Virus record (IMG/VR): IMGVR_UViG_3300032236_001530 | Span: 62,001-126,000 of that record | Reading direction: 5' to 3' (one strand) | Source: a virus | Length of the DNA stretch: 64,000 nucleotides | In this document: in pieces, positions 1 through 64,000 of the stretch | Layout: every line of letters starts with the position of its first letter | How positions within the stretch are numbered: the first letter of the stretch is position 1 | Notes under the pieces: generated by a model | The model's database searches: none | What the model was told of the DNA's origin: nothing | What the model saw: the letters and a program-made list of their open reading frames with translations, nothing else | Position numbers and translations under genes: made by a program

Positions 1-2
1 AT

Positions 3-182
3 CCAGCTACTAAGGTTAAGAAAGACATACCCGTTTATGATAAAGTTATAAAAGTTAAATCAAACTTAATATACGATATGGGTTGTTTTGTTAAAGATTA
101 CTGGCAATGGCTTATAACTACAATAGTACTTCCATTTATTATTTGGTTTTATAATAAAAGAAGAAAAGAAAAAGAATCGTAA
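3..182 (+). CDS. C-terminal part of a small membrane-anchored protein (partial)
   Basis: An open frame enters from the left edge and ends at TAA 180-182, giving about 59 residues. The visible part has a charged stretch, then one hydrophobic segment near the end (WLITTIVLPFIIWFY), then a basic tail (NKRRKEKES). This fits a tail-anchored or membrane-inserted small protein. The start lies outside the window and I do not recognise the family. It precedes, on the same strand, a run of exported and membrane proteins. Confidence 0.6.
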   Translation, partial: PATKVKKDIPVYDKVIKVKSNLIYDMGCFVKDYWQWLITTIVLPFIIWFYNKRRKEKES

Positions 183-268
183 AATATTTATAACCATCTA
201 AACCTTGGTTGGTACTAAATTATACCTCAATTTTATCATTTTTTGATGATCTTTTTACATTTTAAAAC

Positions 269-278
269 TTAATATATA
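269..278 (+). promoter_or_regulatory. Late-type promoter box TTAATATATA (23 nt from start)
   Basis: TTAATATATA lies 23 nt upstream of the ATG at 302. The leader ends in TTAACCACTATG, nearly the same as the leaders at 29412 and 61432. The function as a promoter is inferred from recurrence across the window. Confidence 0.6.
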
Positions 279-301
279 AAGAAAATTAAGAATTAACCAC
301 T

Positions 302-2212
302 ATGAAATTACTTAAATTTATAAGTAGCGCTTTGCTTCTTATGATCATTTCCTTACCAGCTTTCTCACAAACTGGTCCCCCAGCGCCTTCGTCCGGTAAC
401 TGGGCTATTATCGATACCAACTATACAGTAGGTACAAACACTTTAGGTGTTACTAAAGCAAGAATCACTTTACAAAACACAACAGTTACAAAAACAACTG
501 GCGTTCAGTTTAGAGTATTCTATGATAAAACAGCATTTGCTGCTGCAAGTGTTGCTTTAGTTGGCACACCTCCAAATTTATATCTACAATATGTAGATAA
601 CAATGCAAATGGTTATGTTACTGTTACACTAGTTTATACTGGTTCAAGTAGTACATACTCACTATCAAATGGTCAAATGTTTGAAATAACATTTACGCAT
701 GTTACTGCGACAACATTTGAGACATTATCATCAATTGGTAATCTAACTTGGACAGGAGCTTATCCTTATACTCAAGTAGCTTCAGCTCAATCTGGTATGG
801 ATACCGTATTATCACTTTATAACTATGGTGGTAACTTTATCTTACCTCATCTATCATATCATGGTAGATTTGTTAACGTTACTGGTTCAGGTGCTAAAAA
901 CTTAACATTAGCTCTACAAAAGAAACCTAAAACTGGTTCAACTTGGACAAATGTTAATACTTATGTAACAGATACTGCTGGTAGATTCTCATTCAATGAG
1001 ATTGTAGATACTACTTACTATAATGCTCGTTTAGCCGTTCAAGGTGATACAATGGGTGTTGGTAGTGTAATATCTGTAGCTGACGCACAATTAATTAACC
1101 AATGGGTTATTGGTGGTTCTACACCAACTGCTTGGAACTTCTACACAGGTGATGTAAATGGTGATAATAACCTAACTATCTCTGATGCTTATGGTGTTTT
1201 TGGTAGAATTGCTGGTAGATTCACTACTTGGCCAAATTCAGTTAAAGATATTAAATTCTTTACAGATGCTGAATACAACACAGTTGTTACATCACCATCA
1301 ACAAATATGACATCAACTGTTCCAGGTGTTACGAATTTCACATTTGATATCTTACCTGGTAATCCGGATTCAGTTATTTACCATGTATTAGTTCCGGGTG
1401 ATGCTAATAGCACAGGTTATCATATGGCTCGTCTAACTCCAATTGATATTATTAATCCAGTAAATGCTCCTAATCATTTAATTGATGAAACTGTTCAATA
1501 TGATTTTGTTGCACCTACTATTGAAGTAAATGTTCCTAATCTAACTGTTGAAGAAGGTAACTTAGTAAAACTTCCTGTTAAAGTATTTACAGGTGGCAGT
1601 AAAGTAGGATCTTTACAACTAGCCCTTAAATTTGATGGTAACTTATTAGAATTCAAACAAGTTATTAATAGTGAAAAAGCTATGAATTGGATGTCTTTTA
1701 TTAATCCAATGGATAGTGTTGTTGAGTGGGGTGGATATGATAGAACTAATGGTGAGAATCTATTCATCGATGGTGAAACAGTATTTACATTAGACTTCTT
1801 AGCTAAATCACCTAAAGACCAATGGGGTAAGTCACCTCTTTATACAACAAGAAAATTTGTTGGTGATGAAAGTTCTGGTGATATGAATTGTAAACCTACA
1901 AATGGTATCTATGCTGTCTATAAAATGGCAAATACATCAGTACCATTAAAATTAAATGAGATTTTAGTTTATCCTAATCCAACAACTGGTGAGGTTACAA
2001 TTAAGTTCAACAACCCAACAGATGGTATGGTTACTCTAGCATTTGTTGATGTTAATGGTAGAACTGTTAAAACAATATTAAATGAGTATATGCCAAGTGG
2101 TGATTATATCTACAGATCAAATTTAAGTGGATTTGCTGCTGGTAACTACTTTGCAACAATGACATCGGCTACAGCAATATCTGTTAGTAAAACGGTGTTA
2201 AATGATAACTAA
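302..2212 (+). CDS. Secreted cohesin/dockerin-like protein with T9SS C-terminal sorting domain
   Basis: This 636-residue protein is built for export to the host cell surface. A Sec signal peptide covers residues 1-22 and ends FSQ. Residues about 45-165 and 403-505 look like cohesin-type beta-sandwiches. Residues about 262-305 contain two EF-hand-like dockerin segments, the second reading DVNGDNNLTISDAY. The last 80 residues form a type A T9SS sorting domain, with YPNPTTGE at 557-564 and a terminal SKTVLN strand. In Bacteroidota this domain directs passage through the outer membrane and surface attachment. A late-type box at 269-278 and the leader TTAACCACTATG, shared with other genes here, suggest phage-controlled expression. 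Substrate and partners are unknown. The cohesin call is by pattern and less sure than the T9SS call. Confidence 0.8.
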   Translation: MKLLKFISSALLLMIISLPAFSQTGPPAPSSGNWAIIDTNYTVGTNTLGVTKARITLQNTTVTKTTGVQFRVFYDKTAFAAASVALVGTPPNLYLQYVDNNANGYVTVTLVYTGSSSTYSLSNGQMFEITFTHVTATTFETLSSIGNLTWTGAYPYTQVASAQSGMDTVLSLYNYGGNFILPHLSYHGRFVNVTGSGAKNLTLALQKKPKTGSTWTNVNTYVTDTAGRFSFNEIVDTTYYNARLAVQGDTMGVGSVISVADAQLINQWVIGGSTPTAWNFYTGDVNGDNNLTISDAYGVFGRIAGRFTTWPNSVKDIKFFTDAEYNTVVTSPSTNMTSTVPGVTNFTFDILPGNPDSVIYHVLVPGDANSTGYHMARLTPIDIINPVNAPNHLIDETVQYDFVAPTIEVNVPNLTVEEGNLVKLPVKVFTGGSKVGSLQLALKFDGNLLEFKQVINSEKAMNWMSFINPMDSVVEWGGYDRTNGENLFIDGETVFTLDFLAKSPKDQWGKSPLYTTRKFVGDESSGDMNCKPTNGIYAVYKMANTSVPLKLNEILVYPNPTTGEVTIKFNNPTDGMVTLAFVDVNGRTVKTILNEYMPSGDYIYRSNLSGFAAGNYFATMTSATAISVSKTVLNDN

Positions 2213-2220
2213 TAAAATTC

Positions 2221-2254
2221 CTAACCAACCTCTCAGAAATGGGTGGATGGTTAG
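2221..2254 (+). other. RNA hairpin after the T9SS gene
   Basis: CTAACCA (2221-2227) pairs with TGGTTAG (2248-2254), extended by an imperfect ACC/GGA. No T-tract follows, so it is not a classical terminator. It could stabilise the 3' end or be a processing site. Confidence 0.4.
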
Positions 2255-2287
2255 CTAAAAATAAAACAAAAAATAAAAACAACAATT

Positions 2288-2617
2288 ATGGCAGAAGAAA
2301 CACAAAATGTGGAATCATCAAATGATGGTACATGGTCAAGTCTTAAAAAAACAATCATTGGTGCTATATCAACAGCAATTTTAGCTGGTGGTACTTGGGT
2401 AACTACACACTTATTTAGCGGTAGTGATTCAAAAGAAGAACACAAAACTGAACAAGTTGCAGCACCGGCTCCAGTTATTAATATTACAAATAGTAATGCT
2501 CAACAACCAGCAGCGGGTAATACAACTATTATAAAAGAAAGAGTTGTTGAAAAAGCAGCACCTGCTGAAAAGAAAGCAGAACCAAAGAAAAAAGATGAAA
2601 CTGATTCACCTTGGTAA
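2288..2617 (+). CDS. Small single-pass membrane protein with Ala/Pro/Lys-rich tail
   Basis: A 109-residue protein with an acidic N-terminus, one hydrophobic helix at about residues 22-45 (IIGAISTAILAGGTWV), and a low-complexity tail rich in Ala, Pro, Lys and Glu. There is no signal peptidase site, so it is probably an inner-membrane protein with a long soluble tail. It sits between the T9SS-tailed protein and another membrane protein, each separated by about 40-75 nt, and may be co-transcribed with them. Family not recognised; small two-part proteins like this are sometimes holins or spanin partners, but nothing here proves it. Confidence 0.65.
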   Translation: MAEETQNVESSNDGTWSSLKKTIIGAISTAILAGGTWVTTHLFSGSDSKEEHKTEQVAAPAPVINITNSNAQQPAAGNTTIIKERVVEKAAPAEKKAEPKKKDETDSPW

Positions 2618-2655
2618 TTAGTATTAAAAAATTAAATAAAAAATAAATTAAAACA

Positions 2656-3306
2656 ATGGGATTTAAAGATTTTTTTAGTAGCAAAGCAGATTATGTAAAA
2701 GTAGACAATAATAACAGATTCTACTATATGCTTCAACAAATGCAAGTTAATAGATGGAAAATTACATCAATAGTATTAGGTATATTTGTACTTATAATTG
2801 TAGGTATTAATGCTGGTGTATTCTTAGGATCAAAAATTAATGAAGATTGGAAAGAAATGTTACTTATCTTATTAGGTGCTTTCGTTGGTAATCTTAACAA
2901 GGTTGTTGACTATTGGTTCAACTCTGAAGATAGAGATAAAATGTTGATTCAAAAAGTTGACGAGGAAGATGGTGTGTCACTTTCAAATGTTGCTGAGTTT
3001 CCAAACTCACCAAAGGTTGAAAAACCAATGCCTGATTATACATCATCAATGAAAAAAAAAGTTGATGTAGTTGAGACTCCAGTGGTTGAAACACCAGTGG
3101 TTGAATCAAAACCAACATCTGTTACAAAGGTAGAAATCGATGAAGATGGCGATGGTGTTACTGATGGTTATGATATTGATGGTGATGGCACTATTGATGA
3201 GTATTTCCCACATAGAAATTGTCAACACATTTGGGGTGACGCTGATGGTGATGGTTTTGAAGAATGTCAAAACTGTGGATTGTTAAGAAGTCAATCAGGA
3301 GAATAA
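2656..3306 (+). CDS. Two-helix membrane protein with calcium-type DxDxDG repeats and a Cys/His tail
   Basis: 216 residues. Two hydrophobic segments lie at about 36-58 and 68-85, followed by a linker with VVETPVVETPVVE repeats. Near residue 160 is a run of acidic loops (DEDGDGVTDG, DIDGDGTIDEY), like those of thrombospondin type 3 or EF-hand calcium sites. The C-terminus has C-x-H, a further DADGDGFEE loop and C-x2-C, which could bind zinc. It is probably anchored in the inner membrane with the metal-binding part on one side. I know no named family for this combination. It lies directly upstream of the CsgG-like gene, 16 nt away. Confidence 0.6.
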   Translation: MGFKDFFSSKADYVKVDNNNRFYYMLQQMQVNRWKITSIVLGIFVLIIVGINAGVFLGSKINEDWKEMLLILLGAFVGNLNKVVDYWFNSEDRDKMLIQKVDEEDGVSLSNVAEFPNSPKVEKPMPDYTSSMKKKVDVVETPVVETPVVESKPTSVTKVEIDEDGDGVTDGYDIDGDGTIDEYFPHRNCQHIWGDADGDGFEECQNCGLLRSQSGE

Positions 3307-3322
3307 AAAAATAAAATTAAGA

Positions 3323-4042
3323 ATGAAACCACTACTTTTAACCCTTATAATGATATTGTCTTTCGGTTTTTGTAGAGCTCAAATTGGCTCTATAAAAACT
3401 GAAGCATATCAAGCTGCGTTTGAAAAAACTCAGTCTATTGATAGTGTGTCTAACTATACAGACACAATTAAAGTTCCTATTCAATTATTAAAAATTGGTA
3501 TTAATGCGGAACTATATGAAATGTACCCTGAGCTTAAAGATAAAAGAGTAGGTCTAGGTGTTACAAACATTGTTATTGAATATTTAGAAATGACTAATAG
3601 ATTTGTCTTTACTGAAGATAAATTAGAAATTAAAGAAAGAATGGTTAGTCAATTTAAAGCTTCTGATAAAGGATTTACTGAAAATAAAATGGATGGTAGA
3701 GGTAAGATTAAACTTGCTAAGTACTTTGTTTATATTGAGGTTTATGACTTTTCAGTGTCAGAAGATGAAGTTGTTAAAATAAAAGGAGAATCTAAAACAA
3801 CACAAACAACAAGACTTGGTCTTCAAGTTAAATTTGTAGATGCTGAAACAGGTGAAATACTTGTTGGATCTGGTTTAGGTGAGGCATCAACTATTAAAAC
3901 AGAATCTATACTTGATGGTATAGACGAGACACCGGTTAAATTTAACCAATCTACAATCGGTACAACTACTAAAAAAGCACTTGAAACTGCTTCTTCTAGA
4001 ATTGTATCCAGAATGATAAAAAAGGGTATTTTTAAATCGTAA
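3323..4042 (+). CDS. CsgG-like outer-membrane secretion/lipoprotein-fold protein
   Basis: 239 residues with a Sec signal peptide ending about residue 19 (CRAQ). The mature region shows the CsgG pattern: an early strand RVGLGVTNIVIEYL, then the phrase NRFVFTEDKLEIKERM, a middle strand for the periplasmic domain (KYFVYIEVYDFSV), and a final amphipathic region. CsgG family members form the curli export pore or related envelope complexes. The lipobox cysteine usual in CsgG is not clear. The next gene starts immediately after its TAA, so the two are translationally coupled. The protein at 8605 shares its C-terminal half, suggesting a paralogous pair. A pore function is inferred. Confidence 0.55.
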   Translation: MKPLLLTLIMILSFGFCRAQIGSIKTEAYQAAFEKTQSIDSVSNYTDTIKVPIQLLKIGINAELYEMYPELKDKRVGLGVTNIVIEYLEMTNRFVFTEDKLEIKERMVSQFKASDKGFTENKMDGRGKIKLAKYFVYIEVYDFSVSEDEVVKIKGESKTTQTTRLGLQVKFVDAETGEILVGSGLGEASTIKTESILDGIDETPVKFNQSTIGTTTKKALETASSRIVSRMIKKGIFKS

Positions 4043-5578
4043 ATGTATGTCAAGAGCCTTATATTCGCAATCTTATTGTTTGTTTTACCTGATTTAGTGA
4101 GGGCACAGAACTATGTTTATTCATATGCTGACCCTTGTACCGGTGTATTAAAAACTATTAATGTCCCAACAAATGGAGTCACTGTTACTTATTTTGGACA
4201 AATGCACACTTTTAACCCTGCTGATTTTACAAATGGTAATTTCAGTAACTGGGCTAGTGGTGTTTTTGGATCATTTGGTGGGAATAACCCTTGTGGTTCT
4301 ACAATCGGCGTAAGTACAAGTGTTAGTATGGCTCAGAATAGTGCCATGAATGTTTTAAGTGTAATGAACTCATTATCAGCTATTAGTGATATTGCTAGCA
4401 GCATAGGTGGTAGCACCGGTGGATTAAATACAAATGGCGCTACTGAAAGTACAAAGAGTGGTGATGGTAAGTCATCAGATAAAAAAGATGATAAGTCTGG
4501 TTCTGGTGGATCATCATCGGATGATAAGTCAGGTGGTTCAGGATCAGGTGGTTCAGGATCGGGTGGTTCAGGATCAGGTGGTTCAGGATCAGGTGGTTCA
4601 GGATCAGGTGGTTCAGGATCAGGTGGTTCAGGATCAGGTGGTTCAGGATCAGGTGGTTCAGGATCAGGCGGTTCAGGATCAGGCGGTTCAGGATCAGGCG
4701 GTTCAGGATCAGGCGGTTCAGGATCAGGCGGTTCAGGATCAGGCGGTTCAGGATCAGGCGGTTCAGGATCGGGTGGTTCAGGATCAGGTGGATCTAATCC
4801 TGATAATTCTACAAATAGTTCAGCAACAACCGATAATGATAAAAAATCAAATATATTAGGTGGTTCCGTGACTTCCATACAAAATGGATCCGGAAGTGGA
4901 AGCAGTAGTAATAAAGGTGGTCCAGGTAGTAAAGAAGGTGGTAAGCCAACAATTGTTGTCAGCTCTGACTTTGCTGGTTTCAACTTCAAAAGTGGTGATG
5001 TTTCTTATGGTGGTAAAGCAACCGGTGGTTGGACAGCTCTTAATTGGAACGGTACAAGATCACATGGATTTATGTTAGATTACACATCAGCTAATAAAGG
5101 TCCTAACTTTACAGCATTTTATGCTATTATTAAAAAAAGAAGAATTGACCTTATATCCGTAACAGGAACAACAAGCTTTTATGGTGCTGGTTCATTATAT
5201 GGTACATTGGCACTTGGTCAGATGTGGAGTTTTCCAAAGATTAAAAATCTTAAAGCCATATATATGGCGACATCATCATATGGTAGTGTGTACGGTACAA
5301 AATTCTTAGGAACTGCATTCATCACTGGTGGTATGTATGACTTTAAAATAGGTAAAAGAACTCAAATTAAACTCACAAATTTATTTATATATGCTCCTTA
5401 TATCAGTTATTACAATGACATGGTTTTAAAATCCCCATATGTCATAATGCCTATTGTTGGTACAAATATAGGTATAACAAAAAAATTCAAACTAAACGTG
5501 AACTTTGGTGGAACATATGCCTTAGGCGAAAATGTTTTAAACTTTACGGTTATGATGGGGACAAGACTTGCTTTATAA
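4043..5578 (+). CDS. Outer-membrane beta-barrel protein with long Gly/Ser repeat linker
   Basis: 511 residues. A Sec signal peptide (cleavage near RAQ) is followed by about 120 residues with two cysteines, then a polar stretch and about 17 copies of a five-residue GSGGS unit. The C-terminal 210 residues alternate polar and hydrophobic strands and end MMGTRLAL, as in outer-membrane beta-barrels. The likely picture is a barrel in the host outer membrane carrying a flexible linker and an N-terminal domain. ATG 4043 abuts the stop of the CsgG-like gene, and the adhesin gene begins one base after this stop, so the three form one unit. Function not known. Confidence 0.6.
   Translation: MYVKSLIFAILLFVLPDLVRAQNYVYSYADPCTGVLKTINVPTNGVTVTYFGQMHTFNPADFTNGNFSNWASGVFGSFGGNNPCGSTIGVSTSVSMAQNSAMNVLSVMNSLSAISDIASSIGGSTGGLNTNGATESTKSGDGKSSDKKDDKSGSGGSSSDDKSGGSGSGGSGSGGSGSGGSGSGGSGSGGSGSGGSGSGGSGSGGSGSGGSGSGGSGSGGSGSGGSGSGGSGSGGSGSGGSGSGGSGSGGSNPDNSTNSSATTDNDKKSNILGGSVTSIQNGSGSGSSSNKGGPGSKEGGKPTIVVSSDFAGFNFKSGDVSYGGKATGGWTALNWNGTRSHGFMLDYTSANKGPNFTAFYAIIKKRRIDLISVTGTTSFYGAGSLYGTLALGQMWSFPKIKNLKAIYMATSSYGSVYGTKFLGTAFITGGMYDFKIGKRTQIKLTNLFIYAPYISYYNDMVLKSPYVIMPIVGTNIGITKKFKLNVNFGGTYALGENVLNFTVMMGTRLAL
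4532..4794 (+). repeat. 15-bp tandem repeat encoding GSGGS units
   Basis: About 17 copies of a 15-bp unit (GGTTCAGGATCAGGT) run in frame. Units from about 4669 to 4762 use GGC for one glycine where the others use GGT, which points to local duplication of a variant block. Copy number is likely to vary between isolates. Confidence 0.95.
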
Positions 5579-5579
5579 G

Positions 5580-8552
5580 ATGAAAAAGATAGGATTATTA
5601 TTACTAACAACTTTATTATTTTTAGTTCCGAATTTAGTGTTAGCTCAAGCTACATCGATATCTATGTCTGGTTCAACATCGACTTTAACAGCATCATATA
5701 ATACAGCTACTGTTGTTGATCCAAACTTAACAATTAATGCAAATGGAACAATAACAAACTTCCGTGTTCAAATATCACAGACATACACATCTGGTGATGT
5801 TTTAGATTACACAGGTACTTTAAGTGGTGTTAGTGGTACTTTTAATTCAACTACCGGTGTGTTGGTTTTTACAGGTACTGCTGCTGCGGCAGATTGGCAA
5901 ACACTTTTAAGAACGGTTAGATTCAAATCAACAAGTACAACTTGTTATGCAAATCAAAGAAGAATTACATTCACCGCTGGTTCTGTTTATTATAATCCAC
6001 TAACATCTCACTTTTATGAGTTTGTTTCTGGTTCTATAACTTGGACAGGAGCATATACATCAGCAAGTGGTAGATCTTACTTTGGTAGAGCTGGTTATCT
6101 TTCTACAATGGCTTCATCTGCTGAGAATAACTTCATATGGAAAATTATGCCATCTGATGCTTGGTTTGGTGCTTCGGATGATTATACATATGTTAATGCT
6201 GCTTTAGGTACGACAACATACGCATCTCAATCTGCGGTAGAAGGTAAATGGCACTGGGTAACTGGTCCTGAAAAAGGAACTAACTTTTCTAATGGAAACA
6301 GTGGTGCTGGTCCTTATACTGTTACTGGTCAATATGCCAACTGGGCAGGTGGTGAACCAAATAACTCAGGTGGTAGTGAGAACTATGGACAATTCTACTC
6401 ATCAAATAATGGTATGTGGAATGACTTACCTAACTCAACTTTAAATGGATATATTTGTGAATATGGTGATATGCCAGGTGACTTAACAACAAGCAATCCT
6501 ATATCAACAAGAAGTATATCGATAACAAACGGATCTAGTGGTTATATAACTGGTGGTGATATAAATGTTTGTTCTGGTAGTAACAGTACAACACTTACAT
6601 TAAATGGATTAACTGGCTCAGTGGTTAGATGGGAGTCATCTTTAGATAACTTTTTTACAACTGGTACAACAATATCAAGTACTTCTACAAGTATCACCGT
6701 TACTAACATCACATCTACTACATATTATAGAGCTATTGTAAACTCAACAAGTCCTTACTCTTGTTCTTCATTGGCATCATCAAGTACCTATCTTACGGTT
6801 AAACCAACTATGTCAGGTTCGGTGTTTGCTGATAACAATACTATTTGTTCTGGTGGTAGTGTTAATCTTACTTTATCTGGTCAACAAGGTAATGTAAATA
6901 AATGGCAAAGATCATCTGATAATACAAACTGGACAGATATAAGTAATACAACTACTTCATTAACAGAAACTCTTTATGGTTTAGGTAATGGTTTAAATAT
7001 GGATGGATCTAACGATTATGTTTTACTTCCTAAACCAACTCTAAATAATATGACAATTGAGTACTGGGTAAAAACAACTCAAACATCATTAACAGGTACA
7101 CAATGGTATAATGGTAATGGTATAGTTGATGCTGAAGTTGCTGGCTCAACATCTGATTTTGGTACTTCATTATTAAATGGTAAACTAGCCTTTGGTGTAG
7201 GTAATCCAGATGCTACAATACAATCAACAACAAGTATTAATACAGGAGCATGGACTCACGTTGCTGCTACTTGGAATGGTTCAACTGGTGAAATGAAAAT
7301 TTATATTAATGGTGTTTTAGAAGCAACTGGTACTGGCGCAACTGGTACAAGAACAGCACCACCTAATATTAGAATTGGTTCTATACAAACAGGAATTCAA
7401 TATTTTAATGGAACTATTGATGAGTTAAGAATTTGGAATGTAGTAAGATCTCAAAGTGATATTCAATCTAATATGTATAGTGAGGTATCAACATCTTCTT
7501 CGCTATCATCTTATTATAAATTCAACCAAGGTACATCAAATGGTTCTAACTCAGGTCAAACATCATTAACTGATGCGAGTGGTAACAGTAACACAGGTAC
7601 TCTTTATAACTTTGCTTTAACTGGCACTACTTCAAACTGGACAGATGGTATGGGTGCTGGTTATTATTATCGTGTTGAAGTTCAAACACCAAGTTGTGGT
7701 GCCGCTGTTTATTCACCTTCTAAATTAATTACTGTAACATCTGGCACACCGCCAAATGGTGGTTCTGTTTCATCAGCTGTTCACGCGACTACTACAAACT
7801 CAGGTACACTAACTTTAAGTGGTTATACAGGAACAATTGTTAAATGGCAAAAATCTACAAACAGTGGTGTTACTTGGTCTGATATAGCTAATACAGCCGC
7901 TACATATAGTTACACAAACCAAACTGACGGGACTTTATTTAGAGCTCAGTTAACTAGTGGAACTTGTGGTAATGCTTACTCACAAGCTGGTATGATTACA
8001 GTAGCTCCTTTTGCTTATTCTGGTTACATATATAACTCAGAAGGTATTGGTGTTGCGGGTATACCTGTTAAGTTTTATTATAAAGATAAAACACAATCTA
8101 CATATACTTTAGTTGGTAGTTTTATAACTGATAGTAACGGTAAATATACAATAACATCAACTCTTAGTATTAACATATATGACTTTAGAATTGCAATTGA
8201 TAATTTATCTGTTGCGCCTCCAACTACAATTGATGCTCAATATTTTAATCAAAAAGTTTTATCACAAACATTTAACGCTAAAGATTATTATAGAATGGAT
8301 GTTAATGATAATAACAATTTAAACATTGCTGATGTTTATCAAATTTTCTATAGATTATCAGGTGGTATATCAAATTGGCAGTTTTCGGTTCCAGCTTATA
8401 GATTGTTCACATCATCTCAATGGTCTGTTATAAACTCATCTAATTTAAATTTGAAATCCACATATGTTGGAGTACAATCAATTGTAGTTGATTCATTAAT
8501 ATCTAACGGTTCAACTAATTTATATTTAATTAGAACAGGTTATAAACAATAA
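5580..8552 (+). CDS. Giant secreted adhesin: C-type lectin, Ig-like, LamG and dockerin-like modules
   Basis: 990 residues from ATG 5580, chosen over an in-frame TTG at 5568 because it follows the upstream stop and begins the signal peptide (cleavage near VLAQ). A C-type lectin-like domain spans about 143-296, with the hallmark GEPNNSGGSENYGQF, a WND and a final YICEYG. Ig-like segments with W-x-x-S patterns follow. A LamG/concanavalin-like domain covers about 470-630 (GLNMDGSNDYVLL, WTHVAATWNG, IDELRIWN). Another Ig-like segment precedes a carboxypeptidase-regulatory-like domain (about 813-870) and a dockerin-like module with DVNDNNNLNIADVY near 906-920. There is no T9SS tail. It probably binds glycans on the cell surface; the ligand is unknown. 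Confidence 0.8.
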   Translation: MKKIGLLLLTTLLFLVPNLVLAQATSISMSGSTSTLTASYNTATVVDPNLTINANGTITNFRVQISQTYTSGDVLDYTGTLSGVSGTFNSTTGVLVFTGTAAAADWQTLLRTVRFKSTSTTCYANQRRITFTAGSVYYNPLTSHFYEFVSGSITWTGAYTSASGRSYFGRAGYLSTMASSAENNFIWKIMPSDAWFGASDDYTYVNAALGTTTYASQSAVEGKWHWVTGPEKGTNFSNGNSGAGPYTVTGQYANWAGGEPNNSGGSENYGQFYSSNNGMWNDLPNSTLNGYICEYGDMPGDLTTSNPISTRSISITNGSSGYITGGDINVCSGSNSTTLTLNGLTGSVVRWESSLDNFFTTGTTISSTSTSITVTNITSTTYYRAIVNSTSPYSCSSLASSSTYLTVKPTMSGSVFADNNTICSGGSVNLTLSGQQGNVNKWQRSSDNTNWTDISNTTTSLTETLYGLGNGLNMDGSNDYVLLPKPTLNNMTIEYWVKTTQTSLTGTQWYNGNGIVDAEVAGSTSDFGTSLLNGKLAFGVGNPDATIQSTTSINTGAWTHVAATWNGSTGEMKIYINGVLEATGTGATGTRTAPPNIRIGSIQTGIQYFNGTIDELRIWNVVRSQSDIQSNMYSEVSTSSSLSSYYKFNQGTSNGSNSGQTSLTDASGNSNTGTLYNFALTGTTSNWTDGMGAGYYYRVEVQTPSCGAAVYSPSKLITVTSGTPPNGGSVSSAVHATTTNSGTLTLSGYTGTIVKWQKSTNSGVTWSDIANTAATYSYTNQTDGTLFRAQLTSGTCGNAYSQAGMITVAPFAYSGYIYNSEGIGVAGIPVKFYYKDKTQSTYTLVGSFITDSNGKYTITSTLSINIYDFRIAIDNLSVAPPTTIDAQYFNQKVLSQTFNAKDYYRMDVNDNNNLNIADVYQIFYRLSGGISNWQFSVPAYRLFTSSQWSVINSSNLNLKSTYVGVQSIVVDSLISNGSTNLYLIRTGYKQ

Positions 8553-8588
8553 GAAACTAAATCCAAATAAATACGACTTTTAAAAAAA

Positions 8589-8598
8589 TAAATATATA
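8589..8598 (+). promoter_or_regulatory. Late-type box TAAATATATA, 6 nt from start
   Basis: TAAATATATA lies 6 nt upstream of the ATG at 8605. It differs from TTAATATATA at the second position. The close spacing would give an almost leaderless mRNA if it acts as a -10 element. Confidence 0.4.
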
Positions 8599-8604
8599 AA
8601 TATT

Positions 8605-9066
8605 ATGAAAAAACTTTTATTTACGCTATTATTTTTAGCACCATTTATTACTTTTGCTCAATTACAACAATCTTGTGTTCATGTGGATTCAGTTTACTCA
8701 ACTTGTAAAGCAAAAGATTTAGGCAGAAGAGACATTAGATTTGGTATTAAACAAATTGTAGATGATGAATTATCAAATAAGTATTGTTTATCAGATTCTG
8801 GTGAACCTCTAAGAGTTGAGATTTATTATTTTGGAACACCAAAAACAACATTAAGAATTGCTGGTATTGAGAAAACAGACCAATTAACGCAAGTAGGTGT
8901 TAGAATTTACTACAAAGGACAAAAATATGAAGGTATTGGTGAATCTGAAGTTGAGGTAAGAGCTGTCCTAATTGAATTAGTAGATGGTAAAGTACCATTT
9001 AGTCAAACAGCTGTTTCATCCGCTATAAAGAAAGGAATCATCGAATGTATATCAAAAATGCCTTAA
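8605..9066 (+). CDS. Short exported CsgG-fold-like protein
   Basis: 153 residues with a signal peptide ending TFAQ. Three cysteines are in the mature part. The C-terminal half (TDQLTQVGVRIYY through PFSQTAVSSAIKKGII) lines up by eye with the corresponding part of the CsgG-like protein at 3323 (TTQTTRLGLQVKF through FNQSTIGTTTKKAL). It may be a shortened paralogue, accessory to the same envelope complex. Its 3' end overlaps the next gene by 22 nt, so the two are probably translated together. The family call is by pattern only. Confidence 0.5.
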   Translation: MKKLLFTLLFLAPFITFAQLQQSCVHVDSVYSTCKAKDLGRRDIRFGIKQIVDDELSNKYCLSDSGEPLRVEIYYFGTPKTTLRIAGIEKTDQLTQVGVRIYYKGQKYEGIGESEVEVRAVLIELVDGKVPFSQTAVSSAIKKGIIECISKMP

Positions 9067-9497
9067 TACTTTTATTTATACTTCTATCTAGTAATTTATT
9101 TGCGCAAACTCAAATAGATGACGTTGGAGATGGTTGGAAATTAAAAGTAGACTCAGCTATCAATTTGATAAAAAAGACCAGCCCTGAGCATTATAAACAG
9201 GTTTCTGAGTATTGTAAACATGTTAGTTACTGGATGGGTGGATTTTCAACAACTCAAGATTCTGATATCGTTTTGATATCAACAAAAGATATGAAAATAG
9301 GCTCAGTTAATAACATAGCTTGTATATTAGTTCATGAGTCTCATCACTTGTATATTAAGAGTAAACATATAATACTAACCCCTAAAAAAGAAGAATTGGA
9401 ATGTTATATGTATGAATATGAGTTCATAAAGAAAGTAAACAACCCTGAAAACTGGCTGATTACACACATTATAAAAAATATTATTAATAATAAATAA
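9045..9497 (+). CDS. Secreted HExxH metallopeptidase-like protein
   Basis: 150 residues with an N-terminal signal peptide (cleavage near LFAQ). Residues about 98-102 read HESHH, matching the zincin HExxH motif, and a downstream EELECYMYEYE could supply the third ligand as in gluzincin-type enzymes. The protein is short for a protease, so it may be a minimal peptidase domain or an inactive relative. It overlaps the preceding gene by 22 nt and ends at a strong bidirectional terminator, making it the last gene of the exported-protein block. Confidence 0.5.
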   Translation: MYIKNALILLFILLSSNLFAQTQIDDVGDGWKLKVDSAINLIKKTSPEHYKQVSEYCKHVSYWMGGFSTTQDSDIVLISTKDMKIGSVNNIACILVHESHHLYIKSKHIILTPKKEELECYMYEYEFIKKVNNPENWLITHIIKNIINNK

Positions 9498-9526
9498 AAA
9501 ACCCACCAATTGGTGGGTTTCTTTTT
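9496..9526. terminator. Bidirectional rho-independent terminator
   Basis: The perfect palindrome ACCCACCAATTGGTGGGT (9501-9518) has an A-tract on its left and a T-tract on its right. It sits between convergent genes ending at 9497 and 9525. Confidence 0.9.
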
Positions 9527-9893
9527 ACTTAATACTCTCAAGTATATTCTTAATCTCTTCCAAGTGATACTTGTTACTTTTAACACTTTTCATTTTCTTT
9601 TCTAAGAAAAGGTTATTACTGATAACACACTTAGCATTGTTGTTATAATATTTGATATAAGAATCAATGTCAATTTTGCTAAGTTTGTAGTTAGAACTTC
9701 CTATCTTTTCAAGTTGGAAAAAGTCCTCGTTTATTTTAATTACTTTGAAATAAGTGAATTCATTGTAGTCATATTCGTGATAACTACCTTCAGCATTCCA
9801 CTTAAAAGTTGCCTTTGGTTTCACAAAAGTGTGTTGAGATGTTTTAGTTAAATAATTAACGATTTCTTGTTTGATTTGTTCTGCGTTTTTCAT
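9525..9893 (-). CDS. Hypothetical protein, 122 aa
   Basis: A 122-residue polar protein with no signal peptide or membrane segment. It starts MKNAEQIKQEIVNYL and is rich in Lys, Asn and Tyr. It is the last gene of a minus-strand operon running from about 11.69 kb, only 4 nt after the HD-domain gene. Family not recognised; position suggests a cytoplasmic early protein. Confidence 0.55.
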   Translation of the reverse strand: MKNAEQIKQEIVNYLTKTSQHTFVKPKATFKWNAEGSYHEYDYNEFTYFKVIKINEDFFQLEKIGSSNYKLSKIDIDSYIKYYNNNAKCVISNNLFLEKKMKSVKSNKYHLEEIKNILESIK

Positions 9894-9897
9894 AATA

Positions 9898-10449
9898 TTA
9901 ATTTTTATTTTTTAATTGATTTATAATTTGTTTACCTCTTTGGTTAATACATTTCCATTTAATCTTGAAAGAGGTTGAATCAAGACCACCGAACATTTGA
10001 GCATTTGAATGTAACTCGGCTAACCCCGTTAACAATAAGGTTAAGGCATAAGGATTCTGACAGAATTGATTAACACCATCAGATTTCAATAAATGAATAT
10101 CCATGTCGTGTAGGATCAATTCAGCAGCAACTGAATTATTAAATACTTGGTTAAATACTTTATAAGATACTTCCGCATGATTTGGGAAATGTCTTTTACC
10201 ATCTGCGTCAATTTCTAAGCAGAATGGTTTACCACAATCGTGATAAATTGTGTATAGTTCTAATGTTTCATCATCTGGTAAAGACGATAAAAGAAGGTCT
10301 TTATTTTCTAAGACCCAATCTGGTAAATTCCATTCATATTGTAATGGTGTACCATTTCTTAAATGATTAATAAGGTCAAATAAGTAGTTCTTAACTGAAG
10401 TACCGTGTTCTAAAACAGATTGACCTTTGGTCTGTTCGCATTCAGACAT
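9898..10449 (-). CDS. HD-domain phosphohydrolase-like protein
   Basis: 183 residues with an HD-type metal site: H in VLEHGTSV, HD in IYHDCGKPF, H in FPNHAEV and HD-x-D-x-H in ILHDMDIHLL. HD proteins usually hydrolyse phosphate esters or nucleotides; the substrate here is unknown. I give the start as ATG 10449. An in-frame extension upstream looks coding (ITKQELIQRM) and reaches another ATG at 10485, but that frame contains TAG at 10479-10477. The sequence TAGATTACA there is identical to the one at the start of the upstream PTH-like gene. The gene belongs to the same minus-strand operon. Confidence 0.65.
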   Translation of the reverse strand: MSECEQTKGQSVLEHGTSVKNYLFDLINHLRNGTPLQYEWNLPDWVLENKDLLLSSLPDDETLELYTIYHDCGKPFCLEIDADGKRHFPNHAEVSYKVFNQVFNNSVAAELILHDMDIHLLKSDGVNQFCQNPYALTLLLTGLAELHSNAQMFGGLDSTSFKIKWKCINQRGKQIINQLKNKN

Positions 10450-10489
10450 TCTCTGAATTAATTCTTGTTTTGTAATCTACAACATAGTT

Positions 10490-11182
10490 TTATTTTTTAA
10501 TTTTTGTTTTTAATTCTTTACATAAATGTGGATGTACCCACTTTTCATTTTGAATATTTACTTCTTCGGCTTTGCCTTCTTCAAGTAAATTATTAAATAA
10601 TTGATATCTATCATGATGTCTTATTCCAGTAGTTTGATCTTTTATTGACTTAATATTACCATCTTCCATCTGAATAAACAAAGTTCCTTTTTTGTACTTA
10701 AAAGTTGATTTTGTTCTTTCATAATAAATTTCACAATCATCTTTTACTTTCCAAGCTTTGATTTCATAAACTTTTGGATCTTTTGGTTTACCAGTTAGCA
10801 ACTGATCAATTTTATACTCTCTATATTGAGGTTCTGTCATCTTGTATAAAGGTGCTATTCTAAATTCATAGCCATCTCTATGACTTGGGTAGATTTTAGT
10901 AGCTGCATCTAAAGCAGCACTTCTACTAACATAGATTCTATGATTCCAATAAGTAGACCAAGAATACCACTCACCTCGTGTATCTTTATATCTAAATTCT
11001 AATGTCCAACCATATACTTGAACATCATTGGCTACAGATTGTACTTTGAGTATTTGACTATCAGCAATAGCGTATTCTTTACCATTTATAGTGTATCTCA
11101 TTATATCACTATTATAATGGTCTTTAGGTTTTTCAACTTTTGTTGTTTGTTTTTTCTTAAAAATATTAAATAACTTTTTCAT
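10490..11182 (-). CDS. Hypothetical protein, 230 aa
   Basis: A 230-residue soluble protein with a basic N-terminus (KKLFNIFKKK), several aromatic-rich stretches (GWTLEFRYKD, WYSWSTYWNH) and a Lys-rich end. The aromatic pattern suggests a beta-rich fold. No catalytic motif is evident and I do not recognise the family. Its ATG overlaps the 3' end of the PTH-like reading frame by 17 nt, indicating translational coupling inside the operon. Confidence 0.55.
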   Translation of the reverse strand: MKKLFNIFKKKQTTKVEKPKDHYNSDIMRYTINGKEYAIADSQILKVQSVANDVQVYGWTLEFRYKDTRGEWYSWSTYWNHRIYVSRSAALDAATKIYPSHRDGYEFRIAPLYKMTEPQYREYKIDQLLTGKPKDPKVYEIKAWKVKDDCEIYYERTKSTFKYKKGTLFIQMEDGNIKSIKDQTTGIRHHDRYQLFNNLLEEGKAEEVNIQNEKWVHPHLCKELKTKIKK

Positions 11183-11528
11183 TTTGATTTGTTTTATTTT
11201 TTAGAGCTAAAGGTAAATGTGATAAGCTCTTACGAATTTGTGGAGTACCATAAAGACACACTGAAGTAAACTCATCTACATCAGGTTCAAAGAACATAAC
11301 AGCGTCTGTTAGTTCTTTATACTTATGATAAAGTTTTTGTAATTCAAATTCATTTTTAACTGATAAACAGATAATAGAATTTGATTCATCTTTCCACTTG
11401 GAAAAAGTTTTTGAGAATTCAAAAGCAAAGTCAGCAATTGAATGGGTTGATTGTACTACTTGGTAACCATCTGAGATATCACTTCTTGTGATAACAATTA
11501 ATTTTGGTTCTGTAATCTAATTTTTCAT
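11166..11528 (-). CDS. Peptidyl-tRNA hydrolase 2 (PTH2)-like protein with in-frame TAG at codon 4
   Basis: The minus frame reads M-K-N-TAG-I-T-E-P-K-L-I-V-I-T-R and then stays open for 112 codons to TAA at 11168-11166. The translation fits the small phage and bacterial PTH2-like family: an opening strand KLIVITRSDISDGYQ, the helix VVQSTHSIADFAFEF, a strand SIICLSV, then FFEPDVDEFTSVCL and SLSHLPLAL. No in-frame ATG lies between the TAG (11519-11517) and the core, so expression needs readthrough of TAG, an ATT start at 11516, or a correction of the sequence. It lies behind a host-type promoter and a structured leader and overlaps the next gene by 17 nt. Confidence 0.6.
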
Positions 11529-11563
11529 AATATATTTTTTTGTTTTTTGTTTAAAATAAAAAT

Positions 11564-11637
11564 CCTCCATAATAAGTTCTAACCGAGTGCTCGCTCTCAT
11601 CAGCATTAGCTGGTTGGTTAGATTCCTATTAAGGAGG
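11564..11637 (-). ncRNA. Structured leader or attenuator upstream of the PTH-like operon
   Basis: On the minus strand a long imperfect stem closes this 74-nt element. CCTCC at its 5' end pairs with GGAGG at its 3' end, followed by TAATA and TCTAACC pairings. Inside are two small hairpins, CAGC-TAAT-GCTG and GAG/CTC, so the fold resembles a three-way junction. The sequence after it on the minus strand is ATTTTTATTTT, as in a terminator. It lies between the host-type promoter at 11694-11725 and the PTH-like gene. It could be an attenuator, a riboswitch-like leader or a small RNA; I recognise no known class. Confidence 0.55.
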
Positions 11638-11655
11638 TCTTTCTAAAAATTTATA

Positions 11656-11673
11656 TGTGCTAATCTACATCAT
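11656..11673 (-). other. Mini-ORF ATG-ATG-TAG-ATTA in the leader
   Basis: The minus strand reads ATG ATG TAG ATT AGC ACA from 11673, just after the promoter and before the structured element. TAG-ATTA directly after one or two codons recurs at 11519 and 10479 in the same operon. Whether it is translated is unknown. Confidence 0.4.
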
Positions 11674-11693
11674 TGTCTTGAATTATTATACTA

Positions 11694-11725
11694 CAAATAT
11701 ATATCAAAAGTTTTGTTCTTCCAAA
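11694..11725 (-). promoter_or_regulatory. Host-type (Bacteroidota sigma-A) promoter
   Basis: The minus strand carries TTTG (11725-11722), 20 nt, then TATATTTG (11701-11694), matching the Bacteroidota consensus TTTG/TAnnTTTG. Transcription would start near 11687 and run into the leader and the PTH/HD operon. Confidence 0.7.
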
Positions 11726-11731
11726 TATTTT

Positions 11732-11950
11732 TTAAACTAAATCTATAATTAAACTTCCAGGATTAAAATATTTCTCATTTGATTTGAATCCATATAGTTT
11801 ACAAGCATCGGTGACTATATTTTTCATTCTATCACTCATACCCGTTACAACTTCAACTTGTTGGATATTTTTTTGCATCGATTCCCAAAAGAAAACATCC
11901 AGCTTTCTTTCGACATCTTCGTGTTTTATTCCGTGTAAATCAAGTTTCAT
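11732..11950 (-). CDS. Small Smr-domain protein
   Basis: 72 residues that are essentially one Smr domain, the module found at the C-terminus of MutS2. The signature LDLHGIKHEDVERKL opens the protein, VEVVTGMS sits in the middle and NPGSLIIDL closes it. Free-standing Smr domains can nick or bind nucleic acids. It starts 1 nt after the end of the outer-membrane protein gene upstream and is probably co-transcribed with it. No extra domains are present. Confidence 0.75.
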   Translation of the reverse strand: MKLDLHGIKHEDVERKLDVFFWESMQKNIQQVEVVTGMSDRMKNIVTDACKLYGFKSNEKYFNPGSLIIDLV

Positions 11951-11951
11951 T

Positions 11952-12488
11952 TTATTTAACTTTAATTAAAGACTTTAGCTTAGTTGGTTTGAAAAATTTA
12001 ACAACTGAAAATCCCCAGAAACAAGGCGAAAAATGTGATGGTGCATTAACATCTGAATTAAAACTACTATAATAGTAATTACCAAAAAACACATTCATGT
12101 GTATCTTTTCAGTAACTTCATATTCAACACCAGAAGTCCATTCCAACATTAAACTAGGTATTGGACCAAATACATAACCAACACCTGGTGTTATTGTATT
12201 TGTAAATTTACCAACTTGAAATACATTTAAGTTAGGTCTAACCTCTAAATAAATATCATCAAGTGATTTATTAGCACAATTTGTTTTACCCAATGCAAGA
12301 CCAAGCGTAAAAACATCTTGGAATTGTCTACCAACTTCAATAGTTGGACTTAATTTTGTTCTAAATGAACCTAATTCATTTGTCAAACAAGGCGAAAATG
12401 AAACATATGTTTGAGCAGCAGCTTCGAGATTCTGAGCCTTAGATGTGTAGCTTACTAAAAGTAATAAAACAAGTATTAATTTTTTCAT
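11952..12488 (-). CDS. Exported outer-membrane beta-barrel-like protein
   Basis: 178 residues with a clear Sec signal peptide (LILVLLLLVSYTSKAQ). The mature part has alternating hydrophobic strands (TIEVGRQF, FTLGLALGKT, TPGVGYVFG, VEYEVTEKI, MNVFFGNYYYS), typical of a small eight-strand outer-membrane barrel. It would be placed in the host outer membrane during infection. Possible roles are receptor masking or envelope stabilisation, but nothing in the sequence decides. It lies downstream of two capsid-targeted protein genes on the same strand. Confidence 0.6.
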   Translation of the reverse strand: MKKLILVLLLLVSYTSKAQNLEAAAQTYVSFSPCLTNELGSFRTKLSPTIEVGRQFQDVFTLGLALGKTNCANKSLDDIYLEVRPNLNVFQVGKFTNTITPGVGYVFGPIPSLMLEWTSGVEYEVTEKIHMNVFFGNYYYSSFNSDVNAPSHFSPCFWGFSVVKFFKPTKLKSLIKVK

Positions 12489-12503
12489 GTTTATGATTAT
12501 TTT

Positions 12504-13505
12504 TTATAAATATTTAATTGAATTACTATAGCCGGTTAGTCCAACTTTGTTATACCCAGCCGAACCAACTTTATGAGCCATAAATCCACCAGAATCTAAT
12601 TCCAAATCTTTAACTATTTCATCAACAAAGAACTTAGGATCTTTACCTTCTTCATAGTATTTTGATATCTCATCTTCGTATTCATCAATTAAATGATTAA
12701 GTACAACAGGTCTTATATTATATTGTTCAAGTGAAGATATTATCTGATTTGTGTATTCTTGTATATCATTATATGATTCGTTTGTTGGGTAGACATTTCT
12801 ATTAAGAATAATATGAATATTTATATTTATATTTCTTGGTTCATTCCAAGGTTGACCTGACCCAGCTACTAAAAAAGTTATTGTTAAAAAACCGGATGTG
12901 TATTCTAAGTGATTAATTAATTTATGACAAGCATCTTCAGCGACTTCAACTATTTCTGACTCATATGCTTCTAAATCACCACCTGGTCTAAGAGTTGATA
13001 TGTGTTTTTGATAAACTTCATTCTTGTCAAAATTATATCTTAAATTAAGATTTCCTCTCCAAGTTTTTTCAACTTGTTTGAATAATGATATTCTCATTTC
13101 TTGAGATTTGAAATTACCAACATTATCATCATCAATATCATATTCTTCATCTGAACTATCAACTTTATATTCATTGATTTCAAATTCCATATCATACAAT
13201 TCTTGTAAGCACTCTTCTACTAAATTAGCTTCTTCATCATCTAATTTGGATTCTTCTACTTTAGTAATACCTTTAGCTGGTGCTAAAAATCTCATATCAG
13301 AAACTTCGTTTGGTTTACCTTTCTTAATTTTTTTACCCTTTTTATCAAATAAATAAAATGTTATATCACCTGATCCAGATGTTCCGGCTTGACCGGCAAA
13401 TGCACCTGGTTGAGCATTTGATACGGCTCCCATACCAGCAGTTGTTGCGGTAGCGGTAGCAGTACCATCTTCTAAAAATGCTTTATATCTTTTAAGGTGT
13501 TTCAT
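12504..13505 (-). CDS. Capsid-targeted (CTS) protein, 333 aa
   Basis: The N-terminus MKHLKRYKAFLEDG matches the recurring capsid-targeting-like motif with a cleavage-type F-L-E. A low-complexity Ala/Thr/Gly stretch follows (about residues 13-45), then a mixed alpha/beta region rich in acidic residues. No catalytic motif is recognised. A TTAATATATA box lies 5 nt upstream of the start. The likely role is an internal head protein, processed by the prohead protease during maturation; this rests on the N-terminal motif alone. Confidence 0.6.
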   Translation of the reverse strand: MKHLKRYKAFLEDGTATATATTAGMGAVSNAQPGAFAGQAGTSGSGDITFYLFDKKGKKIKKGKPNEVSDMRFLAPAKGITKVEESKLDDEEANLVEECLQELYDMEFEINEYKVDSSDEEYDIDDDNVGNFKSQEMRISLFKQVEKTWRGNLNLRYNFDKNEVYQKHISTLRPGGDLEAYESEIVEVAEDACHKLINHLEYTSGFLTITFLVAGSGQPWNEPRNININIHIILNRNVYPTNESYNDIQEYTNQIISSLEQYNIRPVVLNHLIDEYEDEISKYYEEGKDPKFFVDEIVKDLELDSGGFMAHKVGSAGYNKVGLTGYSNSIKYL

Positions 13506-13510
13506 TAGAT

Positions 13511-13520
13511 TATATATTAA
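13511..13520 (-). promoter_or_regulatory. Late-type box TTAATATATA, 5 nt from start
   Basis: On the minus strand TTAATATATA ends 5 nt before the ATG at 13505. The spacing would make the transcript nearly leaderless. Confidence 0.6.
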
Positions 13521-13765
13521 TATCCATCAACTAAAATATCTTCAGATTCTGTTGATTTACATTTAGGACAAGTTGGTTCACCATCTTCTTTCATGAAGTA
13601 ATATTCAACACCACAATTTAAACATCTATGTGGATAAGCTACCTTTTGAGGAATTGGTTCTGTTTTTGGATCTCTTGGTATTTCAGGATTGTTAAAAGCC
13701 CATGAAGAGCCTGCCCAAGAAGTTTGGAAATCATCACCCTCGTTGAATCTTTTTAGATATTTCAT
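13517..13765 (-). CDS. Capsid-targeted small zinc-ribbon protein
   Basis: 82 residues. The N-terminus MKYLKRFNEGDD carries the capsid-targeting-like motif ending F-N-E. The second half contains two C-x2-C pairs (CLNCGVEYY and CPKCKS) separated by about 18 residues, a rubredoxin-like zinc ribbon. It may bind nucleic acid inside the head or act in the cell after injection. Its late-type box is 4 nt upstream. The box of the following gene lies within the 3' end of this one. Confidence 0.65.
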   Translation of the reverse strand: MKYLKRFNEGDDFQTSWAGSSWAFNNPEIPRDPKTEPIPQKVAYPHRCLNCGVEYYFMKEDGEPTCPKCKSTESEDILVDGY

Positions 13766-13769
13766 AGGG

Positions 13770-13779
13770 TATATATTAA
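13770..13779 (-). promoter_or_regulatory. Late-type box TTAATATATA, 4 nt from start
   Basis: On the minus strand TTAATATATA ends 4 nt before the ATG at 13765. It lies just downstream of the terminator-like hairpin of the candidate RNA. Confidence 0.6.
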
Positions 13780-14047
13780 AACAAGAAAGACTGGTTTAGA
13801 ATCGTGTGAATCGAATCTTAGCCAGTCTTTTTTCTTGTGAAGTTCAGAAGTTCACATCTTCGTTCTTTCGTGTCATACACCTTTTAATTCGACCGTATCG
13901 ATATGACTGATACTAAGTCTACTGCGGGACCAACAGATTTATCATCCCCTAACCTCGGCAAAGTTTAGTCCGTTATTTGTCTGGATTGCCGTCCGTGACT
14001 TATTACGGAATATTTGTTGTTTTTGGTTTCGATATCATTACAATATC
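13775..14047 (-). ncRNA. Candidate structured non-coding RNA
   Basis: The interval between coding genes has no open frame of note and is visibly less AT-rich than its surroundings. On the minus strand it begins about 7 nt after a good host-type promoter. It ends in a hairpin (GACTGG 13789-13794 with CCAGTC 13822-13827, 13 of 16 positions paired) followed by TTTCTTGTTTT. Internal pairings include CCGT/ACGG, CGGCAA/TTGCCG, GACT/AGTC and GTGAA/TTCAC. I checked for tRNA, tmRNA, RNase P and 6S hallmarks and see none. Ends are approximate. Confidence 0.6.
13789..13827 (-). terminator. Terminator-like hairpin at the end of the candidate RNA
   Basis: A 16-bp imperfect stem (13 pairs) with a 7-nt loop is followed on the minus strand by TTTCTTGTTTT. 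The + strand side also has a T-tract, so it may act in both directions. Confidence 0.6.
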
Positions 14048-14053
14048 TTATTA

Positions 14054-14084
14054 CAAAGATACAACAAATATCTAAAACAACAAA
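14054..14084 (-). promoter_or_regulatory. Host-type promoter for the candidate RNA
   Basis: The minus strand reads TTTG (14084-14081), 19 nt, TATCTTTG (14061-14054). No coding gene follows for almost 290 nt, so the product is likely the structured RNA. Confidence 0.65.
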
Positions 14085-14336
14085 TTATTTTATAGATTTT
14101 TTAATTATTTCTGATTTCGCTTTAATATCATCAATTGAAACACCGATTAGTAAAAGTATTACAACTATAATAAATGATATACCAACTAAGCTTATTGCTA
14201 TTGCGAATGGTATCCAAAGAGGTGAAGTTACCCACAACCAAGACCAACTAATATTATTTGTTAGTTTAAGAACTAAGAAAACTATGAAAAGAACTGCTGA
14301 TAAACTCAGACCTGTTCCTGAATTTTTTGATGCCAT
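14085..14336 (-). CDS. Small two-helix membrane protein
   Basis: 83 residues with two hydrophobic helices at about 12-28 and 41-67, separated by NNISWSWLWVTSPLWIPF, and a Lys-rich cytoplasmic tail. The aromatic W-S-W-x-W-V-x-S-P-L-W motif is typical of small phage membrane proteins labelled transmembrane fragile-X-F-like. Function unknown. It follows another membrane protein gene 15 nt away on the same strand. Confidence 0.6.
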   Translation of the reverse strand: MASKNSGTGLSLSAVLFIVFLVLKLTNNISWSWLWVTSPLWIPFAIAISLVGISFIIVVILLLIGVSIDDIKAKSEIIKKSIK

Positions 14337-14351
14337 ATTATTATAAATATT

Positions 14352-14972
14352 TTAGTTTATACCAATTTTATTAAGTAAAGTTTCACGCCTTTGGGTTTTT
14401 GTTTGATATTTAGGACATCTATAAAGTTCTCTAAACCCTGATATTCTTAACTCAGTACATATACCATAATTTCTTGGCACTTGCCTATCTCTTTTTTCTA
14501 TTAATCTACCAAGTGCAAAGTAATAATAAATACCATTTTTTTCTTCACAATAAATTAGTGTTTCGAATGCGCTTTTCCAAGCATCTTCTAATTCCCAACC
14601 CATATCATCGTCATTCATACCAATAAGTGTTGCTATAACAACAAATATCAAGCATACACCAAATCCTATCCATAGTAAAACATTAGCATCAGAATAAGAA
14701 CTAATATAAATTTTACCATCTTTTACTGGCATTTCTTTAGAATCCCAAATATTCTCGTACTTTATTTGGGCTTCCGACAAGGTTCTACAAATATAGATGT
14801 AATTATTATCAATTTTTACTTGACCGACAACATTATAACTATCAACCGAGTTGGGTACGGTACCCGCTTTAAGAAAGAATACTATAGTGGCTATGAGGAA
14901 TAGTATCTTTACAACATTAGTTTTAATAACTTCCAATAAGAAAACAAGAGCAAACTTTAAATACTTTATCAT
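14352..14972 (-). CDS. Membrane protein, 206 aa
   Basis: 206 residues with hydrophobic segments at about 15-36 and 98-116 and a soluble region between them. A soluble C-terminal half has five cysteines and basic residues. The topology suggests a periplasmic loop of about 60 residues and a cytoplasmic tail. No known family is recognised. It pairs with the small membrane protein gene downstream. Confidence 0.55.
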   Translation of the reverse strand: MIKYLKFALVFLLEVIKTNVVKILFLIATIVFFLKAGTVPNSVDSYNVVGQVKIDNNYIYICRTLSEAQIKYENIWDSKEMPVKDGKIYISSYSDANVLLWIGFGVCLIFVVIATLIGMNDDDMGWELEDAWKSAFETLIYCEEKNGIYYYFALGRLIEKRDRQVPRNYGICTELRISGFRELYRCPKYQTKTQRRETLLNKIGIN

Positions 14973-14990
14973 TTTACAAATATAGAAAAA

Positions 14991-14998
14991 AATATATA
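14991..14998 (+). promoter_or_regulatory. Late-type box AATATATA, 4 nt from start
   Basis: AATATATA ends 4 nt before ATG 15003; the two preceding bases are AA instead of TT. Weaker match to the late-type consensus. Confidence 0.4.
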
Positions 14999-15002
14999 AA
15001 CT

Positions 15003-15185
15003 ATGGAAAATATTTTAACATTTGAATCATTTATTAATGAATCTTATAATAAACCAAGAGCTGGTGGTAAAAAACGTTGGTCTGTAAAATATAAAAAGTC
15101 AATTGACTGCTCACACCCCGCGGGTTTTAGCCAAAAGCAATATTGTAAGAGAAAACGTAAAGGTGGTGCTTATAAATCTAATTAA
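15003..15185 (+). CDS. Short basic capsid-targeted protein
   Basis: 60 residues. The N-terminal part ILTFESFINES is one of the cleanest copies of the capsid-targeting-like motif, with I-N-E as a likely prohead protease site. The remaining 45 residues are strongly basic and contain SIDCSHPAGFSQKQYC, a Cys/Pro/Gly pattern I associate with small phage proteins. A basic peptide packaged with DNA is plausible. The stop overlaps the end of the convergent rpiB gene by 4 nt. Confidence 0.7.
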   Translation: MENILTFESFINESYNKPRAGGKKRWSVKYKKSIDCSHPAGFSQKQYCKRKRKGGAYKSN

Positions 15186-15619
15186 GACTTCAATGGAATT
15201 TTAGCAATTCTACCTGAGTGTCTACCACCTTCAAATCCAGTATTTAAGAACTCTTCAACACATTTGAAAGCTTCTTCATCTGAAATATATCTACCTGGCA
15301 TTGATAAGATATTAGCATTATTATGTAATCGGGCCATATTAGCGATTTCTGAACTCCAACAAAGAGCAGCACGAACACCAGACCATTTATTAGCAGTCAT
15401 AGTAATTCCGTTTCCAGAACCACACATTAAGATACCAAATTCACAATTATTATTTTGAACATCTTCAGCAACAGAATGTGCAAAGTCAGGATAATCACAT
15501 CTTTCTTCAGAGTAACATCCATAATCTTTTAATTCTATTCCTTGTTTTTTGGAAAGATATTGTTTAACTTTTTCTTTAAGTTCAAATGCTGCGTGATCAC
15601 AACCAATAGATATTTTCAT
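15182..15619 (-). CDS. rpiB: Ribose-5-phosphate isomerase B (RpiB/LacAB family)
   Basis: 145 residues, the usual length for RpiB. It interconverts ribulose 5-phosphate and ribose 5-phosphate, the sugar precursor of nucleotides. Diagnostic features are GCDHAAFELK at the N-terminus, the catalytic cysteine in MCGSGNGI, HNNANILSMPGR in the middle and GGRHSGRIAKI near the end. All expected catalytic and phosphate-binding positions appear present. Together with adenylosuccinate synthetase at 20.2 kb it would support purine nucleotide supply in the infected cell. Confidence 0.9.
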   Translation of the reverse strand: MKISIGCDHAAFELKEKVKQYLSKKQGIELKDYGCYSEERCDYPDFAHSVAEDVQNNNCEFGILMCGSGNGITMTANKWSGVRAALCWSSEIANMARLHNNANILSMPGRYISDEEAFKCVEEFLNTGFEGGRHSGRIAKIPLKS

Positions 15620-15645
15620 AAAATTAATATTTTATGAGTTATATA

Positions 15646-16350
15646 CTATTTTGAATATTTGGTTGTATTAAAGAACTCTTTGTAGGTAACAATTTTATTA
15701 CCACCTTGGATAGCATCAACTTCTTCTTTTTCATCATCATCCATTATCATCATTTTAAGATCGGTACCTTTTTCAATTGGTGCTTCATATTCAAAGCTAT
15801 CAAGGTCTTTATCCATAAATGTATAATCTTTTGGTGATGTTTCAAAACCAAAGCTGTTAAAGAAGTTAACTATATTTTGTAATGATTCGTCAGAGAAACC
15901 AAAATAAGTTTCACCATCATATAAAGAACCTTTACCTGTATAGTGTATAACTTCTACTTTATTAGGATAATCAATAGTGAAGTGGTAAACCATAGCATCA
16001 CCATATGTTAATTCAACATTTAATCTAAGTTTATCAGCTGGATTTGCGTGAGCACCATCATTATCTTTAACAATAGTAACGTCAAATTCTAATTGATCTG
16101 GTTCACCGTCAGCTAAAACGTCACCACCTTCTGAATCTACGGTGTTATGTGCATAAGTAATTTGAATACAATTCATCAAATTAGCAACATCAATTGAGTG
16201 ATTAGTACCTGGGCTTAAACCTGGTTTTCTTTCAACTTCAAATTCACCATTCTCGGTGATAATTGTCAATGTTTCTGGTAAAAACTTTGACCAATCTACT
16301 TCAAATATACTGGTAGATTCGCTTTCGTTAAACTTTTTTAAATATCTCAT
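15646..16350 (-). CDS. Capsid-targeted protein, 234 aa
   Basis: MRYLKKFNESES carries the capsid-targeting-like motif with F-N-E. The rest is acidic, with several predicted beta strands (LTIITENGEFEVERK, LNVELTYGDAMVYHFTID), and ends in VTYKEFFNTTKYSK, which faintly echoes the same motif. No enzyme motif is seen. A TAAATATATA box ends 4 nt before the start. Probably an internal virion protein; the claim depends on the N-terminus. Confidence 0.55.
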   Translation of the reverse strand: MRYLKKFNESESTSIFEVDWSKFLPETLTIITENGEFEVERKPGLSPGTNHSIDVANLMNCIQITYAHNTVDSEGGDVLADGEPDQLEFDVTIVKDNDGAHANPADKLRLNVELTYGDAMVYHFTIDYPNKVEVIHYTGKGSLYDGETYFGFSDESLQNIVNFFNSFGFETSPKDYTFMDKDLDSFEYEAPIEKGTDLKMMIMDDDEKEEVDAIQGGNKIVTYKEFFNTTKYSK

Positions 16351-16354
16351 AAAC

Positions 16355-16364
16355 TATATATTTA
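16355..16364 (-). promoter_or_regulatory. Late-type box TAAATATATA, 4 nt from start
   Basis: On the minus strand TAAATATATA ends 4 nt upstream of ATG 16350. One mismatch from TTAATATATA. Confidence 0.45.
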
Positions 16365-16382
16365 TTTTAAAATTTACTTTTT

Positions 16383-16979
16383 TTATTTATCATTACTAAG
16401 TCCTATCATAAGTGACTTGATTTTAAAATCACCAGGTAAGCTAAGTAATTCATCTATAGTGAATTGTTGTCTCATAAATGTTGAACCATCTACCGTATCT
16501 TTAATTACATATAAAAAGTCTAAATTCCAAAAATCTAAAGCAAATGAAATGAATCTATTAATCTCATCTTCTATTTGAGACCAAGTAAATTCACCAGCAC
16601 TTTGATATCTATAATCTAACCAAGATGTTGATGAACCATCATCTGAAACAGGTCTTTGTGGTAACCAAACTCTAACATGAAAATTATCTCTTGCTGGTCT
16701 ACCAGCAACTTGAGTACTTCCTACTTCAACTTTGAAACCATCATCTTTTAAGTGTGCTAAATAATCTTCCACATTATTTTTTAAATCATCATAAGAAGCA
16801 GATTCTTTTACAATCCTAAATTTAAGAAGTGGTTTATCATTTATAGTAATATCACCTTTATCATTCTTACCAATTTTCTTAACAACAACTTTTTTATTCT
16901 TAAAACGACCACCCAATACCGTATCACCAACTTTAATAGGTATTTTAATCATTTCATTAAATGTTTTTAAATATATCAT
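16383..16979 (-). CDS. Capsid-targeted protein, 198 aa
   Basis: MIYLKTFNEM matches the capsid-targeting-like motif with F-N-E. After it comes a small SH3-like stretch (KVGDTVLGGRFKNKKVVVKKI), then a mixed region with several Trp and Asp residues. Function unknown. Its start overlaps the end of the GH108 gene by 4 nt, so the two form a coupled pair under the late-type box at 18074-18083. Confidence 0.55.
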   Translation of the reverse strand: MIYLKTFNEMIKIPIKVGDTVLGGRFKNKKVVVKKIGKNDKGDITINDKPLLKFRIVKESASYDDLKNNVEDYLAHLKDDGFKVEVGSTQVAGRPARDNFHVRVWLPQRPVSDDGSSTSWLDYRYQSAGEFTWSQIEDEINRFISFALDFWNLDFLYVIKDTVDGSTFMRQQFTIDELLSLPGDFKIKSLMIGLSNDK

Positions 16980-18067
16980 ACGCTAGAAGTTGGTGATGTT
17001 GATGTAGGTACATAACTAAAAGAACCTAATCTGTTTAGCCAACCTTCACCATGTCTGTCAAATGTTTGTGAATCTCTATATCTCTCTTCTCTATACTTTT
17101 TAATAGAGTTGAACAATTTTTCTTGGTCAACACCATTTGCTTTATCTAAAACATCTTTAGAAAAAATGTTATCTGAATCACTTATTTCAACACCATTTTC
17201 TTCTAAAGCTGATCTTAAAACACTTCTCATTCCATCGATACCTTGGTTTACACAACCATCATAGATAACATTGGCAACACTTTGATCTGAAATCTCACTT
17301 AAATTCTGAGCATCCCAGTAGTTCATTTTGTATATTTTTAGAGCTGTTTGATATGAAAGATTCATCATATCTTTTTTAGTAAGAAGTCGAGTTATTCCTT
17401 TTTCATTAAAATACTTTGCTAAAATACGAGCCGATATACCATGATTTGTACCAATAAATCTTTTTTTACCGCCCGGTATATCAATATAATTACCTCTATC
17501 ACCTTTATCATCTGAATATCCAGCCTCTGCTAACTTAACAAGTTTTTGAGCTTCCTTAAATGAAGATTTTTTATGTTCGTGTTTTATATTATCTTTATTT
17601 AATTGAACTATCTCTTCAGTTTGGTTTTGACTTAAACCACCTTTAAATATTTGATTATTTGCACCAGCTGATGGTGTGATTAGATAACTAAGACTTACAA
17701 ATGTTAAGAAGACTCCTGTAATACCAACTATTAATTTTTTTCTTAAAGATGATGGTAGATTTTTAATCTTATTCATTATCTTAATAAAGTATTCTTTAAT
17801 CTTTTCTTTAGGTAGATTTTGTAAAAACTTTTCTAATTTACTTTTAATAGTATTAGAGTCGCTATTTACAATCCATTCAAATGTAACTGGCTTTTCGTCA
17901 CTATATTTTGGTGTTTCTTTTTTAGGTTGATCGTTATAATCCCAAGTCATCGTATTTGGACCTGTCCATTTACCTTCTACTTCCTCAACAATTCTAAAAA
18001 TATCATCTATTATAGAATTAAATTGTTTTTCTAAAAGAAAGTCATTATATTTGCTAATCTTATTCAT
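16976..18067 (-). CDS. Capsid-targeted GH108-type muramidase with transmembrane segment
   Basis: 363 residues. MNKISKYNDFLLEKQ carries the capsid-targeting-like motif (L-L-E). A single hydrophobic helix lies at about 113-132. The C-terminal half fits glycoside hydrolase family 108 plus its peptidoglycan-binding end: the likely catalytic Glu is in KLAEAGYSDD (about residue 182), followed by NHGISARILAKYF, ALKIYKMNYWD, VANVIYDGCVNQG and a final HGEGWLNRLGSF. It should cleave the glycan backbone of peptidoglycan. An N-terminal head-targeting sequence on a muramidase is unusual and suggests delivery with the DNA. Membrane topology and activity are inferred. Confidence 0.75.
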   Translation of the reverse strand: MNKISKYNDFLLEKQFNSIIDDIFRIVEEVEGKWTGPNTMTWDYNDQPKKETPKYSDEKPVTFEWIVNSDSNTIKSKLEKFLQNLPKEKIKEYFIKIMNKIKNLPSSLRKKLIVGITGVFLTFVSLSYLITPSAGANNQIFKGGLSQNQTEEIVQLNKDNIKHEHKKSSFKEAQKLVKLAEAGYSDDKGDRGNYIDIPGGKKRFIGTNHGISARILAKYFNEKGITRLLTKKDMMNLSYQTALKIYKMNYWDAQNLSEISDQSVANVIYDGCVNQGIDGMRSVLRSALEENGVEISDSDNIFSKDVLDKANGVDQEKLFNSIKKYREERYRDSQTFDRHGEGWLNRLGSFSYVPTSTSPTSSV

Positions 18068-18073
18068 TAAATC

Positions 18074-18083
18074 TATATATTAA
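18074..18083 (-). promoter_or_regulatory. Late-type box TTAATATATA, 6 nt from start
   Basis: The minus-strand TTAATATATA ends 6 nt before ATG 18067. The ATG of the divergent + strand gene begins at 18084, directly against it. Confidence 0.6.
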
Positions 18084-18656
18084 ATGTTATATTTTATTTT
18101 ATTGCTTTTATTTGTCGGTCAGGTTTATAGTATCACCAAGATTGTTTCTTTTAGTAAGGTTAAAAAGAAAAGTGAAGATATTATAGAGAGATACAAAGGT
18201 GTTACCACACTGGCTAAAATTCCAGAAAGGGTCTATTACAAAGATGTTGAACCAGATTGGAAAACATTCTATGATTTCATGGAAAATATTAAACTTGAAG
18301 GTTGGAAAGCGGATGTAACGGAAGATAGTCTCAGAGTTGGTAGTGATTGTTGTTGGGTGGTTAATATTATATCACATGACCAAAAATCATCTATGACTTG
18401 TAGATTGAGAGATTATGGTGATGGTGTTTTCTTATCTAATTGTAATATTAGAGCTGGTGGTACTTCTTTATCAGTTAGTAGAGAGGATAAAATTGCTACT
18501 GACATTATTTTATTTTTCTGGGATTATATCATTAAACACTATGAAGATGAAAATCAAGAATCTAGAAATTCATATAAATCAAGTATTGATAAAATTAATG
18601 CTGAGTTAAAAACACTAAACCGTAGTAAAAGATTGAATAACATTTTAAATTTGTAA
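18084..18656 (+). CDS. Hypothetical protein with N-terminal membrane anchor, 190 aa
   Basis: 190 residues starting with a hydrophobic anchor (LYFILLLLFVGQVYSI) and then a soluble domain with a cysteine pair (SDCCWVV), a beta-rich centre and a C-terminal helix rich in Lys, Asn and Arg. It is the first gene of a + strand run of small unknown proteins ending in purA, with gaps of 1 nt or overlaps. I do not recognise the family. Confidence 0.5.
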   Translation: MLYFILLLLFVGQVYSITKIVSFSKVKKKSEDIIERYKGVTTLAKIPERVYYKDVEPDWKTFYDFMENIKLEGWKADVTEDSLRVGSDCCWVVNIISHDQKSSMTCRLRDYGDGVFLSNCNIRAGGTSLSVSREDKIATDIILFFWDYIIKHYEDENQESRNSYKSSIDKINAELKTLNRSKRLNNILNL

Positions 18657-18657
18657 T

Positions 18658-18963
18658 ATGTTTAAGATAAAAGCAAAGTTTATAGGTAAAGATTCACTAG
18701 GATTTATCAATGGTGAAATCTACGAAATGATCTTAATCAGTATGCCTCACATTGCTAAAGGCATGATAGAAGTCACAACTGAGAACCATAGACCTAAGTT
18801 AAGATGTGAATATGGCTCTTGGGAGAAGTTTATTTTATACTGGGAGATACTACATTATGAAAATATGAGTGGAGACCACGATGCTGAAGTTAATCACACT
18901 AAGGTAAATAATGGATTGAAAGAATCAGTTAGAGATTTTAAATTAAAGAAGGTATTATCATGA
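18658..18963 (+). CDS. Small SH3-like hypothetical protein, 101 aa
   Basis: 101 residues. The N-terminal part KAKFIGKDSLGFINGEIYEM resembles small phage proteins with an SH3-like barrel, and CEYGSWEKFILYWEIL closes that fold. No catalytic residues. It starts 1 nt after the previous stop and its TGA overlaps the ATG of the next gene, so it is translationally coupled on both sides. Confidence 0.55.
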   Translation: MFKIKAKFIGKDSLGFINGEIYEMILISMPHIAKGMIEVTTENHRPKLRCEYGSWEKFILYWEILHYENMSGDHDAEVNHTKVNNGLKESVRDFKLKKVLS

Positions 18964-19325
18964 CAGGAGTAGAACTTGAAAAGTTTATAACGTCTTCTGG
19001 TTTATTCCAGGATGAAAATGTTTATATGGTTGAAACTATTGATGGTAAAATATACAATAGAGTTCCATCTCTTTATAAGATATTTATACCAAATTTAGGT
19101 AAACTAGAAATTCGTGTTTATTATGCTAAACATGGTGATAAAGAAAAGTGTGTAGATTTTACTATTGGTGGTGTTAATTTATATGCATGTCATAAACTAA
19201 AAGATATGACTTTTGAAACTTTATGTAAAGAATTAAATAAAATACTTGGTTCTGATAAAAGATTCATTGAATGGTCTACTAAGGAACTTAGAGATTATAA
19301 AATTAATTTATTACATGAAATCTAA
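18960..19325 (+). CDS. Hypothetical protein, 121 aa
   Basis: 121 residues with no membrane segment or signal peptide and a beta-rich pattern (LEIRVYYAKHG, VDFTIGGVNLYA). It overlaps both neighbours by 4-11 nt. Family not recognised; part of the small-protein run leading to purA. Confidence 0.5.
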   Translation: MTGVELEKFITSSGLFQDENVYMVETIDGKIYNRVPSLYKIFIPNLGKLEIRVYYAKHGDKEKCVDFTIGGVNLYACHKLKDMTFETLCKELNKILGSDKRFIEWSTKELRDYKINLLHEI

Positions 19326-19833
19326 AAAAATGAAAAAGCTTGCTCGTCTAATTCACGATGAAGTTATTAGAAATAGAAGAGAAGATAAGGTCATGCTTAA
19401 AGAAAGTCGCAGTGACTATGACTGGAGTGAATATAATCCAGAAGTAAGTGAAAAATTCAAAAAATTTATACTTAACTTAGTTAACTATAGAAACAATTTG
19501 AATATCAATATCACACAAGAAAGAATTAATATTTCTGCCAGTGACATTGGCTCATTAAAAAAAGTAAAACATGGTTCAAATAATAATTACCCAATAGCAG
19601 AAGATGATTATATTGAAATCTTTATTTCAAAAGGTGAAGGGTTTCATATCAATAAAGGCTACAATCTAAAAACCAATTACATAGATGAAAATATGTATGA
19701 TGAAGTTGTTAGTGAAATAAAAGCTAAACTTAAAAAGATAAATGCTGATAACTTCAATGAAATTTGGTCAATAATCATGAAAGATTCTGGCTTAATGCGT
19801 GATAATAATTTAGACGAAATATTCAATGGATAA
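19315..19833 (+). CDS. Hypothetical protein, about 172 aa
   Basis: I place the start at ATG 19315, inside the end of the previous gene; a second in-frame ATG is at 19330 and an upstream TTG at 19246 is unlikely. The protein is charged, with a basic N-terminus (KKMKKLARLIHDEVIRNRRED) and two segments that look alpha-helical. It contains no motif I recognise. The stop overlaps the next gene by 8 nt. Confidence 0.5.
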   Translation: MKSKKMKKLARLIHDEVIRNRREDKVMLKESRSDYDWSEYNPEVSEKFKKFILNLVNYRNNLNINITQERINISASDIGSLKKVKHGSNNNYPIAEDDYIEIFISKGEGFHINKGYNLKTNYIDENMYDEVVSEIKAKLKKINADNFNEIWSIIMKDSGLMRDNNLDEIFNG

Positions 19834-20227
19834 AATATACATGGTTAGATCCTACTTTGAGGACTTTGATTCTTCAAGTTGGAGGATTATTGGTCTTTTC
19901 ACTGATAAAAAAGTGGCTGATGAAGTTGCTAAAAAGTGGGAAGATTTCTATGAAGAAAAGAAATATAGTGTTTTCAATAAACCAAAAAATTGGGAACCAA
20001 CAAAAGAAGATTTAGAATTCGGTGATGGTGAGTGGGAAGAATCATATGAGTACTCAAGACGAACTTCTCAATATAGTGAAATACTAATTTTCAAAGATAT
20101 TGAAGTTGAAGAGTTTGACTTAAATAAAGACATGTCATTATCAAATGATAAGTTTATGAGCGAACACATGATAAGCTTAATGACTCAGTGGGATAGAAAT
20201 CACAAATTAGAAAAAATAATCAAGTAA
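19826..20227 (+). CDS. Hypothetical protein, 133 aa
   Basis: 133 residues, acidic and aromatic-rich (FEDFDSSSWRIIGLF, WEESYEYSRR). The first 40 residues resemble a small alpha/beta fold seen in phage proteins of unknown role. It ends at the base before purA begins, so the two are tightly coupled. No function assigned. Confidence 0.5.
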   Translation: MDKIYMVRSYFEDFDSSSWRIIGLFTDKKVADEVAKKWEDFYEEKKYSVFNKPKNWEPTKEDLEFGDGEWEESYEYSRRTSQYSEILIFKDIEVEEFDLNKDMSLSNDKFMSEHMISLMTQWDRNHKLEKIIK

Positions 20228-21498
<1,271 letters not shown>

Positions 21499-21499
<1 letters not shown>

Positions 21500-21704
21500 T
21501 GATAACTTTAGAATTACTAACTGACTTTCTACATGTACATCTTAGATATAATAAAGATATAATATGTGATTCATTTACTATTTTATTCAACATATAGATT
21601 TTATTTATATAAAGATGCTTTTAATTTTTTAAATTACATATATGATGATAATTTTTCGTATCTTTACCTAAGTAGAAAATATCTAAAATTTAAACAATAT
21701 AAAG
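21499..21704 (+). other. Intergenic stretch with a possible 32-codon ORF
   Basis: An ATG at 21499 overlaps the purA stop and opens 32 codons ending in TAG at 21595-21597. The product (MITLELLTDFLHVHLRY at its start) is not recognised and may not be real. Beyond it the sequence is very AT-rich, with TATCTTTA at 21658-21665 as a weak host-type -10 element for the nucleotidase gene. Confidence 0.3.
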
Positions 21705-22163
21705 ATGAAATATATAAAAAATAAACCAATTGTGTACGTGGATATGGATGGCGTTCTTTGTAACTTTTACAAAGCCGCTAAACAAGCTCTTACAGATAAT
21801 CCAAGTCAAAAGTATCCACAATCTCAATGGGGTTTCTTTTTGAAGTTAGAAGAAATTCCTGGTGCTATTGAAGGTTTCAGAAAAATTGAAGAAAAATATG
21901 ATGTTTGGATTTTAACACGTCCTTCATTTAGAAATGTTAATTGTTACACCGAAAAAGCTCAATGGGTTTGGGACCATTTAGGTTTTGATATCGTTGAAAA
22001 AACAATTATGGCACCAAATAAGTCTTTCTTAAAAGGTGATTATCTTATTGATGATATGGGTAATGCTGGTCAAGAAGAATTTGAAGGTGAGTGGATCCAC
22101 TTTAAAACAGAAAGATTCCCAAATTGGGAATCAGTTGTTGAGTATTTGATGAATAAAGACTAA
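21705..22163 (+). CDS. 5'(3')-deoxyribonucleotidase-like HAD phosphatase
   Basis: 152 residues. The first HAD motif is VYVDMDGVLCNF, with the nucleophile Asp and the second Asp. The second motif ILTRPS lies mid-protein, and the last is GDYLIDDMGNA. This arrangement and length match the pyrimidine-type 5'(3')-deoxyribonucleotidases found in many phages. It would remove phosphate from deoxynucleoside monophosphates and adjust nucleotide pools. Its stop overlaps the convergent coiled-coil gene by 4 nt. Confidence 0.8.
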   Translation: MKYIKNKPIVYVDMDGVLCNFYKAAKQALTDNPSQKYPQSQWGFFLKLEEIPGAIEGFRKIEEKYDVWILTRPSFRNVNCYTEKAQWVWDHLGFDIVEKTIMAPNKSFLKGDYLIDDMGNAGQEEFEGEWIHFKTERFPNWESVVEYLMNKD

Positions 22164-22852
22164 GATTTATCTTTGCTATTATCTTGATTGGCATATTTAA
22201 CACCCATGATAGTACCAACGATACTAAATGAGTTTGTTAATAATATACTAACTATATTAGTCCAAGTTGAGCCGATAACATCCGTATTTAGACCTTTGAA
22301 TAGTGCAATTAAATAAACAGCTGTTACTACACCACCAACACCCATAATAACCCAGAGTGCTACTTTAACTATATTACCAATTAACTCAAATTGAGTTTTC
22401 TTTTGCATTAGTTCTAAGTCATTTTCTGCTAAATTCTTTGCTTGTTCTGCTTCTTGTCTAGCCTTTTCTGCTTCAATTCTTGCATTTTCAGCATCAACTC
22501 TTGCTTTTTGAGCTTCTTCTAATGCTGACTCTGCTTCTTGTTTAGCCGCCAACATTGCTTGATTTGAGTCTTCTGCCTCTTCTAATGCTTTTGTTAATTG
22601 CTTATTAACTCTTTCATTTTCTTTTTTCCATTTAACTAAATCTGTATTTTGACTTTGAACTTGTCTAGTCACATCCAATCTTTTTCTACGAACTTCTTTA
22701 TCTTTTTCAGTAGCTTCTTGTATGTATTTTTCAAATTCAGGATCACCATCAGAGTCAATTACTTTTAAAATATTCCCCTCAAGGCAAATTTTCTTTGTCT
22801 TGTAAAGTTCAAGTAATTGACTCTTGGTGTTCTTATCTATCTTAATCATCAT
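22160..22852 (-). CDS. Coiled-coil membrane protein in the two-component operon
   Basis: 230 residues. Residues about 45-150 are a long heptad-rich coiled coil with repeats such as EAEKARQEAEQAKN. Two hydrophobic helices follow at about 160-182 and 198-217. It could form an oligomeric signalling rod on the inner membrane. It is the last gene of the operon with the kinase, YceI protein and receiver, 6 nt after the receiver, so a role as an output or scaffold partner is possible. No known family recognised. Confidence 0.6.
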   Translation of the reverse strand: MMIKIDKNTKSQLLELYKTKKICLEGNILKVIDSDGDPEFEKYIQEATEKDKEVRRKRLDVTRQVQSQNTDLVKWKKENERVNKQLTKALEEAEDSNQAMLAAKQEAESALEEAQKARVDAENARIEAEKARQEAEQAKNLAENDLELMQKKTQFELIGNIVKVALWVIMGVGGVVTAVYLIALFKGLNTDVIGSTWTNIVSILLTNSFSIVGTIMGVKYANQDNSKDKS

Positions 22853-22858
22853 TAAAAT

Positions 22859-23296
22859 TTATTTATAAATCTTGAAAGGCAGTGTTCTTTTTTTGTAGCC
22901 ATCATAGTCATTTCTAAATTCCATAAGTCTTGGTTCAATATCATCTGATTTAATAATCCAGAATTGAGCACCAGCAGCAACTGCTTTTGCTTGTTCTTCT
23001 GATTCATTTGAAGAAGATATAATACCAATAACTACATTGTTACCATACTCAAAGTTAATTTTTCTGATAAGTTCAATGCCGTCAAATGATGACCCAACTA
23101 TATTTAGGTCAACAAATACACACTCTGGTCTTTCTTCTATAGGACCTTCTTTAAACCACTTCTTAAAAAGCTTTTCAGCTTCATCTGAACTTGTTAAACT
23201 TTGTAAAGATAAAGTTATATCTAAAAGACTACAAGCATCTTCGAATACTAAGTGAAACAAATCTTCATCATCTACTAATAAAATTGATTCTATCAT
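22859..23296 (-). CDS. Receiver-only response regulator
   Basis: 145 residues consisting of a single REC domain. The acidic pair is in LLVDDEDLF, the phosphoacceptor Asp (about residue 63) in VFVDLNIVG, the Ser/Thr switch in IGIISSSNE and the conserved Lys in WIIKSDD. There is no DNA-binding output domain, so it must act by protein contact, like CheY or Spo0F. It lies 8 nt after the YceI gene and downstream of a histidine kinase on the same strand, which strongly suggests a cognate pair. Confidence 0.85.
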   Translation of the reverse strand: MIESILLVDDEDLFHLVFEDACSLLDITLSLQSLTSSDEAEKLFKKWFKEGPIEERPECVFVDLNIVGSSFDGIELIRKINFEYGNNVVIGIISSSNESEEQAKAVAAGAQFWIIKSDDIEPRLMEFRNDYDGYKKRTLPFKIYK

Positions 23297-23304
23297 TTTG
23301 TTTT

Positions 23305-23829
23305 TTATTTTTGTTCTAGCATTTGAATGCTTATCAATAATCTAATCTCACCACCTACCATTGCATTACCTTTTCCTGAAAGTGCATTGAATGTTAAGCC
23401 ATAATCTGCTCTGTTTACTTTACCACTTAATTCAAAACCATGTTTAGTATTACCATACATATCAACGTCATTACCGTTGTAAGTACCATCTAAAACAATT
23501 GATTTAGTTATACCTTTAATTGTTAAATCTCCAGTAACAATATACTCATCACCATCTTTTTCAACCGAAGTTGATGTGTAACTAATTTTTGGATATTCTT
23601 CAGCTGAAAAGAAATCTGGTGATTTCAAGTGAGCATCTCTATCTGCTATGTTTGTATAAACTGAATCTACATCACACTCAAATGTGATTTTTGCATCAGT
23701 GAAATCTTCTGTACTACTTTCCATTGTAGCGTCAAATTTTTGGAAACAACCATTAACGGTTGAGATCATCATGTGTTTCACTTTGAATGCGATATCAGAA
23801 TGAAACGGGTCAATTTTGTAAGTTGCCAT
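23305..23829 (-). CDS. YceI family lipid/isoprenoid-binding protein
   Basis: 174 residues with the YceI pattern: YKIDPFHSDIAFKVKHMM at the start, VNGCFQKFDATM, DRDAHLKSPDFFSAEEYP, the strand GDLTIKGITKSIVLDG and the closing GEIRLLISI. YceI proteins form a lipocalin-like barrel that holds an isoprenoid or fatty amide chain. This copy has no signal peptide and would be cytoplasmic. It lies between kinase and receiver genes, so it may bind a ligand linked to the signalling pathway; that link is inference. Confidence 0.9.
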   Translation of the reverse strand: MATYKIDPFHSDIAFKVKHMMISTVNGCFQKFDATMESSTEDFTDAKITFECDVDSVYTNIADRDAHLKSPDFFSAEEYPKISYTSTSVEKDGDEYIVTGDLTIKGITKSIVLDGTYNGNDVDMYGNTKHGFELSGKVNRADYGLTFNALSGKGNAMVGGEIRLLISIQMLEQK

Positions 23830-23845
23830 AATTGTTTGTTTTTTT

Positions 23846-25633
23846 TTATTTTAATTTTATTTTTATTTTTGTACCTACCTCGTTCTTTTCACATGTTACT
23901 TTGAATCCGTGTTCATTCAAAATTGCAACGCAAATATTAAGTCCGAGTCCAGTACCGGTTTCTTTTTGTCCTTCTTTTCTTGTATATGGTTGTGATAAAT
24001 AATCAAAATCTGCTTGTGTCATACCTCTACCATTATCTTGTATAGCAATATGATCTTCATCTTCCATGAAAATAGCCACCATTTTTGATTCACTATCGTT
24101 ATATTTTAATCCATTGCGAATTAGATTATCAACTGCCGTACAGAAAAGAGCTTGGTTTACTTCTATCTTTGGTAGATAATCAATAGCAACTTGACTAAAG
24201 TAAGATGTGTTAGATAGATAATCTGTTAAGATTTGTCTTAAATCATGTAGCTCTTTATTAAGCTCTGCATCTTTTTTAACTAAATTGGTAAACTCATATA
24301 CACCTTTATAAACTTTTTGAGTATGTAGTAGACCCTCTTTAATCATTTTAAGTGGAGATTCTATCTTCAATTCTTTTATAACTTCTGGTGTTAAACGTCT
24401 TTCTAAAGAGTTTATACCTCTTGGCATATATGTGTTGATACCAGAGTGCATATCGTGTCTTAAAATCTTTGCCGCGTGTTCTAAATAAGTATTCTTTTTG
24501 TTAATCTCTTCTATATTTTTATGAATTTCTTGTGTACTATTAATAACATCTGTTACGTCATATCCAATTGACATAAACCCTTGAACTTCACCAGCTTCAT
24601 CAAAGTCTGCCTTTATATAAGTATCTATATAATATAATTCATCATTCTTGGTTTTGTTTGTTACAACTTCATGCCATATTTGTTTATCTTTTAATGTTGT
24701 TCTGTACATATCTTTCCAGAACAGCTTAGAGTGTTCACCTGAGCTAACTACATTTAAAGTTTTACCTTTTATTTCTTTCAATCTCCATTCAGAAACCTCT
24801 TCAAATCTTTTATTAACATAAGTAATGTGACCTTCTTTATCTGTTTTGGTAACTATAACAGAACTATCAACAAATTTTTCAAAATCAAGTAAATTTTTAC
24901 TTATTTTATTACCTTCTTTAACTGAAAAGGCAAATGAATAAAGTGATGATAACATCTGAGCAAAATCAACCTCACAATCACTCCACTCTCTTAGTGTCAA
25001 ACTTTCAATACAAATAACACCAATGATACTTCCTCTGAATATAACAGGTACATCTAACATTGACTTTATACCAAGTGGTTTAAGATAACCTTCAGTGAAA
25101 CAAGAAGTTGCTGAATGTTTTTCAGCATCATTAGCTACAATGATAGGATCAACTAAAAGATGATCAAAGTATTCTGTAAAATCTTTTTTGAATAATTCAA
25201 TATTTTGATACCAATTATCTTCGGATTTAATATAAAGTTGTTGACAAACAATTGATGTTTTATCTTTATTATATAACCAAATAGAACATCTATCAGCACC
25301 TATTGATTGTGTTACTTCTTTAGTTAGTAACTTACCACCATCTGAAATATTTCCTTCATAGAAAAGTGTATTATGTGATTGTGATATAATAACACTATTT
25401 AGTTTATTCAAGTATTCATTCCTCTTAACTACTAACCTATTGTTTTTTATAAACTCATAAACAACAATTATAAAAAAAGGAACAAATAGTAAAAAACAAA
25501 CATACCCTGCTATGCCAATATTTTCTGTATATTTTAAGTACTGAAAAACTACTAATGATTCAAGTCCAAAATAGAACATCATTATTATAGCTGATACTGC
25601 TAAGGATATTTTATAGATTAAAGAAGTTTTCAT
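23846..25633 (-). CDS. Hybrid-free sensor histidine kinase (2 TM, GAF, PAS, HisKA, HATPase)
   Basis: 595 residues. Two membrane helices lie in the first 65. A GAF-type domain covers about 75-235 (ADRCSIWLYN, LGIKSMLDVPVI, IGVICIES). A PAS domain follows at about 255-365 (GHITYVNKRFEEVSEW). The dimerisation box LRHDMHSGINTY holds the phosphoacceptor His near residue 390. The ATPase domain has an N box (DNLIRNGLKYN), a G1 box (DNGRGM) and a G2 box (GTGLGLNI). All key residues appear intact. It starts a four-gene minus-strand operon with YceI, a receiver and a coiled-coil protein. Kinases of this type are rare in phages. The input signal is unknown. Confidence 0.9.
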   Translation of the reverse strand: MKTSLIYKISLAVSAIIMMFYFGLESLVVFQYLKYTENIGIAGYVCFLLFVPFFIIVVYEFIKNNRLVVKRNEYLNKLNSVIISQSHNTLFYEGNISDGGKLLTKEVTQSIGADRCSIWLYNKDKTSIVCQQLYIKSEDNWYQNIELFKKDFTEYFDHLLVDPIIVANDAEKHSATSCFTEGYLKPLGIKSMLDVPVIFRGSIIGVICIESLTLREWSDCEVDFAQMLSSLYSFAFSVKEGNKISKNLLDFEKFVDSSVIVTKTDKEGHITYVNKRFEEVSEWRLKEIKGKTLNVVSSGEHSKLFWKDMYRTTLKDKQIWHEVVTNKTKNDELYYIDTYIKADFDEAGEVQGFMSIGYDVTDVINSTQEIHKNIEEINKKNTYLEHAAKILRHDMHSGINTYMPRGINSLERRLTPEVIKELKIESPLKMIKEGLLHTQKVYKGVYEFTNLVKKDAELNKELHDLRQILTDYLSNTSYFSQVAIDYLPKIEVNQALFCTAVDNLIRNGLKYNDSESKMVAIFMEDEDHIAIQDNGRGMTQADFDYLSQPYTRKEGQKETGTGLGLNICVAILNEHGFKVTCEKNEVGTKIKIKLK

Positions 25634-25673
25634 ATTCTATCTCTATATATCGGATATGTAAAACTTTCTTTTT

Positions 25674-26045
25674 TTAAGAAATTACGTCTTTTTTGTCTTT
25701 TAGTAAGCCCCTATTGTCTTTTGGTAAAATATCAATATTATATTTTTTTCCTAACATTATTAATAAAGGGGTTATTGGGATAGGAATAGGAATTCCTGCT
25801 ATAGCAACCAATGGTAGAATTTTAATAATATCTATTGAGTGAGCCCTAAGAAAATTCTTTTCTTTTTCAGATACTTCTTCACCTTTTATCATTCTTGATA
25901 AAATTTCTATTGATATTTTGGTTTCTTCGCCTTCTATTTTAGTGGCTTCCCAAGTATCTGATGCCATTTTTCCACCTTTTTTGACTAAATCATTTAAGTA
26001 AGTACCTATCTTCTCAATGCCGTCAAAACTTTTTGTCTTGCTCAT
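25674..26045 (-). CDS. Short LETM1-like protein
   Basis: 123 residues. The C-terminal half reads EKNFLRAHSIDIIKILPLVAI followed by GIPIPIPITPLLIML and an ending with PKD. This resembles the core of the LETM1-like domain, which in eukaryotes is inner-membrane associated, and short versions occur in bacteria and phages. The hydrophobic stretch may sit in the membrane. The N-terminal half is charged and helical. Function in phages is not known. It lies 40 nt upstream of the kinase gene on the same strand, after an ATG preceded by TATATA-rich sequence. Confidence 0.55.
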   Translation of the reverse strand: MSKTKSFDGIEKIGTYLNDLVKKGGKMASDTWEATKIEGEETKISIEILSRMIKGEEVSEKEKNFLRAHSIDIIKILPLVAIAGIPIPIPITPLLIMLGKKYNIDILPKDNRGLLKDKKDVIS

Positions 26046-26139
26046 ATAAACTTATATATAAATTAATATAAAAGATAAAGGTGTTTTAAAAATTATTAGC
26101 AATCATGTAACATCATGATGATACTATATAAATAATAAA

Positions 26140-26171
26140 TTTGGAAACCCTGAAAATTTTAACTATATTTG
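26140..26171 (+). promoter_or_regulatory. Host-type promoter giving a near-leaderless transcript
   Basis: TTTG (26140-26143), 20 nt, TATATTTG (26164-26171), then ATG at 26177. If transcription starts about 7 nt after the box, the first transcribed base is at or next to the start codon. Confidence 0.7.
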
Positions 26172-26176
26172 TAATT

Positions 26177-26929
26177 ATGCGTTTATTATATTTGGGTGAC
26201 ATACATGGTAACTTTAATCTCATACATCAATATGTAAAGATGTATGGTATTACTGACGCGCATATAATTCAAGTTGGTGATTTTGGTGTTGGTTTTGGTA
26301 CCATAGAAAAAGAAAAGCGTATGCTTGAAATGTATCACCCTCAACTTGTAAAAAATAATGTTCATGTTTGGGGCATTCGTGGTAATCATGATTACAAACC
26401 TCACTTTGATAATGATCCGTTTGGTTTTACTAATATTCACTTAGTACCTGACTATACCGTACTTAATTTAGCAGATAAGAATATTCTTTGTATTGGTGGA
26501 GCTGTCAGTGTTGATCGTGAATGGCGTTACACAAGAGCTCAAAAATTAGGAACTTCGCAAGGTCCAACTTTAGGTATTGAAAGCTGGTGGCCTGATGAAG
26601 TATTTATTTTAGATATTGAAAAACTTGGTCAATATAGAGATATTGATATCGTAGTAACTCATACGGCTCCTGATTATTGTATACCTGATAATAAAATGGG
26701 CTTAGGTAGCTTTGTAAATGGTATTATCAAAGATACTGGTGATGAAGCTTTAAGAACTGATTTACTTGTTGAAAGAAATCTTTTAACACAAGCATTTACA
26801 ATCTTAAAATTAAATAATAGCATTGAATATCACTATTATGGTCATTTTCATAAAAGTGATAATATCACAATGTTTGGAACTAAACATCGACTTTTAGGAG
26901 TTGGTGAACTTTGGGAAGAGAGAGATTAA
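26177..26929 (+). CDS. Calcineurin-like metallophosphoesterase
   Basis: 250 residues from ATG 26177, chosen because the TTG at 26141 overlaps the promoter and the family motif starts right after this ATG. All metal-site motifs are visible: D-x-H in LGDIHGNF, GD in VGDFGVGFG, GNHD in IRGNHDYK, H in VVTHTAPD and GHFH in YYGHFHKSD. It should hydrolyse phosphoesters; small phage enzymes of this type act on phosphoproteins or nucleotides, and the substrate is unknown. It is followed by a terminator at 26918-26947. Confidence 0.85.
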   Translation: MRLLYLGDIHGNFNLIHQYVKMYGITDAHIIQVGDFGVGFGTIEKEKRMLEMYHPQLVKNNVHVWGIRGNHDYKPHFDNDPFGFTNIHLVPDYTVLNLADKNILCIGGAVSVDREWRYTRAQKLGTSQGPTLGIESWWPDEVFILDIEKLGQYRDIDIVVTHTAPDYCIPDNKMGLGSFVNGIIKDTGDEALRTDLLVERNLLTQAFTILKLNNSIEYHYYGHFHKSDNITMFGTKHRLLGVGELWEERD

Positions 26930-26947
26930 AACAATCTCTCTTTTTTA
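26918..26947 (+). terminator. Rho-independent terminator
   Basis: GAGAGATT and AATCTCTC form a stem with loop AAAAC, followed by six T. The left arm overlaps the last codons of the phosphoesterase gene. Confidence 0.9.
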
Positions 26948-26960
26948 TTTTATAATAGAA

Positions 26961-27155
26961 ATGAGAAGCTCAACTTTAATATGTATTAGGTGGAAACTTA
27001 CAGGTAGAATAGAAATATTTAATAACCTAGGTAAGTTATTTTCTGCATATTCTGGTAATACATTAGGTGTCAGTCGAGGTACTTTAGATAGAAGGAATTT
27101 ATTTGAAGGATATCAAAATGACACGGTTGAGATTTATAAAATGAACGTTAGTTAA
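26961..27155 (+). CDS. Small HTH/NUMOD-like protein, 64 aa
   Basis: I place the start at ATG 26961; an upstream GTG start at 26901 would run back over the terminator. The middle reads LGVSRGTLDRRNLFEG, which looks like a helix-turn-helix, preceded by IEIFNNLGKLFSAY. The order of strand and HTH resembles NUMOD-type modules found with homing endonucleases and may be a stand-alone DNA-binding relic. The call is weak because the protein is short. Confidence 0.45.
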   Translation: MRSSTLICIRWKLTGRIEIFNNLGKLFSAYSGNTLGVSRGTLDRRNLFEGYQNDTVEIYKMNVS

Positions 27156-27165
27156 TCAAATTTTC

Positions 27166-27196
27166 TTGAAAAAATAAATTATTTTTTGTATATTTG
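27166..27196 (+). promoter_or_regulatory. Host-type promoter upstream of a small membrane protein
   Basis: TTG (27166-27168), 20 nt, TATATTTG (27189-27196), continuing TAAT as at 26171. The next plausible gene starts at 27315, so there is a leader of about 110 nt that includes very short ATG-initiated frames. Confidence 0.65.
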
Positions 27197-27314
27197 TAAT
27201 ATAATATATAGATTATAACTGCGTCTTATGTGTGTTTGATGGTGAGGAGTGCGAGGCGTAAGTCAAAAAGTATTTAATTTATGGAACCTGGTCCCACGAT
27301 AAAACAAAAGAAAG

Positions 27315-27596
27315 ATGACAAAAACAAAACTAGCGACATTGTTCCTAATGTTGGGGATGTTTTTCAACCCCTTTGGATTCGATGCTATTCAGATAATGCT
27401 AATGAAATTAACTGGTTCTTACTTAGGAGCCAATTTAGTTTTGTATTGCCTTGCGGCATTTTGCTTTGGCTTATATTTTTACTTTTCGGGTAATAATCCT
27501 TTTACTACGATAAGAGATATTATATTAACCATTTGGCAAGACAAAATAATTCACAATTTTAAGAAATTTAAAAAGAAAAAAGAGAGTCGTAACTGA
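27315..27596 (+). CDS. Small two-helix membrane protein, 93 aa
   Basis: 93 residues with two hydrophobic helices (LATLFLMLGMFFNPFGF and ANLVLYCLAAFCFGLYFYF) and a strongly basic tail ending KFKKKKESRN. The overlapping frame from 27281 encodes a less membrane-like sequence, so I prefer this one. It is preceded by a host-type promoter and ends in a bidirectional terminator. The role is unknown; membrane-active early proteins of this size are common in phages. Confidence 0.6.
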   Translation: MTKTKLATLFLMLGMFFNPFGFDAIQIMLMKLTGSYLGANLVLYCLAAFCFGLYFYFSGNNPFTTIRDIILTIWQDKIIHNFKKFKKKKESRN

Positions 27597-27608
27597 CTCT
27601 CTTTTCTT
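27579..27608. terminator. Bidirectional terminator
   Basis: AGAGAGTC (27581-27588) pairs with GACTCTCT (27595-27602). An A-tract lies to the left and a T-tract to the right, serving the convergent genes ending at 27596 and 27612. Confidence 0.85.
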
Positions 27609-27611
27609 TTA

Positions 27612-28502
27612 TTATGCCAGTGTAATCACTGGAAAATTCATATTAGCTTTTTGACTTGTTTTTTTCTCTTCTTGTAACAACTGATAAGCTCTTGCTAACC
27701 TTGTCATTCCAATTCCACCACCAAATCTTGGGAAGAAATTATAAGATAAGAATTCTTCTAGTTCAGCTTCTACTCTTTCTTTACCAAATAGTTCAAATAA
27801 TTTAGCACAATATCCACCATTTTCAATTGTGTAGAAATTGTGTCTCATTTCTTCAACATCACAACTTCTCTCAGCAGAACCGATTGTCTCTTGACCATAA
27901 AGAATAACATCTACTTTATTAAAGATACTATCTTCATTATGTTTCATATTCCAAAAAGGATTAGTTCTTAAAGGAAAATGTTGTAAAGAAACTACAGATC
28001 CTTTTTCTTTCCACATTCTACTTTCATGCTCATCTTCTAATATTTGAACACCACCATATTCTTGACAAACATCATCATAGTTTACTTCTACTGGATTATC
28101 AAATCCTAAGTGTGCCAAAATTTCAGATTCTAATTTAAGTAGATCTTTCATTCCACCTTTTGATTCAAACTCAAACATAGGGAAGATTAATTCGTGTCTT
28201 CCAGGAATAGGATTCTTTTCTTGACGATAAGAAGTTGAGATACAAAAGCATCCTGGTAATTGTGGGTTGCTAAGTAGTACTTCTTCTAAAACCATTTGAC
28301 CTGTTTGTGGTAAAGGCCAGACCTCACCTACATAATCAAATTTTGTTACTGAGTGTGGATTTTCACAAGCCGATAATATTGTTAAATTTGGCTGTGTTGC
28401 AACTTCTATGAAACCTTTATTTAAAAAAAACTCTCGCATTTTTTGTACGAGATCATGATAGGTTTTTAAGTTGTTAATGTTTGTGCGTTTTTCTTTTGAC
28501 AT
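27612..28502 (-). CDS. Class II tRNA-synthetase core, AsxRS/asparagine-synthetase-like
   Basis: 296 residues with the class II synthetase fold and no anticodon-binding domain. Motif 2 is seen in STSYRQEKNPIPGRHELIFPMFEFE and motif 3 in GGGIGMTRLARA; the first strand region is FLNKGFIEVATQPNL. Size and layout match the archaeal asparagine synthetases that derive from aspartyl/asparaginyl-tRNA synthetases, about 294 residues. It may therefore amidate aspartate, or may modify another molecule in the manner of EpmA. It is unlikely to charge tRNA on its own. A strong hairpin and an A-tract directly precede the start codon. Confidence 0.7.
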   Translation of the reverse strand: MSKEKRTNINNLKTYHDLVQKMREFFLNKGFIEVATQPNLTILSACENPHSVTKFDYVGEVWPLPQTGQMVLEEVLLSNPQLPGCFCISTSYRQEKNPIPGRHELIFPMFEFESKGGMKDLLKLESEILAHLGFDNPVEVNYDDVCQEYGGVQILEDEHESRMWKEKGSVVSLQHFPLRTNPFWNMKHNEDSIFNKVDVILYGQETIGSAERSCDVEEMRHNFYTIENGGYCAKLFELFGKERVEAELEEFLSYNFFPRFGGGIGMTRLARAYQLLQEEKKTSQKANMNFPVITLA

Positions 28503-28518
28503 ATGAAATTTTTTTTTT

Positions 28519-28543
28519 GAGCCAGAACTAAATGCTCTGGCTC
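28519..28543 (-). promoter_or_regulatory. Leader hairpin 16 nt upstream of the synthetase-like gene
   Basis: GAGCCAGA (28519-28526) pairs with TCTGGCTC (28536-28543). On the minus strand the hairpin is followed by A10 and TTTCATATG. It sits where it could affect ribosome loading or RNA stability. It lacks the T-tract of a terminator on either strand. Confidence 0.5.
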
Positions 28544-28600
28544 AAATTAATTATCTTTGTATATATCTAAAAAAAATTCCTTTGTTTAGCAAAAATTAAA

Positions 28601-29326
28601 TTATTTTTCATATTTTTTATTAAACTTATAAGCAAAGCCAAATGTTAGTGTTTGTAACATTTTAACATTACTCACACTTCTATAATTGACAATATCTTGT
28701 ATAATAAAGTTAAGTGGTTTTTTTGGGAATATAGATAGTTTTGTAGTACCATAAACAATGTAATCACTTGGGTTATTTATATTTGGTTGATAGTAGTATT
28801 CTGTTGATATTCCAATTAACTTTCCATCAATTTTAATTCTACCTCTTATAGAATGTCTTAAAGCTTCTTTTGATGATGGAAGTATTCCATTTGGATCGTT
28901 AACATAGTCAGTATGTGTATAAAGAAAAGCATATGATAAAGACATTTTACCCCAACTATAATTTTCTTTAACTCCACAACCTATACCTAACCAGTTATCA
29001 GCTAATATTCCTCTTGATAATGAATAGTTATATTGATATGTTGTAAAAAAATCATAATGCTCTTTATTCCAACTAAGATTGGCTTTTTGTATAAACTCAT
29101 TTTGGCTAAGATTAGGGTTATATTGAATATTATAGTTAGTTCCTAAATCTAAACCAATTGATTTTTTGAAATTTATTGAGTTATTACCTATAAATTCAGC
29201 ACCAAATAATTCACCGGTTTTAGACTGAGAATACATGCCTGTTAAACTATTATCAAGTGTGATTTCTTTTTGAGCGTATGTCTTTATTGTAAGTAGTGTT
29301 AGTAAAATAAATAATATTTTTTTCAT
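28601..29326 (-). CDS. Exported outer-membrane beta-barrel-like protein, 241 aa
   Basis: A Sec signal peptide (ILFILLTLLTIKTYAQ) precedes alternating amphipathic strands through the whole protein (SIGLDLGTNYNIQYN, FTTYQYNYSLSRG, KMSLSYAFLYTHTDY, KLIGISTEYYYQPN, LTFGFAYKFNK). The ending FAYKFNKKYEK has aromatic residues as expected for outer-membrane barrels. It would be the third barrel-like protein encoded in this window, along with those at 4043 and 11952. Function unknown. The minus-strand leader ends AATCACTACGATG, similar to leaders of several late-type genes. Confidence 0.65.
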   Translation of the reverse strand: MKKILFILLTLLTIKTYAQKEITLDNSLTGMYSQSKTGELFGAEFIGNNSINFKKSIGLDLGTNYNIQYNPNLSQNEFIQKANLSWNKEHYDFFTTYQYNYSLSRGILADNWLGIGCGVKENYSWGKMSLSYAFLYTHTDYVNDPNGILPSSKEALRHSIRGRIKIDGKLIGISTEYYYQPNINNPSDYIVYGTTKLSIFPKKPLNFIIQDIVNYRSVSNVKMLQTLTFGFAYKFNKKYEK

Positions 29327-29383
29327 CGTAGTGATTATTTTTGTCTAATTATATATAAATAAAAATTTTTAAAAAAATAGAAA

Positions 29384-29391
29384 AATATATA
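29384..29391 (+). promoter_or_regulatory. Late-type box AATATATA, 20 nt from start
   Basis: AATATATA lies 20 nt upstream of the ATG at 29412, with the leader ending TTAATCACTATG as at 61432 and nearly as at 302. Confidence 0.5.
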
Positions 29392-29411
29392 AAATAAAAA
29401 TATTAATCACT

Positions 29412-29546
29412 ATGGCAAAAGCTACTACACAACCTGTTAAATCTTTTTCTTCTAAACCTAAGAAAAGAGGCAAGTACTCTAAAAAAGAAAGTTCTAATAA
29501 AACATCAAAGAACTATAAGAAAAAATACAGAGGTCAAGGTAGATAA
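29412..29546 (+). CDS. Very basic 44-residue protein
   Basis: A short frame of 44 codons encodes a Lys/Ser-rich polypeptide (SKPKKRGKYSKKES, KKKYRGQGR) with no hydrophobic core. It has a late-type box and the leader TTAATCACTATG shared with two other genes, which supports it as real and probably well expressed. It likely binds nucleic acid, for example a DNA-condensing or head-internal peptide. No homology claim is made. Confidence 0.65.
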   Translation: MAKATTQPVKSFSSKPKKRGKYSKKESSNKTSKNYKKKYRGQGR

Positions 29547-29576
29547 ACAATTTTGCTATTAGTGTCTATAAACACT

Positions 29577-29918
29577 ATGTTTATTTCACAAATATTTTGG
29601 GTTAATTTTATACTATTCATTTGGTTTGAAACTGATGGCTTTATAGAGTATGCAAAAATATTTAAGATAAGTAAGTATTTTAAGATTGATGATTTTGAAT
29701 TGTATAAAAAAGAATCGAATCCATCAATTACATATCACTCATATATAAGACAAAAACACAATAGCTTTTTATCGAGATTAGTAACATGTGTGCCTTGTTT
29801 TAACTTTTGGGTTGTTCTTATAGTTGCTTTATTTTTTAATAGTTTATCAATTTATCCAATTCTTTACATAATGAGTTATGTAATATATAGATTATTAAAA
29901 AAGTATATCTATGGCTAG
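29577..29918 (+). CDS. Membrane protein with CxxC motif, 113 aa
   Basis: I take ATG 29577; an in-frame TTG at 29553 is the alternative. Two or three hydrophobic segments flank a soluble stretch, with TCVPCFNFWVVLIVALFF near residue 75. The C-x2-C-x2-FW pattern before a helix is seen in small phage membrane proteins of the DUF1360 type. The stop is TAG and overlaps the ATG of the next gene, showing that TAG works as a stop here. Confidence 0.55.
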   Translation: MFISQIFWVNFILFIWFETDGFIEYAKIFKISKYFKIDDFELYKKESNPSITYHSYIRQKHNSFLSRLVTCVPCFNFWVVLIVALFFNSLSIYPILYIMSYVIYRLLKKYIYG

Positions 29919-30171
29919 TATAACCAGAAATCTAAATATTGAATCAAAAAAACATCTTTATAGATTAATTAACACCAATGAAGAGTTGTCATCTAATAAG
30001 ATTTTTTTACCATTTATGGATTCAATGCAGGATTATTTTTATGGTTGTAAATGTAATATAGATATTTATGAATTAAAATCAAACGAACAATATAATAGTT
30101 TATCAAGTAATCAAGAAGCGTTATTAAAACTAAAAGATTACTTTAGATGTCAAGAGATTATTTTTAACTAA
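29911..30171 (+). CDS. Hypothetical protein, 86 aa
   Basis: 86 residues, soluble, with Lys, Asn and Ser dominant and two cysteines in GCKCNIDIY. It overlaps the previous membrane protein gene by 8 nt and ends at a terminator. Not recognised. Confidence 0.5.
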   Translation: MASITRNLNIESKKHLYRLINTNEELSSNKIFLPFMDSMQDYFYGCKCNIDIYELKSNEQYNSLSSNQEALLKLKDYFRCQEIIFN

Positions 30172-30198
30172 AAAAGCCACTTAATGAGTGGCTTTTTT
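30171..30198. terminator. Bidirectional terminator
   Basis: AAAAAGCCACTTAATGAGTGGCTTTTTT, with stem GCCACT/AGTGGC (one mismatch in the loop region). It separates convergent genes ending at 30171 and 30216. Confidence 0.9.
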
Positions 30199-30215
30199 AA
30201 TTTAGTTTTGATAGA

Positions 30216-30632
30216 TTATTGAACTGAAACAACTTCAATATCAAAAATAAGTTCTTTACCAGCAAAAGGGTGATTGCCGTCAATCACTGCGTGATCTTCA
30301 TGCACTTCTTTAACCATAACATTAACTGGCATACCGTTATCAGCTTGTGCTTGTAATGACATACCAACTTCAACTGGTCCAGGTAATTGAGAACTTGGTA
30401 CCTTTACTACTAAGTCTTCTCTAACTTCACCATATGCTTCAGCTGGTGGAATGCTTACAGTTACTTTATCTCCAACATTTTTACCAATAATAGCATTTTC
30501 AAAACCAGGAATAATTTGTCCTGTTCCTACTGTAAAAGATAAAGGTGCTTTTCCTTCTGATGAGTCGAAAACTTCACCATCAGTGAGTCTTCCTGTGTAA
30601 TGCACATTTACTGTGCTTCCATTTTGTATCAT
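30216..30632 (-). CDS. FKBP-type peptidyl-prolyl isomerase (SlyD-like, no metal tail)
   Basis: 138 residues. The FKBP half contains VNVHYTGRLTDGEVFDSS, GTGQIIPGFENAIIGKNVG and VSIPPAEAYG. An insert-in-flap domain follows (LPGPVEVGMSLQAQ, VKEVHEDHAVIDGNHPFAG), then a closing FDIEVVSV strand. The His-rich nickel-binding tail of SlyD is absent. It should catalyse proline isomerisation and may chaperone phage structural proteins. It lies alone on the minus strand between terminators and + strand genes. Confidence 0.9.
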   Translation of the reverse strand: MIQNGSTVNVHYTGRLTDGEVFDSSEGKAPLSFTVGTGQIIPGFENAIIGKNVGDKVTVSIPPAEAYGEVREDLVVKVPSSQLPGPVEVGMSLQAQADNGMPVNVMVKEVHEDHAVIDGNHPFAGKELIFDIEVVSVQ

Positions 30633-30718
30633 TTGATTATTCTTTTTTTATTTGTATATAATAAGTATAATAAAGTTTATCATATTAAACTTTTATTGTA
30701 AAATTTGATAAAAATATC

Positions 30719-31396
30719 GTGAGAGAATCTTTTACGGAATATAAAAAAACATTAGAACAAAATCTAATGAACATCAGTTATTTATATAACGGTGATGTTA
30801 TTTCGTCTATAGATTCTAGCTATACTGAAATTAAAAACTCACCTCTCACATCACCGAGTTTTATGATTAATAGTATAGTTAACATATATCAAGAAAGCTT
30901 TGATATAATGGTTGGTAAGTCTAAAGAGTTTGTGATACCAGAAGAATCTATAGCTGGCTTAGGTAAACAAGGAAATCTATTTGATAAAATATCTGAATTA
31001 GGTATAAAAGCAAATTATATTTTTTGTTCTGATAAAGGTAAAAAGTTATTTGGTTTGAGTAGCAACTTCTCAACAAATACAAGTGCTTTCCCATCATACT
31101 TTTATAGTATAGACAAGTATGTTGGTCTAAATATAGAAGTATTTAATTCACCTCTTATAAAAGAAGACAGTGATGAAATGGTTCTGTATGTTTTTGATAG
31201 GTCTATACAGAGTTTAGTATATTCTATACAAAATATGGAGTATTCTATTGTTCCAAATGATAAAGATAACTTTGAGTGGAATCACACAATAAGTTATAAA
31301 TTATATGATTGTAAATTCAACTCATATAAATTATCAATAAGAAATGTCTCTCGATTGAGGCACGATAAAATTAATAAAATATTAGATGGTAATTGA
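30719..31396 (+). CDS. Hypothetical protein, 225 aa
   Basis: 225 residues from GTG 30719. It is soluble, with predicted helices early and beta strands later, and contains VIPEESIAGLGKQGNLF and a basic end (NVSRLRHDKINKIL). No catalytic signature is clear. It overlaps the next gene by 11 nt. The start codon is uncertain because no ATG lies near the beginning. Confidence 0.5.
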   Translation: MRESFTEYKKTLEQNLMNISYLYNGDVISSIDSSYTEIKNSPLTSPSFMINSIVNIYQESFDIMVGKSKEFVIPEESIAGLGKQGNLFDKISELGIKANYIFCSDKGKKLFGLSSNFSTNTSAFPSYFYSIDKYVGLNIEVFNSPLIKEDSDEMVLYVFDRSIQSLVYSIQNMEYSIVPNDKDNFEWNHTISYKLYDCKFNSYKLSIRNVSRLRHDKINKILDGN

Positions 31397-31772
31397 TTTG
31401 TCAGATATACCTTTTGTTCATTCCGGTAGTTATCGAGACGAGTGTAGAGTAAAAGGTAATAAACTACTAACTGAGCTTAATAGAATAAATATTAATATGT
31501 CAACTAAACATAATTATATAATCATACCGGTTAGTATTTATAATCTTTTAGAGATAAATGATAGTTTTATATCTTTAGAAAAGTCCGCTAATACATATGA
31601 TGGTCCAATTAAAGTTGGCTTGATTGGTGAGTTTATTTGCTATTTAGATATACATTTACCGCCAAATGAAATTATTGTTTCTTGGGATAGACAAACATCA
31701 AGAAATGTTAAATTAGATTCTATATTAAATGATACATTTGAAAAAGAAAAAAGAATTAAGGTTATATCTTAA
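31386..31772 (+). CDS. Hypothetical protein, 128 aa
   Basis: 128 residues, mixed alpha/beta (NYIIIPVSIYNLLEI, EFICYLDIHLPPNEIIVSW). It is coupled to the gene upstream by an 11-nt overlap. The last codons form one arm of a terminator hairpin and the stop overlaps the convergent DHH gene by 4 nt. Not recognised. Confidence 0.5.
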   Translation: MVIDLSDIPFVHSGSYRDECRVKGNKLLTELNRININMSTKHNYIIIPVSIYNLLEINDSFISLEKSANTYDGPIKVGLIGEFICYLDIHLPPNEIIVSWDRQTSRNVKLDSILNDTFEKEKRIKVIS

Positions 31773-31780
31773 TTCTTTTT
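31748..31780. terminator. Bidirectional terminator inside overlapping 3' ends
   Basis: AAAAAGAATTAAG (31748-31760) pairs with CTTAATTCTTTTT (31768-31780). Both convergent genes stop within the hairpin. Confidence 0.75.
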
Positions 31781-33622
31781 GTTTATATAGCTTTCAAATT
31801 TTGCTATTATTTTCTTGTTTACATTATCTATAGTCATTAAACTCTTTCTATCTGGTTTCATGCCTTTTGTAGCACCAGCCTTTAAGAATTCATCTCTTGT
31901 CACAGGTACTGGTTGTCCAGTCTTTTTATCAACTATATTATATTCAAAGTTTTCATTTGTGTCTTGTCCTAATAATTCAACACCTTTTGTGTCGTATTCA
32001 ACTTCACCACCTTGGTTAGCTATATCTATTTTTGATTTTAATACATTAACAAAATCTTTAGCAACTGTTTTAAGAACATCAACATACTTTTCAGTATTAT
32101 AAGCTATTTTAAGAGCTGGTTTATTATACTTTAAGAAGTTGAAACCAGAGATATTTGTAATTGAAGGGTGACCACCTGAGTTTCTAATAATAAGTTCCCA
32201 TGCAGGTATTTTGATATTACTTAAATATGTTTTTTGGTCAGGAGCTAAATCACTAAACGAAACATCCATATACTCTCTCAACTCTGGATTGTTAATATCA
32301 ACATTAACAATTTTACCATCTTTCTTCTCATACATACAATCTTTGTAAAAAGCTTCTAAATCAGTCCATCTAAACCCAACACCTTCATAATCCTCACCTT
32401 CTGCTTTTTGCATTGCTTTCCAATCTTGAGATGTTTCAAATTCTTTTTTAAGAGATTCTAATGAAACATAAAATCTTTTTAATACTGATTCATGTTTTGC
32501 TAAAACTTCTTTAGCTATTTCACCTAAGTTAATTTCTTTTAACTTCTTTTCTTTGAATGGATTACAAGAAACTTGTAATAACCCCATTGGCCAAGCAATA
32601 CAGTTAAAGTCAGCCTCTGGGTTGTTTTTGAATACCACATATCTATCATATGAACCAGCTTTAATCATATTACCACCACCATATTGAGTAACGATTTTAT
32701 AATCAGAGTCAAAGTTAACACCTTTGCCAATTTTAGCGCCAGTTGATAATAGATTTTTATGTCTCCAATTTGTTGGATCATATTCGGTCACATCACCTGT
32801 ATTTGGATCTTCAATGAAACTATAATTCTTCATTCTATCAATGTAAGAGTTTAAGTTATCTGTAATTTCTTCAGGTGTTGCTAATCTTCCTAATTTATCA
32901 GAAGTTTTAGCATTACTAATATAATGTTTAATGTTGTTAAACATTGAGTATAAACTACCTGTAGAATCCAAAGTTAAACATTCAAGAATATTTTTATTAA
33001 TATGATTTCTCTTACCATCTAAAGATTTAACAGTGATTCTTTTATTTTTATAAGCCAATAATAATCTATTAACTACAAAACCCATCATAAATCTATTCTT
33101 AGCTGGTGTTTCAGCTCTATCTTGTGTAAAGATTGCTTTTTGTACATCTTCTGGTTTGATATTATATGTTAAAAAGTTAGCTGAGTCAACTGTTTTAATT
33201 AGTTCAATATCTTGAGGTGTAAAAATATCAGAGTATGATATTTCACCAGAAAGTATCTCAACATTTGAACGAGCATGTTTGAAGTATGTTGATTTAGTAT
33301 CTTCAGCACCAACTTGTTTATCATGATGATCTGATTGAATGTGGAACATTGGCTTACCGTGAGCAAAGTCAACTAGCACACAAAGGTTACCCTCTTGGTG
33401 ATGCTTAATAGCGTATTCTAAACCACCATATTGTATAATATGACAATCAACAGTTTCTATTTGATAGTAATTCTTTAAGAATTCTTTCATAGCAATAGCT
33501 GATGTAACACCATCTAAGTCTTTGTGGAAATAAATCTCTGCAGTTTTATGAAGCTTTGCTATCTTAGAAATGTTTTTAAGACCTACTTCCTCGTTTAGGA
33601 AATTTTGATATTTTTTTATCAT
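31769..33622 (-). CDS. Capsid-targeted DHH-family phosphoesterase
   Basis: 617 residues. MIKKYQNFLNEEVG is a capsid-targeting-like start with L-N-E. The next 200 residues carry DHH motifs: HKDLDGVTSAIAM (motif I), VLVDFAHG (motif II) and QSDHHDKQ (motif III). Such proteins cleave oligonucleotides, cyclic dinucleotides or polyphosphate. A substrate-binding region follows with GGGNMIKAGSYDR and NSGGHPSITNISGFNF, which resemble DHHA1-type motifs. The last residues, AKFESYINKKN, again look like a capsid-targeting motif. The N-terminus suggests the enzyme is packaged and delivered. A role in breaking cyclic dinucleotide signals of host defence is a speculation. Confidence 0.75.
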   Translation of the reverse strand: MIKKYQNFLNEEVGLKNISKIAKLHKTAEIYFHKDLDGVTSAIAMKEFLKNYYQIETVDCHIIQYGGLEYAIKHHQEGNLCVLVDFAHGKPMFHIQSDHHDKQVGAEDTKSTYFKHARSNVEILSGEISYSDIFTPQDIELIKTVDSANFLTYNIKPEDVQKAIFTQDRAETPAKNRFMMGFVVNRLLLAYKNKRITVKSLDGKRNHINKNILECLTLDSTGSLYSMFNNIKHYISNAKTSDKLGRLATPEEITDNLNSYIDRMKNYSFIEDPNTGDVTEYDPTNWRHKNLLSTGAKIGKGVNFDSDYKIVTQYGGGNMIKAGSYDRYVVFKNNPEADFNCIAWPMGLLQVSCNPFKEKKLKEINLGEIAKEVLAKHESVLKRFYVSLESLKKEFETSQDWKAMQKAEGEDYEGVGFRWTDLEAFYKDCMYEKKDGKIVNVDINNPELREYMDVSFSDLAPDQKTYLSNIKIPAWELIIRNSGGHPSITNISGFNFLKYNKPALKIAYNTEKYVDVLKTVAKDFVNVLKSKIDIANQGGEVEYDTKGVELLGQDTNENFEYNIVDKKTGQPVPVTRDEFLKAGATKGMKPDRKSLMTIDNVNKKIIAKFESYINKKN

Positions 33623-33623
33623 A

Positions 33624-34037
33624 TTATTTTATATAATTTTGATCTGTTTTTCTATATATTAATATATTCAAGTGTTTATTTTCAATGTATTCTTTATGTA
33701 TATAATAACCTAAATCATCTAATCTTAGTGATGCAACTTCCATTATTTCTTTATACTCTTCAGAGTTTTTCAAATTGGTAAGTTCATTATTTATTTTCCA
33801 AAGACTCTCTTGAAAAGGTCCCCAGTTTTTACCAATACTAATTTGAATGTAAGTAATTAAAGCAAATTTTAATGCTGATTCATCGGTGTTTTTAAAATCA
33901 AATAGTTTTTTTAAAAATCTAACATCAACTATCCAACCGTTATCTGATATATCAGTGAATAAAAATTCAATATCTTCAGGTGTTAACTTAGATTCAGGTG
34001 ATAGATGTATATTTTCAAACTTTTTTAAGTATTTCAT
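33624..34037 (-). CDS. Capsid-targeted small protein, 137 aa
   Basis: MKYLKKFENIH matches the family start, with K-F-E in place of F-N-E. The remainder is helical, with no recognised motif. It sits between the amidoligase-like and DHH genes; the overlap of 1 nt upstream and gap of 1 nt downstream show all three belong to one operon under the box at 35438-35447. Confidence 0.55.
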   Translation of the reverse strand: MKYLKKFENIHLSPESKLTPEDIEFLFTDISDNGWIVDVRFLKKLFDFKNTDESALKFALITYIQISIGKNWGPFQESLWKINNELTNLKNSEEYKEIMEVASLRLDDLGYYIHKEYIENKHLNILIYRKTDQNYIK

Positions 34038-35431
34038 TATTTCTTACCAAGCAATCCTTTTCCATAACCTTTTATAGTTCCTTTGGTTTCACCTTTAGTC
34101 TCGGTGTCAAATTTCGTATCAAAGAAGTTATTATTATCTGTAACTATTTTAACATCAGCATCCATAGTAGCATAAGGTCCTAATTTACCTGAACGATAAA
34201 CACCACCAAACATATCACCATTCAAGTAACCTTCCATAAAGTAACAACCTGTTAAATCAGAAGATTCTACTTTACAATTAAGAACTTTTGAGTTTTGTGC
34301 TGACGATTGTTGTAATTTACATTTTGTCATTTGTGAGTTTTTAATCTCTGACCCTACAAAAAAGCAATCTTCAAATATACCCTCAACTTGACAATTTATT
34401 AAATCATATCCTTTTAGTGTTGATGTTGATTTTATTTTAGCATCAACTATTTCCATTGTTTGTGTTGATGTTACATAGTTTACTATACATTCTTTTAATT
34501 CAGATGTTGAATCTATTAAGTTATAGAGTTTTGAGTATATACTATTATAATATGATGTTACCATATCATAGTTCATATTTTGGTCAATTTGTAATTGAAT
34601 GGTTGGAAAGTCTATAATAAAGTTATCATACTTTGAGAAATTTTTAAATGTAGAAATATTCTTTTCTAAATGTTCTTCAAGTTTATTAACATCCTCCGCA
34701 TTAAAATCAACATCAATTGCGTCATAAACATTAATGATAAATCTGTCCATGAAGTAAATTAAATTACCTATATTCTTTTCATAATCCTTACCACCAACAT
34801 ATCTTAATTCAAGTCTTTGAGAGTCCTTATCGTTATTAATATGTAAGAAGTTGATACCGTAGTATTTATCATTTGGTGTTCTTAAATTATTCTTTACAAC
34901 ACTAATTGGGATATTAAAGAAGTCATATTCTTTATAAGGAATCATTTTCTTTACTGACTTAGCGTAAACATTATCTTTTCTTGATGGGTAAACTCTATAA
35001 ATTTCTTCTTCATCAGTATTTAGAATCAGTTTAAGAATATTCAAATCATTTAGATTCTTATCATCATCATTAAATGATAAGTTAAAGTGAATAGATGATT
35101 TTTCATTAGTTTGACCATGTGTTTGAATAAATTTAACTATTTTAACTAAATAGTATTTAGCATCATAGTAGCTTAATGGACCAGTTACTAACTCAACCAT
35201 GTTTGAACCACCTGATAAATCCGGTTCAATTTTGAAATTCTTTTCATCTGGTGTGAAACCAGAGTGGTATTCTCTAAATCCCCAAACTTTCACAGGTGCT
35301 AACTCTTGGTTTAATAACTCCATTGCTTTATAGAAAGATAATTCTTTCATATAAAATTCAAATTCAAAGCCAACACGAGCATGCTTTAATTTATTTGATT
35401 GGTTTAGAAATTTATCCGAATACTTCTTCAT
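34037..35431 (-). CDS. Amidoligase-like protein with pentapeptide-like C-terminus
   Basis: 464 residues. The N-terminus MKKYSDKFLNQSN resembles the capsid-targeting motif but has Gln where others have Glu. Residues about 20-130 fit the amidoligase (COOH-NH2 ligase) pattern: ARVGFEFEFYM, IEPDLSGGSNMVELVTGPL and KSSIHFNLSF. These enzymes join carboxylates to amines using ATP. Residues about 360-430 are a string of five-residue steps with C, N, F or L at fixed places (LINCQVEGIFEDCFFVGSEI), like a right-handed beta-helix. Target unknown. Confidence 0.6.
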   Translation of the reverse strand: MKKYSDKFLNQSNKLKHARVGFEFEFYMKELSFYKAMELLNQELAPVKVWGFREYHSGFTPDEKNFKIEPDLSGGSNMVELVTGPLSYYDAKYYLVKIVKFIQTHGQTNEKSSIHFNLSFNDDDKNLNDLNILKLILNTDEEEIYRVYPSRKDNVYAKSVKKMIPYKEYDFFNIPISVVKNNLRTPNDKYYGINFLHINNDKDSQRLELRYVGGKDYEKNIGNLIYFMDRFIINVYDAIDVDFNAEDVNKLEEHLEKNISTFKNFSKYDNFIIDFPTIQLQIDQNMNYDMVTSYYNSIYSKLYNLIDSTSELKECIVNYVTSTQTMEIVDAKIKSTSTLKGYDLINCQVEGIFEDCFFVGSEIKNSQMTKCKLQQSSAQNSKVLNCKVESSDLTGCYFMEGYLNGDMFGGVYRSGKLGPYATMDADVKIVTDNNNFFDTKFDTETKGETKGTIKGYGKGLLGKK

Positions 35432-35437
35432 ATTACT

Positions 35438-35447
35438 TATATATTAA
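35438..35447 (-). promoter_or_regulatory. Late-type box TTAATATATA, 6 nt from start
   Basis: On the minus strand TTAATATATA ends 6 nt before ATG 35431 and heads the amidoligase-like, small CTS and DHH operon. Confidence 0.6.
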
Positions 35448-35538
35448 AATCAAGTTCTCAAAATTAAATTACTTAAAATCAGGAGGGACAATATGTTTTT
35501 TATATATATTTCAATATTATAAAAATAATTAATAGTAA

Positions 35539-35928
35539 GTGGAGTTCTTTTGTGTTTATTGTAAAACCCGCAAAAAAGTAGATAAGTTTATTAAGGTTAA
35601 CCGAATAAAGAATAAGTACATTATCGATATAAAAAAGATAATGGAAGAAGAAGAGGTTAGTTTTGAAGACGATAAGATGTATCTGAAGGTGCTAATCTTT
35701 CAAAAGATACAGCAGGCAATAGATAAAAAGAAAGACATCTACTACATACCCGACTTCGAAAACGAGTTTTCAATCGAAAAACTACTCAATCTTAAAAAGA
35801 TTCTCGGTGAGAATAACTTCAATGTTTTAATATTTTATAATGAATTCCGAAAAAACCCGGAAATAATCGATGATGTTTTTTCAAACCTTTCCAAATTTTC
35901 AAACTCACAAATAATAAGAGATTACTAA
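35539..35928 (+). CDS. Hypothetical protein with N-terminal CxxC and atypical codon use
   Basis: 129 residues from GTG 35539. The frame begins with C-V-Y-C and basic residues, then an acidic patch, then IYYIPDFENEF and VLIFYNEFRKN. The codons are less AT-biased than neighbours (ACC, CGC, CGA, CCC, GAC, TTC appear often). ATG 35641 would drop the CxxC part. The gene may be a recent acquisition or be constrained by protein sequence. It is 34 nt upstream of the first baseplate gene. Family not recognised. Confidence 0.5.
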   Translation: MEFFCVYCKTRKKVDKFIKVNRIKNKYIIDIKKIMEEEEVSFEDDKMYLKVLIFQKIQQAIDKKKDIYYIPDFENEFSIEKLLNLKKILGENNFNVLIFYNEFRKNPEIIDDVFSNLSKFSNSQIIRDY

Positions 35929-35932
35929 TAGT

Positions 35933-35942
35933 TTAATATATA
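35933..35942 (+). promoter_or_regulatory. Late-type box TTAATATATA, 20 nt from start
   Basis: TTAATATATA ends 20 nt before ATG 35963 and heads the baseplate gene cluster. Confidence 0.6.
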
Positions 35943-35962
35943 ATAAAAATTAAATTATTAAC

Positions 35963-37873
35963 ATGGCTTTTAATAGATCTATTTTAGGTGGCTCTCCTCT
36001 TGGTCTCATTGGTGTAAGAAGTTATTACGATGCTAATGGATTATCTACATTTAATGCGGGTAAAAGTAGAAATATTAAGGTACCTGATTATAATAAAACA
36101 TCCAGCTCAGCTGGTATGTTATATGGTAATAGTTTATTTTCTGGATATAGAGTTTTAAGAGCTTGGCCAAATGTTAGTACTGATGACCCAAAGGGGTTGA
36201 ATGATATTGATTATATTAATAAAAAAGACAAGTCTACAAGAAGAGAACTACATAACAATTCTGTTTATGATACCAGTGTTCTTAATATAATTGAGAAGCT
36301 ATCAGGTACAAAAGCTCAATTAAGACCAGCGGACTTTGCTTATTTGAAAAATATTGGTGTTTATCCAAATAATAGATTAATGATAGCTAGAAGATTTGCT
36401 TCTCCTGTTGATGATAATATAATGGTTCCTAAAAAAGATTCTGAACTATCATCATTTGCTACTTTAATAAGTTGGGTTCCTGAAAATGAAAACTTTTTAT
36501 CATTTACATTTGGTGAAGAGTGGACTGATTCAGAGGCAGATTTCACCAATATACTTACATCATTGGGTCAAGATGTTGGTTTGGGTAATTTAGGTGGTAT
36601 ATCCGGCGCTGCTGGTAATATTCTACCTTTACCTGGGTTTACTGAAATATTTCAAAGAAATTTTTTAGCTAAATTAGGTCTAATAGAAAATGATGCTAAA
36701 AATTCAATACCAGCTGGTAATCCTAACTTAATTAAACAATCTAAAAGAAGAAAATTAGTGGGTTACTCTGATGCGGGTTCTGGTTTGAAAACCACTGTTA
36801 ATATTAAAATGACTTGTGAGTATGAATTAAAATACATATCTGGTATTGATCCTACAATTGTTTGGATGGATTTACTTGGTATGATTACAAGATTTGGTAC
36901 TTCTAATAGTGAAACATATGGTTTGAGTAAATCTGCTGGTGCTAAAATGATAACTTGGGCTAATAATCCTAATCAGTTAATAAGTGATGCTGCACAAGCT
37001 ATATCTGATGCTATAAAAGGAATAGTTGATGAAATAAAAGCCGCAATCGAGAAGGCTTATAACGCAACCAAAGAGGCGAATAAATCTCTATCAAATACCG
37101 TAAATGATAATACACAGGAGAAACCAGCACCTATAAGTGACCAAGCAGCGGCTAATAAAGCAAACGAGGCACAAAAAGCCGAATCCTTAAATGTATTAAA
37201 GGGTATAGAAGGTACAATTGGTAAAATTGGAACTGATATAATTTCTGGCTTACTTCAAAAATATAGGGTTAAGATAATAGGTGTTATTAATTCATTAACT
37301 GGTTTACCATCTACACCTTGGCACATAACAGTTGGTAATCCAATGAGACCTACATTTTGCTCAGGTGACATGTTAGTTGAGCAAGTTGAAGTAAGATTAG
37401 GACCAATATTAGCCTTTAATGATCTTCCATCATCTATAAGTGTTGAGTTTAACATGACTAACGCCAGACCTTGGGGTTTGCAAGAGATAATGGCTAAGTT
37501 TAATAGTGGTTATTTAAGAACAGTTGATGTGCAAAAATCATTCTATGAAACAAATAAAGTAACAGGCGCTGATAATGTTACTTATAATGAGCCTGTTGGT
37601 ATATTACCACTTAATGATTTTGTCTATGCGACAGCTAGCACTACCGGTTCAAGTGGATCTAGTGGTGTGTCTGGTTCAAGTGCTGGTCAATCAGGAACAA
37701 ATGCAAATCCATCAAATAGTGGAACTAGTGGTGTTGTTAGTACGGATTCTACTACAGGTAATCCAGTTACTACATCAGTAGATCCAAATAATGTTACCAA
37801 GGCAAAAGGTGGTAAACAAGTAGATAATGCTACTATGAATAAAGATGCTTCACAAAGTATTTATAATAAATAA
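35963..37873 (+). CDS. Baseplate or tail-tube-initiator protein (T4 gp48/gp54 type)
   Basis: 636 residues. An N-terminal segment with RSILGGSPLGLIG is followed by a middle part with TTVNIKMTCEYEL. Near residue 450, a phrase runs NPMRPTFCSGDMLVEQVEV and then LPSSISVEFNMTNARPWGLQEI. The layout of a strand-rich domain closed by an LPSS-x-I-x-V strand and R-x-x-x-x-QEI recalls T4 gp48 and gp54, which cap the hub and start the tail tube. The C-terminus is low-complexity (GSSGSSGVSGSS). It opens the baseplate block under a late-type box. The exact T4 counterpart is uncertain. Confidence 0.6.
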   Translation: MAFNRSILGGSPLGLIGVRSYYDANGLSTFNAGKSRNIKVPDYNKTSSSAGMLYGNSLFSGYRVLRAWPNVSTDDPKGLNDIDYINKKDKSTRRELHNNSVYDTSVLNIIEKLSGTKAQLRPADFAYLKNIGVYPNNRLMIARRFASPVDDNIMVPKKDSELSSFATLISWVPENENFLSFTFGEEWTDSEADFTNILTSLGQDVGLGNLGGISGAAGNILPLPGFTEIFQRNFLAKLGLIENDAKNSIPAGNPNLIKQSKRRKLVGYSDAGSGLKTTVNIKMTCEYELKYISGIDPTIVWMDLLGMITRFGTSNSETYGLSKSAGAKMITWANNPNQLISDAAQAISDAIKGIVDEIKAAIEKAYNATKEANKSLSNTVNDNTQEKPAPISDQAAANKANEAQKAESLNVLKGIEGTIGKIGTDIISGLLQKYRVKIIGVINSLTGLPSTPWHITVGNPMRPTFCSGDMLVEQVEVRLGPILAFNDLPSSISVEFNMTNARPWGLQEIMAKFNSGYLRTVDVQKSFYETNKVTGADNVTYNEPVGILPLNDFVYATASTTGSSGSSGVSGSSAGQSGTNANPSNSGTSGVVSTDSTTGNPVTTSVDPNNVTKAKGGKQVDNATMNKDASQSIYNK

Positions 37874-37888
37874 AAATAATAAAATAGA

Positions 37889-38374
37889 ATGGACATAACA
37901 TCACTATCTCAATTAAATTACAACTCAACAACTAAGTTGTTTAATGTTTATTATCCTCAATTTATTTATACTAAGAGTAGTCTTTATACATATGTTGTTC
38001 AGGGTGGTGAAGAGATGAGAATTGATTTGGTTATGTTATCTATGTATAACAACGATGATTCGGTTTTGAGTAGCATTGATGTTATATTATTTATTAATGG
38101 TATTGATAACCCTTTAAATATTTATGAAGGTGATACTCTTTACTACCCACCACAAGAATCTTTAGATAGTTATAGATATGTGTTTGAAGAAGGTAGCACA
38201 CCAGGTCAAAATATTAGACAAGCTCTTGCTGTTCCTAATAAAACAACGGTTAAGGATAGTAGTAGAAAGAAATTTGTTGATAATGGATTCTCTCTACCAC
38301 CTGTTGTTTTGGATGAGACCAAATCACCGGTTAGATTAGAGAATGGTAATATTGTTATCGGTGGATTAAATTAA
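37889..38374 (+). CDS. LysM-like baseplate wedge protein (gp53-like)
   Basis: 161 residues. YVVQGGEEMRIDLVMLSMY, VILFINGIDNPLNIYEGDTL and YYPPQESL follow the LysM pattern used in phage baseplate wedge and hub proteins, as in T4 gp53. It should help fix the wedge to the hub. Position between two baseplate genes supports this. The N-terminal stretch (YPQFIYTKSSLY) is not assigned. Confidence 0.6.
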   Translation: MDITSLSQLNYNSTTKLFNVYYPQFIYTKSSLYTYVVQGGEEMRIDLVMLSMYNNDDSVLSSIDVILFINGIDNPLNIYEGDTLYYPPQESLDSYRYVFEEGSTPGQNIRQALAVPNKTTVKDSSRKKFVDNGFSLPPVVLDETKSPVRLENGNIVIGGLN

Positions 38375-38381
38375 TTAAGTT

Positions 38382-39950
38382 ATGGCAGATCAATTATTAA
38401 AAGCGGTTAGAATTACTGATAATATAAAACTTGAGGTCTATCAGCAAGGTAGAAAAAGAAAGTACGCACTTTTTTATGATTCGGAAATGACAAAAAGTGA
38501 AAAGTATGATGTTTCATTAACAGATGACCAAGTTATACAGGAAGCTTTGAGTATTTACAACATTAAATATGCTAATGATAATAAAACATTTAAAGTAATT
38601 CAAGATCCTTATAAAGACCCTTTTGTACAAAGAACTTATGGTAATGGTGATAAAAGTCCTTACTATATAAATAACGGTTGTGGTATAAATATATTATGGG
38701 AAGGATATGCAAATTCAAGTCCAGTTATTACTTCACAAAGTGATATTAACGATCCAAATGTTGCTAATAAGGTAGTTACAGTTTATTTACCAAGTGGATT
38801 CACTGAAAATAATGGTAAAGGTTATTTAGTATGGACAACAAATGGTTTTAATTATAGTGATAAGGTTAATATTGGTAATATATCTAACTTTGGAAGTTAT
38901 GTAGAAGATCATTCAATTGTTGACATTATTATATCTAGATTTCAGTCGGATGTAAAAACCTTACATGGTCTAAGTGAATATGATTTAAAACTTTGCTCTC
39001 CTGATACAGAGTCTTGTTCTATTATTACATATAAAAGTCCATTAGAAGCCCCAAAGAGTACAAATGCCCAATTAGTAGCTGCTCAGACTCCACCAAGTCC
39101 TACACAATCAATACCTAAAATAAAGTTCACAATAGATGGTCTTGGTGATACTATACAAGTAAAAGCTAAAACAGACTTAGACACATTTACTGTCTGGACT
39201 GGTCCTATACCTAAACCAGCTGACCAAATAGATCAATTTGATAACTTAGGTGAGTTAGACCCAGAATATACAGAGTCGAGTTATGCTGGATTTGAAGAAA
39301 CTGGTATTGATTATCAAACTTGGAAAGTACAAGATGCTGTTTCAAATGGTCAGGAAGATTGTAGCCAACCACCTACACAAGTTGGTACTCCTGCTAATGT
39401 TAAGCTAACAACAACTTATAACGATTTGATGAATTTAGCTGGTAGATGTGCTAGAGAACTTGGTAAAAATAATAGAGTTAATGCTGACAACTTAAAGAAA
39501 GGTTATACACCTGGAATACATGGTTTATGTCCTCAGGGAACTCAAGCAGTTTTGTATGCTTTAACAGGTATAAAGGCTCTTGGACAACTAGTTGGTAATG
39601 CTGACTGGTTCTCATTTAAATCTCCTACTCTACCAGGTGGTGGTGATGGTAAAGGAAATTTATCTAACACTGGTTATTATAATCAAAAAGTCAAAATATC
39701 ACAAAATAGTGGATCATGGAAAGGTACTTATTTAACAGATTCAAGTCAGTGGCAAGTAGGTGATGTTATAGCTATGGGTTATGTTGGTAAAGAATATGGT
39801 CACATTCAATGTTATACTGGATATTGTTGGCAAAGTGACTTTAAGCAAAATGCTATACAGCAAAATCATGTTGATGTAAATTCTGTTGCTCTTTGGAGAC
39901 TAAATGATAAAGGCTTACAAGCGATAAAAAATCTTAGTGCTGTTGCATAA
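38382..39950 (+). CDS. Tail-associated CHAP/NlpC-like cell-wall hydrolase
   Basis: 522 residues. The first 230 have no clear domain. A linker near residue 300 contains ELDPEYTESSYAGFEETG, a phrase nearly repeated in the tail lysozyme at 44392. The C-terminal 170 residues look like a cysteine peptidase of the CHAP/NlpC type, with the candidate nucleophile Cys in HGLCPQGTQ (about 382) and His in EYGHIQCYTG (about 472). It likely opens peptidoglycan crosslinks during DNA entry. It ends at a strong terminator. The hydrolase call is by motif only. Confidence 0.6.
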   Translation: MADQLLKAVRITDNIKLEVYQQGRKRKYALFYDSEMTKSEKYDVSLTDDQVIQEALSIYNIKYANDNKTFKVIQDPYKDPFVQRTYGNGDKSPYYINNGCGINILWEGYANSSPVITSQSDINDPNVANKVVTVYLPSGFTENNGKGYLVWTTNGFNYSDKVNIGNISNFGSYVEDHSIVDIIISRFQSDVKTLHGLSEYDLKLCSPDTESCSIITYKSPLEAPKSTNAQLVAAQTPPSPTQSIPKIKFTIDGLGDTIQVKAKTDLDTFTVWTGPIPKPADQIDQFDNLGELDPEYTESSYAGFEETGIDYQTWKVQDAVSNGQEDCSQPPTQVGTPANVKLTTTYNDLMNLAGRCARELGKNNRVNADNLKKGYTPGIHGLCPQGTQAVLYALTGIKALGQLVGNADWFSFKSPTLPGGGDGKGNLSNTGYYNQKVKISQNSGSWKGTYLTDSSQWQVGDVIAMGYVGKEYGHIQCYTGYCWQSDFKQNAIQQNHVDVNSVALWRLNDKGLQAIKNLSAVA

Positions 39951-39983
39951 AAAAACCCACTCAATGAGTGGGTTAAATTTTTT
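39951..39983 (+). terminator. Terminator with CCCACTCA hairpin
   Basis: AACCCACTCA pairs with TGAGTGGGTT, followed by AAATTTTTT. A near-identical hairpin occurs at 53414 and 61841. Confidence 0.9.
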
Positions 39984-39993
39984 AATAAAAAAC

Positions 39994-40353
39994 TTACTTA
40001 TCAGTTTTCTTATTAGAATTTTTTGGCTTACTAGGCTTACTAGGTTTTTTATCAGTCTTAGTAGTAGTTTTTGCTTTAGTAACTTTTTTCTCTACTGATT
40101 TAACTTCTTCAGTTGCTTTTTCAGCTACTGATTTAACTTTAGCTTTGATTTCTTTAGCTGTAACCTTTTTTTCTTCAGCAATCTCCGCAAGTCTAGTTTC
40201 TATAGCCTTTGTAGCTGACTCAACATCAACTTTAGATACTTCAACATCTTTTTTCACTTCCGTTTTTATTTCAGCAATAACCGGAGTAATTTTAGCTTCA
40301 ACTTGTTCTTCAGCTTTCTTAAACCAACCTTTGATTGTGTTCCAAATACTCAT
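39994..40353 (-). CDS. Lys/Glu-rich coiled-coil protein, 119 aa
   Basis: An amphipathic start (MSIWNTIKGWFKKAEE) is followed by a long Lys/Glu/Val heptad region and a Lys/Ser/Pro tail (TDKKPSKPSKPKNSNK). No defined fold besides coiled coil. It could be a DNA- or membrane-associated scaffold. It lies on the opposite strand between the hydrolase and helicase genes. Confidence 0.55.
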   Translation of the reverse strand: MSIWNTIKGWFKKAEEQVEAKITPVIAEIKTEVKKDVEVSKVDVESATKAIETRLAEIAEEKKVTAKEIKAKVKSVAEKATEEVKSVEKKVTKAKTTTKTDKKPSKPSKPKNSNKKTDK

Positions 40354-40445
40354 AGTTTAAATTATTTTTTATTATATATTCACTTTCTTTTCTTCCCTCT
40401 ATAAAAAACCTCATAAAAACCACAATTTTAAACAAGAGCCTTATT

Positions 40446-40455
40446 TTAATATATA
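40446..40455 (+). promoter_or_regulatory. Late-type box TTAATATATA, 8 nt from start
   Basis: TTAATATATA ends 8 nt before ATG 40464 of the helicase gene. Confidence 0.55.
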
Positions 40456-40463
40456 ATAATAAG

Positions 40464-42074
40464 ATGAAATTTAGATATGACAAAGAAAAAGAAGAAATAG
40501 TTGTATCTGAGGCCACAAGAATTGAATATCATCAATTAGGTCTTTGGTTAACACGACATGTAAAGGGGTATAGATATATGCCCGCCTTTAAGATGGGTGT
40601 GTGGAATGGTCAACAATCTTATTTCAAAAATGGTCGTATCAACTTAGGTCTTTGGAAAGAAGCAATGAGAGGTTGTAAAGAAATTGATGCTCCTTTTATT
40701 TTAGAAAACAAAGATGACTTTCCTCTAAATAGAGATGTTACTTTAGAAGGTGTTAGAGAATTTTGTAAAGAGTATTTTAAAACACATAAAGTAAGAACTA
40801 AGTCAGGTGAGTGGGTTCCATTTATGCCGTATGACCACCAAATTGAATCAGCATATAAAATATTAAAAAATAGATACTGTATGGCTGAGGTTGCTACATC
40901 AGGTGGTAAATCTCTAATCATATCAATTGTTATTTTTTACACACTTAAAAATATAAACCCTAAGGCTAAATTTTTAATTATAGTTCCTTCTATTACACTA
41001 GTAACTCAATTTTATGATAATATTGTAGAATATAATATGGGTGTTAATAATATCTTAGAGATGAGAGAAAAGAAAATAGATCATATCTTAAATGATTCTC
41101 ACTTACCTTGCGATATTAGAATTGAAGAAGTAATGTCCGAAAGACCTCGTAAGTGGTCTGGTACATTAGATGCTAATGTTTATATTGGTACTTATCAATC
41201 TTTGGAGAAATGGCCCAAAGAGTTCTTCAAACAATTTCACACAGTTGTTACTGATGAGGCTCATGGTGCTAAAGCAAAAACAATAACAACTATTTTAGGT
41301 CATACTTTTCATTCAGCTTACTCAAGATTTGGTGTTTCTGGTACATTTCCTGAAGAAAACACTTGTGAGATACTAACCATTCAATCTGTTTTAGGTCCTA
41401 AGATTACTGAGGTATCTGCTATGGAACTTAAAGAAAAAGGTATTATCACTCCAATGGATGTTCGTGTTGTTATTATGAATCATGAGGACTTAGAATTTGA
41501 CGATAGAATGACTCAAATAAGAAAAGGTGGTTATGGTAAAGAAGCCTTTGAATTGGAAAAAGATTACATACATCAATCCGGTAAAAGATTAGAATTTATT
41601 AAGAAGATTGTTAATAAATGTGATTCTAATACTCTTTTATTATTTCATACTATTGAGTATGGTCAACAAATATTTAATACCTTGAGTAAGGATTTAACCG
41701 ATAAAGAGTTTTATTATATTGATGGTGAGATATCGGGTAAGAAAAGAGAAGAGATTAAGAAACTAATGGAAGTAACTGATGGTAAAGTTAAAGTACTTGT
41801 TGCTTCTTATGGCACTTTATCAACCGGTGTTTCTATCAATGCTATCTTTAATGTAATATTTGCCGACTCATTCAAATCAGAACAAATTATAATTCAATCA
41901 ATAGGTCGTGCATTACGTTTACATGATGATAAAAAGAAAGCAAATATCTTTGACCTTGTTGATGTTTTCTCAAGTAGGGAGATGTCTAATATACTTTACA
42001 AACATTTTAAGGAACGTGAGAAGTTCTATATCAAGAGAGGATATCCATATAAAATAATTAAAGTTAATATTTAA
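40464..42074 (+). CDS. uvsW: UvsW-type superfamily 2 helicase
   Basis: 536 residues. Motif I is ATSGGKSLI near residue 146, motif II TDEAHGA near 264, motif III FGVSGTFP and motif VI QSIGRALRLHD near the end. The N-terminal 90 residues (HQLGLWLTRHV, MPAFKMGVWNG) match the extra domain of T4 UvsW. UvsW remodels recombination and replication forks and helps shift T4 from origin to recombination-driven replication. The length is slightly above the T4 protein. It sits inside the baseplate block. Confidence 0.85.
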   Translation: MKFRYDKEKEEIVVSEATRIEYHQLGLWLTRHVKGYRYMPAFKMGVWNGQQSYFKNGRINLGLWKEAMRGCKEIDAPFILENKDDFPLNRDVTLEGVREFCKEYFKTHKVRTKSGEWVPFMPYDHQIESAYKILKNRYCMAEVATSGGKSLIISIVIFYTLKNINPKAKFLIIVPSITLVTQFYDNIVEYNMGVNNILEMREKKIDHILNDSHLPCDIRIEEVMSERPRKWSGTLDANVYIGTYQSLEKWPKEFFKQFHTVVTDEAHGAKAKTITTILGHTFHSAYSRFGVSGTFPEENTCEILTIQSVLGPKITEVSAMELKEKGIITPMDVRVVIMNHEDLEFDDRMTQIRKGGYGKEAFELEKDYIHQSGKRLEFIKKIVNKCDSNTLLLFHTIEYGQQIFNTLSKDLTDKEFYYIDGEISGKKREEIKKLMEVTDGKVKVLVASYGTLSTGVSINAIFNVIFADSFKSEQIIIQSIGRALRLHDDKKKANIFDLVDVFSSREMSNILYKHFKEREKFYIKRGYPYKIIKVNI

Positions 42075-42097
42075 CAGATACCCAGAGTTCATTCTTT

Positions 42098-42107
42098 TTA
42101 ATATATA
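42098..42107 (+). promoter_or_regulatory. Late-type box TTAATATATA, 23 nt from start
   Basis: TTAATATATA ends 23 nt before ATG 42131 of the hub gene. Confidence 0.6.
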
Positions 42108-42130
42108 AATCAAAATAAAAAGAATGAGAA

Positions 42131-44377
42131 ATGGCTGTATATAGTGCCAAGTTAATATCAACAGTTGGTGTTCCACCAGTTCAAATAACCTTTGATTTAT
42201 TCAAAGATAACGTTCTTTTTAAAAACTATGCTGATACTTCAGGATTCACATTCAAGAAATCAGATAAACTATTTTACATAGTAGCTGGTGATTATTTTTG
42301 GACCGGTGCTGGTAAGTGGATTGGACCGGGACCAGAGGCTGATATTGCAAAGGATGCTAAAATAAATATTGATGGTTATACATTTTCTGATCCAACACCA
42401 CCAACTAGTCAACAAGTGGGTGGTTCTGCTAGTGGTGCTGCAAATGCGGTTGTTCCTAAAAAGCCAATCAATAAATTCATAACAGGTAAAGTAACAATCA
42501 CAAAGAAAAGTGGACCAGGTGAAATAACTGGTGTGACTGAACTTGAACTATCAGATAGTGGTAACACTGGAACAACAAACGTGACGTTCAAAGGTCTACA
42601 ATTTACCGACCCTGGTGATTATGTTTTGTCTATAACTTGCACATCAGGTGAAGTAGAACCAATGGAATTAAAAGTTACTGTTCTTAACTCAGATGCTGTG
42701 ATTGCTCAGCCAGAAAGTAAAGGTAGTAATACTGAACAAAAACCAATAGATGGTAACAGACCAATTATAGCTCAAATAGATAAACCAACAATTAAAGTCC
42801 CACCTATTACAATTAAACAGGACGGAACTGGTAATAGTGGTCAGGGTGCTTATACAAAAGGACTGGGTTATACCCCACTTATTTGGTATAAAGGATTTGC
42901 AATAGAAGAAAGATATATTTCTACTTTAAGATTATATCATGTTGGTTTGGTTCCTAAAATTGAATTTACATTTGAGGATACTAAAGATATATTAAAAGGC
43001 ACAACAACACCTACTGATGATTCTACCATTGATTTATTTTTGAACTCAAGTTCAAAAAACTTAAAGTCGATTCATATGGTCTTCAAAATTGAAAGTTTTG
43101 ACCAAGGTGCCGAAAAAGCAAGTCAAAAATATACTATTGTAGGCACTGTTAATATTCCCAATCTTTATCTTGTTGGTAATAATTCATATAACGATACATC
43201 TTTTAATTCTTTGAGAAAGATTTGCGGTGAATTAGAGATAGGCTTTAATTCAAATATAACAAATACTGATGATAAGATGGCTTGGAGAAATCCAAATAAA
43301 AAGATATTCGAATTCATGGATGATATTGTATCAAGGTCTTATATTTCGGATGAGTCTTTTATGGTTGGTTACATAGACTACTACTACTGTTTTAATTATG
43401 TTGATATTGAAAAAGAAATGAATAGAGATGCTTCAAATGATGTTGGTATAAACACCGCGGGTCTTTCTGAGCAATCCAATGCTGATGAGACTCAAAGAAT
43501 TGTACCTTTAAAGTTGACAAATGATCAAGCACAAACATCATCATCTAATTTTATTGGTTCTGTCGTTAGGGTAAATGATTCAACTAAAAAGTCATTAAAA
43601 GAAGGATATGCTACTGTGACCAAGTTTTATGATAGGATTAAAAAGCAGTTTTTAGTTTTTACAGTTGACTCAACAACATCAGACGGTAGTAAATCCATAA
43701 TTCTTAAAGGTGCTGAATATGATGATAAGTATCAAAAAGCAAATGTTAAGCACAAATTTGCAGGAAAAATAGATACAGATAATGTTCATAATAACTTTAA
43801 TTATTCAGCTACTCAAAACAGAATAAACTTAAATAATTTAAATAAGATTGCACTTAATGTTAATCTACCAAATGCTAATTGGAATTTATATAAATTTCAA
43901 AAAGTTGATGTTCAGTTAATTAATAAATCATCGACATTTGCTAACCCTAGTATTATGGATCATAGATATTCTGGCTATTATATTATAGCTGATATAGAGT
44001 ATATTTGGAGTAAGGGTAAGATGTCTCAAAATTTAAGATTAGTTAGAAAAGAACTTAATAAAACACCGGATGAGATTAAAAATGCACCACCTGTTCAAAC
44101 AAAACCAGAGGTTAAAGAAAATAACTTTAACCCAACAGGTACATCATCTGTTGTACCAGCACCAAATTCTGTCTACAATATTGGTCAGACTTATTTAGTA
44201 CAGGATAAGAATGGTAAGTTGTATAACCTTACTGTAACTAAACTTTTGGATGATGGTTTACAGGTTACTGGTACATTAAAAGAATCGCCGGTTGGTGCTT
44301 CGGCTAGTGGTCCTAATACATCACCGGTTGGTACAAATACATCAATTAACCCAGCTACACAATCTACTAGCTTATAA
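42131..44377 (+). CDS. Baseplate hub protein (T4 gp27/VgrG-N type)
   Basis: 748 residues. The N-terminal 230 have Ig-like strands and low-complexity linkers. From about 250 on, the order fits the gp27-like hub: ISTLRLYHVGLVPKIEFTFED, a strand with SIHMVFKIESF, FNSLRKICGELEIGFNSN, and a late strand YYIIADIEYIWSKGKMSQNLRLV. The trimeric hub would hold the spike and the tail tube. It begins a string hub, lysozyme, tube-like, OB-spike. The C-terminus is Thr/Ser/Pro-rich with PATQSTS. Confidence 0.65.
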   Translation: MAVYSAKLISTVGVPPVQITFDLFKDNVLFKNYADTSGFTFKKSDKLFYIVAGDYFWTGAGKWIGPGPEADIAKDAKINIDGYTFSDPTPPTSQQVGGSASGAANAVVPKKPINKFITGKVTITKKSGPGEITGVTELELSDSGNTGTTNVTFKGLQFTDPGDYVLSITCTSGEVEPMELKVTVLNSDAVIAQPESKGSNTEQKPIDGNRPIIAQIDKPTIKVPPITIKQDGTGNSGQGAYTKGLGYTPLIWYKGFAIEERYISTLRLYHVGLVPKIEFTFEDTKDILKGTTTPTDDSTIDLFLNSSSKNLKSIHMVFKIESFDQGAEKASQKYTIVGTVNIPNLYLVGNNSYNDTSFNSLRKICGELEIGFNSNITNTDDKMAWRNPNKKIFEFMDDIVSRSYISDESFMVGYIDYYYCFNYVDIEKEMNRDASNDVGINTAGLSEQSNADETQRIVPLKLTNDQAQTSSSNFIGSVVRVNDSTKKSLKEGYATVTKFYDRIKKQFLVFTVDSTTSDGSKSIILKGAEYDDKYQKANVKHKFAGKIDTDNVHNNFNYSATQNRINLNNLNKIALNVNLPNANWNLYKFQKVDVQLINKSSTFANPSIMDHRYSGYYIIADIEYIWSKGKMSQNLRLVRKELNKTPDEIKNAPPVQTKPEVKENNFNPTGTSSVVPAPNSVYNIGQTYLVQDKNGKLYNLTVTKLLDDGLQVTGTLKESPVGASASGPNTSPVGTNTSINPATQSTSL

Positions 44378-44391
44378 AATAATATAAATAA

Positions 44392-45255
44392 ATGGCAACA
44401 CAAAGTTTAAATATTACAACACCTGTTACAAATCCACCTTTGGATAAGATTCAACAACCTCAAGAAGTTGGCTATACATTTAATGTTGAGAAGAAAGACA
44501 CATTTGTTATCGTTGGTGGTTCTATGAGTGGTGTGCAATTCACTATTGTTCCAAATGATGGTGTTGTTTATATAACTAATGATAGTATTAATAATAACAC
44601 TGAAGATGAGTTAGGAGATGAATATACTGAGAGTCAATTTTCTGGTGTTGAGGAAACTGCCGTTAAACTAGAATACACCCCAAGTCCTGATGATAAACAA
44701 GCTGTTATTACTGATACAAAATCACTAGATGGTCCAGTTGAAATAACCAAACCTAAAGATGGTAGTATGACTGTTAGTTTACAAGGTTTGCGTAATTTGA
44801 AAAAACATGAAGGATCTAGGAGTACTGTTTATGATGACAAAACGGGTAAATCAATATCTTCCTGGAATGAATGTATTGGTTTCCCAACTATTGGAGTTGG
44901 TCATCTTATCCAAAATAATGAAAAATCAGCATTTAGTAAATTCCTAAAACCAGGTGCAATGAGTGATAGTGAGATAGATAATTTATTATTAAAAGATTTA
45001 CAAGAAAGAATTAACGGTTTAAATAAAAAGCTAAAAGTTAAAGTAAGTCAAAATCAATTCGATTCTCTTTTATCTATGGGATTTAATACAGGTTTTGCTA
45101 ATCCTAGTTTCTTAAAAGCTATTGATTTGACAAACCAAGGTAGATTCAAGGATGCTTCTGAACAAATAAGAAGTGGTCCAAAAACTTCTAAAGGTGTTGT
45201 CTTGGCTGGTCTAGAGAGAAGAAGAAATGATGAAGCTAATACTTATATAGCTTAA
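44392..45255 (+). CDS. Baseplate lysozyme (GH24, T4 gp5-lysozyme type)
   Basis: 287 residues. The N-terminal 130 residues are not a known domain and contain ELGDEYTESQFSGVEETA, nearly the same phrase as in the hydrolase at 38382. Residues about 130-287 fit T4-type lysozyme: the catalytic Glu in KKHEGSR, a TIGVGH strand with the catalytic Thr, a helix with KVSQNQFDSLLSMGFNTG and VLAGLERRRNDEA at the end. It should cleave the glycan strands during penetration. In T4 this domain is fused to the OB-fold spike; here the OB-fold gene is separate at 47276. Confidence 0.8.
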   Translation: MATQSLNITTPVTNPPLDKIQQPQEVGYTFNVEKKDTFVIVGGSMSGVQFTIVPNDGVVYITNDSINNNTEDELGDEYTESQFSGVEETAVKLEYTPSPDDKQAVITDTKSLDGPVEITKPKDGSMTVSLQGLRNLKKHEGSRSTVYDDKTGKSISSWNECIGFPTIGVGHLIQNNEKSAFSKFLKPGAMSDSEIDNLLLKDLQERINGLNKKLKVKVSQNQFDSLLSMGFNTGFANPSFLKAIDLTNQGRFKDASEQIRSGPKTSKGVVLAGLERRRNDEANTYIA

Positions 45256-45260
45256 TAAAT

Positions 45261-45270
45261 TTAATATATA
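45261..45270 (+). promoter_or_regulatory. Late-type box TTAATATATA, 5 nt from start
   Basis: TTAATATATA ends 5 nt before ATG 45276. Confidence 0.6.
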
Positions 45271-45275
45271 GTTTT

Positions 45276-47243
45276 ATGAGTATTTTTAGTAGTGATTCGG
45301 TTAGCTCAATAAGTTCAAATGCAATTGATGCCGCAAAAGGCACAGTTACTGGCGTTGTTAGTTCGATAAACGGAATAAGTAAAACTGATGGTATTAGTCC
45401 AATCTCACTAATAGGTAGAGGTGGTGTTAGAGAAAAGCCAGGTTTTACTCCAAATGAATCATATGCTTCTAATTTAGGTAATAAAGGTACATCAAGTGGT
45501 CATTCTAATGATACCTGGTTTGGTGTTTTACTAAGCACTCACCCTGATTACTCTGGTACTAATACCACAAATACAAAACCTTTATCTACAATAGATAGAT
45601 TTGAAAAGTCAAAATCCTATCCAAATTTTTCAAGTGAAATAATAGATCCTTCTAATCATTTTTCTACAAGAGACTACTATAATTTATTTGGCGATTTATC
45701 AACAGACTATTTTAAACATGGTTTATATGAATACACACCATTAAGACCTGATAAAAATAATAGAGAAGTCTGGGATGGTAAAGAAGAATACCCTTTAAGA
45801 TTAGCTCAGTTTAAGACTACTCCTTTTGAGAATAACGACCCTGTTTTATTTGGATTTGAAATAGTTATAGACGCTGTTAGTTCACCTTTATTAAATGGTG
45901 CAGTTGAAGATTTTATAAATCAATTTAGTTCAATAAGTGAGGTTGGTGCTAGAAAATATGTTATTGCTGATTTTAAAGAACAATTTAGTAAGTTATTTAA
46001 GACTAAGGGTAAAATATTTAGAGATAATGGTGTGGATATAAAAACATCAATTAAAAATCAATATGTTGGTGATGATAAACAAACAACCATTTCAATGGCT
46101 GGTCATTTATCTTATTTATCTTATTATCTAAAAAAGGTGGCTGGTTTGGAAATGCTTATAGAGTCAAATACACCATCTAAAAAGAAATATTTAACAGATT
46201 ATAGAAATGATGTTATTAAAATGACATTCGCTGAGGATATCTCTTTATCTATGGGTACTTTGGCACATCTTTATAAATTATTATATTGGTCAAAAGCAAA
46301 TGGTAAGTATGTTATACCAGACAATCTATTAAGATTTAATTGTAACATTATAGTATCAGAGGTTAGAAACTTAAATAGAGTTAGAAAAGCATTAGACACT
46401 CTTAATTTAGAAGTTGTTAAAGATAATGTAAGTAGACATGTTTACTCGTTGAAAGAATGTCAGTTATACTTTGACCAACCTGCTCACGAAGGTGAGATTG
46501 ACCTATCGCAACCTACTAAGGATTTTGATCAATTCGTAGTAACTATGGATTATAAATTTGTTAGCTCTAAATTTGAAAGATGGGTACCTAATGGCTTTGG
46601 ATGGGGTATGTATGCTGGTTATGACAACGGTGCAATGTGGAAGATAGGTAATCCTGGATCTAGAGGAACTCAGTCAACTGATAATGCTGGTACGATTAAT
46701 GATAACTCTGTGCCTAAATTCTTTACATCAAATATTAATCAATTTGGTCAAAATGGTGTTAAGATACCTTTAGTTTTAGAAGCATATGGTATATCAGCTG
46801 ATTCTATATCAAAAGCACAAACTTCCGGTGCTAATGCAACAGATGGTGGTGCTGGTCCAAATGATACATCTAATACAGCTCCTAAAGATAATAGTAGAAC
46901 ACCTCAAAAGAAAACAGACTTTCAAAACTTTATAGACAATTCTAAAAAAGCTAGTATTAAATTAGCAAAAAATTTAGAAAAAGCAGCTATAAAGGAATTA
47001 CAAGGTCAAGTTAATATAAGACTTAGATTGTTAAATAACACCTTAGATAAGCTTAGAAATGAAGCTGGTATAGGTAGAATGAGAGAACCAACTAATGTTT
47101 ATAAAACATATAGTAATCCATTAGGTATTTCATCTAACTTTTTCTTTGATGTTCATAATTCACTAAGAGATTTTGCTGGTGAGTCAGTTGGTGGTGCTTT
47201 AGGTGGAATATTAAAAGGTGGTAATAACACTACATTATTTTAA
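45276..47243 (+). CDS. Baseplate/tail-tube-related structural protein, 655 aa
   Basis: The central part has FNCNIIVSEVRNLNRVR, YSLKECQLYFDQPAHEG and FVVTMDYKFVSSKFERW, a pattern typical of phage tail-tube-like folds. The N-terminus is Ser/Gly-rich with SSNAIDAAKG, similar in style to T4 gp54/gp48, and a large loop region precedes the tube domain. A basic helical segment (ASIKLAKNLEKAAIKELQGQ) and a Gly-rich end follow. Likely a second tube-initiator or ring protein above the hub. Which T4 protein it equals is not settled. Confidence 0.55.
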   Translation: MSIFSSDSVSSISSNAIDAAKGTVTGVVSSINGISKTDGISPISLIGRGGVREKPGFTPNESYASNLGNKGTSSGHSNDTWFGVLLSTHPDYSGTNTTNTKPLSTIDRFEKSKSYPNFSSEIIDPSNHFSTRDYYNLFGDLSTDYFKHGLYEYTPLRPDKNNREVWDGKEEYPLRLAQFKTTPFENNDPVLFGFEIVIDAVSSPLLNGAVEDFINQFSSISEVGARKYVIADFKEQFSKLFKTKGKIFRDNGVDIKTSIKNQYVGDDKQTTISMAGHLSYLSYYLKKVAGLEMLIESNTPSKKKYLTDYRNDVIKMTFAEDISLSMGTLAHLYKLLYWSKANGKYVIPDNLLRFNCNIIVSEVRNLNRVRKALDTLNLEVVKDNVSRHVYSLKECQLYFDQPAHEGEIDLSQPTKDFDQFVVTMDYKFVSSKFERWVPNGFGWGMYAGYDNGAMWKIGNPGSRGTQSTDNAGTINDNSVPKFFTSNINQFGQNGVKIPLVLEAYGISADSISKAQTSGANATDGGAGPNDTSNTAPKDNSRTPQKKTDFQNFIDNSKKASIKLAKNLEKAAIKELQGQVNIRLRLLNNTLDKLRNEAGIGRMREPTNVYKTYSNPLGISSNFFFDVHNSLRDFAGESVGGALGGILKGGNNTTLF

Positions 47244-47261
47244 TACCAAAAGTGATACTTT

Positions 47262-47271
47262 TTTATATATA
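47262..47271 (+). promoter_or_regulatory. Late-type box TTTATATATA, 4 nt from start
   Basis: TTTATATATA ends 4 nt before ATG 47276; one mismatch from the consensus. Confidence 0.45.
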
Positions 47272-47275
47272 ATTT

Positions 47276-49381
47276 ATGAAAGTTGAAAGTGGTAAAACTT
47301 ATGTTGGTGTAGTTGAAGATAACAACGATCCTAAAAAACTTGGTAGAGTTAAAGTTAGAGTATTGGATGTTTTTGATAATACACCTATAGCTGATATACC
47401 TTGGGCTAATCCTTGGAAGGATTTATCAGGTGATCATTTTGCACTTCCTGATAAAGGGAAAGTAGTTACCGTTGTTTTTGAAAATGCTAATAGTAATAAT
47501 CCCGAATTTATTTTTTCGGATCATTATAATGTTAATTTAGAAAAGAAATTATCACAATTAGGAGAATCTGATTACTTATCAACGAAGTCCCTTATCTTTG
47601 ACCATAAGACACAAGTTTATGTTAATGATGGTGAAGGTCTTAAACTAGACCATAAGTTCAACCTTATTAATATTAAAGAAAAATCCATTGATATAAATCT
47701 TAAAGATAACTTTGGTAAAATCAATTTAGGTACTGCTAATTCAACTCAAAGAACAATCCTTGGTGATAACTTCTTAAATTGGTTTGATGATTTTGTTAGT
47801 ATTCTAATGGGTTCTAAAGGTGGTCCTTTCTTGGGTAACTTGGGTGCTCCTGTTGTGGCAACACCTGCTTTACTTGGTAGTTTACAATTGTATCAACAAT
47901 TAAAAGATCCTAAATTCTTATCTAAAAATGTTTATGCGGTTGATAATGAAAATGTTGCTAAACTAGATAGAATTGCTGAGGGTCAAAAAGGTGACACTTG
48001 GGCTTCTACAGTTAAAGATAATGAAGTAACATCTAAAGAGCCTGTTAATTTCAAACCAACTGATGGTTCGACAGATACTACTTTTGACCAACCACCAGTT
48101 AATGCGCCTTTATCACCTACTCAGTCTGTTGCTACTGGTTTAACTTCTTCAACTCCTACTCCTAAGCAAAATCCAGATGTTGATATTATTATAGAATTAT
48201 TAAAGATGAAGAATTACACTCTTTATGAAGATGTAATGAAAATTAATATAATTGCTATAAGAAATCAATGTCAAGTAATTGGTGATAAATATACTGACTT
48301 ATTTTCGGATAGATTATACGCTATGTTCAAAAAAGAAGATGGTTCTTGGGAACTAAAGCAATACATGATTTCAACAGTACCAGGTCTTGAATTTACAGTA
48401 ACTGATAGTTGGCTATCAGAAAAGAACTTCACTAATATAAGTCCTTGGGTTGGCTCAACTGGTAAGAAAATATTTATGAAAGAGTATGCTAAAAATGCTG
48501 GTACGGTTAATGGTGACCCTAACTTGAAAAACGGATTACCTATTTTAGTACCTTCTCAATATATTGATTTATATTATTTATCACAATATAAAGGAGCTAA
48601 AGCCTTTTTGGTTATAAATGGAGCCAGTCAGTTAGTCTGGAGAGATAGTGATACTGATAATCCAGATATTTTTAATCCTAATAATTATACAACACCTGAG
48701 TTACTAACTCCTAATAACCTTGTTGATAATGGTCTTAAATTCCATTTAGGTTATCCGGGAGGTCAAAAAGTTGGAAACTGGTCTGAAGGTTCTCAAGTAT
48801 TCTCTAATGCTGAAAGCTTAAATGAGTTCTTTGGATATTGTGAGAAACATAAAGAAAAATATGATAATAAATTTACTTATACTTTAGCAACTAAGAATGA
48901 TTGGGATGAAGCGGTTAAAGCTATCGACTCTAATAAGAAGTCTGATAATTTAAGTCCAACTCAAAGTCAAACAGTTCAATCAGCCACTCAAAGTGTGAAT
49001 CCTCAACCCGATGCTAGTAATTTAGGTGGTACTCAAAGTTCTACCGCTACTGCTTCTACCGCTACTCAAAGTTCGGTTATTAATACTAACACTAGTAGTC
49101 CAACTCAGTTTACTATTGGTATATTAAATCCAACTTCAGAAGCTAGTAAAAAAGTTTCTGGTACGGTTACTATTAGTAGACAAGGTTTATTATATACCGC
49201 AACTGGTATAATATCTGGTTTCCCTGATGGTAATACAATAGGTCCAATTTCGGGAGCACCACTTTCAGGTGGAACAGATATAATTGACTCATTGGTTAAT
49301 GAAATGATGATTAATTTAGAAAATTCAATAGCATCAAATTATAATGTTAAGGTTAAACTAATTGTTGTTGAGAAAAAATAA
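47276..49381 (+). CDS. Spike protein with N-terminal gp5 OB-fold
   Basis: 701 residues. The first 95 match the gp5/VgrG OB-fold: YVGVVEDNNDPKKLGRVKVRV, IPWANPWKD, FALPDKGKVVTVVFENAN. This domain sits under the hub and starts the membrane-piercing spike. The lysozyme domain of T4 gp5 is missing and is encoded at 44392. The middle part is not assigned. Thr/Gln/Ser-rich linkers repeat SPTQS-like phrases (SPTQSVATG, SPTQSQTVQSATQS). The C-terminus (TIGILNPTSEASKKVSGTV) may be a small strand domain. Confidence 0.7.
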   Translation: MKVESGKTYVGVVEDNNDPKKLGRVKVRVLDVFDNTPIADIPWANPWKDLSGDHFALPDKGKVVTVVFENANSNNPEFIFSDHYNVNLEKKLSQLGESDYLSTKSLIFDHKTQVYVNDGEGLKLDHKFNLINIKEKSIDINLKDNFGKINLGTANSTQRTILGDNFLNWFDDFVSILMGSKGGPFLGNLGAPVVATPALLGSLQLYQQLKDPKFLSKNVYAVDNENVAKLDRIAEGQKGDTWASTVKDNEVTSKEPVNFKPTDGSTDTTFDQPPVNAPLSPTQSVATGLTSSTPTPKQNPDVDIIIELLKMKNYTLYEDVMKINIIAIRNQCQVIGDKYTDLFSDRLYAMFKKEDGSWELKQYMISTVPGLEFTVTDSWLSEKNFTNISPWVGSTGKKIFMKEYAKNAGTVNGDPNLKNGLPILVPSQYIDLYYLSQYKGAKAFLVINGASQLVWRDSDTDNPDIFNPNNYTTPELLTPNNLVDNGLKFHLGYPGGQKVGNWSEGSQVFSNAESLNEFFGYCEKHKEKYDNKFTYTLATKNDWDEAVKAIDSNKKSDNLSPTQSQTVQSATQSVNPQPDASNLGGTQSSTATASTATQSSVINTNTSSPTQFTIGILNPTSEASKKVSGTVTISRQGLLYTATGIISGFPDGNTIGPISGAPLSGGTDIIDSLVNEMMINLENSIASNYNVKVKLIVVEKK

Positions 49382-49390
49382 ATATCTCAA

Positions 49391-49400
49391 TTAATATATA
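49391..49400 (+). promoter_or_regulatory. Late-type box TTAATATATA, 5 nt from start
   Basis: TTAATATATA ends 5 nt before ATG 49406. Confidence 0.6.
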
Positions 49401-49405
49401 CATTA

Positions 49406-50098
49406 ATGAAACACTTAAAGAATTTTCAATTATTTGAATCTAAAAAAGAAGAGCCTTCTAAAAAGTCTCAAGAAATGATCGATGCTTTTAAGAAAAAGTA
49501 TGGTACTGAATTAGATGAAAAATTTGATGTTGACCAAATAAAATTGATTGAAAGTGCTTTTGAATTTTTTGATAAAAAGTTTATCAAAAATAAAATTGAA
49601 AAAATAATACTTGATGACTTGGGTGGTGTTCATGGTAGATGGTCGGAAACAAAGACTAAAAAACAAATGACACTTAATCCTTCTATATTCAAATTCAAAA
49701 AAGAGTTTGAGAATGGTTCTAAAGATATCCCTTATAAAGAGTTTGTTATTGTTCATGAGATAGGTCATTGTGTTGACCATGTTGAAAGAGTTTCTTATTC
49801 TAAAACATGGCAAGCTATCTCTGGTTGGAAAAGACTAGATAGAGATAAACCCGTTCCAGAAGGATATGTTAGATATGTGGAAGAAAGAAAAGGTAGAGAA
49901 ATAGCTGGTCCTAAAAAATCAAACTGGATTCATAAAAAAGATGCTTTTTTCTGTAGAAAATATACTTCTAGAAATCCAAGAGAAGATTTTGCGGATTGTT
50001 TTGCGTTTGGTGTGTTTGGTGATTGGGATAGATTCAAAGGTGAAGGTGGTGAAAAGAAAATGGCTATTATTAAAGCCACATTAAAGAAAGTAGATTAA
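49406..50098 (+). CDS. Capsid-targeted zinc metallopeptidase
   Basis: 230 residues. MKHLKNFQLFESKK is a capsid-targeting-like start with L-F-E. The zincin motif HEIGHCVDH (HExxHxxxH-like) lies near residue 114, and NPREDFADCFAFGVFG follows, as in proteins where a Glu/Asp in a second helix completes the site. The protein should be an active zinc peptidase. Its packaging signal suggests delivery into the host at infection, like T4 Alt, although the target protein is unknown. The stop overlaps the convergent neighbour by 4 nt. Confidence 0.75.
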   Translation: MKHLKNFQLFESKKEEPSKKSQEMIDAFKKKYGTELDEKFDVDQIKLIESAFEFFDKKFIKNKIEKIILDDLGGVHGRWSETKTKKQMTLNPSIFKFKKEFENGSKDIPYKEFVIVHEIGHCVDHVERVSYSKTWQAISGWKRLDRDKPVPEGYVRYVEERKGREIAGPKKSNWIHKKDAFFCRKYTSRNPREDFADCFAFGVFGDWDRFKGEGGEKKMAIIKATLKKVD

Positions 50099-50745
50099 TC
50101 TAAATCAGCGGCTTGAACCGTATCTTTATTGTAAATATAGATTATAATATTAGATATCTTTTCACCTTCTAATAAATCCAATAAATCATCAATATCTGTT
50201 GAAGTCTTTGTTAATGATATAGTTTCTGTTTCTCTCATTTCTTTAGATTTTGTTACTTTCATAGTAAACTCAGCATCTAACATTTTTAATTTACCCTGAA
50301 CATCTAATAAATCCTCAACTATTTCTTCATTTGTGTTATATTTAATACTAACTATATCGACAACAAAAGCACCAAAGTCAAAGTTACCAGAATCTTCAAC
50401 GTCATCTGTTCTATCTAACAAAGGTTGGATACAATCCATTATATCTCTATAATCAACATTTATATTAAAAGCTTGTAGGAATGATTCTTGAGAACCGTCG
50501 TGTATTTCATATTGGAAATAATCTTTATAATCTTCTTCTACTTGGTCAATAAATTGGTCAAGAAGTGATTTTGTTTTACTCGTAAAAACACCATTACCTG
50601 GTCCTTGAACATTTGATTGTAGATTAGATTCAATATGATCTATTAAAGGTTTGAATATCTCTTCCCAATCAACCGGATTTGTAAGTGGGCTCATTTCACG
50701 AGTTTCACTTTTAGTTTCTAATATAAGTTTAGAGAATTTTTTCAT
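50095..50745 (-). CDS. Capsid-targeted protein, 216 aa
   Basis: MKKFSKLILETKSE matches the capsid-targeting-like motif (I-L-E). The rest is acidic and mainly helical with two beta strands near the end (EFTMKVTKSKEM, ISNIIIYIYNKD). No catalytic motif. A box lies 5 nt upstream on the minus strand. Probably an internal head protein. Confidence 0.55.
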   Translation of the reverse strand: MKKFSKLILETKSETREMSPLTNPVDWEEIFKPLIDHIESNLQSNVQGPGNGVFTSKTKSLLDQFIDQVEEDYKDYFQYEIHDGSQESFLQAFNINVDYRDIMDCIQPLLDRTDDVEDSGNFDFGAFVVDIVSIKYNTNEEIVEDLLDVQGKLKMLDAEFTMKVTKSKEMRETETISLTKTSTDIDDLLDLLEGEKISNIIIYIYNKDTVQAADLD

Positions 50746-50750
50746 CTCTT

Positions 50751-50760
50751 TATATATTAA
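50751..50760 (-). promoter_or_regulatory. Late-type box TTAATATATA, 5 nt from start
   Basis: On the minus strand TTAATATATA ends 5 nt before ATG 50745. Confidence 0.6.
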
Positions 50761-50771
50761 ATACTCAAAAG

Positions 50772-51203
50772 CTATTTCTCGTTTAAGATTTGATTTATTA
50801 TTTGTTCTCTTTTCATTAATGGATCTTCTACAAAAACGCCTCTAATCATATAGGATTGATTTTGAGAAATATTTGGCGCATTAGAAACAACATCGTTTGT
50901 AATCATAATGTTATACAGTACAAAGAAATTATTGGGATTATTAGACATTAATATCTTAAAATCACCAATTGTGTCACATTTGTACGATAAACAAGTATAA
51001 TTTCTTCCTTTGAACTCAAATGCTGGTGATTCAGATATGAAATAAACTCTATCTTCTATATAATTAGCTATTTCAAACAAAATAGATGGTTCAATTACAG
51101 ATTGAAAGGGTGAAAAATTCATACTATTTGATGTCTTTTTACAAACTTCTTCATTTATTTTTACAACTCTTTCTTCTTTAGTTAAATGTGAAACTTGTAT
51201 CAT
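50772..51203 (-). CDS. Hypothetical protein, 143 aa
   Basis: 143 residues, soluble, starting MIQVSHLTKEERVVKI. A mid-part reads EFKGRNYTCLSYKCD and later NPNNFFVLYNIMITN. No motif recognised. It starts 2 nt after the clpP stop and is probably co-transcribed with clpP. Confidence 0.5.
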   Translation of the reverse strand: MIQVSHLTKEERVVKINEEVCKKTSNSMNFSPFQSVIEPSILFEIANYIEDRVYFISESPAFEFKGRNYTCLSYKCDTIGDFKILMSNNPNNFFVLYNIMITNDVVSNAPNISQNQSYMIRGVFVEDPLMKREQIINQILNEK

Positions 51204-51205
51204 TT

Positions 51206-51862
51206 TTATTTTCTTTTTATCACGATATCATCAATCATCCCGTACTTCTTAGCATCAACCGCAGTCATCCAATAGTCTCTATCACCGTCCTTACTAACTC
51301 TATCATAAGGTTGACCAGTTCTTTCGGAAATTATTTCATATAATTCCTTCTTTAATGAGTTGATTTCTTTAGCTTCAATTTCCATGTCAGAAGCTTGCTG
51401 CATCCAACCACCAAAACCTAAAGGTTGGTGAATCATCGTTCTACTTCTTTTAAGTGCTTTTCTTTTTCCTTTAGCCCCTGCGCATAAAATAACAGCTCCC
51501 ATAGATGCTGCTAGACCAGTATTAATTGTTACAATATCTGGTGTTACATATTCCATAACATCTAAAAGACCTAAACCAGAGTAAACTGACCCACCAGGTG
51601 AGTCTATATAAATTTTAATATCTTCGTCACTTTCACTTTCTAAATAAAGTAGTTGAGCTTTGATGATGTTACATACATCCGAATCAATCTCATCGGATAA
51701 AAAAATGATTCTATCATCTAATAATTTTGAAAAGATATCTACTGGTAACCCATTAGATTCTATGAGATGTGAATTTACACTCTTTTTATTTAACTTTCTA
51801 AAGTAGTCATCTATCTTTGTCCCACTAATACTTTGCATTGCATATTTTCTAAAATCATTCAT
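51206..51862 (-). CDS. clpP: ClpP-family serine protease
   Basis: 218 residues. The catalytic triad is visible: Ser in LAASMGAV (about 120), His in RTMIHQPLG (about 145) and Asp in DGDRDYWMTA (about 194). The head strands IKIYIDSPGGSVYSGL are typical. An N-terminal extension of about 30 residues precedes the DDRIIFLSDEI start of the fold. It may partner with a host ClpX-like unfoldase or, less likely, act in capsid maturation. It lies among capsid-targeted genes. No Clp ATPase is in the window. Confidence 0.85.
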   Translation of the reverse strand: MNDFRKYAMQSISGTKIDDYFRKLNKKSVNSHLIESNGLPVDIFSKLLDDRIIFLSDEIDSDVCNIIKAQLLYLESESDEDIKIYIDSPGGSVYSGLGLLDVMEYVTPDIVTINTGLAASMGAVILCAGAKGKRKALKRSRTMIHQPLGFGGWMQQASDMEIEAKEINSLKKELYEIISERTGQPYDRVSKDGDRDYWMTAVDAKKYGMIDDIVIKRK

Positions 51863-51945
51863 TTATCTAAAGAGTTTTTTATTTTTATTCAATAATATAA
51901 TAAAAGTTTACTATGTAAATAAAAGAGAAAAATGAGGTTACATAT

Positions 51946-51955
51946 TTAATATATA
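51946..51955 (+). promoter_or_regulatory. Late-type box TTAATATATA, 20 nt from start
   Basis: TTAATATATA ends 20 nt before ATG 51976. Confidence 0.6.
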
Positions 51956-51975
51956 CTAAAAAATAATATAATATT

Positions 51976-52311
51976 ATGAAAACTACAATAGAAATTAAAG
52001 GTTATCAAATAGTTATTGACGAAACTGAAGAAATGGTTACCGTTACTGCTATGAAAGATGACGAAACTGTAGAGGAATTTACTTTAGATTTAGGTGAAGA
52101 AGCTCAAGGTGAAGAAGAAGCTCAAGGTGAAGAAGGTATCAAATCATTTGATGATTTTGGTGGTGAAGAAGAAGACTTCGGTGATGAAGAAGATGAAGAA
52201 GGAATGGAAGATGAAGAATCTGAAGAAGGCGCTCAAGAAATGGAAGATGGTGAAGAGGAAGAAGAATCTAAATTAGAATCATTCCAATCTTTTATCAATA
52301 AAAAGAAGTAA
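51976..52311 (+). CDS. Very acidic protein with C-terminal capsid-motif-like tail (core-like)
   Basis: 111 residues. The first 40 form a small beta-rich part (IEIKGYQIVIDETEEMVTV), followed by a 55-residue run dominated by Glu, Asp and Gly. The last residues are KLESFQSFINKKK, which looks like the targeting motif placed at the C-terminus. Highly acidic small proteins serve in the T4 prohead core (for example gp67), so a core or scaffold role is reasonable. It is 9 nt upstream of the HAD protein and shares its late-type box. Confidence 0.55.
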   Translation: MKTTIEIKGYQIVIDETEEMVTVTAMKDDETVEEFTLDLGEEAQGEEEAQGEEGIKSFDDFGGEEEDFGDEEDEEGMEDEESEEGAQEMEDGEEEEESKLESFQSFINKKK

Positions 52312-52320
52312 TTTTTAACA

Positions 52321-53370
52321 ATGGTTAAAAAATTCAATCAATATATTTCAGAAAGTAATTCTGATTACTTGCTATACTATGCCTTTGACTGGGATGATAA
52401 TATACTTTATATGCCTACTGTAATCCACATGGAAAGAAAAGAAGGTAATGAGTGGGTACCAGAAGATGTTTCTACTTCTAAATTTGCAGAAGTTAGAAAT
52501 GACAAAGAAAATTATAGACTAACAAATGACGCTTTCTCTGACTTTAGAGACACGGGTCCAAAAGGTGGTTCTATCTTTTTAGAAGATGCTAAAAAGGCAA
52601 TATCCGCTGGTAAGTTTGGTCCAGCTTGGCATGATTTTATTGAATGTTTATCAAATGGTTCTTTATTTGCTATCATAACAGCTCGTGGTCATGAGTCTGA
52701 AACTATGAGAAAAGGAGTAGAGTGGATAATAGATAATATTCTAACAGAAGAACAAGTTTATAGTATGTATAATCATCTTATGATGTATGCTTATCATTTT
52801 TCTCAGGATAGAGGAGAATCTCAAGAAAGAGTTTTAGTTGGTAAACCATCTGAAAATAAATTGGTTAAAGAATATTTAGACAATTGTGATTTTATTGGGG
52901 TGTCAGCACCTTCAAGAGGTGGTTCGCCTGCAAATCCGGAAAAGTCTAAAGAAGAAGCTCTTCTTACATTTCAACATAAAATTGATGAATTTGCTGCAAA
53001 AAGAGGTCTTAAAGCAAAAATTGGTTTCTCTGATGATGACTTAAAGAATGTTAAGCACATTGAAGATTTATATGCTAACCTATCAAAAGAAAGATTTCCA
53101 AATATTACTGAGTTTATAGTAAAAGGAACTAAGGATCCTAAAAATATTACTAAAACTATCAGAACTATGGAATCATCTGAACAAACTCCTGGTTTGGAAT
53201 CATCAGTTCTTAAATTCACAGAATTTGGAAATATGACAGGTCAATTATACCCACAAGGCCCTGACCAAAGACAAGATGATTTTGCTAATCAATTCAAAAG
53301 ACAAACTAAATATCTAACTAAAACATCAAAGGAAATTTTAGGTGATAAAAAACGTAAAAAAAAAGATTAA
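52321..53370 (+). CDS. Capsid-targeted HAD-superfamily protein
   Basis: 349 residues. MVKKFNQYISESN is a clear capsid-targeting-like start with I-S-E. HAD motifs follow: AFDWDDNILYMP (motif I), FAIITARGHESE (motif II) and IGFSDDDLKNV (late acidic motif). The enzyme may be a phosphatase. A long helical region and a basic tail (KKRKKKD) follow. As a packaged enzyme it may act at entry or inside the head; no substrate is suggested by the sequence. A terminator follows. Confidence 0.7.
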   Translation: MVKKFNQYISESNSDYLLYYAFDWDDNILYMPTVIHMERKEGNEWVPEDVSTSKFAEVRNDKENYRLTNDAFSDFRDTGPKGGSIFLEDAKKAISAGKFGPAWHDFIECLSNGSLFAIITARGHESETMRKGVEWIIDNILTEEQVYSMYNHLMMYAYHFSQDRGESQERVLVGKPSENKLVKEYLDNCDFIGVSAPSRGGSPANPEKSKEEALLTFQHKIDEFAAKRGLKAKIGFSDDDLKNVKHIEDLYANLSKERFPNITEFIVKGTKDPKNITKTIRTMESSEQTPGLESSVLKFTEFGNMTGQLYPQGPDQRQDDFANQFKRQTKYLTKTSKEILGDKKRKKKD

Positions 53371-53413
53371 CTGAAATCTCAAAAGGTTATAAAGTTAATC
53401 CAGTTAATAAATA

Positions 53414-53444
53414 AAAAAACCCACTCAATTTGAGTGGGTTTTTT
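53414..53444. terminator. Bidirectional terminator with CCCACTCA hairpin
   Basis: AACCCACTCA and TGAGTGGGTT form the stem, with A and T tracts on both sides. It serves convergent genes ending at 53370 and 53464. Confidence 0.9.
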
Positions 53445-53463
53445 GTTTTATTTAATATCAGTA

Positions 53464-55410
53464 TTAGTTTGATACTAATGTTACTGTTATTGGTGATCCA
53501 GCTGTAAATGGTGCTCCTGCAGTTTGTATTTGTGTAGCACCTGTCATTATAAATTGACCTAGGTTTTGGTAACCCGATGTGTATATTATATTAGCAGCAG
53601 GTACCGTATAGATAGCTGAATGTCCTCCTTGTGTCAATGTTAATGTACCACCATTAGCATCCATGGATGTTAAAACAGATGAAGCATCCGCACTATACAT
53701 ATCATAGCCAAATAGTGAGATATTATATGGAGCTCTTACACCATTTTCTGTTCTAAAGTCTGGATTCAATGTATTGACATATCCTATACCTGTAGCCCCA
53801 TTTTTATTCATAGTCATTTTACCAGCTGAATTAGGTGTAGTTAATGAGCCACTTTCAGTACCTGATAATAGATAAGTAAATGTTCCAGATGATGCACCAC
53901 CTCCGCCACCAGAAGCAGATATTATTATATTTAAGTCAATTGATAGTCCATATGTGAATGGAGTTGAAGCACTAGCAACCATAGTAGCATTTTGAGTTGG
54001 TATAGCAAGGTAGGATTGAGTTCCAGATCCACCAACACTTGCAATGTTTTGTCCAAGTGTATAAACAGCTTGATTTGAACCTTGAGCTATGGATATTGTA
54101 CCACCATTTGATTTTAAATTATTAAATTGTGTTGTGTAATCTGTTCCATTATTTCCTATAACATTAAAGTAAAGATTATTATTAGCACCACCAGATATTT
54201 TATTTGGACTAAATGTGTTGTAAGAACTGTATGTACCACCATTGACTACAAATATAGCATTGCTTTTATTAATAGGTGGACCTACTGTTATAATACCCTC
54301 AGTTGATTGATAGAAGAACCAAGAACCTGTAGCACCAGACGAACCACTAGAACCTGATGATCCACTAGATCCCGACGAGCCACTAGATCCTGATGATCCA
54401 GCTGAGCCACCAATATGTAGCGTCATTGACCCATAGTTAGAACCAGTTCCCCAATGGTAAACATAATCACCATTTGTTACTCCTAGGTCAGATAGTGTTT
54501 TATTATTAAATGTTGTGCTACCTGAAATTACACCACTTGTATAACCAGTTGGTACAACTAAATATCTATTACTACTAGTAAGCCCATCACCAATCAAACC
54601 AAATCCACTTCCCGAACCAGTAGAACCACCCATTCCAGAACCTGTACCAAAACTAAATGTACCTAGTGATGGTCCTGTGTATCTATCAACATTATACCAA
54701 GATCCACTATAGAATGTTCCTGTGTCAGGTCCTATACCTCCTTGACCGATTGGAATATTATCAATATATGTTAAATCACCAAGATTAAAACTACCGGTAC
54801 CTATTAAAATAACATCAGATCCTATTTGAGTTAATGTTATTATAAAACTAGATGTACCACCTGAACCACTAGATCCTGAAGATCCGCTTGATCCGGAAGA
54901 TCCACTTGATCCGGAAGATCCTGAAGATCCACTTGAACCACTTGATCCGGATGTACCTGAACTACCTGAAGTACCGGATGAACCACTTGAACCACTAGAT
55001 CCTGAAGATCCGCTTGAACCAGAAGATCCGCTTGATCCAAGATTTAAGAGTCCAAAATTACCACTATTATTTAGCCAATTTTTTGCTGAATTGATATCAA
55101 GAAATGATTGAGTATTACCTGGTAATCTATTGATTAGTTCTAATAAAGCAGCATCTGTTTTACCTTTACTTCTAAAAAATGTAGGTTTATAAGCTAATGC
55201 TGTGGAATTTCCATTACCAGCTGGTCTACCATATAGATTTGTTGAACTTGTATCAGAGTAAATTACATATCCTGCGTCATCACTAACACCTCCATACCAA
55301 CCACCAGTTGTATAGTCAACTTGTCCTATAGCAATAGCTAAGGTTCCTATTTGTGTAGCCCCTGGTATATAAGTACCACTTGGGTTATATTTTACATCAT
55401 ATATAGCCAT
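53464..55410 (-). CDS. Fibre-like virion protein with collagen-type Gly-x-x repeats
   Basis: 648 residues. Residues about 124-185 and 345-370 consist of G-S-S or G-T-S triplets, a collagen-like pattern common in Bacteroidota phage fibres. An N-terminal domain (YDVKYNPSGTYIPGATQIG) likely attaches to the virion. The region between and after the repeats is strand-rich and Gly/Ser/Thr-rich (GSGMGGSTGSGSGFG) and may form a trimeric shaft and tip. No signal peptide. It may bind the host receptor or decorate the head. Confidence 0.6.
   Translation of the reverse strand: MAIYDVKYNPSGTYIPGATQIGTLAIAIGQVDYTTGGWYGGVSDDAGYVIYSDTSSTNLYGRPAGNGNSTALAYKPTFFRSKGKTDAALLELINRLPGNTQSFLDINSAKNWLNNSGNFGLLNLGSSGSSGSSGSSGSSGSSGSSGTSGSSGTSGSSGSSGSSGSSGSSGSSGSSGSSGSSGSGGTSSFIITLTQIGSDVILIGTGSFNLGDLTYIDNIPIGQGGIGPDTGTFYSGSWYNVDRYTGPSLGTFSFGTGSGMGGSTGSGSGFGLIGDGLTSSNRYLVVPTGYTSGVISGSTTFNNKTLSDLGVTNGDYVYHWGTGSNYGSMTLHIGGSAGSSGSSGSSGSSGSSGSSGSSGATGSWFFYQSTEGIITVGPPINKSNAIFVVNGGTYSSYNTFSPNKISGGANNNLYFNVIGNNGTDYTTQFNNLKSNGGTISIAQGSNQAVYTLGQNIASVGGSGTQSYLAIPTQNATMVASASTPFTYGLSIDLNIIISASGGGGGASSGTFTYLLSGTESGSLTTPNSAGKMTMNKNGATGIGYVNTLNPDFRTENGVRAPYNISLFGYDMYSADASSVLTSMDANGGTLTLTQGGHSAIYTVPAANIIYTSGYQNLGQFIMTGATQIQTAGAPFTAGSPITVTLVSN
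54842..55040 (-). repeat. Collagen-like triplet repeat region
   Basis: Tandem 9-bp units encode Gly-Ser-Ser or Gly-Thr-Ser, with variable third codon bases. A shorter block of the same kind is at about 54333-54410. Confidence 0.85.
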
Positions 55411-55433
55411 ATATTAAGTTTTAATTTATAACG

Positions 55434-55443
55434 TATATATTAA
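55434..55443 (-). promoter_or_regulatory. Late-type box TTAATATATA, 23 nt from start
   Basis: On the minus strand TTAATATATA lies 23 nt upstream of ATG 55410. It is paired with a divergent box at 55454-55463. Confidence 0.55.
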
Positions 55444-55453
55444 AAATCAAAAC

Positions 55454-55463
55454 TTAATATATA
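55454..55463 (+). promoter_or_regulatory. Late-type box TTAATATATA, 6 nt from start
   Basis: TTAATATATA ends 6 nt before ATG 55470; divergent to the box at 55434-55443. Confidence 0.6.
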
Positions 55464-55469
55464 GTGAAT

Positions 55470-57332
55470 ATGAAATTTTTATCAAGCTACTTAGATTTTA
55501 TTTTTGAGGCGGTCACTAAACAAGAAATGAGACTTTATTTCTCAGATGAGTTTAGAGATATGTTGAGAAGATTTCAAGATAAATCAAGTATTGCACAAGC
55601 TTTATTAAGCTCAGAAGATTCTAATCAAATGACTGATGTCTATACTCTAATAGATATCACTGAAAAGAATGATACAATTTCATTAATACAAGTAAATAGA
55701 ATAACCAGAGCCAATCCCGAATTAGGCGAAACATTACCATATAACATTCGTAATAAGAAAAGAGGAAGTGAATTTTGGACTAAAGCAAGAACTGAAATAG
55801 GTATTGGTAGATGGGTTAGAAGAATATTTACCGAAGTTCATAAATCAACTATACTGGATTCTAAAATTGAAGAGTTTGTTAATTTATACAAGGCGGCCTT
55901 TGATGGTGGTGATGTATCAAGGTTTGAATTGGTTAGTGGAGAGGATATTAGAAAATGGTATTATGAGAATAATTATGAGGAAAAAAGAGGTCAATTAGGA
56001 AACTCTTGTATGAGGTACTTTAGTTGTCAAAGTTATTTTGATATTTATGTTAAAAATCCTGAAGTTTGTAAATTACTTATTTTAAAATCTGAAAGTGAAC
56101 CAAATAAAATTACAGGTAGAGCTTTGGTATGGAAGTTAATAGATGGATCTTATTATATGGATAGAATCTATACTATAAATGATTCTGATAGATTTCTATT
56201 TAAAGACTATGCAAAGAAAAACAATATTGAGAACTTACACGAAGATAAATTTGATATCACTGTTCAATTAGGGGATCATACATACACTAAATATCCATAT
56301 ATGGATACCTTTGTTGTTTATAATCCAAAAACTAAAATTTTAAAAGATGATGAGGATTTATGGCCTAATAATGGTTATATTAAACTACAAAGCACGAATG
56401 GTGGATTTTCCTCTGATGATGTTGTTTATTCAGAATGGCATGGTGAATATATCAATAGACAAAATGCGGTTTATTGTAGTAATGTCGAGGATTGGTTAGA
56501 CAGAGATGAAGCAAAATATTTAGAATATAAAGATATATGGGTAGCACCAAATGATGATGTTGTTTACTCAGAATACCACTCAGAGTATTTCCTTATGGAT
56601 GATACTGTTTATTCTGATTTAATGAATGATACACTATATCCAGATAGTAAAGATGTTATAGATATACAAATTAATTCAGATGGTGATACAGATTGGGGTG
56701 TTAAATCAAGAACCGATCTTTATATAATAGGATGGGTAGATGAAAGACCTAGATATTACCTAAGAGAAAACTATATTAAAAATCCTTTTACTGGTGAATA
56801 TCATTTCAAAGATGAAGATATAGATGGTGTTAAATTTAGTAATTATTTAGATAAAAAAATAGCTGAGAAATTAGATATTGTATTAGATGATAAAAACACT
56901 GATAGAAATGGTAAACCACATGATTCATTGGTTCAAAAAGTAAGAGTAGAATTAAAAAATCTAATGAAAGATTTTGAAATCACAGACAATATAAAAGAAG
57001 CTATTGATAACAATAATATTTGGAATAATAGTGTTAGAAATGTTTTTTGGGGATTACATAAAGATAATATGCCAACTGAAGAAGATATGTTTTTGGTAAT
57101 TAAAGCTTATCCAACAATCTATCCTATGTCTAATCCATATGTACAATTTATGAGTTTAACTTGGAATAAACTTATGACAACAATAATTGAAGACTTTTCA
57201 GGAAGTGAAAAGAAGTTCAATATATTTAAATCAGAAGGTATATTAAGAAATATGACTAAAGCCGCTTATATCTTTGACTATTCTTTATTTCCTGAAGAAA
57301 TTTATCTTAGATACTTATTTATCACTATCTAA
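55470..57332 (+). CDS. Capsid-targeted large protein, 620 aa
   Basis: I start at ATG 55470 instead of GTG 55464 because the motif MKFLSSYLDFIFEA then begins at the start and the box spacing is standard. I-F-E is the likely cleavage site. The remaining 600 residues are unassigned. They include LGNSCMRYFSCQSYFDIY and repeated short phrases DDVVYSEWHGEYINR and DDVVYSEYHSEYFLM, a small internal repeat of about 20 residues. Trp, Tyr and Asp are common. It may be a large internal protein injected with the DNA. Confidence 0.6.
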   Translation: MKFLSSYLDFIFEAVTKQEMRLYFSDEFRDMLRRFQDKSSIAQALLSSEDSNQMTDVYTLIDITEKNDTISLIQVNRITRANPELGETLPYNIRNKKRGSEFWTKARTEIGIGRWVRRIFTEVHKSTILDSKIEEFVNLYKAAFDGGDVSRFELVSGEDIRKWYYENNYEEKRGQLGNSCMRYFSCQSYFDIYVKNPEVCKLLILKSESEPNKITGRALVWKLIDGSYYMDRIYTINDSDRFLFKDYAKKNNIENLHEDKFDITVQLGDHTYTKYPYMDTFVVYNPKTKILKDDEDLWPNNGYIKLQSTNGGFSSDDVVYSEWHGEYINRQNAVYCSNVEDWLDRDEAKYLEYKDIWVAPNDDVVYSEYHSEYFLMDDTVYSDLMNDTLYPDSKDVIDIQINSDGDTDWGVKSRTDLYIIGWVDERPRYYLRENYIKNPFTGEYHFKDEDIDGVKFSNYLDKKIAEKLDIVLDDKNTDRNGKPHDSLVQKVRVELKNLMKDFEITDNIKEAIDNNNIWNNSVRNVFWGLHKDNMPTEEDMFLVIKAYPTIYPMSNPYVQFMSLTWNKLMTTIIEDFSGSEKKFNIFKSEGILRNMTKAAYIFDYSLFPEEIYLRYLFITI

Positions 57333-57653
57333 TATATCATCAAGTTTCTTAGCTCTAACTTCTTGAGTGGTGTTATTAGAGCCTGTTTCCCATTTTACTT
57401 TATATTCTTGAATGAACTTTTTAGCATCTTCCAAATTTTTATATTCTTTACCATGTCTAGCAATACTATCAAAAGTTGCTTCTTGCATATAATCACATAA
57501 CTCAGATGTTAATTTGAGACTATTATTATTGGTATTACCATATGAAATAACATAGTACTTCCATTCTACTCTTGTAGTTGAGAATATACCATAAACACCT
57601 ATGTTTGAATGGTCTTTTATTTTTTCCTCGTATAAAAATCTACCTTTTTGCAT
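57315..57653 (-). CDS. Hypothetical protein, 112 aa
   Basis: 112 residues, soluble, with a beta-rich middle (IFSTTRVEWKYYVISYG) and a helical end. Its stop region overlaps the end of the convergent 55470 gene by 18 nt and its start overlaps the stop of the gene upstream on the minus strand. Not recognised. Confidence 0.5.
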   Translation of the reverse strand: MQKGRFLYEEKIKDHSNIGVYGIFSTTRVEWKYYVISYGNTNNNSLKLTSELCDYMQEATFDSIARHGKEYKNLEDAKKFIQEYKVKWETGSNNTTQEVRAKKLDDILDSDK

Positions 57654-57889
57654 TATTTTATAAATTGATCTATTTTAATATCTCTTTCGATTGCTTGTTG
57701 ATTCATATGATACCACCTACGAAAATCATGAGAGTAATAAATGAATTCTTTTACTGTACCATCTTCGTTAGTTTCGGCTTGACAAGCTTGACCCATTATA
57801 AATTGATTCCAACTTTCTTTCCAGATTTCCGGAATATCAGAGTCTCTAACGTTTCTACCTTCCTCATAAACTTGTCTTAAATTTTTCAT
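57653..57889 (-). CDS. Hypothetical protein, 78 aa
   Basis: Start taken at ATG 57889; an in-frame TTG at 57895 is part of a TATATTTG box at 57893-57900. The protein is acidic, with ESWNQFIMGQACQAETNEDG and HDFRRWYHMNQ. No family is recognised. The TATATTTG box has no good upstream TTTG partner, so the promoter is uncertain. Confidence 0.5.
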   Translation of the reverse strand: MKNLRQVYEEGRNVRDSDIPEIWKESWNQFIMGQACQAETNEDGTVKEFIYYSHDFRRWYHMNQQAIERDIKIDQFIK

Positions 57890-57900
57890 ATACAAATATA

Positions 57901-58806
57901 CTAATTTATTTCAATATTTAATATTTTAAATATTTTGTTTTTCTTTTTATATGATATTCTTATTAGCTTAATATCATTTTCTAAACACCAATTACTCTTA
58001 ATATCATCATTTATTTTTATTCTTTTTAGTGTCAATTCACCACCAAATATTTCAGACGGTCTATAGTGTAGTTCACCATCATATTCTATACATATTTTAT
58101 AATCAGGTAAATAGAAATCAAATGGTAACTCTTTGATATTTTTACAAGTTTCAAATTTCTTTTCTCTTATATAACTAATTGAATTTTTATCTAGAAATTC
58201 TTTTATCTTTTTTTCACCAAATGATTTTCTATTAGTTTCACATCCTAAAAAATCCACATATCCTTTCCAATTGTCTCTATAGACATAATCGGGTCTTTTG
58301 GGTAAAAACTCTATATTATTATCTTCTATGTAATTTATATACTCAGATTGTTGTGTAAATTTTATATCATTTATAAATTTTTTAGCTTCCTCATATGTTA
58401 AAAATAAATTACGTTTATGTATAGGTGGTGTCTTTTTAATAGATAAGAAATTCTGCCAACCCTCCCATTTATTTTGCTTTTTATAAACATGATCTGGTCT
58501 ATTTGGTATTTTTTTATCAATATTTACTTTAGTGAACTCATAAAAGTCTCCCCTATTGCTAAATTTCATCTCACTAATTATTGATTTACAATACTCATAA
58601 TCATAATACTCTCTATTATTATAACTTTCAATACCTGAATCTAACCAATCTGACAGTGATACCCATTCATTTTTATAATATACATTAGGATTTGATGGAA
58701 TTTTATAAATCTTTGACTTACCCTTTATCCAATTATCCCATTCTTTTTTACTTTTTAATCTTTGTTTTCTGACAACTTTTCTAGCATCTTTGAATAACAA
58801 ATACAT
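57901..58806 (-). CDS. Free-standing PD-(D/E)XK (Vsr/EDxHD-type) homing-endonuclease-like protein
   Basis: 301 residues from ATG 58806. The N-terminal 190 contain three or four copies of a module of about 45 residues: an acidic helix, a P-x-x-P-x-x-V-Y motif (IPSNPNVYY, IPNRPDHVY, LPKRPDYVY) and W-x-x-[FW]-L. The C-terminal 110 resemble Vsr-like nucleases: FGEKKIKEFLDKNSISY, LPFDFYLPDYKICIEYDGELHY with the catalytic Asp and Glu-x-Asp, and IKSNWCLENDIKLIRISY. The modules probably bind DNA. It stops with TAG. Location beside the primase gene is typical for a mobile endonuclease. Confidence 0.75.
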   Translation of the reverse strand: MYLLFKDARKVVRKQRLKSKKEWDNWIKGKSKIYKIPSNPNVYYKNEWVSLSDWLDSGIESYNNREYYDYEYCKSIISEMKFSNRGDFYEFTKVNIDKKIPNRPDHVYKKQNKWEGWQNFLSIKKTPPIHKRNLFLTYEEAKKFINDIKFTQQSEYINYIEDNNIEFLPKRPDYVYRDNWKGYVDFLGCETNRKSFGEKKIKEFLDKNSISYIREKKFETCKNIKELPFDFYLPDYKICIEYDGELHYRPSEIFGGELTLKRIKINDDIKSNWCLENDIKLIRISYKKKNKIFKILNIEIN

Positions 58807-58823
58807 AAACAATCTTGTGTTTT

Positions 58824-58837
58824 TTAATATATATTAA
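58824..58837. promoter_or_regulatory. Palindromic late-type box between divergent genes
   Basis: TTAATATATATTAA is a 14-bp palindrome and contains TTAATATATA on both strands. It lies between the endonuclease gene (minus, ATG 58806) and primase (plus, ATG 58867). Confidence 0.5.
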
Positions 58838-58866
58838 AATCGTGTGCCCCTATTGTAAAAATAAAT

Positions 58867-60057
58867 ATGGATCAGAATTATATAAAAGATATTATCCAAA
58901 GAGTTCTTAATAAGGAATTTTCTTCTACACATAGAAGAAAAATAGTTCCATATACAGATCGTCTGAATATATGTTGTCCATATTGTGGTGATGGAAAATC
59001 AGACCATAAAAAAAGAGGTAACTTCTACTACAATCGTCTTATTTACATTTGCTTTAACTGTGATAAGAAAACAACCTTTGATAGATTCTGTAAAGACTTC
59101 AATGAACAATTAGATCCTGATAAAAAGTTAGAAATGATTGAACACTTAAATAGTGTTATGACTTACTCTGACTATGAAGGTGATTTTGTTGATGCCAGAT
59201 TTGAAAATCTAATTGATATGTCCGAACTTGAAAGAGTATTTAGTCAAGATTTAACCCCCATTTCAGACTTCAAACCAATTCAAGTGAATGGTGGTGTTTA
59301 TAAATATTTAGTAGGTCGTGGTATTCCACCAGAATATCATAAGAATATCTATCAAGCTAAATACTGGAAGAATGAAGATGAATCTGAATGGATTATCGCT
59401 CTGTTAAATCGTAGAGGTGATAAAGTTTTAGGTATGCAGATTCGTAACTTAAAAGAAGGTAAAAGAAGAACATTTAAAATCTATAATTATGAGAATCTTT
59501 TAGAGTGGGTTAGTCTTGGTAAAGATTTACCTGAGCCGGATATGAATGATTTAGTTATTTATAATAAGCTATCTTATTACTTCAATATACTTAATGTTAA
59601 TCTTGAAAGTAAAATAACCGTATTTGAAGGTTATCTTGACTCACTTTTCTTTCCTAACTCAATTGGTCTTGTTGGTGTAAACACTGACTTTAGATTTTTA
59701 GAGAATAATAACTTAGATTTACAATATTTCTTTGATAATGACGAGGCTGGTTATAAGAAATCAGAAGAAAAGCTAAAAGAAGGATATCCTATTTTCTTAT
59801 GGAAGAAATTATTTGAAGATATTGTTAATAAAAAGAATGCACCAGATCCATATAGATTATTACATAGAATTAGTAAGGTAAAAGATATTAATAAATTAGC
59901 TGAATTGGTTCCGGAACCTTATAAAAAACTTGATTTAGATAGCTTCTTTAGTCAAGATATAATGGATATTAAGTGGATTCCTAAGTTTAGGAGAAGAAAA
60001 AAGACAGAGGAAGAAACTGATTACAATAAGAAGTTTGCCAACTTCAAAAATCTTTAA
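58867..60057 (+). CDS. DNA primase (T4 gp61/DnaG type)
   Basis: 396 residues. A zinc-binding domain has CCPYCGDGKSDHK and CFNCDKK near residues 38-66. The TOPRIM core shows TVFEGYLDSLFF (about 255) and YFFDNDEAG (about 290), with the acidic residues that hold metal. It would make RNA primers for lagging-strand synthesis with a phage helicase not in this window. Its 3' end overlaps a small minus-strand gene by 14 nt. Its length slightly exceeds T4 gp61. Confidence 0.85.
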   Translation: MDQNYIKDIIQRVLNKEFSSTHRRKIVPYTDRLNICCPYCGDGKSDHKKRGNFYYNRLIYICFNCDKKTTFDRFCKDFNEQLDPDKKLEMIEHLNSVMTYSDYEGDFVDARFENLIDMSELERVFSQDLTPISDFKPIQVNGGVYKYLVGRGIPPEYHKNIYQAKYWKNEDESEWIIALLNRRGDKVLGMQIRNLKEGKRRTFKIYNYENLLEWVSLGKDLPEPDMNDLVIYNKLSYYFNILNVNLESKITVFEGYLDSLFFPNSIGLVGVNTDFRFLENNNLDLQYFFDNDEAGYKKSEEKLKEGYPIFLWKKLFEDIVNKKNAPDPYRLLHRISKVKDINKLAELVPEPYKKLDLDSFFSQDIMDIKWIPKFRRRKKTEEETDYNKKFANFKNL

Positions 60058-60193
60058 GTAATTCTTTTGGCTTTTCTCGACTTCTATATTTTTTTTCATT
60101 TCTCTGGTGTTTTATTGAGCAATACTTCTTTAACTTATCGAAATCGCAGTTTATGACAATCTCTTTATTACAATTTCTGTAATTACACTTCAT
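60044..60193 (-). CDS. Small Cys/His protein, 49 aa
   Basis: ATG 60193 to TGA 60046-60044. The protein starts MKCNYRNCNKEIVINC and continues KKYCSIKHQRNEKKY. The arrangement C-x4-C, C and C-x3-H could bind zinc, and the tail is basic. It starts inside the end of the broken HNH gene and converges with the primase end. Likely part of the same mobile unit; function unknown. Confidence 0.5.
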   Translation of the reverse strand: MKCNYRNCNKEIVINCDFDKLKKYCSIKHQRNEKKYRSREKPKELLKDF

Positions 60194-60845
60194 AGTTTTG
60201 TTTATCTCTTTTTATATCTCTATTTACCTTACTACAAAGAGGTTGTAGATTTGTATAATGATTTAATCTTATTAAATCTTCTTCTGTAGTAGCCGTTGAT
60301 AATGGAACTATATGATCGATATCCCAACCATAGTCGAATTCACCATTATATAGACCCTTGTTATCTCAATTCATCCAAGGTTCGAATTTGGACTCTATGT
60401 GTAATTTAAAATCATCAAATGAGCATCCTAAAATATCAACAGTTTTTTTAGATTTTTTAAATCCATTTGTTTTAAATAGTGTGTGTATATTCTTTCTTAT
60501 TCTCTCGGTGAGAAAATATAATATATCTGTTTTACTTCTTTTTTTCTTATACTCTCTTTTATAATTTCGATATCTAATTTTTACAGATTCTTTTGAGTTA
60601 TACTCTTTAATTTTATCTTTATTTATCTCATGGTATAAATTACTTATATCATTTAATCTGTCTTTATTTTCCTTATAAAAATTAGACCTTCTAATTTTAA
60701 TTTTTAATTTATTTTCTAAATTATACTTTTTATTAAATTCGCTAACACATTCCTTACATGTGTAATCCAGACCATCTTTAGATTTTTTTCGATTATTAAA
60801 ATTGGATATATCTTTTTCCAATCCACATTTTTTACACTTTTTCAT
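60183..60845 (-). pseudogene. HNH homing endonuclease interrupted by TGA
   Basis: The minus frame from ATG 60845 runs 159 codons to TGA at 60368-60366, then stays open for a further 60 codons to TAA at 60185-60183. The first part has a zinc pair CKKCGLEKDISNF and C-x-x-C, and FEPWMN just before the stop. After the stop come DNKGLYNG, YGWDIDHIVPLS and LNHYTNLQPL, the usual HNH core. In relatives I recall, Trp follows FEPWMN, so TGG has become TGA. The truncated product would lack the catalytic DH, so the gene is probably dead unless TGA is read through. Confidence 0.75.
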
Positions 60846-60851
60846 ATTATA

Positions 60852-60861
60852 TATATATTAA
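60852..60861 (-). promoter_or_regulatory. Late-type box TTAATATATA, 6 nt from start
   Basis: On the minus strand TTAATATATA ends 6 nt upstream of ATG 60845 of the broken HNH gene. Confidence 0.5.
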
Positions 60862-60879
60862 AAAGTGTCCTCCACCTTT

Positions 60880-61353
60880 TTAGATGAATTTATTTTTTAA
60901 CTTTCTATACTTTTTATTCTTTAATGTTAAATATTCATCAAAGTCTAAGTTTCCGCGTTCATTATTACAATCTTTACAACAAACAACTAAGTTCACTTGT
61001 GTATTATTACCACCTTTTGAAATTGGAATTATGTGGTCAGCCGTAGCGTTTTCTTTATCTAACTCTATATCACAATAGATACAATTAGCACCTATATTAT
61101 CATCTAAGAAATCTTTAGCAAAGCCACTAGTTCTTCTTTTAACGTTTTTACCATTGTATTTAAGTCCTATAACAACAAAATCTTCCATAACCTTATACTT
61201 CTTACGGAATATTTCACAAGACTTGTAATTTTTATTTAACCCAACCACTAATTTGATTAAAAATCCCCATCTAAAATAAGTTTCTTTATCAACTGATAAG
61301 AAGTGTGGGTGTTCGGCTTTGTATATAAATTTTAATATTTTAATCAATCTCAT
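60880..61353 (-). CDS. HNH endonuclease
   Basis: 157 residues. The C-terminal half has a zinc-containing HNH core: CIYCDIELDKENATADHIIP, SKGGNNTQVNLVVCC and CKDCNNERGN. The N-terminal half (LIKILKFIYKAEHPHFL) is basic and may bind DNA. Likely a free-standing homing endonuclease, the third nuclease gene in a 3.5 kb stretch around the primase. All core HNH residues seem present. Confidence 0.8.
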   Translation of the reverse strand: MRLIKILKFIYKAEHPHFLSVDKETYFRWGFLIKLVVGLNKNYKSCEIFRKKYKVMEDFVVIGLKYNGKNVKRRTSGFAKDFLDDNIGANCIYCDIELDKENATADHIIPISKGGNNTQVNLVVCCKDCNNERGNLDFDEYLTLKNKKYRKLKNKFI

Positions 61354-61399
61354 AATTTCTTCACGATTTATATATTGAAAAATACCACTTTCCTAAAAA

Positions 61400-61407
61400 G
61401 ATATATA
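61400..61407 (+). promoter_or_regulatory. Late-type box GATATATA, 24 nt from start
   Basis: GATATATA lies 24 nt upstream of ATG 61432, with the leader ending TTAATCACTATG as at 29412. Confidence 0.45.
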
Positions 61408-61431
61408 AATTATAAAAAATAATTAATCACT

Positions 61432-61818
61432 ATGAATTTACCTAAAATTGGAGACATTAAAAAGTGGTCATTTGGTGAAATGACTTCTAACCCTGATGGA
61501 AAATCATCAGTAACATCAACATCAGGATTTATGATTGTAACTGTTGGTTGCTTATCTTTCTTACTTGGTGTTGTTGATAAAATGTTTATTGATAAATCAA
61601 TGGATGTTATAAATCAAGCTGTTGCTTTTACAATGATTGGTGCTGCACTAATTGGTTATAAGAATCTTACAGGTAGTAAAGTAACTATGTCTAAACATCA
61701 AGCAGATGCTGCTATTGCTACTAGCAATGCTAATACTGACTCGGATACTTCAGCTGATACAACTACGGATACTCCAGTAGATCCTAGCACTTCAACAGAT
61801 CCTAATGCTACTAAATAA
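61432..61818 (+). CDS. Two-helix holin-like membrane protein
   Basis: 128 residues. Two hydrophobic helices (about 31-50, FMIVTVGCLSFLLGVV, and 58-76, AVAFTMIGAALIGY) are separated by a short charged loop. The tail is rich in Asp, Thr and Pro (STDPNATK end). Size and layout fit a holin or a phage-encoded inner-membrane protein. It carries the leader TTAATCACTATG shared with two other genes and ends at a terminator. Confidence 0.5.
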   Translation: MNLPKIGDIKKWSFGEMTSNPDGKSSVTSTSGFMIVTVGCLSFLLGVVDKMFIDKSMDVINQAVAFTMIGAALIGYKNLTGSKVTMSKHQADAAIATSNANTDSDTSADTTTDTPVDPSTSTDPNATK

Positions 61819-61840
61819 TTATAATATTATTTAAAATTAA

Positions 61841-61868
61841 AAAAACCACTCAAATTGAGTGGTTTTTT
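61841..61868. terminator. Bidirectional terminator with CCACTCA hairpin
   Basis: AACCACTCAA pairs with TTGAGTGGTT, flanked by A and T tracts, between convergent genes ending at 61818 and 61870. Confidence 0.9.
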
Positions 61869-61869
61869 A

Positions 61870-62349
61870 TTATTTACCGAATTTCTTTAGTCTTGTATGT
61901 CTGTAACTTTTAGACTCAAACTTTTCTTCTTCCTCTTCACTATTCATCATCTCTTCTTCATTATCCATCTCGTTTTCTTCAACTTCATGATGACTGTGTG
62001 TATGTTCAGGTGTTGTTGATTTCTCTAAATAGTTAACAACTTCTTCAGCTGTTTTAAATTTCTTATTATCAACGTGAAAGCTTTCAGTTTCTGAGAAGAA
62101 GTTAATAGTCTTACCATCGTGTTCAATCTTATTATCTATAACTTCAGTACCAAGCATTTCTGCTAACTCAGCCATTTTCTTTTGACCTTCGTATTCACCA
62201 CCTTCTTCTTCAGGAAGTTCTGATTCTTCCATTTCAGTGTTATCCATTTCTGTTTCATGCATATCCATTTCTGGTGCTTCAACTTCATGTTCCATTTCGA
62301 AGTCCTCATTTACTTTACCTTTTACAAAGTCTGTATATCTTTTAATCAT
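61870..62349 (-). CDS. Acidic capsid-targeted protein (core-like)
   Basis: 159 residues. MIKRYTDFVKGKVNEDFE has the basic/aromatic start and a V-N-E site. The rest is Glu/Met/Asp-rich (EMDMHETEMDNTEMEESE), with a short folded centre (TVIDNKIEHDGKTINFFSE-like region) and a His-rich turn (HTHSHHEVEE). The end is basic (RHTRLKKFGK). Acidic proteins with targeting sequences form prohead cores in T4 relatives, so a scaffold or internal protein role is likely. Confidence 0.55.
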   Translation of the reverse strand: MIKRYTDFVKGKVNEDFEMEHEVEAPEMDMHETEMDNTEMEESELPEEEGGEYEGQKKMAELAEMLGTEVIDNKIEHDGKTINFFSETESFHVDNKKFKTAEEVVNYLEKSTTPEHTHSHHEVEENEMDNEEEMMNSEEEEEKFESKSYRHTRLKKFGK

Positions 62350-62383
62350 AATAATAATATTATTTTTTGTATATTATAGATAG

Positions 62384-62393
62384 TATATATTAA
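62384..62393 (-). promoter_or_regulatory. Late-type box TTAATATATA, 34 nt from start
   Basis: On the minus strand TTAATATATA lies 34 nt upstream of ATG 62349, next to the end of the gene upstream. Confidence 0.45.
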
Positions 62394-62394
62394 A

Positions 62395-62907
62395 TTATAA
62401 ATCTTTATTTTTTTCACTTTCTAATTCACCTACAACATAATCTAAAAATGAATCTAATTCATATTCCAGGCCATTACAAAACTCAAACACATCATATGAT
62501 TCTTCATTTGGTTTTTTAGACACTGAATAAAAATCTGGTGATATTTGATTACTATTAAAAACAACTATTCTACCCTCTAATCTACCTTCAATTCTTTTAC
62601 CACTTGGGAATACTAAGTCTGGTACATACAAAGTGCCTATATAATGCACCTCATCACCATAATCTTCTGTTTCGGTGTGTTCAAATTTGAAATATCCATT
62701 ATCATCTTCAAATACTCTCTCACTTTCATCAACAATCATCTTATTATGAACTTCTTCTTGATTTCCTGACTTATGCGCATTTAGAAAATCTCTTTCATCA
62801 TCTCGCAATGAAGACATTCCATATTTAGATATTTTATCCAATATGTCATCTACTCTTTGTTGAGCTGTATATCCTTCATATCTCATTAGATGTTTCATAA
62901 TAATCAT
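62395..62907 (-). CDS. Capsid-targeted-like protein, 170 aa
   Basis: Two in-frame ATGs exist, 62907 and 62898; the second gives MKHLMRYEGYTAQQ, closer to the family start. A soluble acidic protein follows, with a strand FDVCEFCNG-like end and EGRLEGRIVVFNS. No enzyme motif is recognised. A TGAATATATA box ends 5 nt upstream of ATG 62907. Confidence 0.5.
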   Translation of the reverse strand: MIIMKHLMRYEGYTAQQRVDDILDKISKYGMSSLRDDERDFLNAHKSGNQEEVHNKMIVDESERVFEDDNGYFKFEHTETEDYGDEVHYIGTLYVPDLVFPSGKRIEGRLEGRIVVFNSNQISPDFYSVSKKPNEESYDVFEFCNGLEYELDSFLDYVVGELESEKNKDL

Positions 62908-62912
62908 TGATG

Positions 62913-62922
62913 TATATATTCA
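62913..62922 (-). promoter_or_regulatory. Late-type box TGAATATATA, 5 nt from start
   Basis: On the minus strand TGAATATATA ends 5 nt before ATG 62907; one mismatch. Confidence 0.45.
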
Positions 62923-62926
62923 ATAA

Positions 62927-63355
62927 TCAATCATCACTTTTTCTAACCTCAATTTTCCAAGCTCCTCCTGATTTTACAACTCTATTGTCATTATATTCTG
63001 TTAATTGTAAATATGGTGCTGTCGGTTTGTAATTATTTATAACTTTCTCTCTAATAGCTTGATATAATATGTCTATGCCAATTCCATCAGCTTGGTAAAT
63101 ACATATGTAATTATTATCTATATCTTCCCAGTCAAAATCAGAATATTCTGTGTTATTGATAACTGATTTTATTTTATTATCTCTATTATATTTTTGTACT
63201 TCTTTTATCCAACTATCCATAAAACAATAAATGAACCCATCGGATCCATCTTTACTATGTTTAATTAAAATATCAAAGTCAACACCGTCGTAAAAACGAA
63301 TGCTTACTCCTTTTTGTTCTACTTCCTCAATCAAGGTCATCAAATATATCATCAA
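62927..63355 (-). CDS. Hypothetical protein, 142 aa
   Basis: 142 residues, soluble and acidic with aromatic clusters (IRFYDGVDFDILIKH, FIYCFMDSWIKEVQ). It has no targeting motif. It stops with TGA and its start overlaps the end of the next minus gene by 29 nt. Not recognised. Confidence 0.5.
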   Translation of the reverse strand: MMIYLMTLIEEVEQKGVSIRFYDGVDFDILIKHSKDGSDGFIYCFMDSWIKEVQKYNRDNKIKSVINNTEYSDFDWEDIDNNYICIYQADGIGIDILYQAIREKVINNYKPTAPYLQLTEYNDNRVVKSGGAWKIEVRKSDD

Positions 63356-63557
63356 TTTTTTTGTCTCTTACTTCAGACTTATGCAATTCTATGACTTTTT
63401 TATGAAAAAGTTCATCATTTTCAAATCTGTACTTGAAGTCTTCAAATGAACTACTGCTCATTTTTAATAATGCAAGAGATCCTTTTGATATTTTACTCTC
63501 ATTTAATCTATCATTTAAGTAGTCTATGTAATAAGGATATATTTCATCATTTTTCAT
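63327..63557 (-). CDS. Hypothetical protein, 76 aa
   Basis: 76 residues, polar and helical (DEIYPYYIDYLNDRLNESK), ending DDIFDDLD. A GATATATA box lies 4 nt upstream of the ATG on the minus strand. It overlaps the following gene by 29 nt, so they are co-expressed. Not recognised. Confidence 0.5.
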   Translation of the reverse strand: MKNDEIYPYYIDYLNDRLNESKISKGSLALLKMSSSSFEDFKYRFENDELFHKKVIELHKSEVRDKKIDDIFDDLD

Positions 63558-63574
63558 AATTTATATATCTACTT

Positions 63575-63584
63575 TTAATATATA
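63575..63584 (+). promoter_or_regulatory. Late-type box TTAATATATA, 5 nt from start
   Basis: TTAATATATA ends 5 nt before ATG 63590. Confidence 0.6.
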
Positions 63585-63589
63585 CCATT

Positions 63590-64000
63590 ATGATTAAAAA
63601 ATACTCAAGTTATATTAATGAATCTGATGACCAAAGAGTTTATTTAGATGACAACCAAAAAGGCCCAGGCTTTTATACCAATAAATATGGTCCTAATTCT
63701 ATTGCTAATTTGAATCAGAAGATTTATAACTATATTCATCAAGTATATGGTCCTTTAGGATTTTCTTATCCTCGTAAAGGTACTGTAGCTAATTATGATG
63801 TAACTGTAAATGGTGAGTTAATAAGTGGTGAGTATATATCTAAAATGGTTAATAACTACACTATATTCAAAACATTTATTAGAGAGAATAAAATCAAAGA
63901 TGAAAATACATTTTATACCCTTTTAGAATCTAAATTTGATGATGTTTATCACTATAATGGTAGTTTCTTCAAAAGACAGACTTTACCTATTTTAATAAAC
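63590..64000 (+). CDS. Capsid-targeted protein (partial, runs off the right edge)
   Basis: The first 137 codons are visible. MIKKYSSYINESDDQ is a textbook copy of the targeting-like motif with I-N-E. After it come VYLDDNQKGPGFYTNKYG and YNYIHQVYGPLGFSYPRKGT. The domain is not recognised. A box sits 5 nt upstream and the gene is divergent from the 63557 gene. Confidence 0.6.
   Translation, partial: MIKKYSSYINESDDQRVYLDDNQKGPGFYTNKYGPNSIANLNQKIYNYIHQVYGPLGFSYPRKGTVANYDVTVNGELISGEYISKMVNNYTIFKTFIRENKIKDENTFYTLLESKFDDVYHYNGSFFKRQTLPILIN

What the first reader, a model, noticed from the sequence alone, without database searches (positions are those of the whole stretch)
302..2212. Phage gene for a T9SS-exported protein under a phage-type promoter
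The protein has a signal peptide and a typical type A T9SS sorting domain (YPNPTTGE, terminal SKTVLN). The upstream box and leader are the same as in undoubted phage genes on this contig, so contamination from a host contig is unlikely. A virus that sends its own cargo through the host type IX machine would be unusual and suggests modification of the host surface during infection.
Basis: partly seen in the sequence, partly recalled or inferred. Interest (0 to 1): 0.82.

Follow-up and report, generated by a model that had tools for sequence, protein, structure and literature searches.

The report
Phage lectin-scaffold for host cell surface
A large family of viruses that infect Bacteroidota bacteria carries a conserved gene set. 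One member bears the address tag of the host's own type IX protein exporter and looks like a docking scaffold for sugar-binding proteins, so infected cells are probably given a virus-made surface coat.

Summary
Confirmed: ORF 302-2212 encodes a Sec-signal protein with a type A T9SS sorting domain above both curated cut-offs. A late-type phage box (TTAATATATA; 20 in the window, 1.7 expected, all just upstream of ORF starts) precedes it. It is not contamination. Full-length relatives occur in at least 231 viral contigs, and in the cultured Flavobacterium phage immuto the gene is split in two. All 65 aligned relatives keep the sorting domain, and 22 of 22 phage records searched have exactly one. 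In sampled Bacteroidota genomes only the sorting domain matches cellular genes. The protein also has a cohesin domain (Pfam and fold) and a dockerin-like domain. It opens a conserved module of exported or membrane proteins that includes a CsgG-like protein, an HExxH protein and modular lectins; 119 of 120 lectins end in the same dockerin-like domain and lack a sorting domain. Best reading: a T9SS-displayed cohesin scaffold that may hold dockerin-tagged lectins on the infected cell, to change adsorption or adhesion. Export, surface location and docking are inferred. Phage T9SS cargo has been reported before (Cryophage; a crAss-like cluster); the conserved single-copy scaffold module appears undescribed in the papers I could search.

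The parts
269..278 (+). late-type promoter box TTAATATATA of the module
   Evidence: 20 in window vs 1.7 expected; all 20 within 60 bp upstream of ORF starts, sense
302..2212 (+). A: exported T9SS type A cargo; N-terminal beta-sandwich, dockerin-like middle (about 205-385), cohesin (404-540), sorting domain (556-632)
1967..2197 (+). T9SS type A sorting domain (residues 556-632)
   Evidence: PF18962 41.2 bits; TIGR04183 28.9 bits; kept in 65/65 aligned relatives
1520..1906 (+). cohesin domain (residues 407-535)
   Evidence: PF00963 32.5 bits vs cut-off 24.1; Foldseek to solved cohesins, prob 1.00, TMt 0.74 to 6kgc
2288..2617 (+). B: ~110-aa single-TM protein, conserved next to A
   Evidence: hits in 153 of 157 loci
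2656..3306 (+). C: small membrane protein, optional in the module; holin-like by eye only
   Evidence: no family match above cut-off
3323..4042 (+). D: exported CsgG-like protein, the most conserved member
   Evidence: Foldseek to CsgG E 5e-8, prob 1.00, but model pLDDT 67 and TM about 0.45-0.5; PF03783 in 2/50 relatives; A followed by D in 79/79 loci
4043..5578 (+). E: exported protein with low-complexity linker and barrel-like C-terminus
   Evidence: alignment A5; no PDB relative; barrel inferred by eye
5580..8552 (+). F: exported lectin (Lectin_C, LamG) ending in the same dockerin-like domain as A, without sorting domain
   Evidence: dockerin-like domain in 119/120 F proteins; listed ORF 5568-8552 has an upstream TTG
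8605..9066 (+). G: small exported protein related to D
   Evidence: hhalign prob 95 to D family
9045..9497 (+). H: exported HExxH protein, putative metalloprotease
   Evidence: HExxH in 104/104 relatives

Best explanation
This is a phage-encoded surface scaffold. Late in infection A is made, crosses the inner membrane by Sec, and is taken through the outer membrane and anchored or released by the host T9SS, which recognises its type A domain. Its cohesin domain, facing outside, holds dockerin-tagged phage lectins (F). F has no sorting domain and may leave by the phage's own CsgG-like proteins (D/G). The coat most likely masks or cross-links surface glycans, and so changes adsorption (receptor masking against superinfection and against progeny loss on the host or its debris) or makes cells adhere. 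Shown by sequence or model: genuine phage gene, sorting domain, cohesin fold, dockerin-like domain shared by A and F, conserved module, late-type box. Inferred: actual export, surface location, docking, role of D/G, purpose.
For: The sorting domain is kept in 65/65 aligned relatives, with exactly one per genome in 22/22 phage records. Cohesin is found by Pfam and by fold, and dockerin by Pfam in 21/65 A and 3/54 F, plus a weak PDB dockerin match. A dockerin-type F-hand loop (such as DVNGDNNLTISD) is present in 155/156 A and 115/119 F. F heads are modular (57% of pairs alignable) while the docking domain is constant (95%); the heads are C-type lectin, LamG or PA14. In cultured phage immuto A is split into an exported dockerin-like half and an exported cohesin + sorting-domain half, which suggests the halves associate non-covalently. 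The gene order is conserved. Cellular genes match only the sorting domain.
Against: There is no experiment. The window's own dockerin-like domain is below Pfam detection and its first F-hand is degenerate. Cohesin and dockerin modules also occur in proteins that do not form cellulosomes. Split genes in three other contigs (in-frame TGA) leave the sorting-domain half without a signal peptide. The D model has low confidence. A GH19 lysin lies within 10 kb in about half of whole records, which would also fit a lysis role.
Confidence: 0.55

Rival explanations
1. Lysis or outer-membrane release module: the CsgG-like pores, membrane proteins and HExxH protein open the outer membrane at the end of infection, and A and F act in the envelope during lysis.
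For: GH19 endolysin within 10 kb of A in 37/57 large loci and 11/21 whole records; a u-spanin-like gene lies directly upstream here; a lysis role was proposed for CsgG/CsgF of methylophage Melnitz (PMC9004378).
Against: In this phage the lysin is about 79 kb away and in immuto about 31 kb; the u-spanin-like gene is not conserved upstream of A; lysis does not explain a conserved T9SS signal or lectins.
Confidence: 0.2
2. Adhesion or sibling-capture device: infected cells are made sticky by displayed lectins, so that new hosts are nearby at burst.
For: Lectin heads of F; CsgG-like D and G; the same idea was proposed for curli genes of pelagimyophages (PMC7029224).
Against: No CsgA/CsgB-like fibre subunit was recognised; it is not distinguishable from masking by sequence.
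Confidence: 0.25
3. Virion component: A and F are structural decorations and the secretion signals are remnants.
For: Ig-like and lectin folds are common on virions (general knowledge, not tested).
Against: Signal peptides; sorting domain conserved in every relative; in immuto the genes lie far from the structural cluster.
Confidence: 0.06
4. Host contamination or a chimeric contig.
For: The sorting domain is a cellular domain.
Against: Same gene in cultured phage genomes and in 231 viral contigs with conserved order; phage late-type box; only two MAG contigs carry it among 84,980 species genomes, and one of those is evidently phage.
Confidence: 0.01

Closest known systems
T9SS type A cargo proteins (TIGR04183 / PF18962)
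   Same: Sec signal plus C-terminal sorting domain above cut-off
   Different: Phage-encoded; the body is not found in sampled cellular genomes
Cryophage T9SS-labelled proteins (Bellas 2020, PMC7468147)
   Same: Phage-encoded type A sorting domains proposed to use the host T9SS
   Different: Those are three variable accessory genes (endoglucanase, GH39, PA14); here a single conserved scaffold in a fixed module
crAss-BACON cluster 2 phages (PMC6949934)
   Same: T9SS sorting domain proteins in phages
   Different: BACON repeats near head genes; no cohesin/dockerin or CsgG module mentioned in the passages read
Cellulosome scaffoldin, cohesin-dockerin
   Same: Cohesin on a surface-directed scaffold; dockerin-like domain on partner proteins
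   Different: Partners are lectins, not glycoside hydrolases; export tag is T9SS; binding untested
Phage curli genes CsgG/CsgF in pelagimyophages and Melnitz (PMC7029224, PMC9004378)
   Same: Phage-encoded CsgG-like exported protein
   Different: Phages of Bacteroidota; very remote sequence; joined to T9SS cargo and lectins
Flavobacterium phage immuto gp013-gp019 (NC_055915)
   Same: Homologous module in a cultured phage
   Different: A is split into two exported proteins; lectin gene upstream

Membership tests
T9SS type A cargo | C-terminal sorting domain over the curated cut-off | tested here: met
   PF18962 41.2/27 bits, TIGR04183 28.9/23; 65/65 relatives match PF18962
T9SS type A cargo | N-terminal Sec signal peptide | tested here: met
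   by inspection of the sequence and of relatives; no SignalP available
T9SS type A cargo | T9SS-dependent export and CTD cleavage | not testable with these tools
   needs infection of wild-type and T9SS-minus host
Cohesin (PF00963) | sequence profile and jelly-roll fold | tested here: met
   32.5 bits vs 24.1; 57/65 relatives at E<=0.01; Foldseek prob 1.00, TMt up to 0.74
Dockerin type I (PF00404) | paired calcium-binding F-hand motifs | tested here: inconclusive
   second loop present in 155/156 A and 115/119 F; first loop degenerate; Pfam match in 21/65 A and 3/54 F, not in the window protein
Cellulosome | dockerin-bearing glycoside hydrolases on the scaffold | tested here: not met
   partners carry lectin/LamG/PA14 heads; no hydrolase family among Pfam matches
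CsgG (PF03783), protein D | CsgG fold | tested here: met
   Foldseek best 17 hits all CsgG or curli complex, E from 5e-8, prob 1.00; weak model, TM about 0.45-0.5
CsgG (PF03783), protein D | Pfam profile match | tested here: inconclusive
   2/50 relatives, best E 8.5e-5; not the window protein
CsgG (PF03783), protein D | lipoprotein signal | tested here: not met
   no clear lipobox by eye in the aligned relatives; cleavage looks SPI-type

The most novel reading that the evidence does not exclude
A viral surface-display organelle: a phage-encoded cohesin scaffold exported by the host T9SS, loaded with interchangeable dockerin-tagged phage lectins that leave through a phage-encoded CsgG-like pore, giving the infected cell a virus-specified glycan-binding coat.
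Probability: 0.35. Interest if true: 0.88.

Novelty: new variant of a known kind. Interest (0 to 1): 0.72.

Why it matters
Phages are known to alter host surfaces with lipoproteins and glycosyltransferases; using the host's dedicated secretion system as a conserved strategy has hardly been studied. The module occurs in hundreds of environmental phages, up to contigs of more than 400 kb, and has a cultured representative (immuto on Flavobacterium LMO8), so the idea can be tested directly. It would also be an example of cohesin-dockerin logic used by viruses.

Tried and rejected
Chimera or contamination: rejected. A shared long leader besides the box: not found. A second T9SS signal (CHU_C) or PorP component in this genome: none found, though the CHU_C control also stayed silent. 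The N-terminal domain of A as a second cohesin: no profile support. Protein E against PDB: nothing. Protein G against PDB gave only ribosomal S1, judged spurious. Other isolated phages with a type A sorting domain by tblastn: only immuto. The u-spanin-like gene upstream as a constant partner: 1 of 87 loci by a crude rule.

Full report
Observation. ORF 302-2212 encodes a 636-aa protein with a Sec-type N-terminus and a type A T9SS sorting domain at residues 556-632, over both curated cut-offs (PF18962 41.2 bits against 27; TIGR04183 28.9 against 23). The box TTAATATATA at 269-278 occurs 20 times in the window against 1.7 expected, and every copy lies within 60 bp upstream of an ORF start in the sense orientation. 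The rest of the leader is not repeated.

Not a chimera. The window is bases 62,001-126,000 of a 155-kb virus record. Relatives of the whole protein occur in 231 viral contigs by pattern scan, and of protein D in 345. In 79 of 80 loci fetched through D, protein A is present, and where both can be seen D follows A on the same strand within 2.5 kb in 79 of 79. The cultured Flavobacterium phage immuto carries the same module. Contigs range up to 434 kb. In 84,980 species genomes only two MAG contigs matched, and one is a 254-kb contig with phage topoisomerase, tail and lysin genes. In 296 Bacteroidota genomes, apart from that phage contig, the listed matches cover essentially the sorting domain alone. 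The body of A therefore looks phage-specific as far as sampled.

The sorting domain appears to be under selection to stay. All 65 aligned relatives match Por_Secre_tail, although it is the least similar part of the protein (median 32% against 47-59% for the other domains). Twenty-two of 22 phage records searched with PF18962 have exactly one match.

Anatomy of A. The AlphaFold2 model is good (pLDDT 86, pTM 0.71). Residues 404-540 are a cohesin by Pfam, by a PDB profile match and by fold. Residues about 205-385 contain a dockerin-like segment: Pfam Dockerin_1 in 21 of 65 relatives, a weak match to a ScaB dockerin, and a dockerin-type F-hand loop in 155 of 156. The first hand is degenerate, so dockerin membership stays inconclusive. 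The N-terminal beta-sandwich is unassigned.

The module. The usual order is A, B (single TM), C (optional small membrane protein), D (CsgG-like), E (exported, low-complexity linker, barrel-like end), F (lectin), G (related to D), H (exported HExxH). D's best solved relatives by fold are all CsgG (E 5e-8), with the caveat of a low-confidence model. F proteins have interchangeable heads, mostly C-type lectin or LamG, and in 119 of 120 a C-terminal domain homologous to the dockerin-like part of A, but no sorting domain and no cohesin. The heads align in only 57% of pairs, the docking domain in 95%.

Split form. In immuto A is two genes, each with its own signal peptide: gp014 (N-domain + dockerin-like) and gp015 (cohesin + sorting domain). 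This fission at the dockerin-cohesin boundary is what one expects if the two halves can associate non-covalently. Three related contigs have an in-frame TGA at the same linker, which is unexplained.

Mechanism. From these facts I infer that A is displayed by the host T9SS and holds F lectins through cohesin-dockerin contact, with D/G possibly exporting F. The most likely benefit is control of adsorption (masking glycans), followed by adhesion of cells, then a lysis role. The lysis idea is helped by GH19 lysins within 10 kb in 11 of 21 whole records (37 of 57 large loci) but weakened by 79 kb separation in this phage.

Known work. Phage T9SS cargo was reported for Cryophage (PMC7468147) and sorting domains for a crAss-like cluster (PMC6949934). 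CsgG/CsgF in phages was reported for pelagimyophages and Melnitz. A full-length homologue is in UniProt as a sorting-domain protein of an uncultured phage (A0A6J5M064). I found no paper describing the combination; only open-access papers could be searched. Hence a new variant of a known kind.

Noticed in passing
G000:C1 61334-62182 (locus L166 11334-12182; last part is window 1-181): 282-aa protein with lipobox (LITSC) and C-terminal TM segment, the layout of a unimolecular spanin, directly upstream of A.
   Followed up: partly
window 12504-13505, 13517-13765, 15646-16350, 31769-33622, 33624-34037, 49406-50098, 61870-62349 and others: Many unrelated proteins share an N-terminal MKxLKxFxE-type signature, reminiscent of T4 capsid-targeting prodomains; a second set of small proteins shares a C-terminal 'KLDxIL' type ending.
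   Followed up: no
L112 9968-11860, L120 9968-11860, L053 639-2531: A is interrupted by an in-frame TGA directly followed by ATG at the same linker where immuto has two genes; the second part lacks a signal peptide.
   Followed up: partly
L003 7755-9941: PKD-repeat protein with a type B T9SS signal (CHU_C, 55 bits) directly upstream of A in a related phage.
   Followed up: partly
G001:C291:133061-133330: A further sorting-domain match, about 25 kb from A, on the phage contig binned in a Bacteroidetes MAG.
   Followed up: no
L038 12212-14923: Lectin F and the D-like protein G are read as one 903-aa ORF, separate in near relatives.
   Followed up: no
window 4469-4854: 15-nt tandem repeats coding for a GSGSG-type linker inside protein E.
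   Followed up: no
window 54311-55038: 9-nt repeats inside the ORF on the minus strand at 53464-55410, a probable repeat-rich fibre protein.
   Followed up: no

Follow-up and report, generated by a model that had tools for sequence, protein, structure and literature searches.

Unrelated proteins of Bacteroidetes megaphages begin with the same short N-terminal tag, which is widely used in these phages and is very probably a capsid-targeting sequence (CTS) of the T4 type, a propeptide whose carriers would be cut by the prohead protease, packaged and injected. The window analyzed here covers 64 kb of a phage genome fragment of 155 kb; the phage is a relative of the Mahaphages (634-735 kb). The tag set is not particular to the window, but is present across the whole record and its relatives. 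This reading rests on the motif and its statistics, on cargo proteins that are unrelated to one another, on the detachability of the tag, and on the protease and substrate-like sites of the relatives, and we infer docking, cutting, packaging, and injection. The carriers would be made together with the virion proteins, dock via the two tag aromatics on the helical core that the scaffold forms in the prohead as it grows, be enclosed in the prohead along with this core, and be cut after h-x-E by a gp21-type protease. The mature proteins would then stay alongside the DNA inside the head and be delivered together with it to the next host.

The tag was described by a matrix trained on 15 N-termini of the window only, used at threshold 8 unless stated and at threshold 6 for looser scans. 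Logos and site positions are biased, because the matrix takes in P2 and P1' and Glu was sought at residues 7-16 only. We also used the pattern [FYW]xx[FYW][ILV]xE (R1), which holds the four T4 targeting and processing positions, and compared the counts with those at internal Met, shuffled, and reversed N-termini. Gene starts and counts are approximate, since the genes came from our own ORF selection.

All ORFs listed in a preliminary description of the window exist, with N-termini as quoted there (Table 1). The h-x-E pattern proposed for the 16 N-termini holds for 13 of them and is absent from 33624-34037 (KKFENI), 62395-62907 (MRYEG), and 34037-35431 (Gln). Six of the 16 have the exact T4 spacing, others are of a short variant, and three are without h-x-E; the short variant MKYLKxFNES is common in LR745206, LR756502, and the 155-kb record. 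With leave-one-out training, 11/15 window N-termini score at least 6 (33624, 49406, 61870, and 62395 fail), compared to 3/292 internal Met positions.

Table 1. Predicted tag carriers and upstream elements in the window (a slash marks the predicted cut; R1, N-terminus fitting that pattern).
Feature	Sequence	Position	Strand	Remarks
CTS carrier	MKHLKRYKAFLE/DGTATATATTAGMGAVSNAQPG	12504-13505	-	arm GMGAVxxAQPxxxAG...GSGD behind tag, common to LR745206 major capsid protein
CTS carrier	MKYLKRFNE/GD	13517-13765	-	82 aa; weak zinc-ribbon match (23.4 bits, cut-off 26)
CTS carrier	MENILTFESFINE/SY	15003-15185	+	60 aa; T4 spacing, R1 core
CTS carrier	MRYLKKFNE/SES	15646-16350	-	234 aa; Pfam search without match
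CTS carrier	MIYLKTFNE/M	16383-16979	-	198 aa; Pfam search without match
CTS carrier	MNKISKYNDFLLE/KQ	16976-18067	-	R1; Glycosyl hydrolase 108 domain, residues 180-276
CTS carrier	MIKKYQNFLNE/EV	31769-33622	-	R1; weak DHH match, below cut-off
Weak member	MKYLKKFENIH	33624-34037	-	short-class start, h-x-E absent at site
Possible uncut variant	MKKYSDKFLNQS	34037-35431	-	Gln replaces Glu
CTS carrier	MKHLKNFQLFE/SKK	49406-50098	+	230 aa; weak in leave-one-out
CTS carrier	MKKFSKLILE/TK	50095-50745	-	216 aa
CTS carrier	MVKKFNQYISE/SN	52321-53370	+	R1; tag-free family member in LR756504 (MKNYLIYDWDDN)
CTS carrier	MKFLSSYLDFIFE/AV	55470-57332	+	R1; 620 aa; multi-copy family
Atypical spacing	MIKRYTDFVKGKVNE/DF	61870-62349	-	fails leave-one-out
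Short class, without h-x-E	MKHLMRYEGYT	62395-62907	-	start at 62898; fails leave-one-out; DUF6576 domain
CTS carrier	MIKKYSSYINE/SD	63590-64000	+	R1; 259 aa; gene extends past window end
Upstream element	TTAATATATA	13511-13520	-	upstream of 13505 start
Upstream element	TTAATATATA	13770-13779	-	before carrier
Upstream element	TTAATATATA	18074-18083	-	before carrier
Upstream element	TTAATATATA	33653-33662	-	before carrier
Upstream element	TTAATATATA	50751-50760	-	before carrier
Upstream element	TTAATATATA	62384-62393	-	before carrier
Upstream element	TTAATATATA	49391-49400	+	before carrier
Upstream element	TTAATATATA	55454-55463	+	before carrier
Upstream element	TTAATATATA	63575-63584	+	before carrier
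Upstream element	TTAATATATA	42098-42107	+	upstream of 42131-44377 (748 aa, weak PHROG tail-protein match)
Upstream element	TTAATATATA	35933-35942	+	before unnamed 636-aa gene 35963-37873

Some window tags are kept in homologues. Those of 31769-33622 retain it in LR745206 (MISKYNQFINEEV) and LR756502 (MLRKYGQFINEEV), and those of the atypical 61870-62349 begin alike in LR745206 (35% identity) and LR756502 (42%). In the predicted structure of the 55470 protein, most of the tag is of low confidence and outside the fold (blocks 1-20 at pLDDT 44-50, and below 50 at residues 1-6 and 13-18). A GNAT acyltransferase identity of this family is weakly suggested by a weak Foldseek match (best E 0.013) and by VIA-align Z values of up to 8.1 over residues of about 148-315, a level which may mean just a common arrangement.

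T4 uses a CTS on IPI, IPII, IPIII, and Alt, proteins that are loaded into the head and injected with the DNA, as described by Black and colleagues. A CTS of this type has, within the N-terminal 10-19 residues, aromatic residues where T4 has Y4 and F7 and then [IL]-x-E, and our tags as a set show this arrangement. According to published T4 mutagenesis, targeting depends on residues 4 and 7 (Y4, F7) and processing on residues 8 and 10, and the conserved tag positions coincide with these four. The same work indicates that Asp at P1 stops processing and leaves targeting intact; since Gln is also kept in the homologues of 34037-35431 in LR745206 (75% identity) and LR756502 (73%), the earlier suggestion that this copy may stay uncut fits. 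The likeness to T4 internal proteins claimed in the preliminary description was largely borne out, the window matrix picking exactly IPII and IPIII (2/64 genes) in 50 kb of T4 and missing IPI. T4 gp23 also fits R1, with FGSFLTE at residue 65, the published end of its propeptide. Taken with the protease and h-x-E-[SN] sites of the relatives, the matches to IPII and IPIII and the coinciding positions mean that the T4-like reading came through the main computational tests applied to it.

The 155-kb record gave no S77 match when head genes (the S77 protease and others) were sought, the head module being absent, and a PHROGs search named few structural proteins of the window phage. Of the tag set and the prohead protease gene, both of which a motif search of the whole genome had been expected to return, the 155-kb record yielded the set, larger than first described, but not the gene. 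We infer the prohead protease of the window phage from its relatives: LR745206 encodes a portal, gp23, and a gp21-type protease, and the last also occurs in LR756502, LR756501, LR756504, and PTm1. Its His72 and Ser128, aligned with T4 gp21, are invariant in six sequences (five relatives and T4). Homologues occur in 692 phage records and, among the 18 annotated matches listed, 15 are named head-maturation-protease, prohead, or prehead and three hypothetical, so that the relatives' protease combines homology to annotated head maturation proteases with the conserved His and Ser. Three megaphage proteases match Pfam S77 (PF03420) at 18.3-22.9 bits, below the cut-off of 27, and the PTm1 homologue at 44.2 bits; phmmer with the protease domain against the PDB gave only chance matches (best E 0.099).

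In four relatives, the gp21-type protease is fused to a scaffold with repeats Y-x-x-Y-[ILV]-A-E, the core of which is identical to that of the tag. Ten to 12 regular repeats are found in 51 distinct IMG/VR scaffolds, a uniformity biased to close kin because the head loci were the best 80 of 309 relatives. The repeat part is a continuous predicted helix (residues 235-449), in a model that is poor overall (pLDDT 49.9, protease part unmodelled). The PTm1 scaffold carries other repeats. The end of the tag, h-x-E-[SN], is seen again where the protease meets the scaffold and just ahead of the mature arm of the capsid protein, whose predicted site has no aromatic residue at P4. One carrier family has the same arm as the capsid protein directly behind its site; GMGxV occurs in the first 90 residues of eight genes among eight gene sets, four capsid proteins and four others.

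Because h-x-E is the part common to the junction and the capsid sites, the motif could mark prohead-protease substrates only, for activation or trimming, with head entry depending on other parts of the proteins, and in the 55470 family 35 of 75 distinct members indeed have at least two h-x-E sites within residues 5-32. We consider this unlikely, given that the aromatic pair falls on the T4 targeting residues and that the capsid proteins do without the P4 aromatic, as though it were unnecessary for cutting. Moreover, among LR745206 carriers selected by the cut half of the tag alone, residue 3 is aromatic or His in 54% and residue 7 in 56%, compared to 16% and 19% of other genes. It is less probable again that the tag sorts proteins to a different phage structure, for instance a replication compartment, or marks them for chaperones or degradation. 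A short N-terminal tag found on unrelated proteins could serve any kind of sorting, and few carriers have a known function (21 Pfam families among 99 carriers versus 65 among 99 length-matched others), but the core of the tag is also that of the prohead scaffold repeats, its end is found too at the protease/scaffold junction and at the capsid protein sites, and T4 internal proteins are recovered with it.

The shared core raises the further idea, which we put at slightly under an even chance, that the tag is a detached scaffold repeat unit. The scaffold would be one long helix of 10-12 tandem docking-plus-cutting units, to which each carrier would add its own, and a single protease would digest the scaffold and release about 100 proteins within the head. 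A large proteome, including RNA repair, nucleotide, cell-wall, and possibly anti-defence enzymes, would then be injected. A matrix built from scaffold repeats only gives, at threshold 6, a modest N-terminal excess (LR745206 7 versus 2.0 expected, the record 5 versus 0.3, LR756502 5 versus 0.9, LR756501 9 versus 2.6, LR756504 3 versus 1.8, PTm1 4 versus 1.3), a point against the T4-type targeting reading too; we keep the repeat-unit idea apart from that reading.

For capsid targeting by a propeptide, the mature parts should be free to differ, and the downstream domains, described earlier as unrelated, are so: the 26 carriers of the record belong to 26 families, and the 91 of LR745206 fall into 85 blastp families. 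The tag is also removable, as tag-free homologues aligning from just behind it exist in 15 families, for example a Nudix protein. Several carriers bear enzyme domains; the names HAD-like and M20-like refer to motifs recognized by eye only. One carrier matched Acb1 (anti-CBASS) at 23.1, under the cut-off of 27, and no anti-CBASS protein is claimed. Carriers tend to be neighbours (22 adjacent pairs, 8.5 expected) and have an upstream element in common, as would be the case if recombination or gene conversion had exchanged 5' gene ends and carried the peptide along. This origin is highly improbable, since the tag is retained within one family down to about 30% identity and identical tag residues use the same codon at a rate of 0.583, barely above the 0.563 predicted by codon usage (0.609 versus 0.556, a slight excess, in the long class), which points to selection on the peptide rather than recently copied DNA.

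A loose regular expression of the originally proposed pattern matches 42/223 genes of the record at their first start, with 6.3 (internal Met) and 10.7 (shuffled) expected. The window-trained matrix finds 11/144 genes in the held-out flanks (1.6 expected), 91/967 in the 634-kb LR745206 (5.1 expected; 12 for reversed N-termini), 69/594 in the first 400 kb of LR756502 (4.7), 40/566 in the first 400 kb of LR756501 (2.3), 12/318 in the first 160 kb of LR756504 (1.8), and 6/314 in the cultured PTm1 (1.0). Scanned at all positions of the record and LR745206, training genes included, matches pile up at Glu 7-18 (87 among 1132 Glu), with at most five in each later six-residue bin. R1 at N-termini is likewise in excess in LR745206 (26 versus 3.6 expected), the record (9 versus 0.5), LR756502 (20 versus 2.4), LR756501 (30 versus 2.4), and LR756504 (8 versus 1.3). 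Within the R1 context, P1 is Glu in 26/65, 9/23, 20/42, and 30/55 N-termini of the first four, compared to 7-13% at internal positions. In the 80 IMG/VR head loci, the matrix finds 123/1590 (32.8 expected), and R1 falls short at N-termini (29 versus 46.3 expected), its internal null being filled up by the scaffold repeats.

PTm1 has R1 tags at background (2 versus 0.95 expected), so there is no clear arsenal there, despite its matrix matches. Lak-A1, sampled over 150 kb, has the protease and neither scaffold repeats (R1 0) nor a clear tag set (R1 tags 0, 0.6 expected), which favours the T4-type reading. Small matrix excesses in Lak-A1 (9 versus 2.4 at threshold 6, 3 versus 0.9 at threshold 8) and in 100 kb of LR756500 (10 versus 1.3 and 4 versus 0.3) occur without clear scaffold repeats, which counts against it. 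AT-rich gene starts do favour Lys, Asn, Ile, and Phe, and single weak members may be chance, but a compositional artefact is refuted for the set by the excess over all three nulls, the absence of matches in 50 kb of phi38:1 (0/84 genes), and the background R1 levels of PTm1 and Lak-A1.

Compared with known systems, the tag is closest to the T4 CTS: both are, on our reading, short N-terminal propeptides with an aromatic pair and an aliphatic-x-Glu site, unrelated mature parts, and, in the relatives of the window phage, a gp21-type protease. T4, however, has a handful of carriers, its IPs being small and basic, whereas our estimates are 30 carriers for the 155-kb record and about 110 for LR745206; enzyme domains occur in several of these, a short variant is frequent, and the scaffold of the relatives is built of CTS-like repeats. 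As in T4 gp21/gp22, a gp21-type protease accompanies a scaffold with multiple h-x-E sites, but in the megaphages these are one protein, with its regular repeats on one predicted helix. In phiKZ and SPN3US, where head and inner-body proteins have propeptides, many head proteins are also processed by a prohead protease and several ejected. Propeptides of the phiKZ type are often over 100 residues, according to PMC5694885, whereas the sites predicted in the megaphages fall no later than residue 18 and are spaced much as in T4. Polyvalent proteins likewise take enzyme domains into the host, ART and GNAT being among those named in PMC7824862, but carry many domains per large polypeptide, unlike the single proteins with a common tag seen here.

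The CTS concept itself is known; what is new is how many carriers there are, that enzymes are among the cargo, and that the tag resembles the scaffold. A literature search by title and abstract, with most subscription papers outside its reach, returned no report of a CTS in Mahaphages. The largest known phages may deliver a large set of protein tools to the host cell. If the reading is true, a ten-residue rule would make about one tenth of their genes a defined packaged and injected class, readable from sequence in related metagenomes, and would show where to seek the early-acting enzymes of uncultured giant phages. It would also give a testable answer, the scaffold helix, to the question of the binding partner of T4-type CTSs, and provide a natural collection of short tags with which proteins could be loaded into phage heads.

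The upstream element in LR756501 was not significantly associated with carriers (6/15 versus 42/195, p 0.11). In the window, a tail sheath name considered for the 636-aa protein was unsupported by PHROGs and Pfam, and was dropped because its PTm1 homologue is annotated as hypothetical and a different PTm1 gene as sheath. The element is common to the carriers, the portal, and the protease-scaffold genes, which favours the T4-type reading, but it also precedes helicase and primase.

All of the open reading frames listed in the preliminary description are present. It ascribed a capsid-targeting sequence (CTS), a T4-type N-terminal propeptide ending in h-x-E, to 16 of their products, and the h-x-E lies where it was placed in 13; 33624-34037 (-) and 62395-62907 (-) are without it, and 34037-35431 (-) indeed has Gln for Glu. 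The homologues of this last protein in the megaphages LR756502 (73% identity) and LR745206 (75%) read FLNQ and FLSQ at this position, which makes it an old, kept variant rather than a mutation. In a leave-one-out analysis of the 15 N-termini used to train a matrix, 11 score at least 6, compared with 3 of 292 internal methionine positions. In the flanks of the record, unseen in the first description, 11 of 144 N-termini match at threshold 8 (1.6 expected).

The source record, of which the window is bases 62001-126000, has 155,228 bases and a GC content of 30%. A 636-residue protein of the window matches proteins of four megaphages, LR745206 (634,780 bases; 47% identity over 80%), LR756502 (642 kb; 44%), LR756501/3 (735 kb; 30%), and LR756504 (636 kb; 31%). 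Excerpts from Al-Shayeb et al. 2020 (PMC7162821) give 634, 636, 642, and 735 kb for the four largest complete genomes, assign genomes above 634 kb to the Mahaphage clade, and predict Bacteroidetes hosts; our four relatives are presumably those genomes. Searched with the T4 portal, gp23, and S77 protease families, the 155-kb record gave zero matches at E <= 1, indicating a head module that is either too diverged for recognition or located outside this fragment.

The tag is enriched in all four relatives. At threshold 8 the matrix matches 91 of 967 N-termini in LR745206 (5.1 expected; 12 with reversed N-termini), 69 of 594 in LR756502 (400 kb sampled; 4.7 expected), 40 of 566 in LR756501 (400 kb sampled; 2.3 expected), and 12 of 318 in LR756504 (160 kb sampled; 1.8 expected). 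When positions were scanned in the 155-kb record and LR745206, matches occurred at Glu 7-18 and were rare elsewhere, the first two bins holding 71 matches among 619 Glu and 16 among 513, and each later bin 0-5. From matches at threshold 6 minus the null, we estimate about 29 tagged proteins (carriers) in the 155-kb record (33 minus 3.7) and about 110 in LR745206 (127 minus 17.6), figures which depend on our own gene calls. A short class of tag, [YFHI]-[LI]-[KR]-x-[FYI]-x-E, is found 42 times in LR745206, 24 in LR756502, and 9 in the 155-kb record, and is nearly absent from LR756501 and LR756504 (1 each).

In the T4 stretch scanned (64-114 kb, 64 ORFs, with Alt outside it), the window-trained matrix selects two ORFs, IPII and IPIII, which both start with MKTYQEFIAEA, the sequence that the preliminary description had compared with the tags; IPI, whose [IL]-x-E sits at residue 19, is missed. 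Ten residues of IPIII are enough for packaging; residues 4 and 7 of the T4 CTS serve mainly in targeting and residues 8 and 10 in processing, and Asp at residue 10 stops processing and leaves targeting intact (reviewed in PMC9026906). A core pattern built from these four positions, [FYW]xx[FYW][ILV]xE, occurs at N-termini 26 times in LR745206 (3.6 expected), 9 in the 155-kb record (0.5), 20 in LR756502 (2.4), 30 in LR756501 (2.4), and 8 in LR756504 (1.3). Where an N-terminus fits this pattern up to its fifth position, Glu occupies P1 in 26/65 cases in LR745206 (12% inside proteins), 9/23 in the 155-kb record (7%), 20/42 in LR756502 (12%), and 30/55 in LR756501 (13%). The five matches of the core pattern in the T4 stretch are those in IPII and IPIII, one at residue 65 of gp23, and a single internal one in each of gp6 and gp20; the propeptide of gp23 is 65 residues long, as given in an excerpt of the SPN3US paper (PMC5694885).

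A protease of the type of gp21, the T4 prohead protease, is present in each of the four megaphages and in PTm1, a cultured Tenacibaculum phage. His72 and Ser128, which we take to be the catalytic residues of T4 gp21, are invariant in the six aligned sequences, as is a terminal Glu-Ser pair of the protease domain, part of (L/I)-N-E-S in megaphages. For Pfam S77, PTm1 scores above the cut-off and the tested megaphages below it. By tblastn the protease matches 692 phage records, and among the 18 annotated matches listed, 15 bear a name of the head-maturation-protease, prohead, or prehead kind and 3 are hypothetical. In the megaphages, protease and scaffold form a single fusion protein, and the scaffold part carries 14-residue tandem repeats (YSEYIAENLDKNIA, for instance). 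The core pattern occurs 11, 11, 14, and 11 times in the four complete scaffolds and 10 to 12 times in 51 distinct IMG/VR scaffolds. In the IMG/VR head loci used, which are the best 80 of 309, 75 proteins have at least 5 repeats. In a model of otherwise low quality, the repeats form a single predicted helix (residues 235-449). The protease-scaffold of PTm1 shows, by eye, a different repeat, W[IL]..FT..L[SC]EG.E.

In all four megaphages the capsid protein has a GMGxV arm and a predicted propeptide whose last residues are [IM]-[NH]-E, followed by N. Across eight gene sets, eight genes encode GMGxV within the first 90 residues; half of them are the four capsid genes, and the other half includes window gene 12504, with the arm behind the tag Glu, as behind the predicted capsid protein site. 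Possible roles of the four non-capsid proteins are binding to the shell or competing for contacts with the capsid.

As initially described, the parts behind the tag are unrelated. Grouped by single linkage (blastp, 1e-8), the 91 carriers of LR745206 form 85 families, the 26 of the 155-kb record 26, the 69 of LR756502 68, and the 40 of LR756501 38. In 15 families the alignment with a tag-free homologue begins after the tag; one such Nudix protein has MRYLKTYNES preceding LEKRITCGIYLF when tagged and starts with MMKISCGIYLF when tag-free. Likewise, a protein whose gene lies downstream of that for the capsid protein has the tag in only some contigs (55-61% identity between tagged and untagged forms). 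Ninety-nine carriers match 21 Pfam families, versus 65 for 99 length-matched non-carriers, which include tRNA synthetases, thymidylate synthase, and a gyrase subunit, and also Nudix and RNA ligase.

Features discussed, with location and strand where available
Feature	Location	Remark
Arm proteins (GMGxV...AQP...GSGD behind h-x-E), non-capsid	window 12504-13505 -; DNA pieces L007 3267-3521 + and L018 19285-19785 -; LR756502 80294-80539	
Glycosyl hydrolase 108	window 16976-18067	carrier; domain over curated cut-off
636-residue protein	window 35963-37873	without named family
55470 protein	window 55470-57332 +	
Polyphosphate kinase 2	155-kb record	carrier; over curated cut-off; tag score 13.2
Nudix	155-kb record	carrier; over curated cut-off; tag score 12.9
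Pterin-4a-carbinolamine dehydratase	155-kb record	carrier; over curated cut-off; tag score 8.1
DUF5824	155-kb record	over curated cut-off; tag score 7.8, slightly below threshold
RNA ligase; poly(A)-polymerase head; SMODS-associated Nudix; cyclase catalytic domain; NFACT RNA-binding domain; 2'-5' RNA-ligase/RNase_T protein	LR745206	carrier domains; over curated cut-off
NFACT-R protein	L011 (LR745206) 13509-13895 +	CTS-tagged
Proteins with similar starts	L268 (Lak-A1) 1480-2496 -; 14241-15290 +	MNKNIKKLLESLFDD, MNKQIKQLLENLFDD
Protease-scaffold	L041 (PTm1) 11779-13548 +	
TTAATATATA element shortly before start codons	window 13511-13520 -; 49391-49400 +; 55454-55463 +; 42098-42107 +	examples

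The NFACT-R protein, of ribosome quality-control type by name, is encoded directly downstream of the LR745206 capsid gene. Its family has 58 members among the proteins compared, 56 of them from the IMG/VR head loci (best 80 of 309), and 31 of the 58 have a tag score of at least 6. The family of the 55470 protein is multi-copy, with 7-15 places per megaphage and 105 IMG/VR relatives; 49 of 83 ORFs score at least 8, compared with 29 of 306 other long ORFs of the same loci, and part of the family is without a tag. The model of the 55470 protein has a pLDDT of 85.7, with residues 1-6 and 13-18 below 50, and its fold weakly matches the GNAT type (E 0.013 or weaker, Z up to 8.1). In this protein and the 83 IMG/VR ORFs an S-C motif is invariant and D-R-x-Y-T nearly so, and some C-termini carry CxxCxG repeats. 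In Cellulophaga phage phi38:1 the family has a relative, a hypothetical protein (gp037 region).

Two related phages served as negative controls. Lak-A1, whose protease is 44% identical, has 0 copies of the core pattern in its scaffold. In the 150 kb sampled, the matrix matches 3 of 199 N-termini at threshold 8 (0.9 expected) and 9 at 6 (2.4 expected), and the T4 pattern 0 (0.6 expected). The scaffold repeats of LR756500 are degenerate, with 2 copies; in 100 kb sampled, the matrix matches 4 of 133 N-termini at threshold 8 (0.3 expected) and 10 at 6 (1.3 expected), and the T4 pattern 1 (0.7 expected). These results indicate that, in the genomes sampled, which represent few independent lineages, a regular repeat scaffold accompanies a large tag set. 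Elsewhere, a few tagged proteins may exist. Two Lak-A1 proteins have similar starts, which may be a head tag of another kind in Lak phages.

The tag is best read as a propeptide for scaffold docking and prohead-protease cutting. By analogy with T4, its aromatic pair would dock the carrier on the scaffold, the protease would cut after Glu, and the cut protein would be left in the head, to be packaged and injected. The resemblance between tag and scaffold repeats suggests that carriers enter the core as additional scaffold units; since a matrix of scaffold repeats only yields no more than a modest N-terminal excess, we give this idea roughly an even chance. CTS propeptides as such are not new, and T4-like phages have been proposed to diversify their cargo by means of them (PMC9026906, section 10). 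As far as our searches show, the scale, the enzyme cargo, and the fused protease-scaffold of tag-like repeats are new to the literature searched, as is the clade, that of the largest known phages.

Carriers also share an upstream element. Among genes with 25 or more free bases, TAATATAT occurs within 60 bases upstream of 29/38 carriers and 67/380 others in LR745206 (p 2e-13), 11/15 and 20/97 in the 155-kb record, 20/32 and 54/221 in LR756502, and 3/9 and 4/124 in LR756504; in LR756501 the counts are 6/15 and 42/195 (p 0.11). The form TTAATATATA is over-represented in these five CTS-rich records relative to its reversed control (39 vs 8 in the 155-kb record, 133 vs 28 in LR745206, 148 vs 33 in LR756502, 135 vs 21 in LR756501, 71 vs 32 in LR756504), with no such excess in PTm1 (4 vs 7), Lak-A1 (59 vs 53), or LR756500 (18 vs 26). 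We would guess that the element may be a late promoter. In LR745206 it stands before the genes for the portal and the protease-scaffold, with a variant form ahead of the capsid gene, and in the 155-kb record before a weakly tail-like gene; helicase and primase are also preceded by it.
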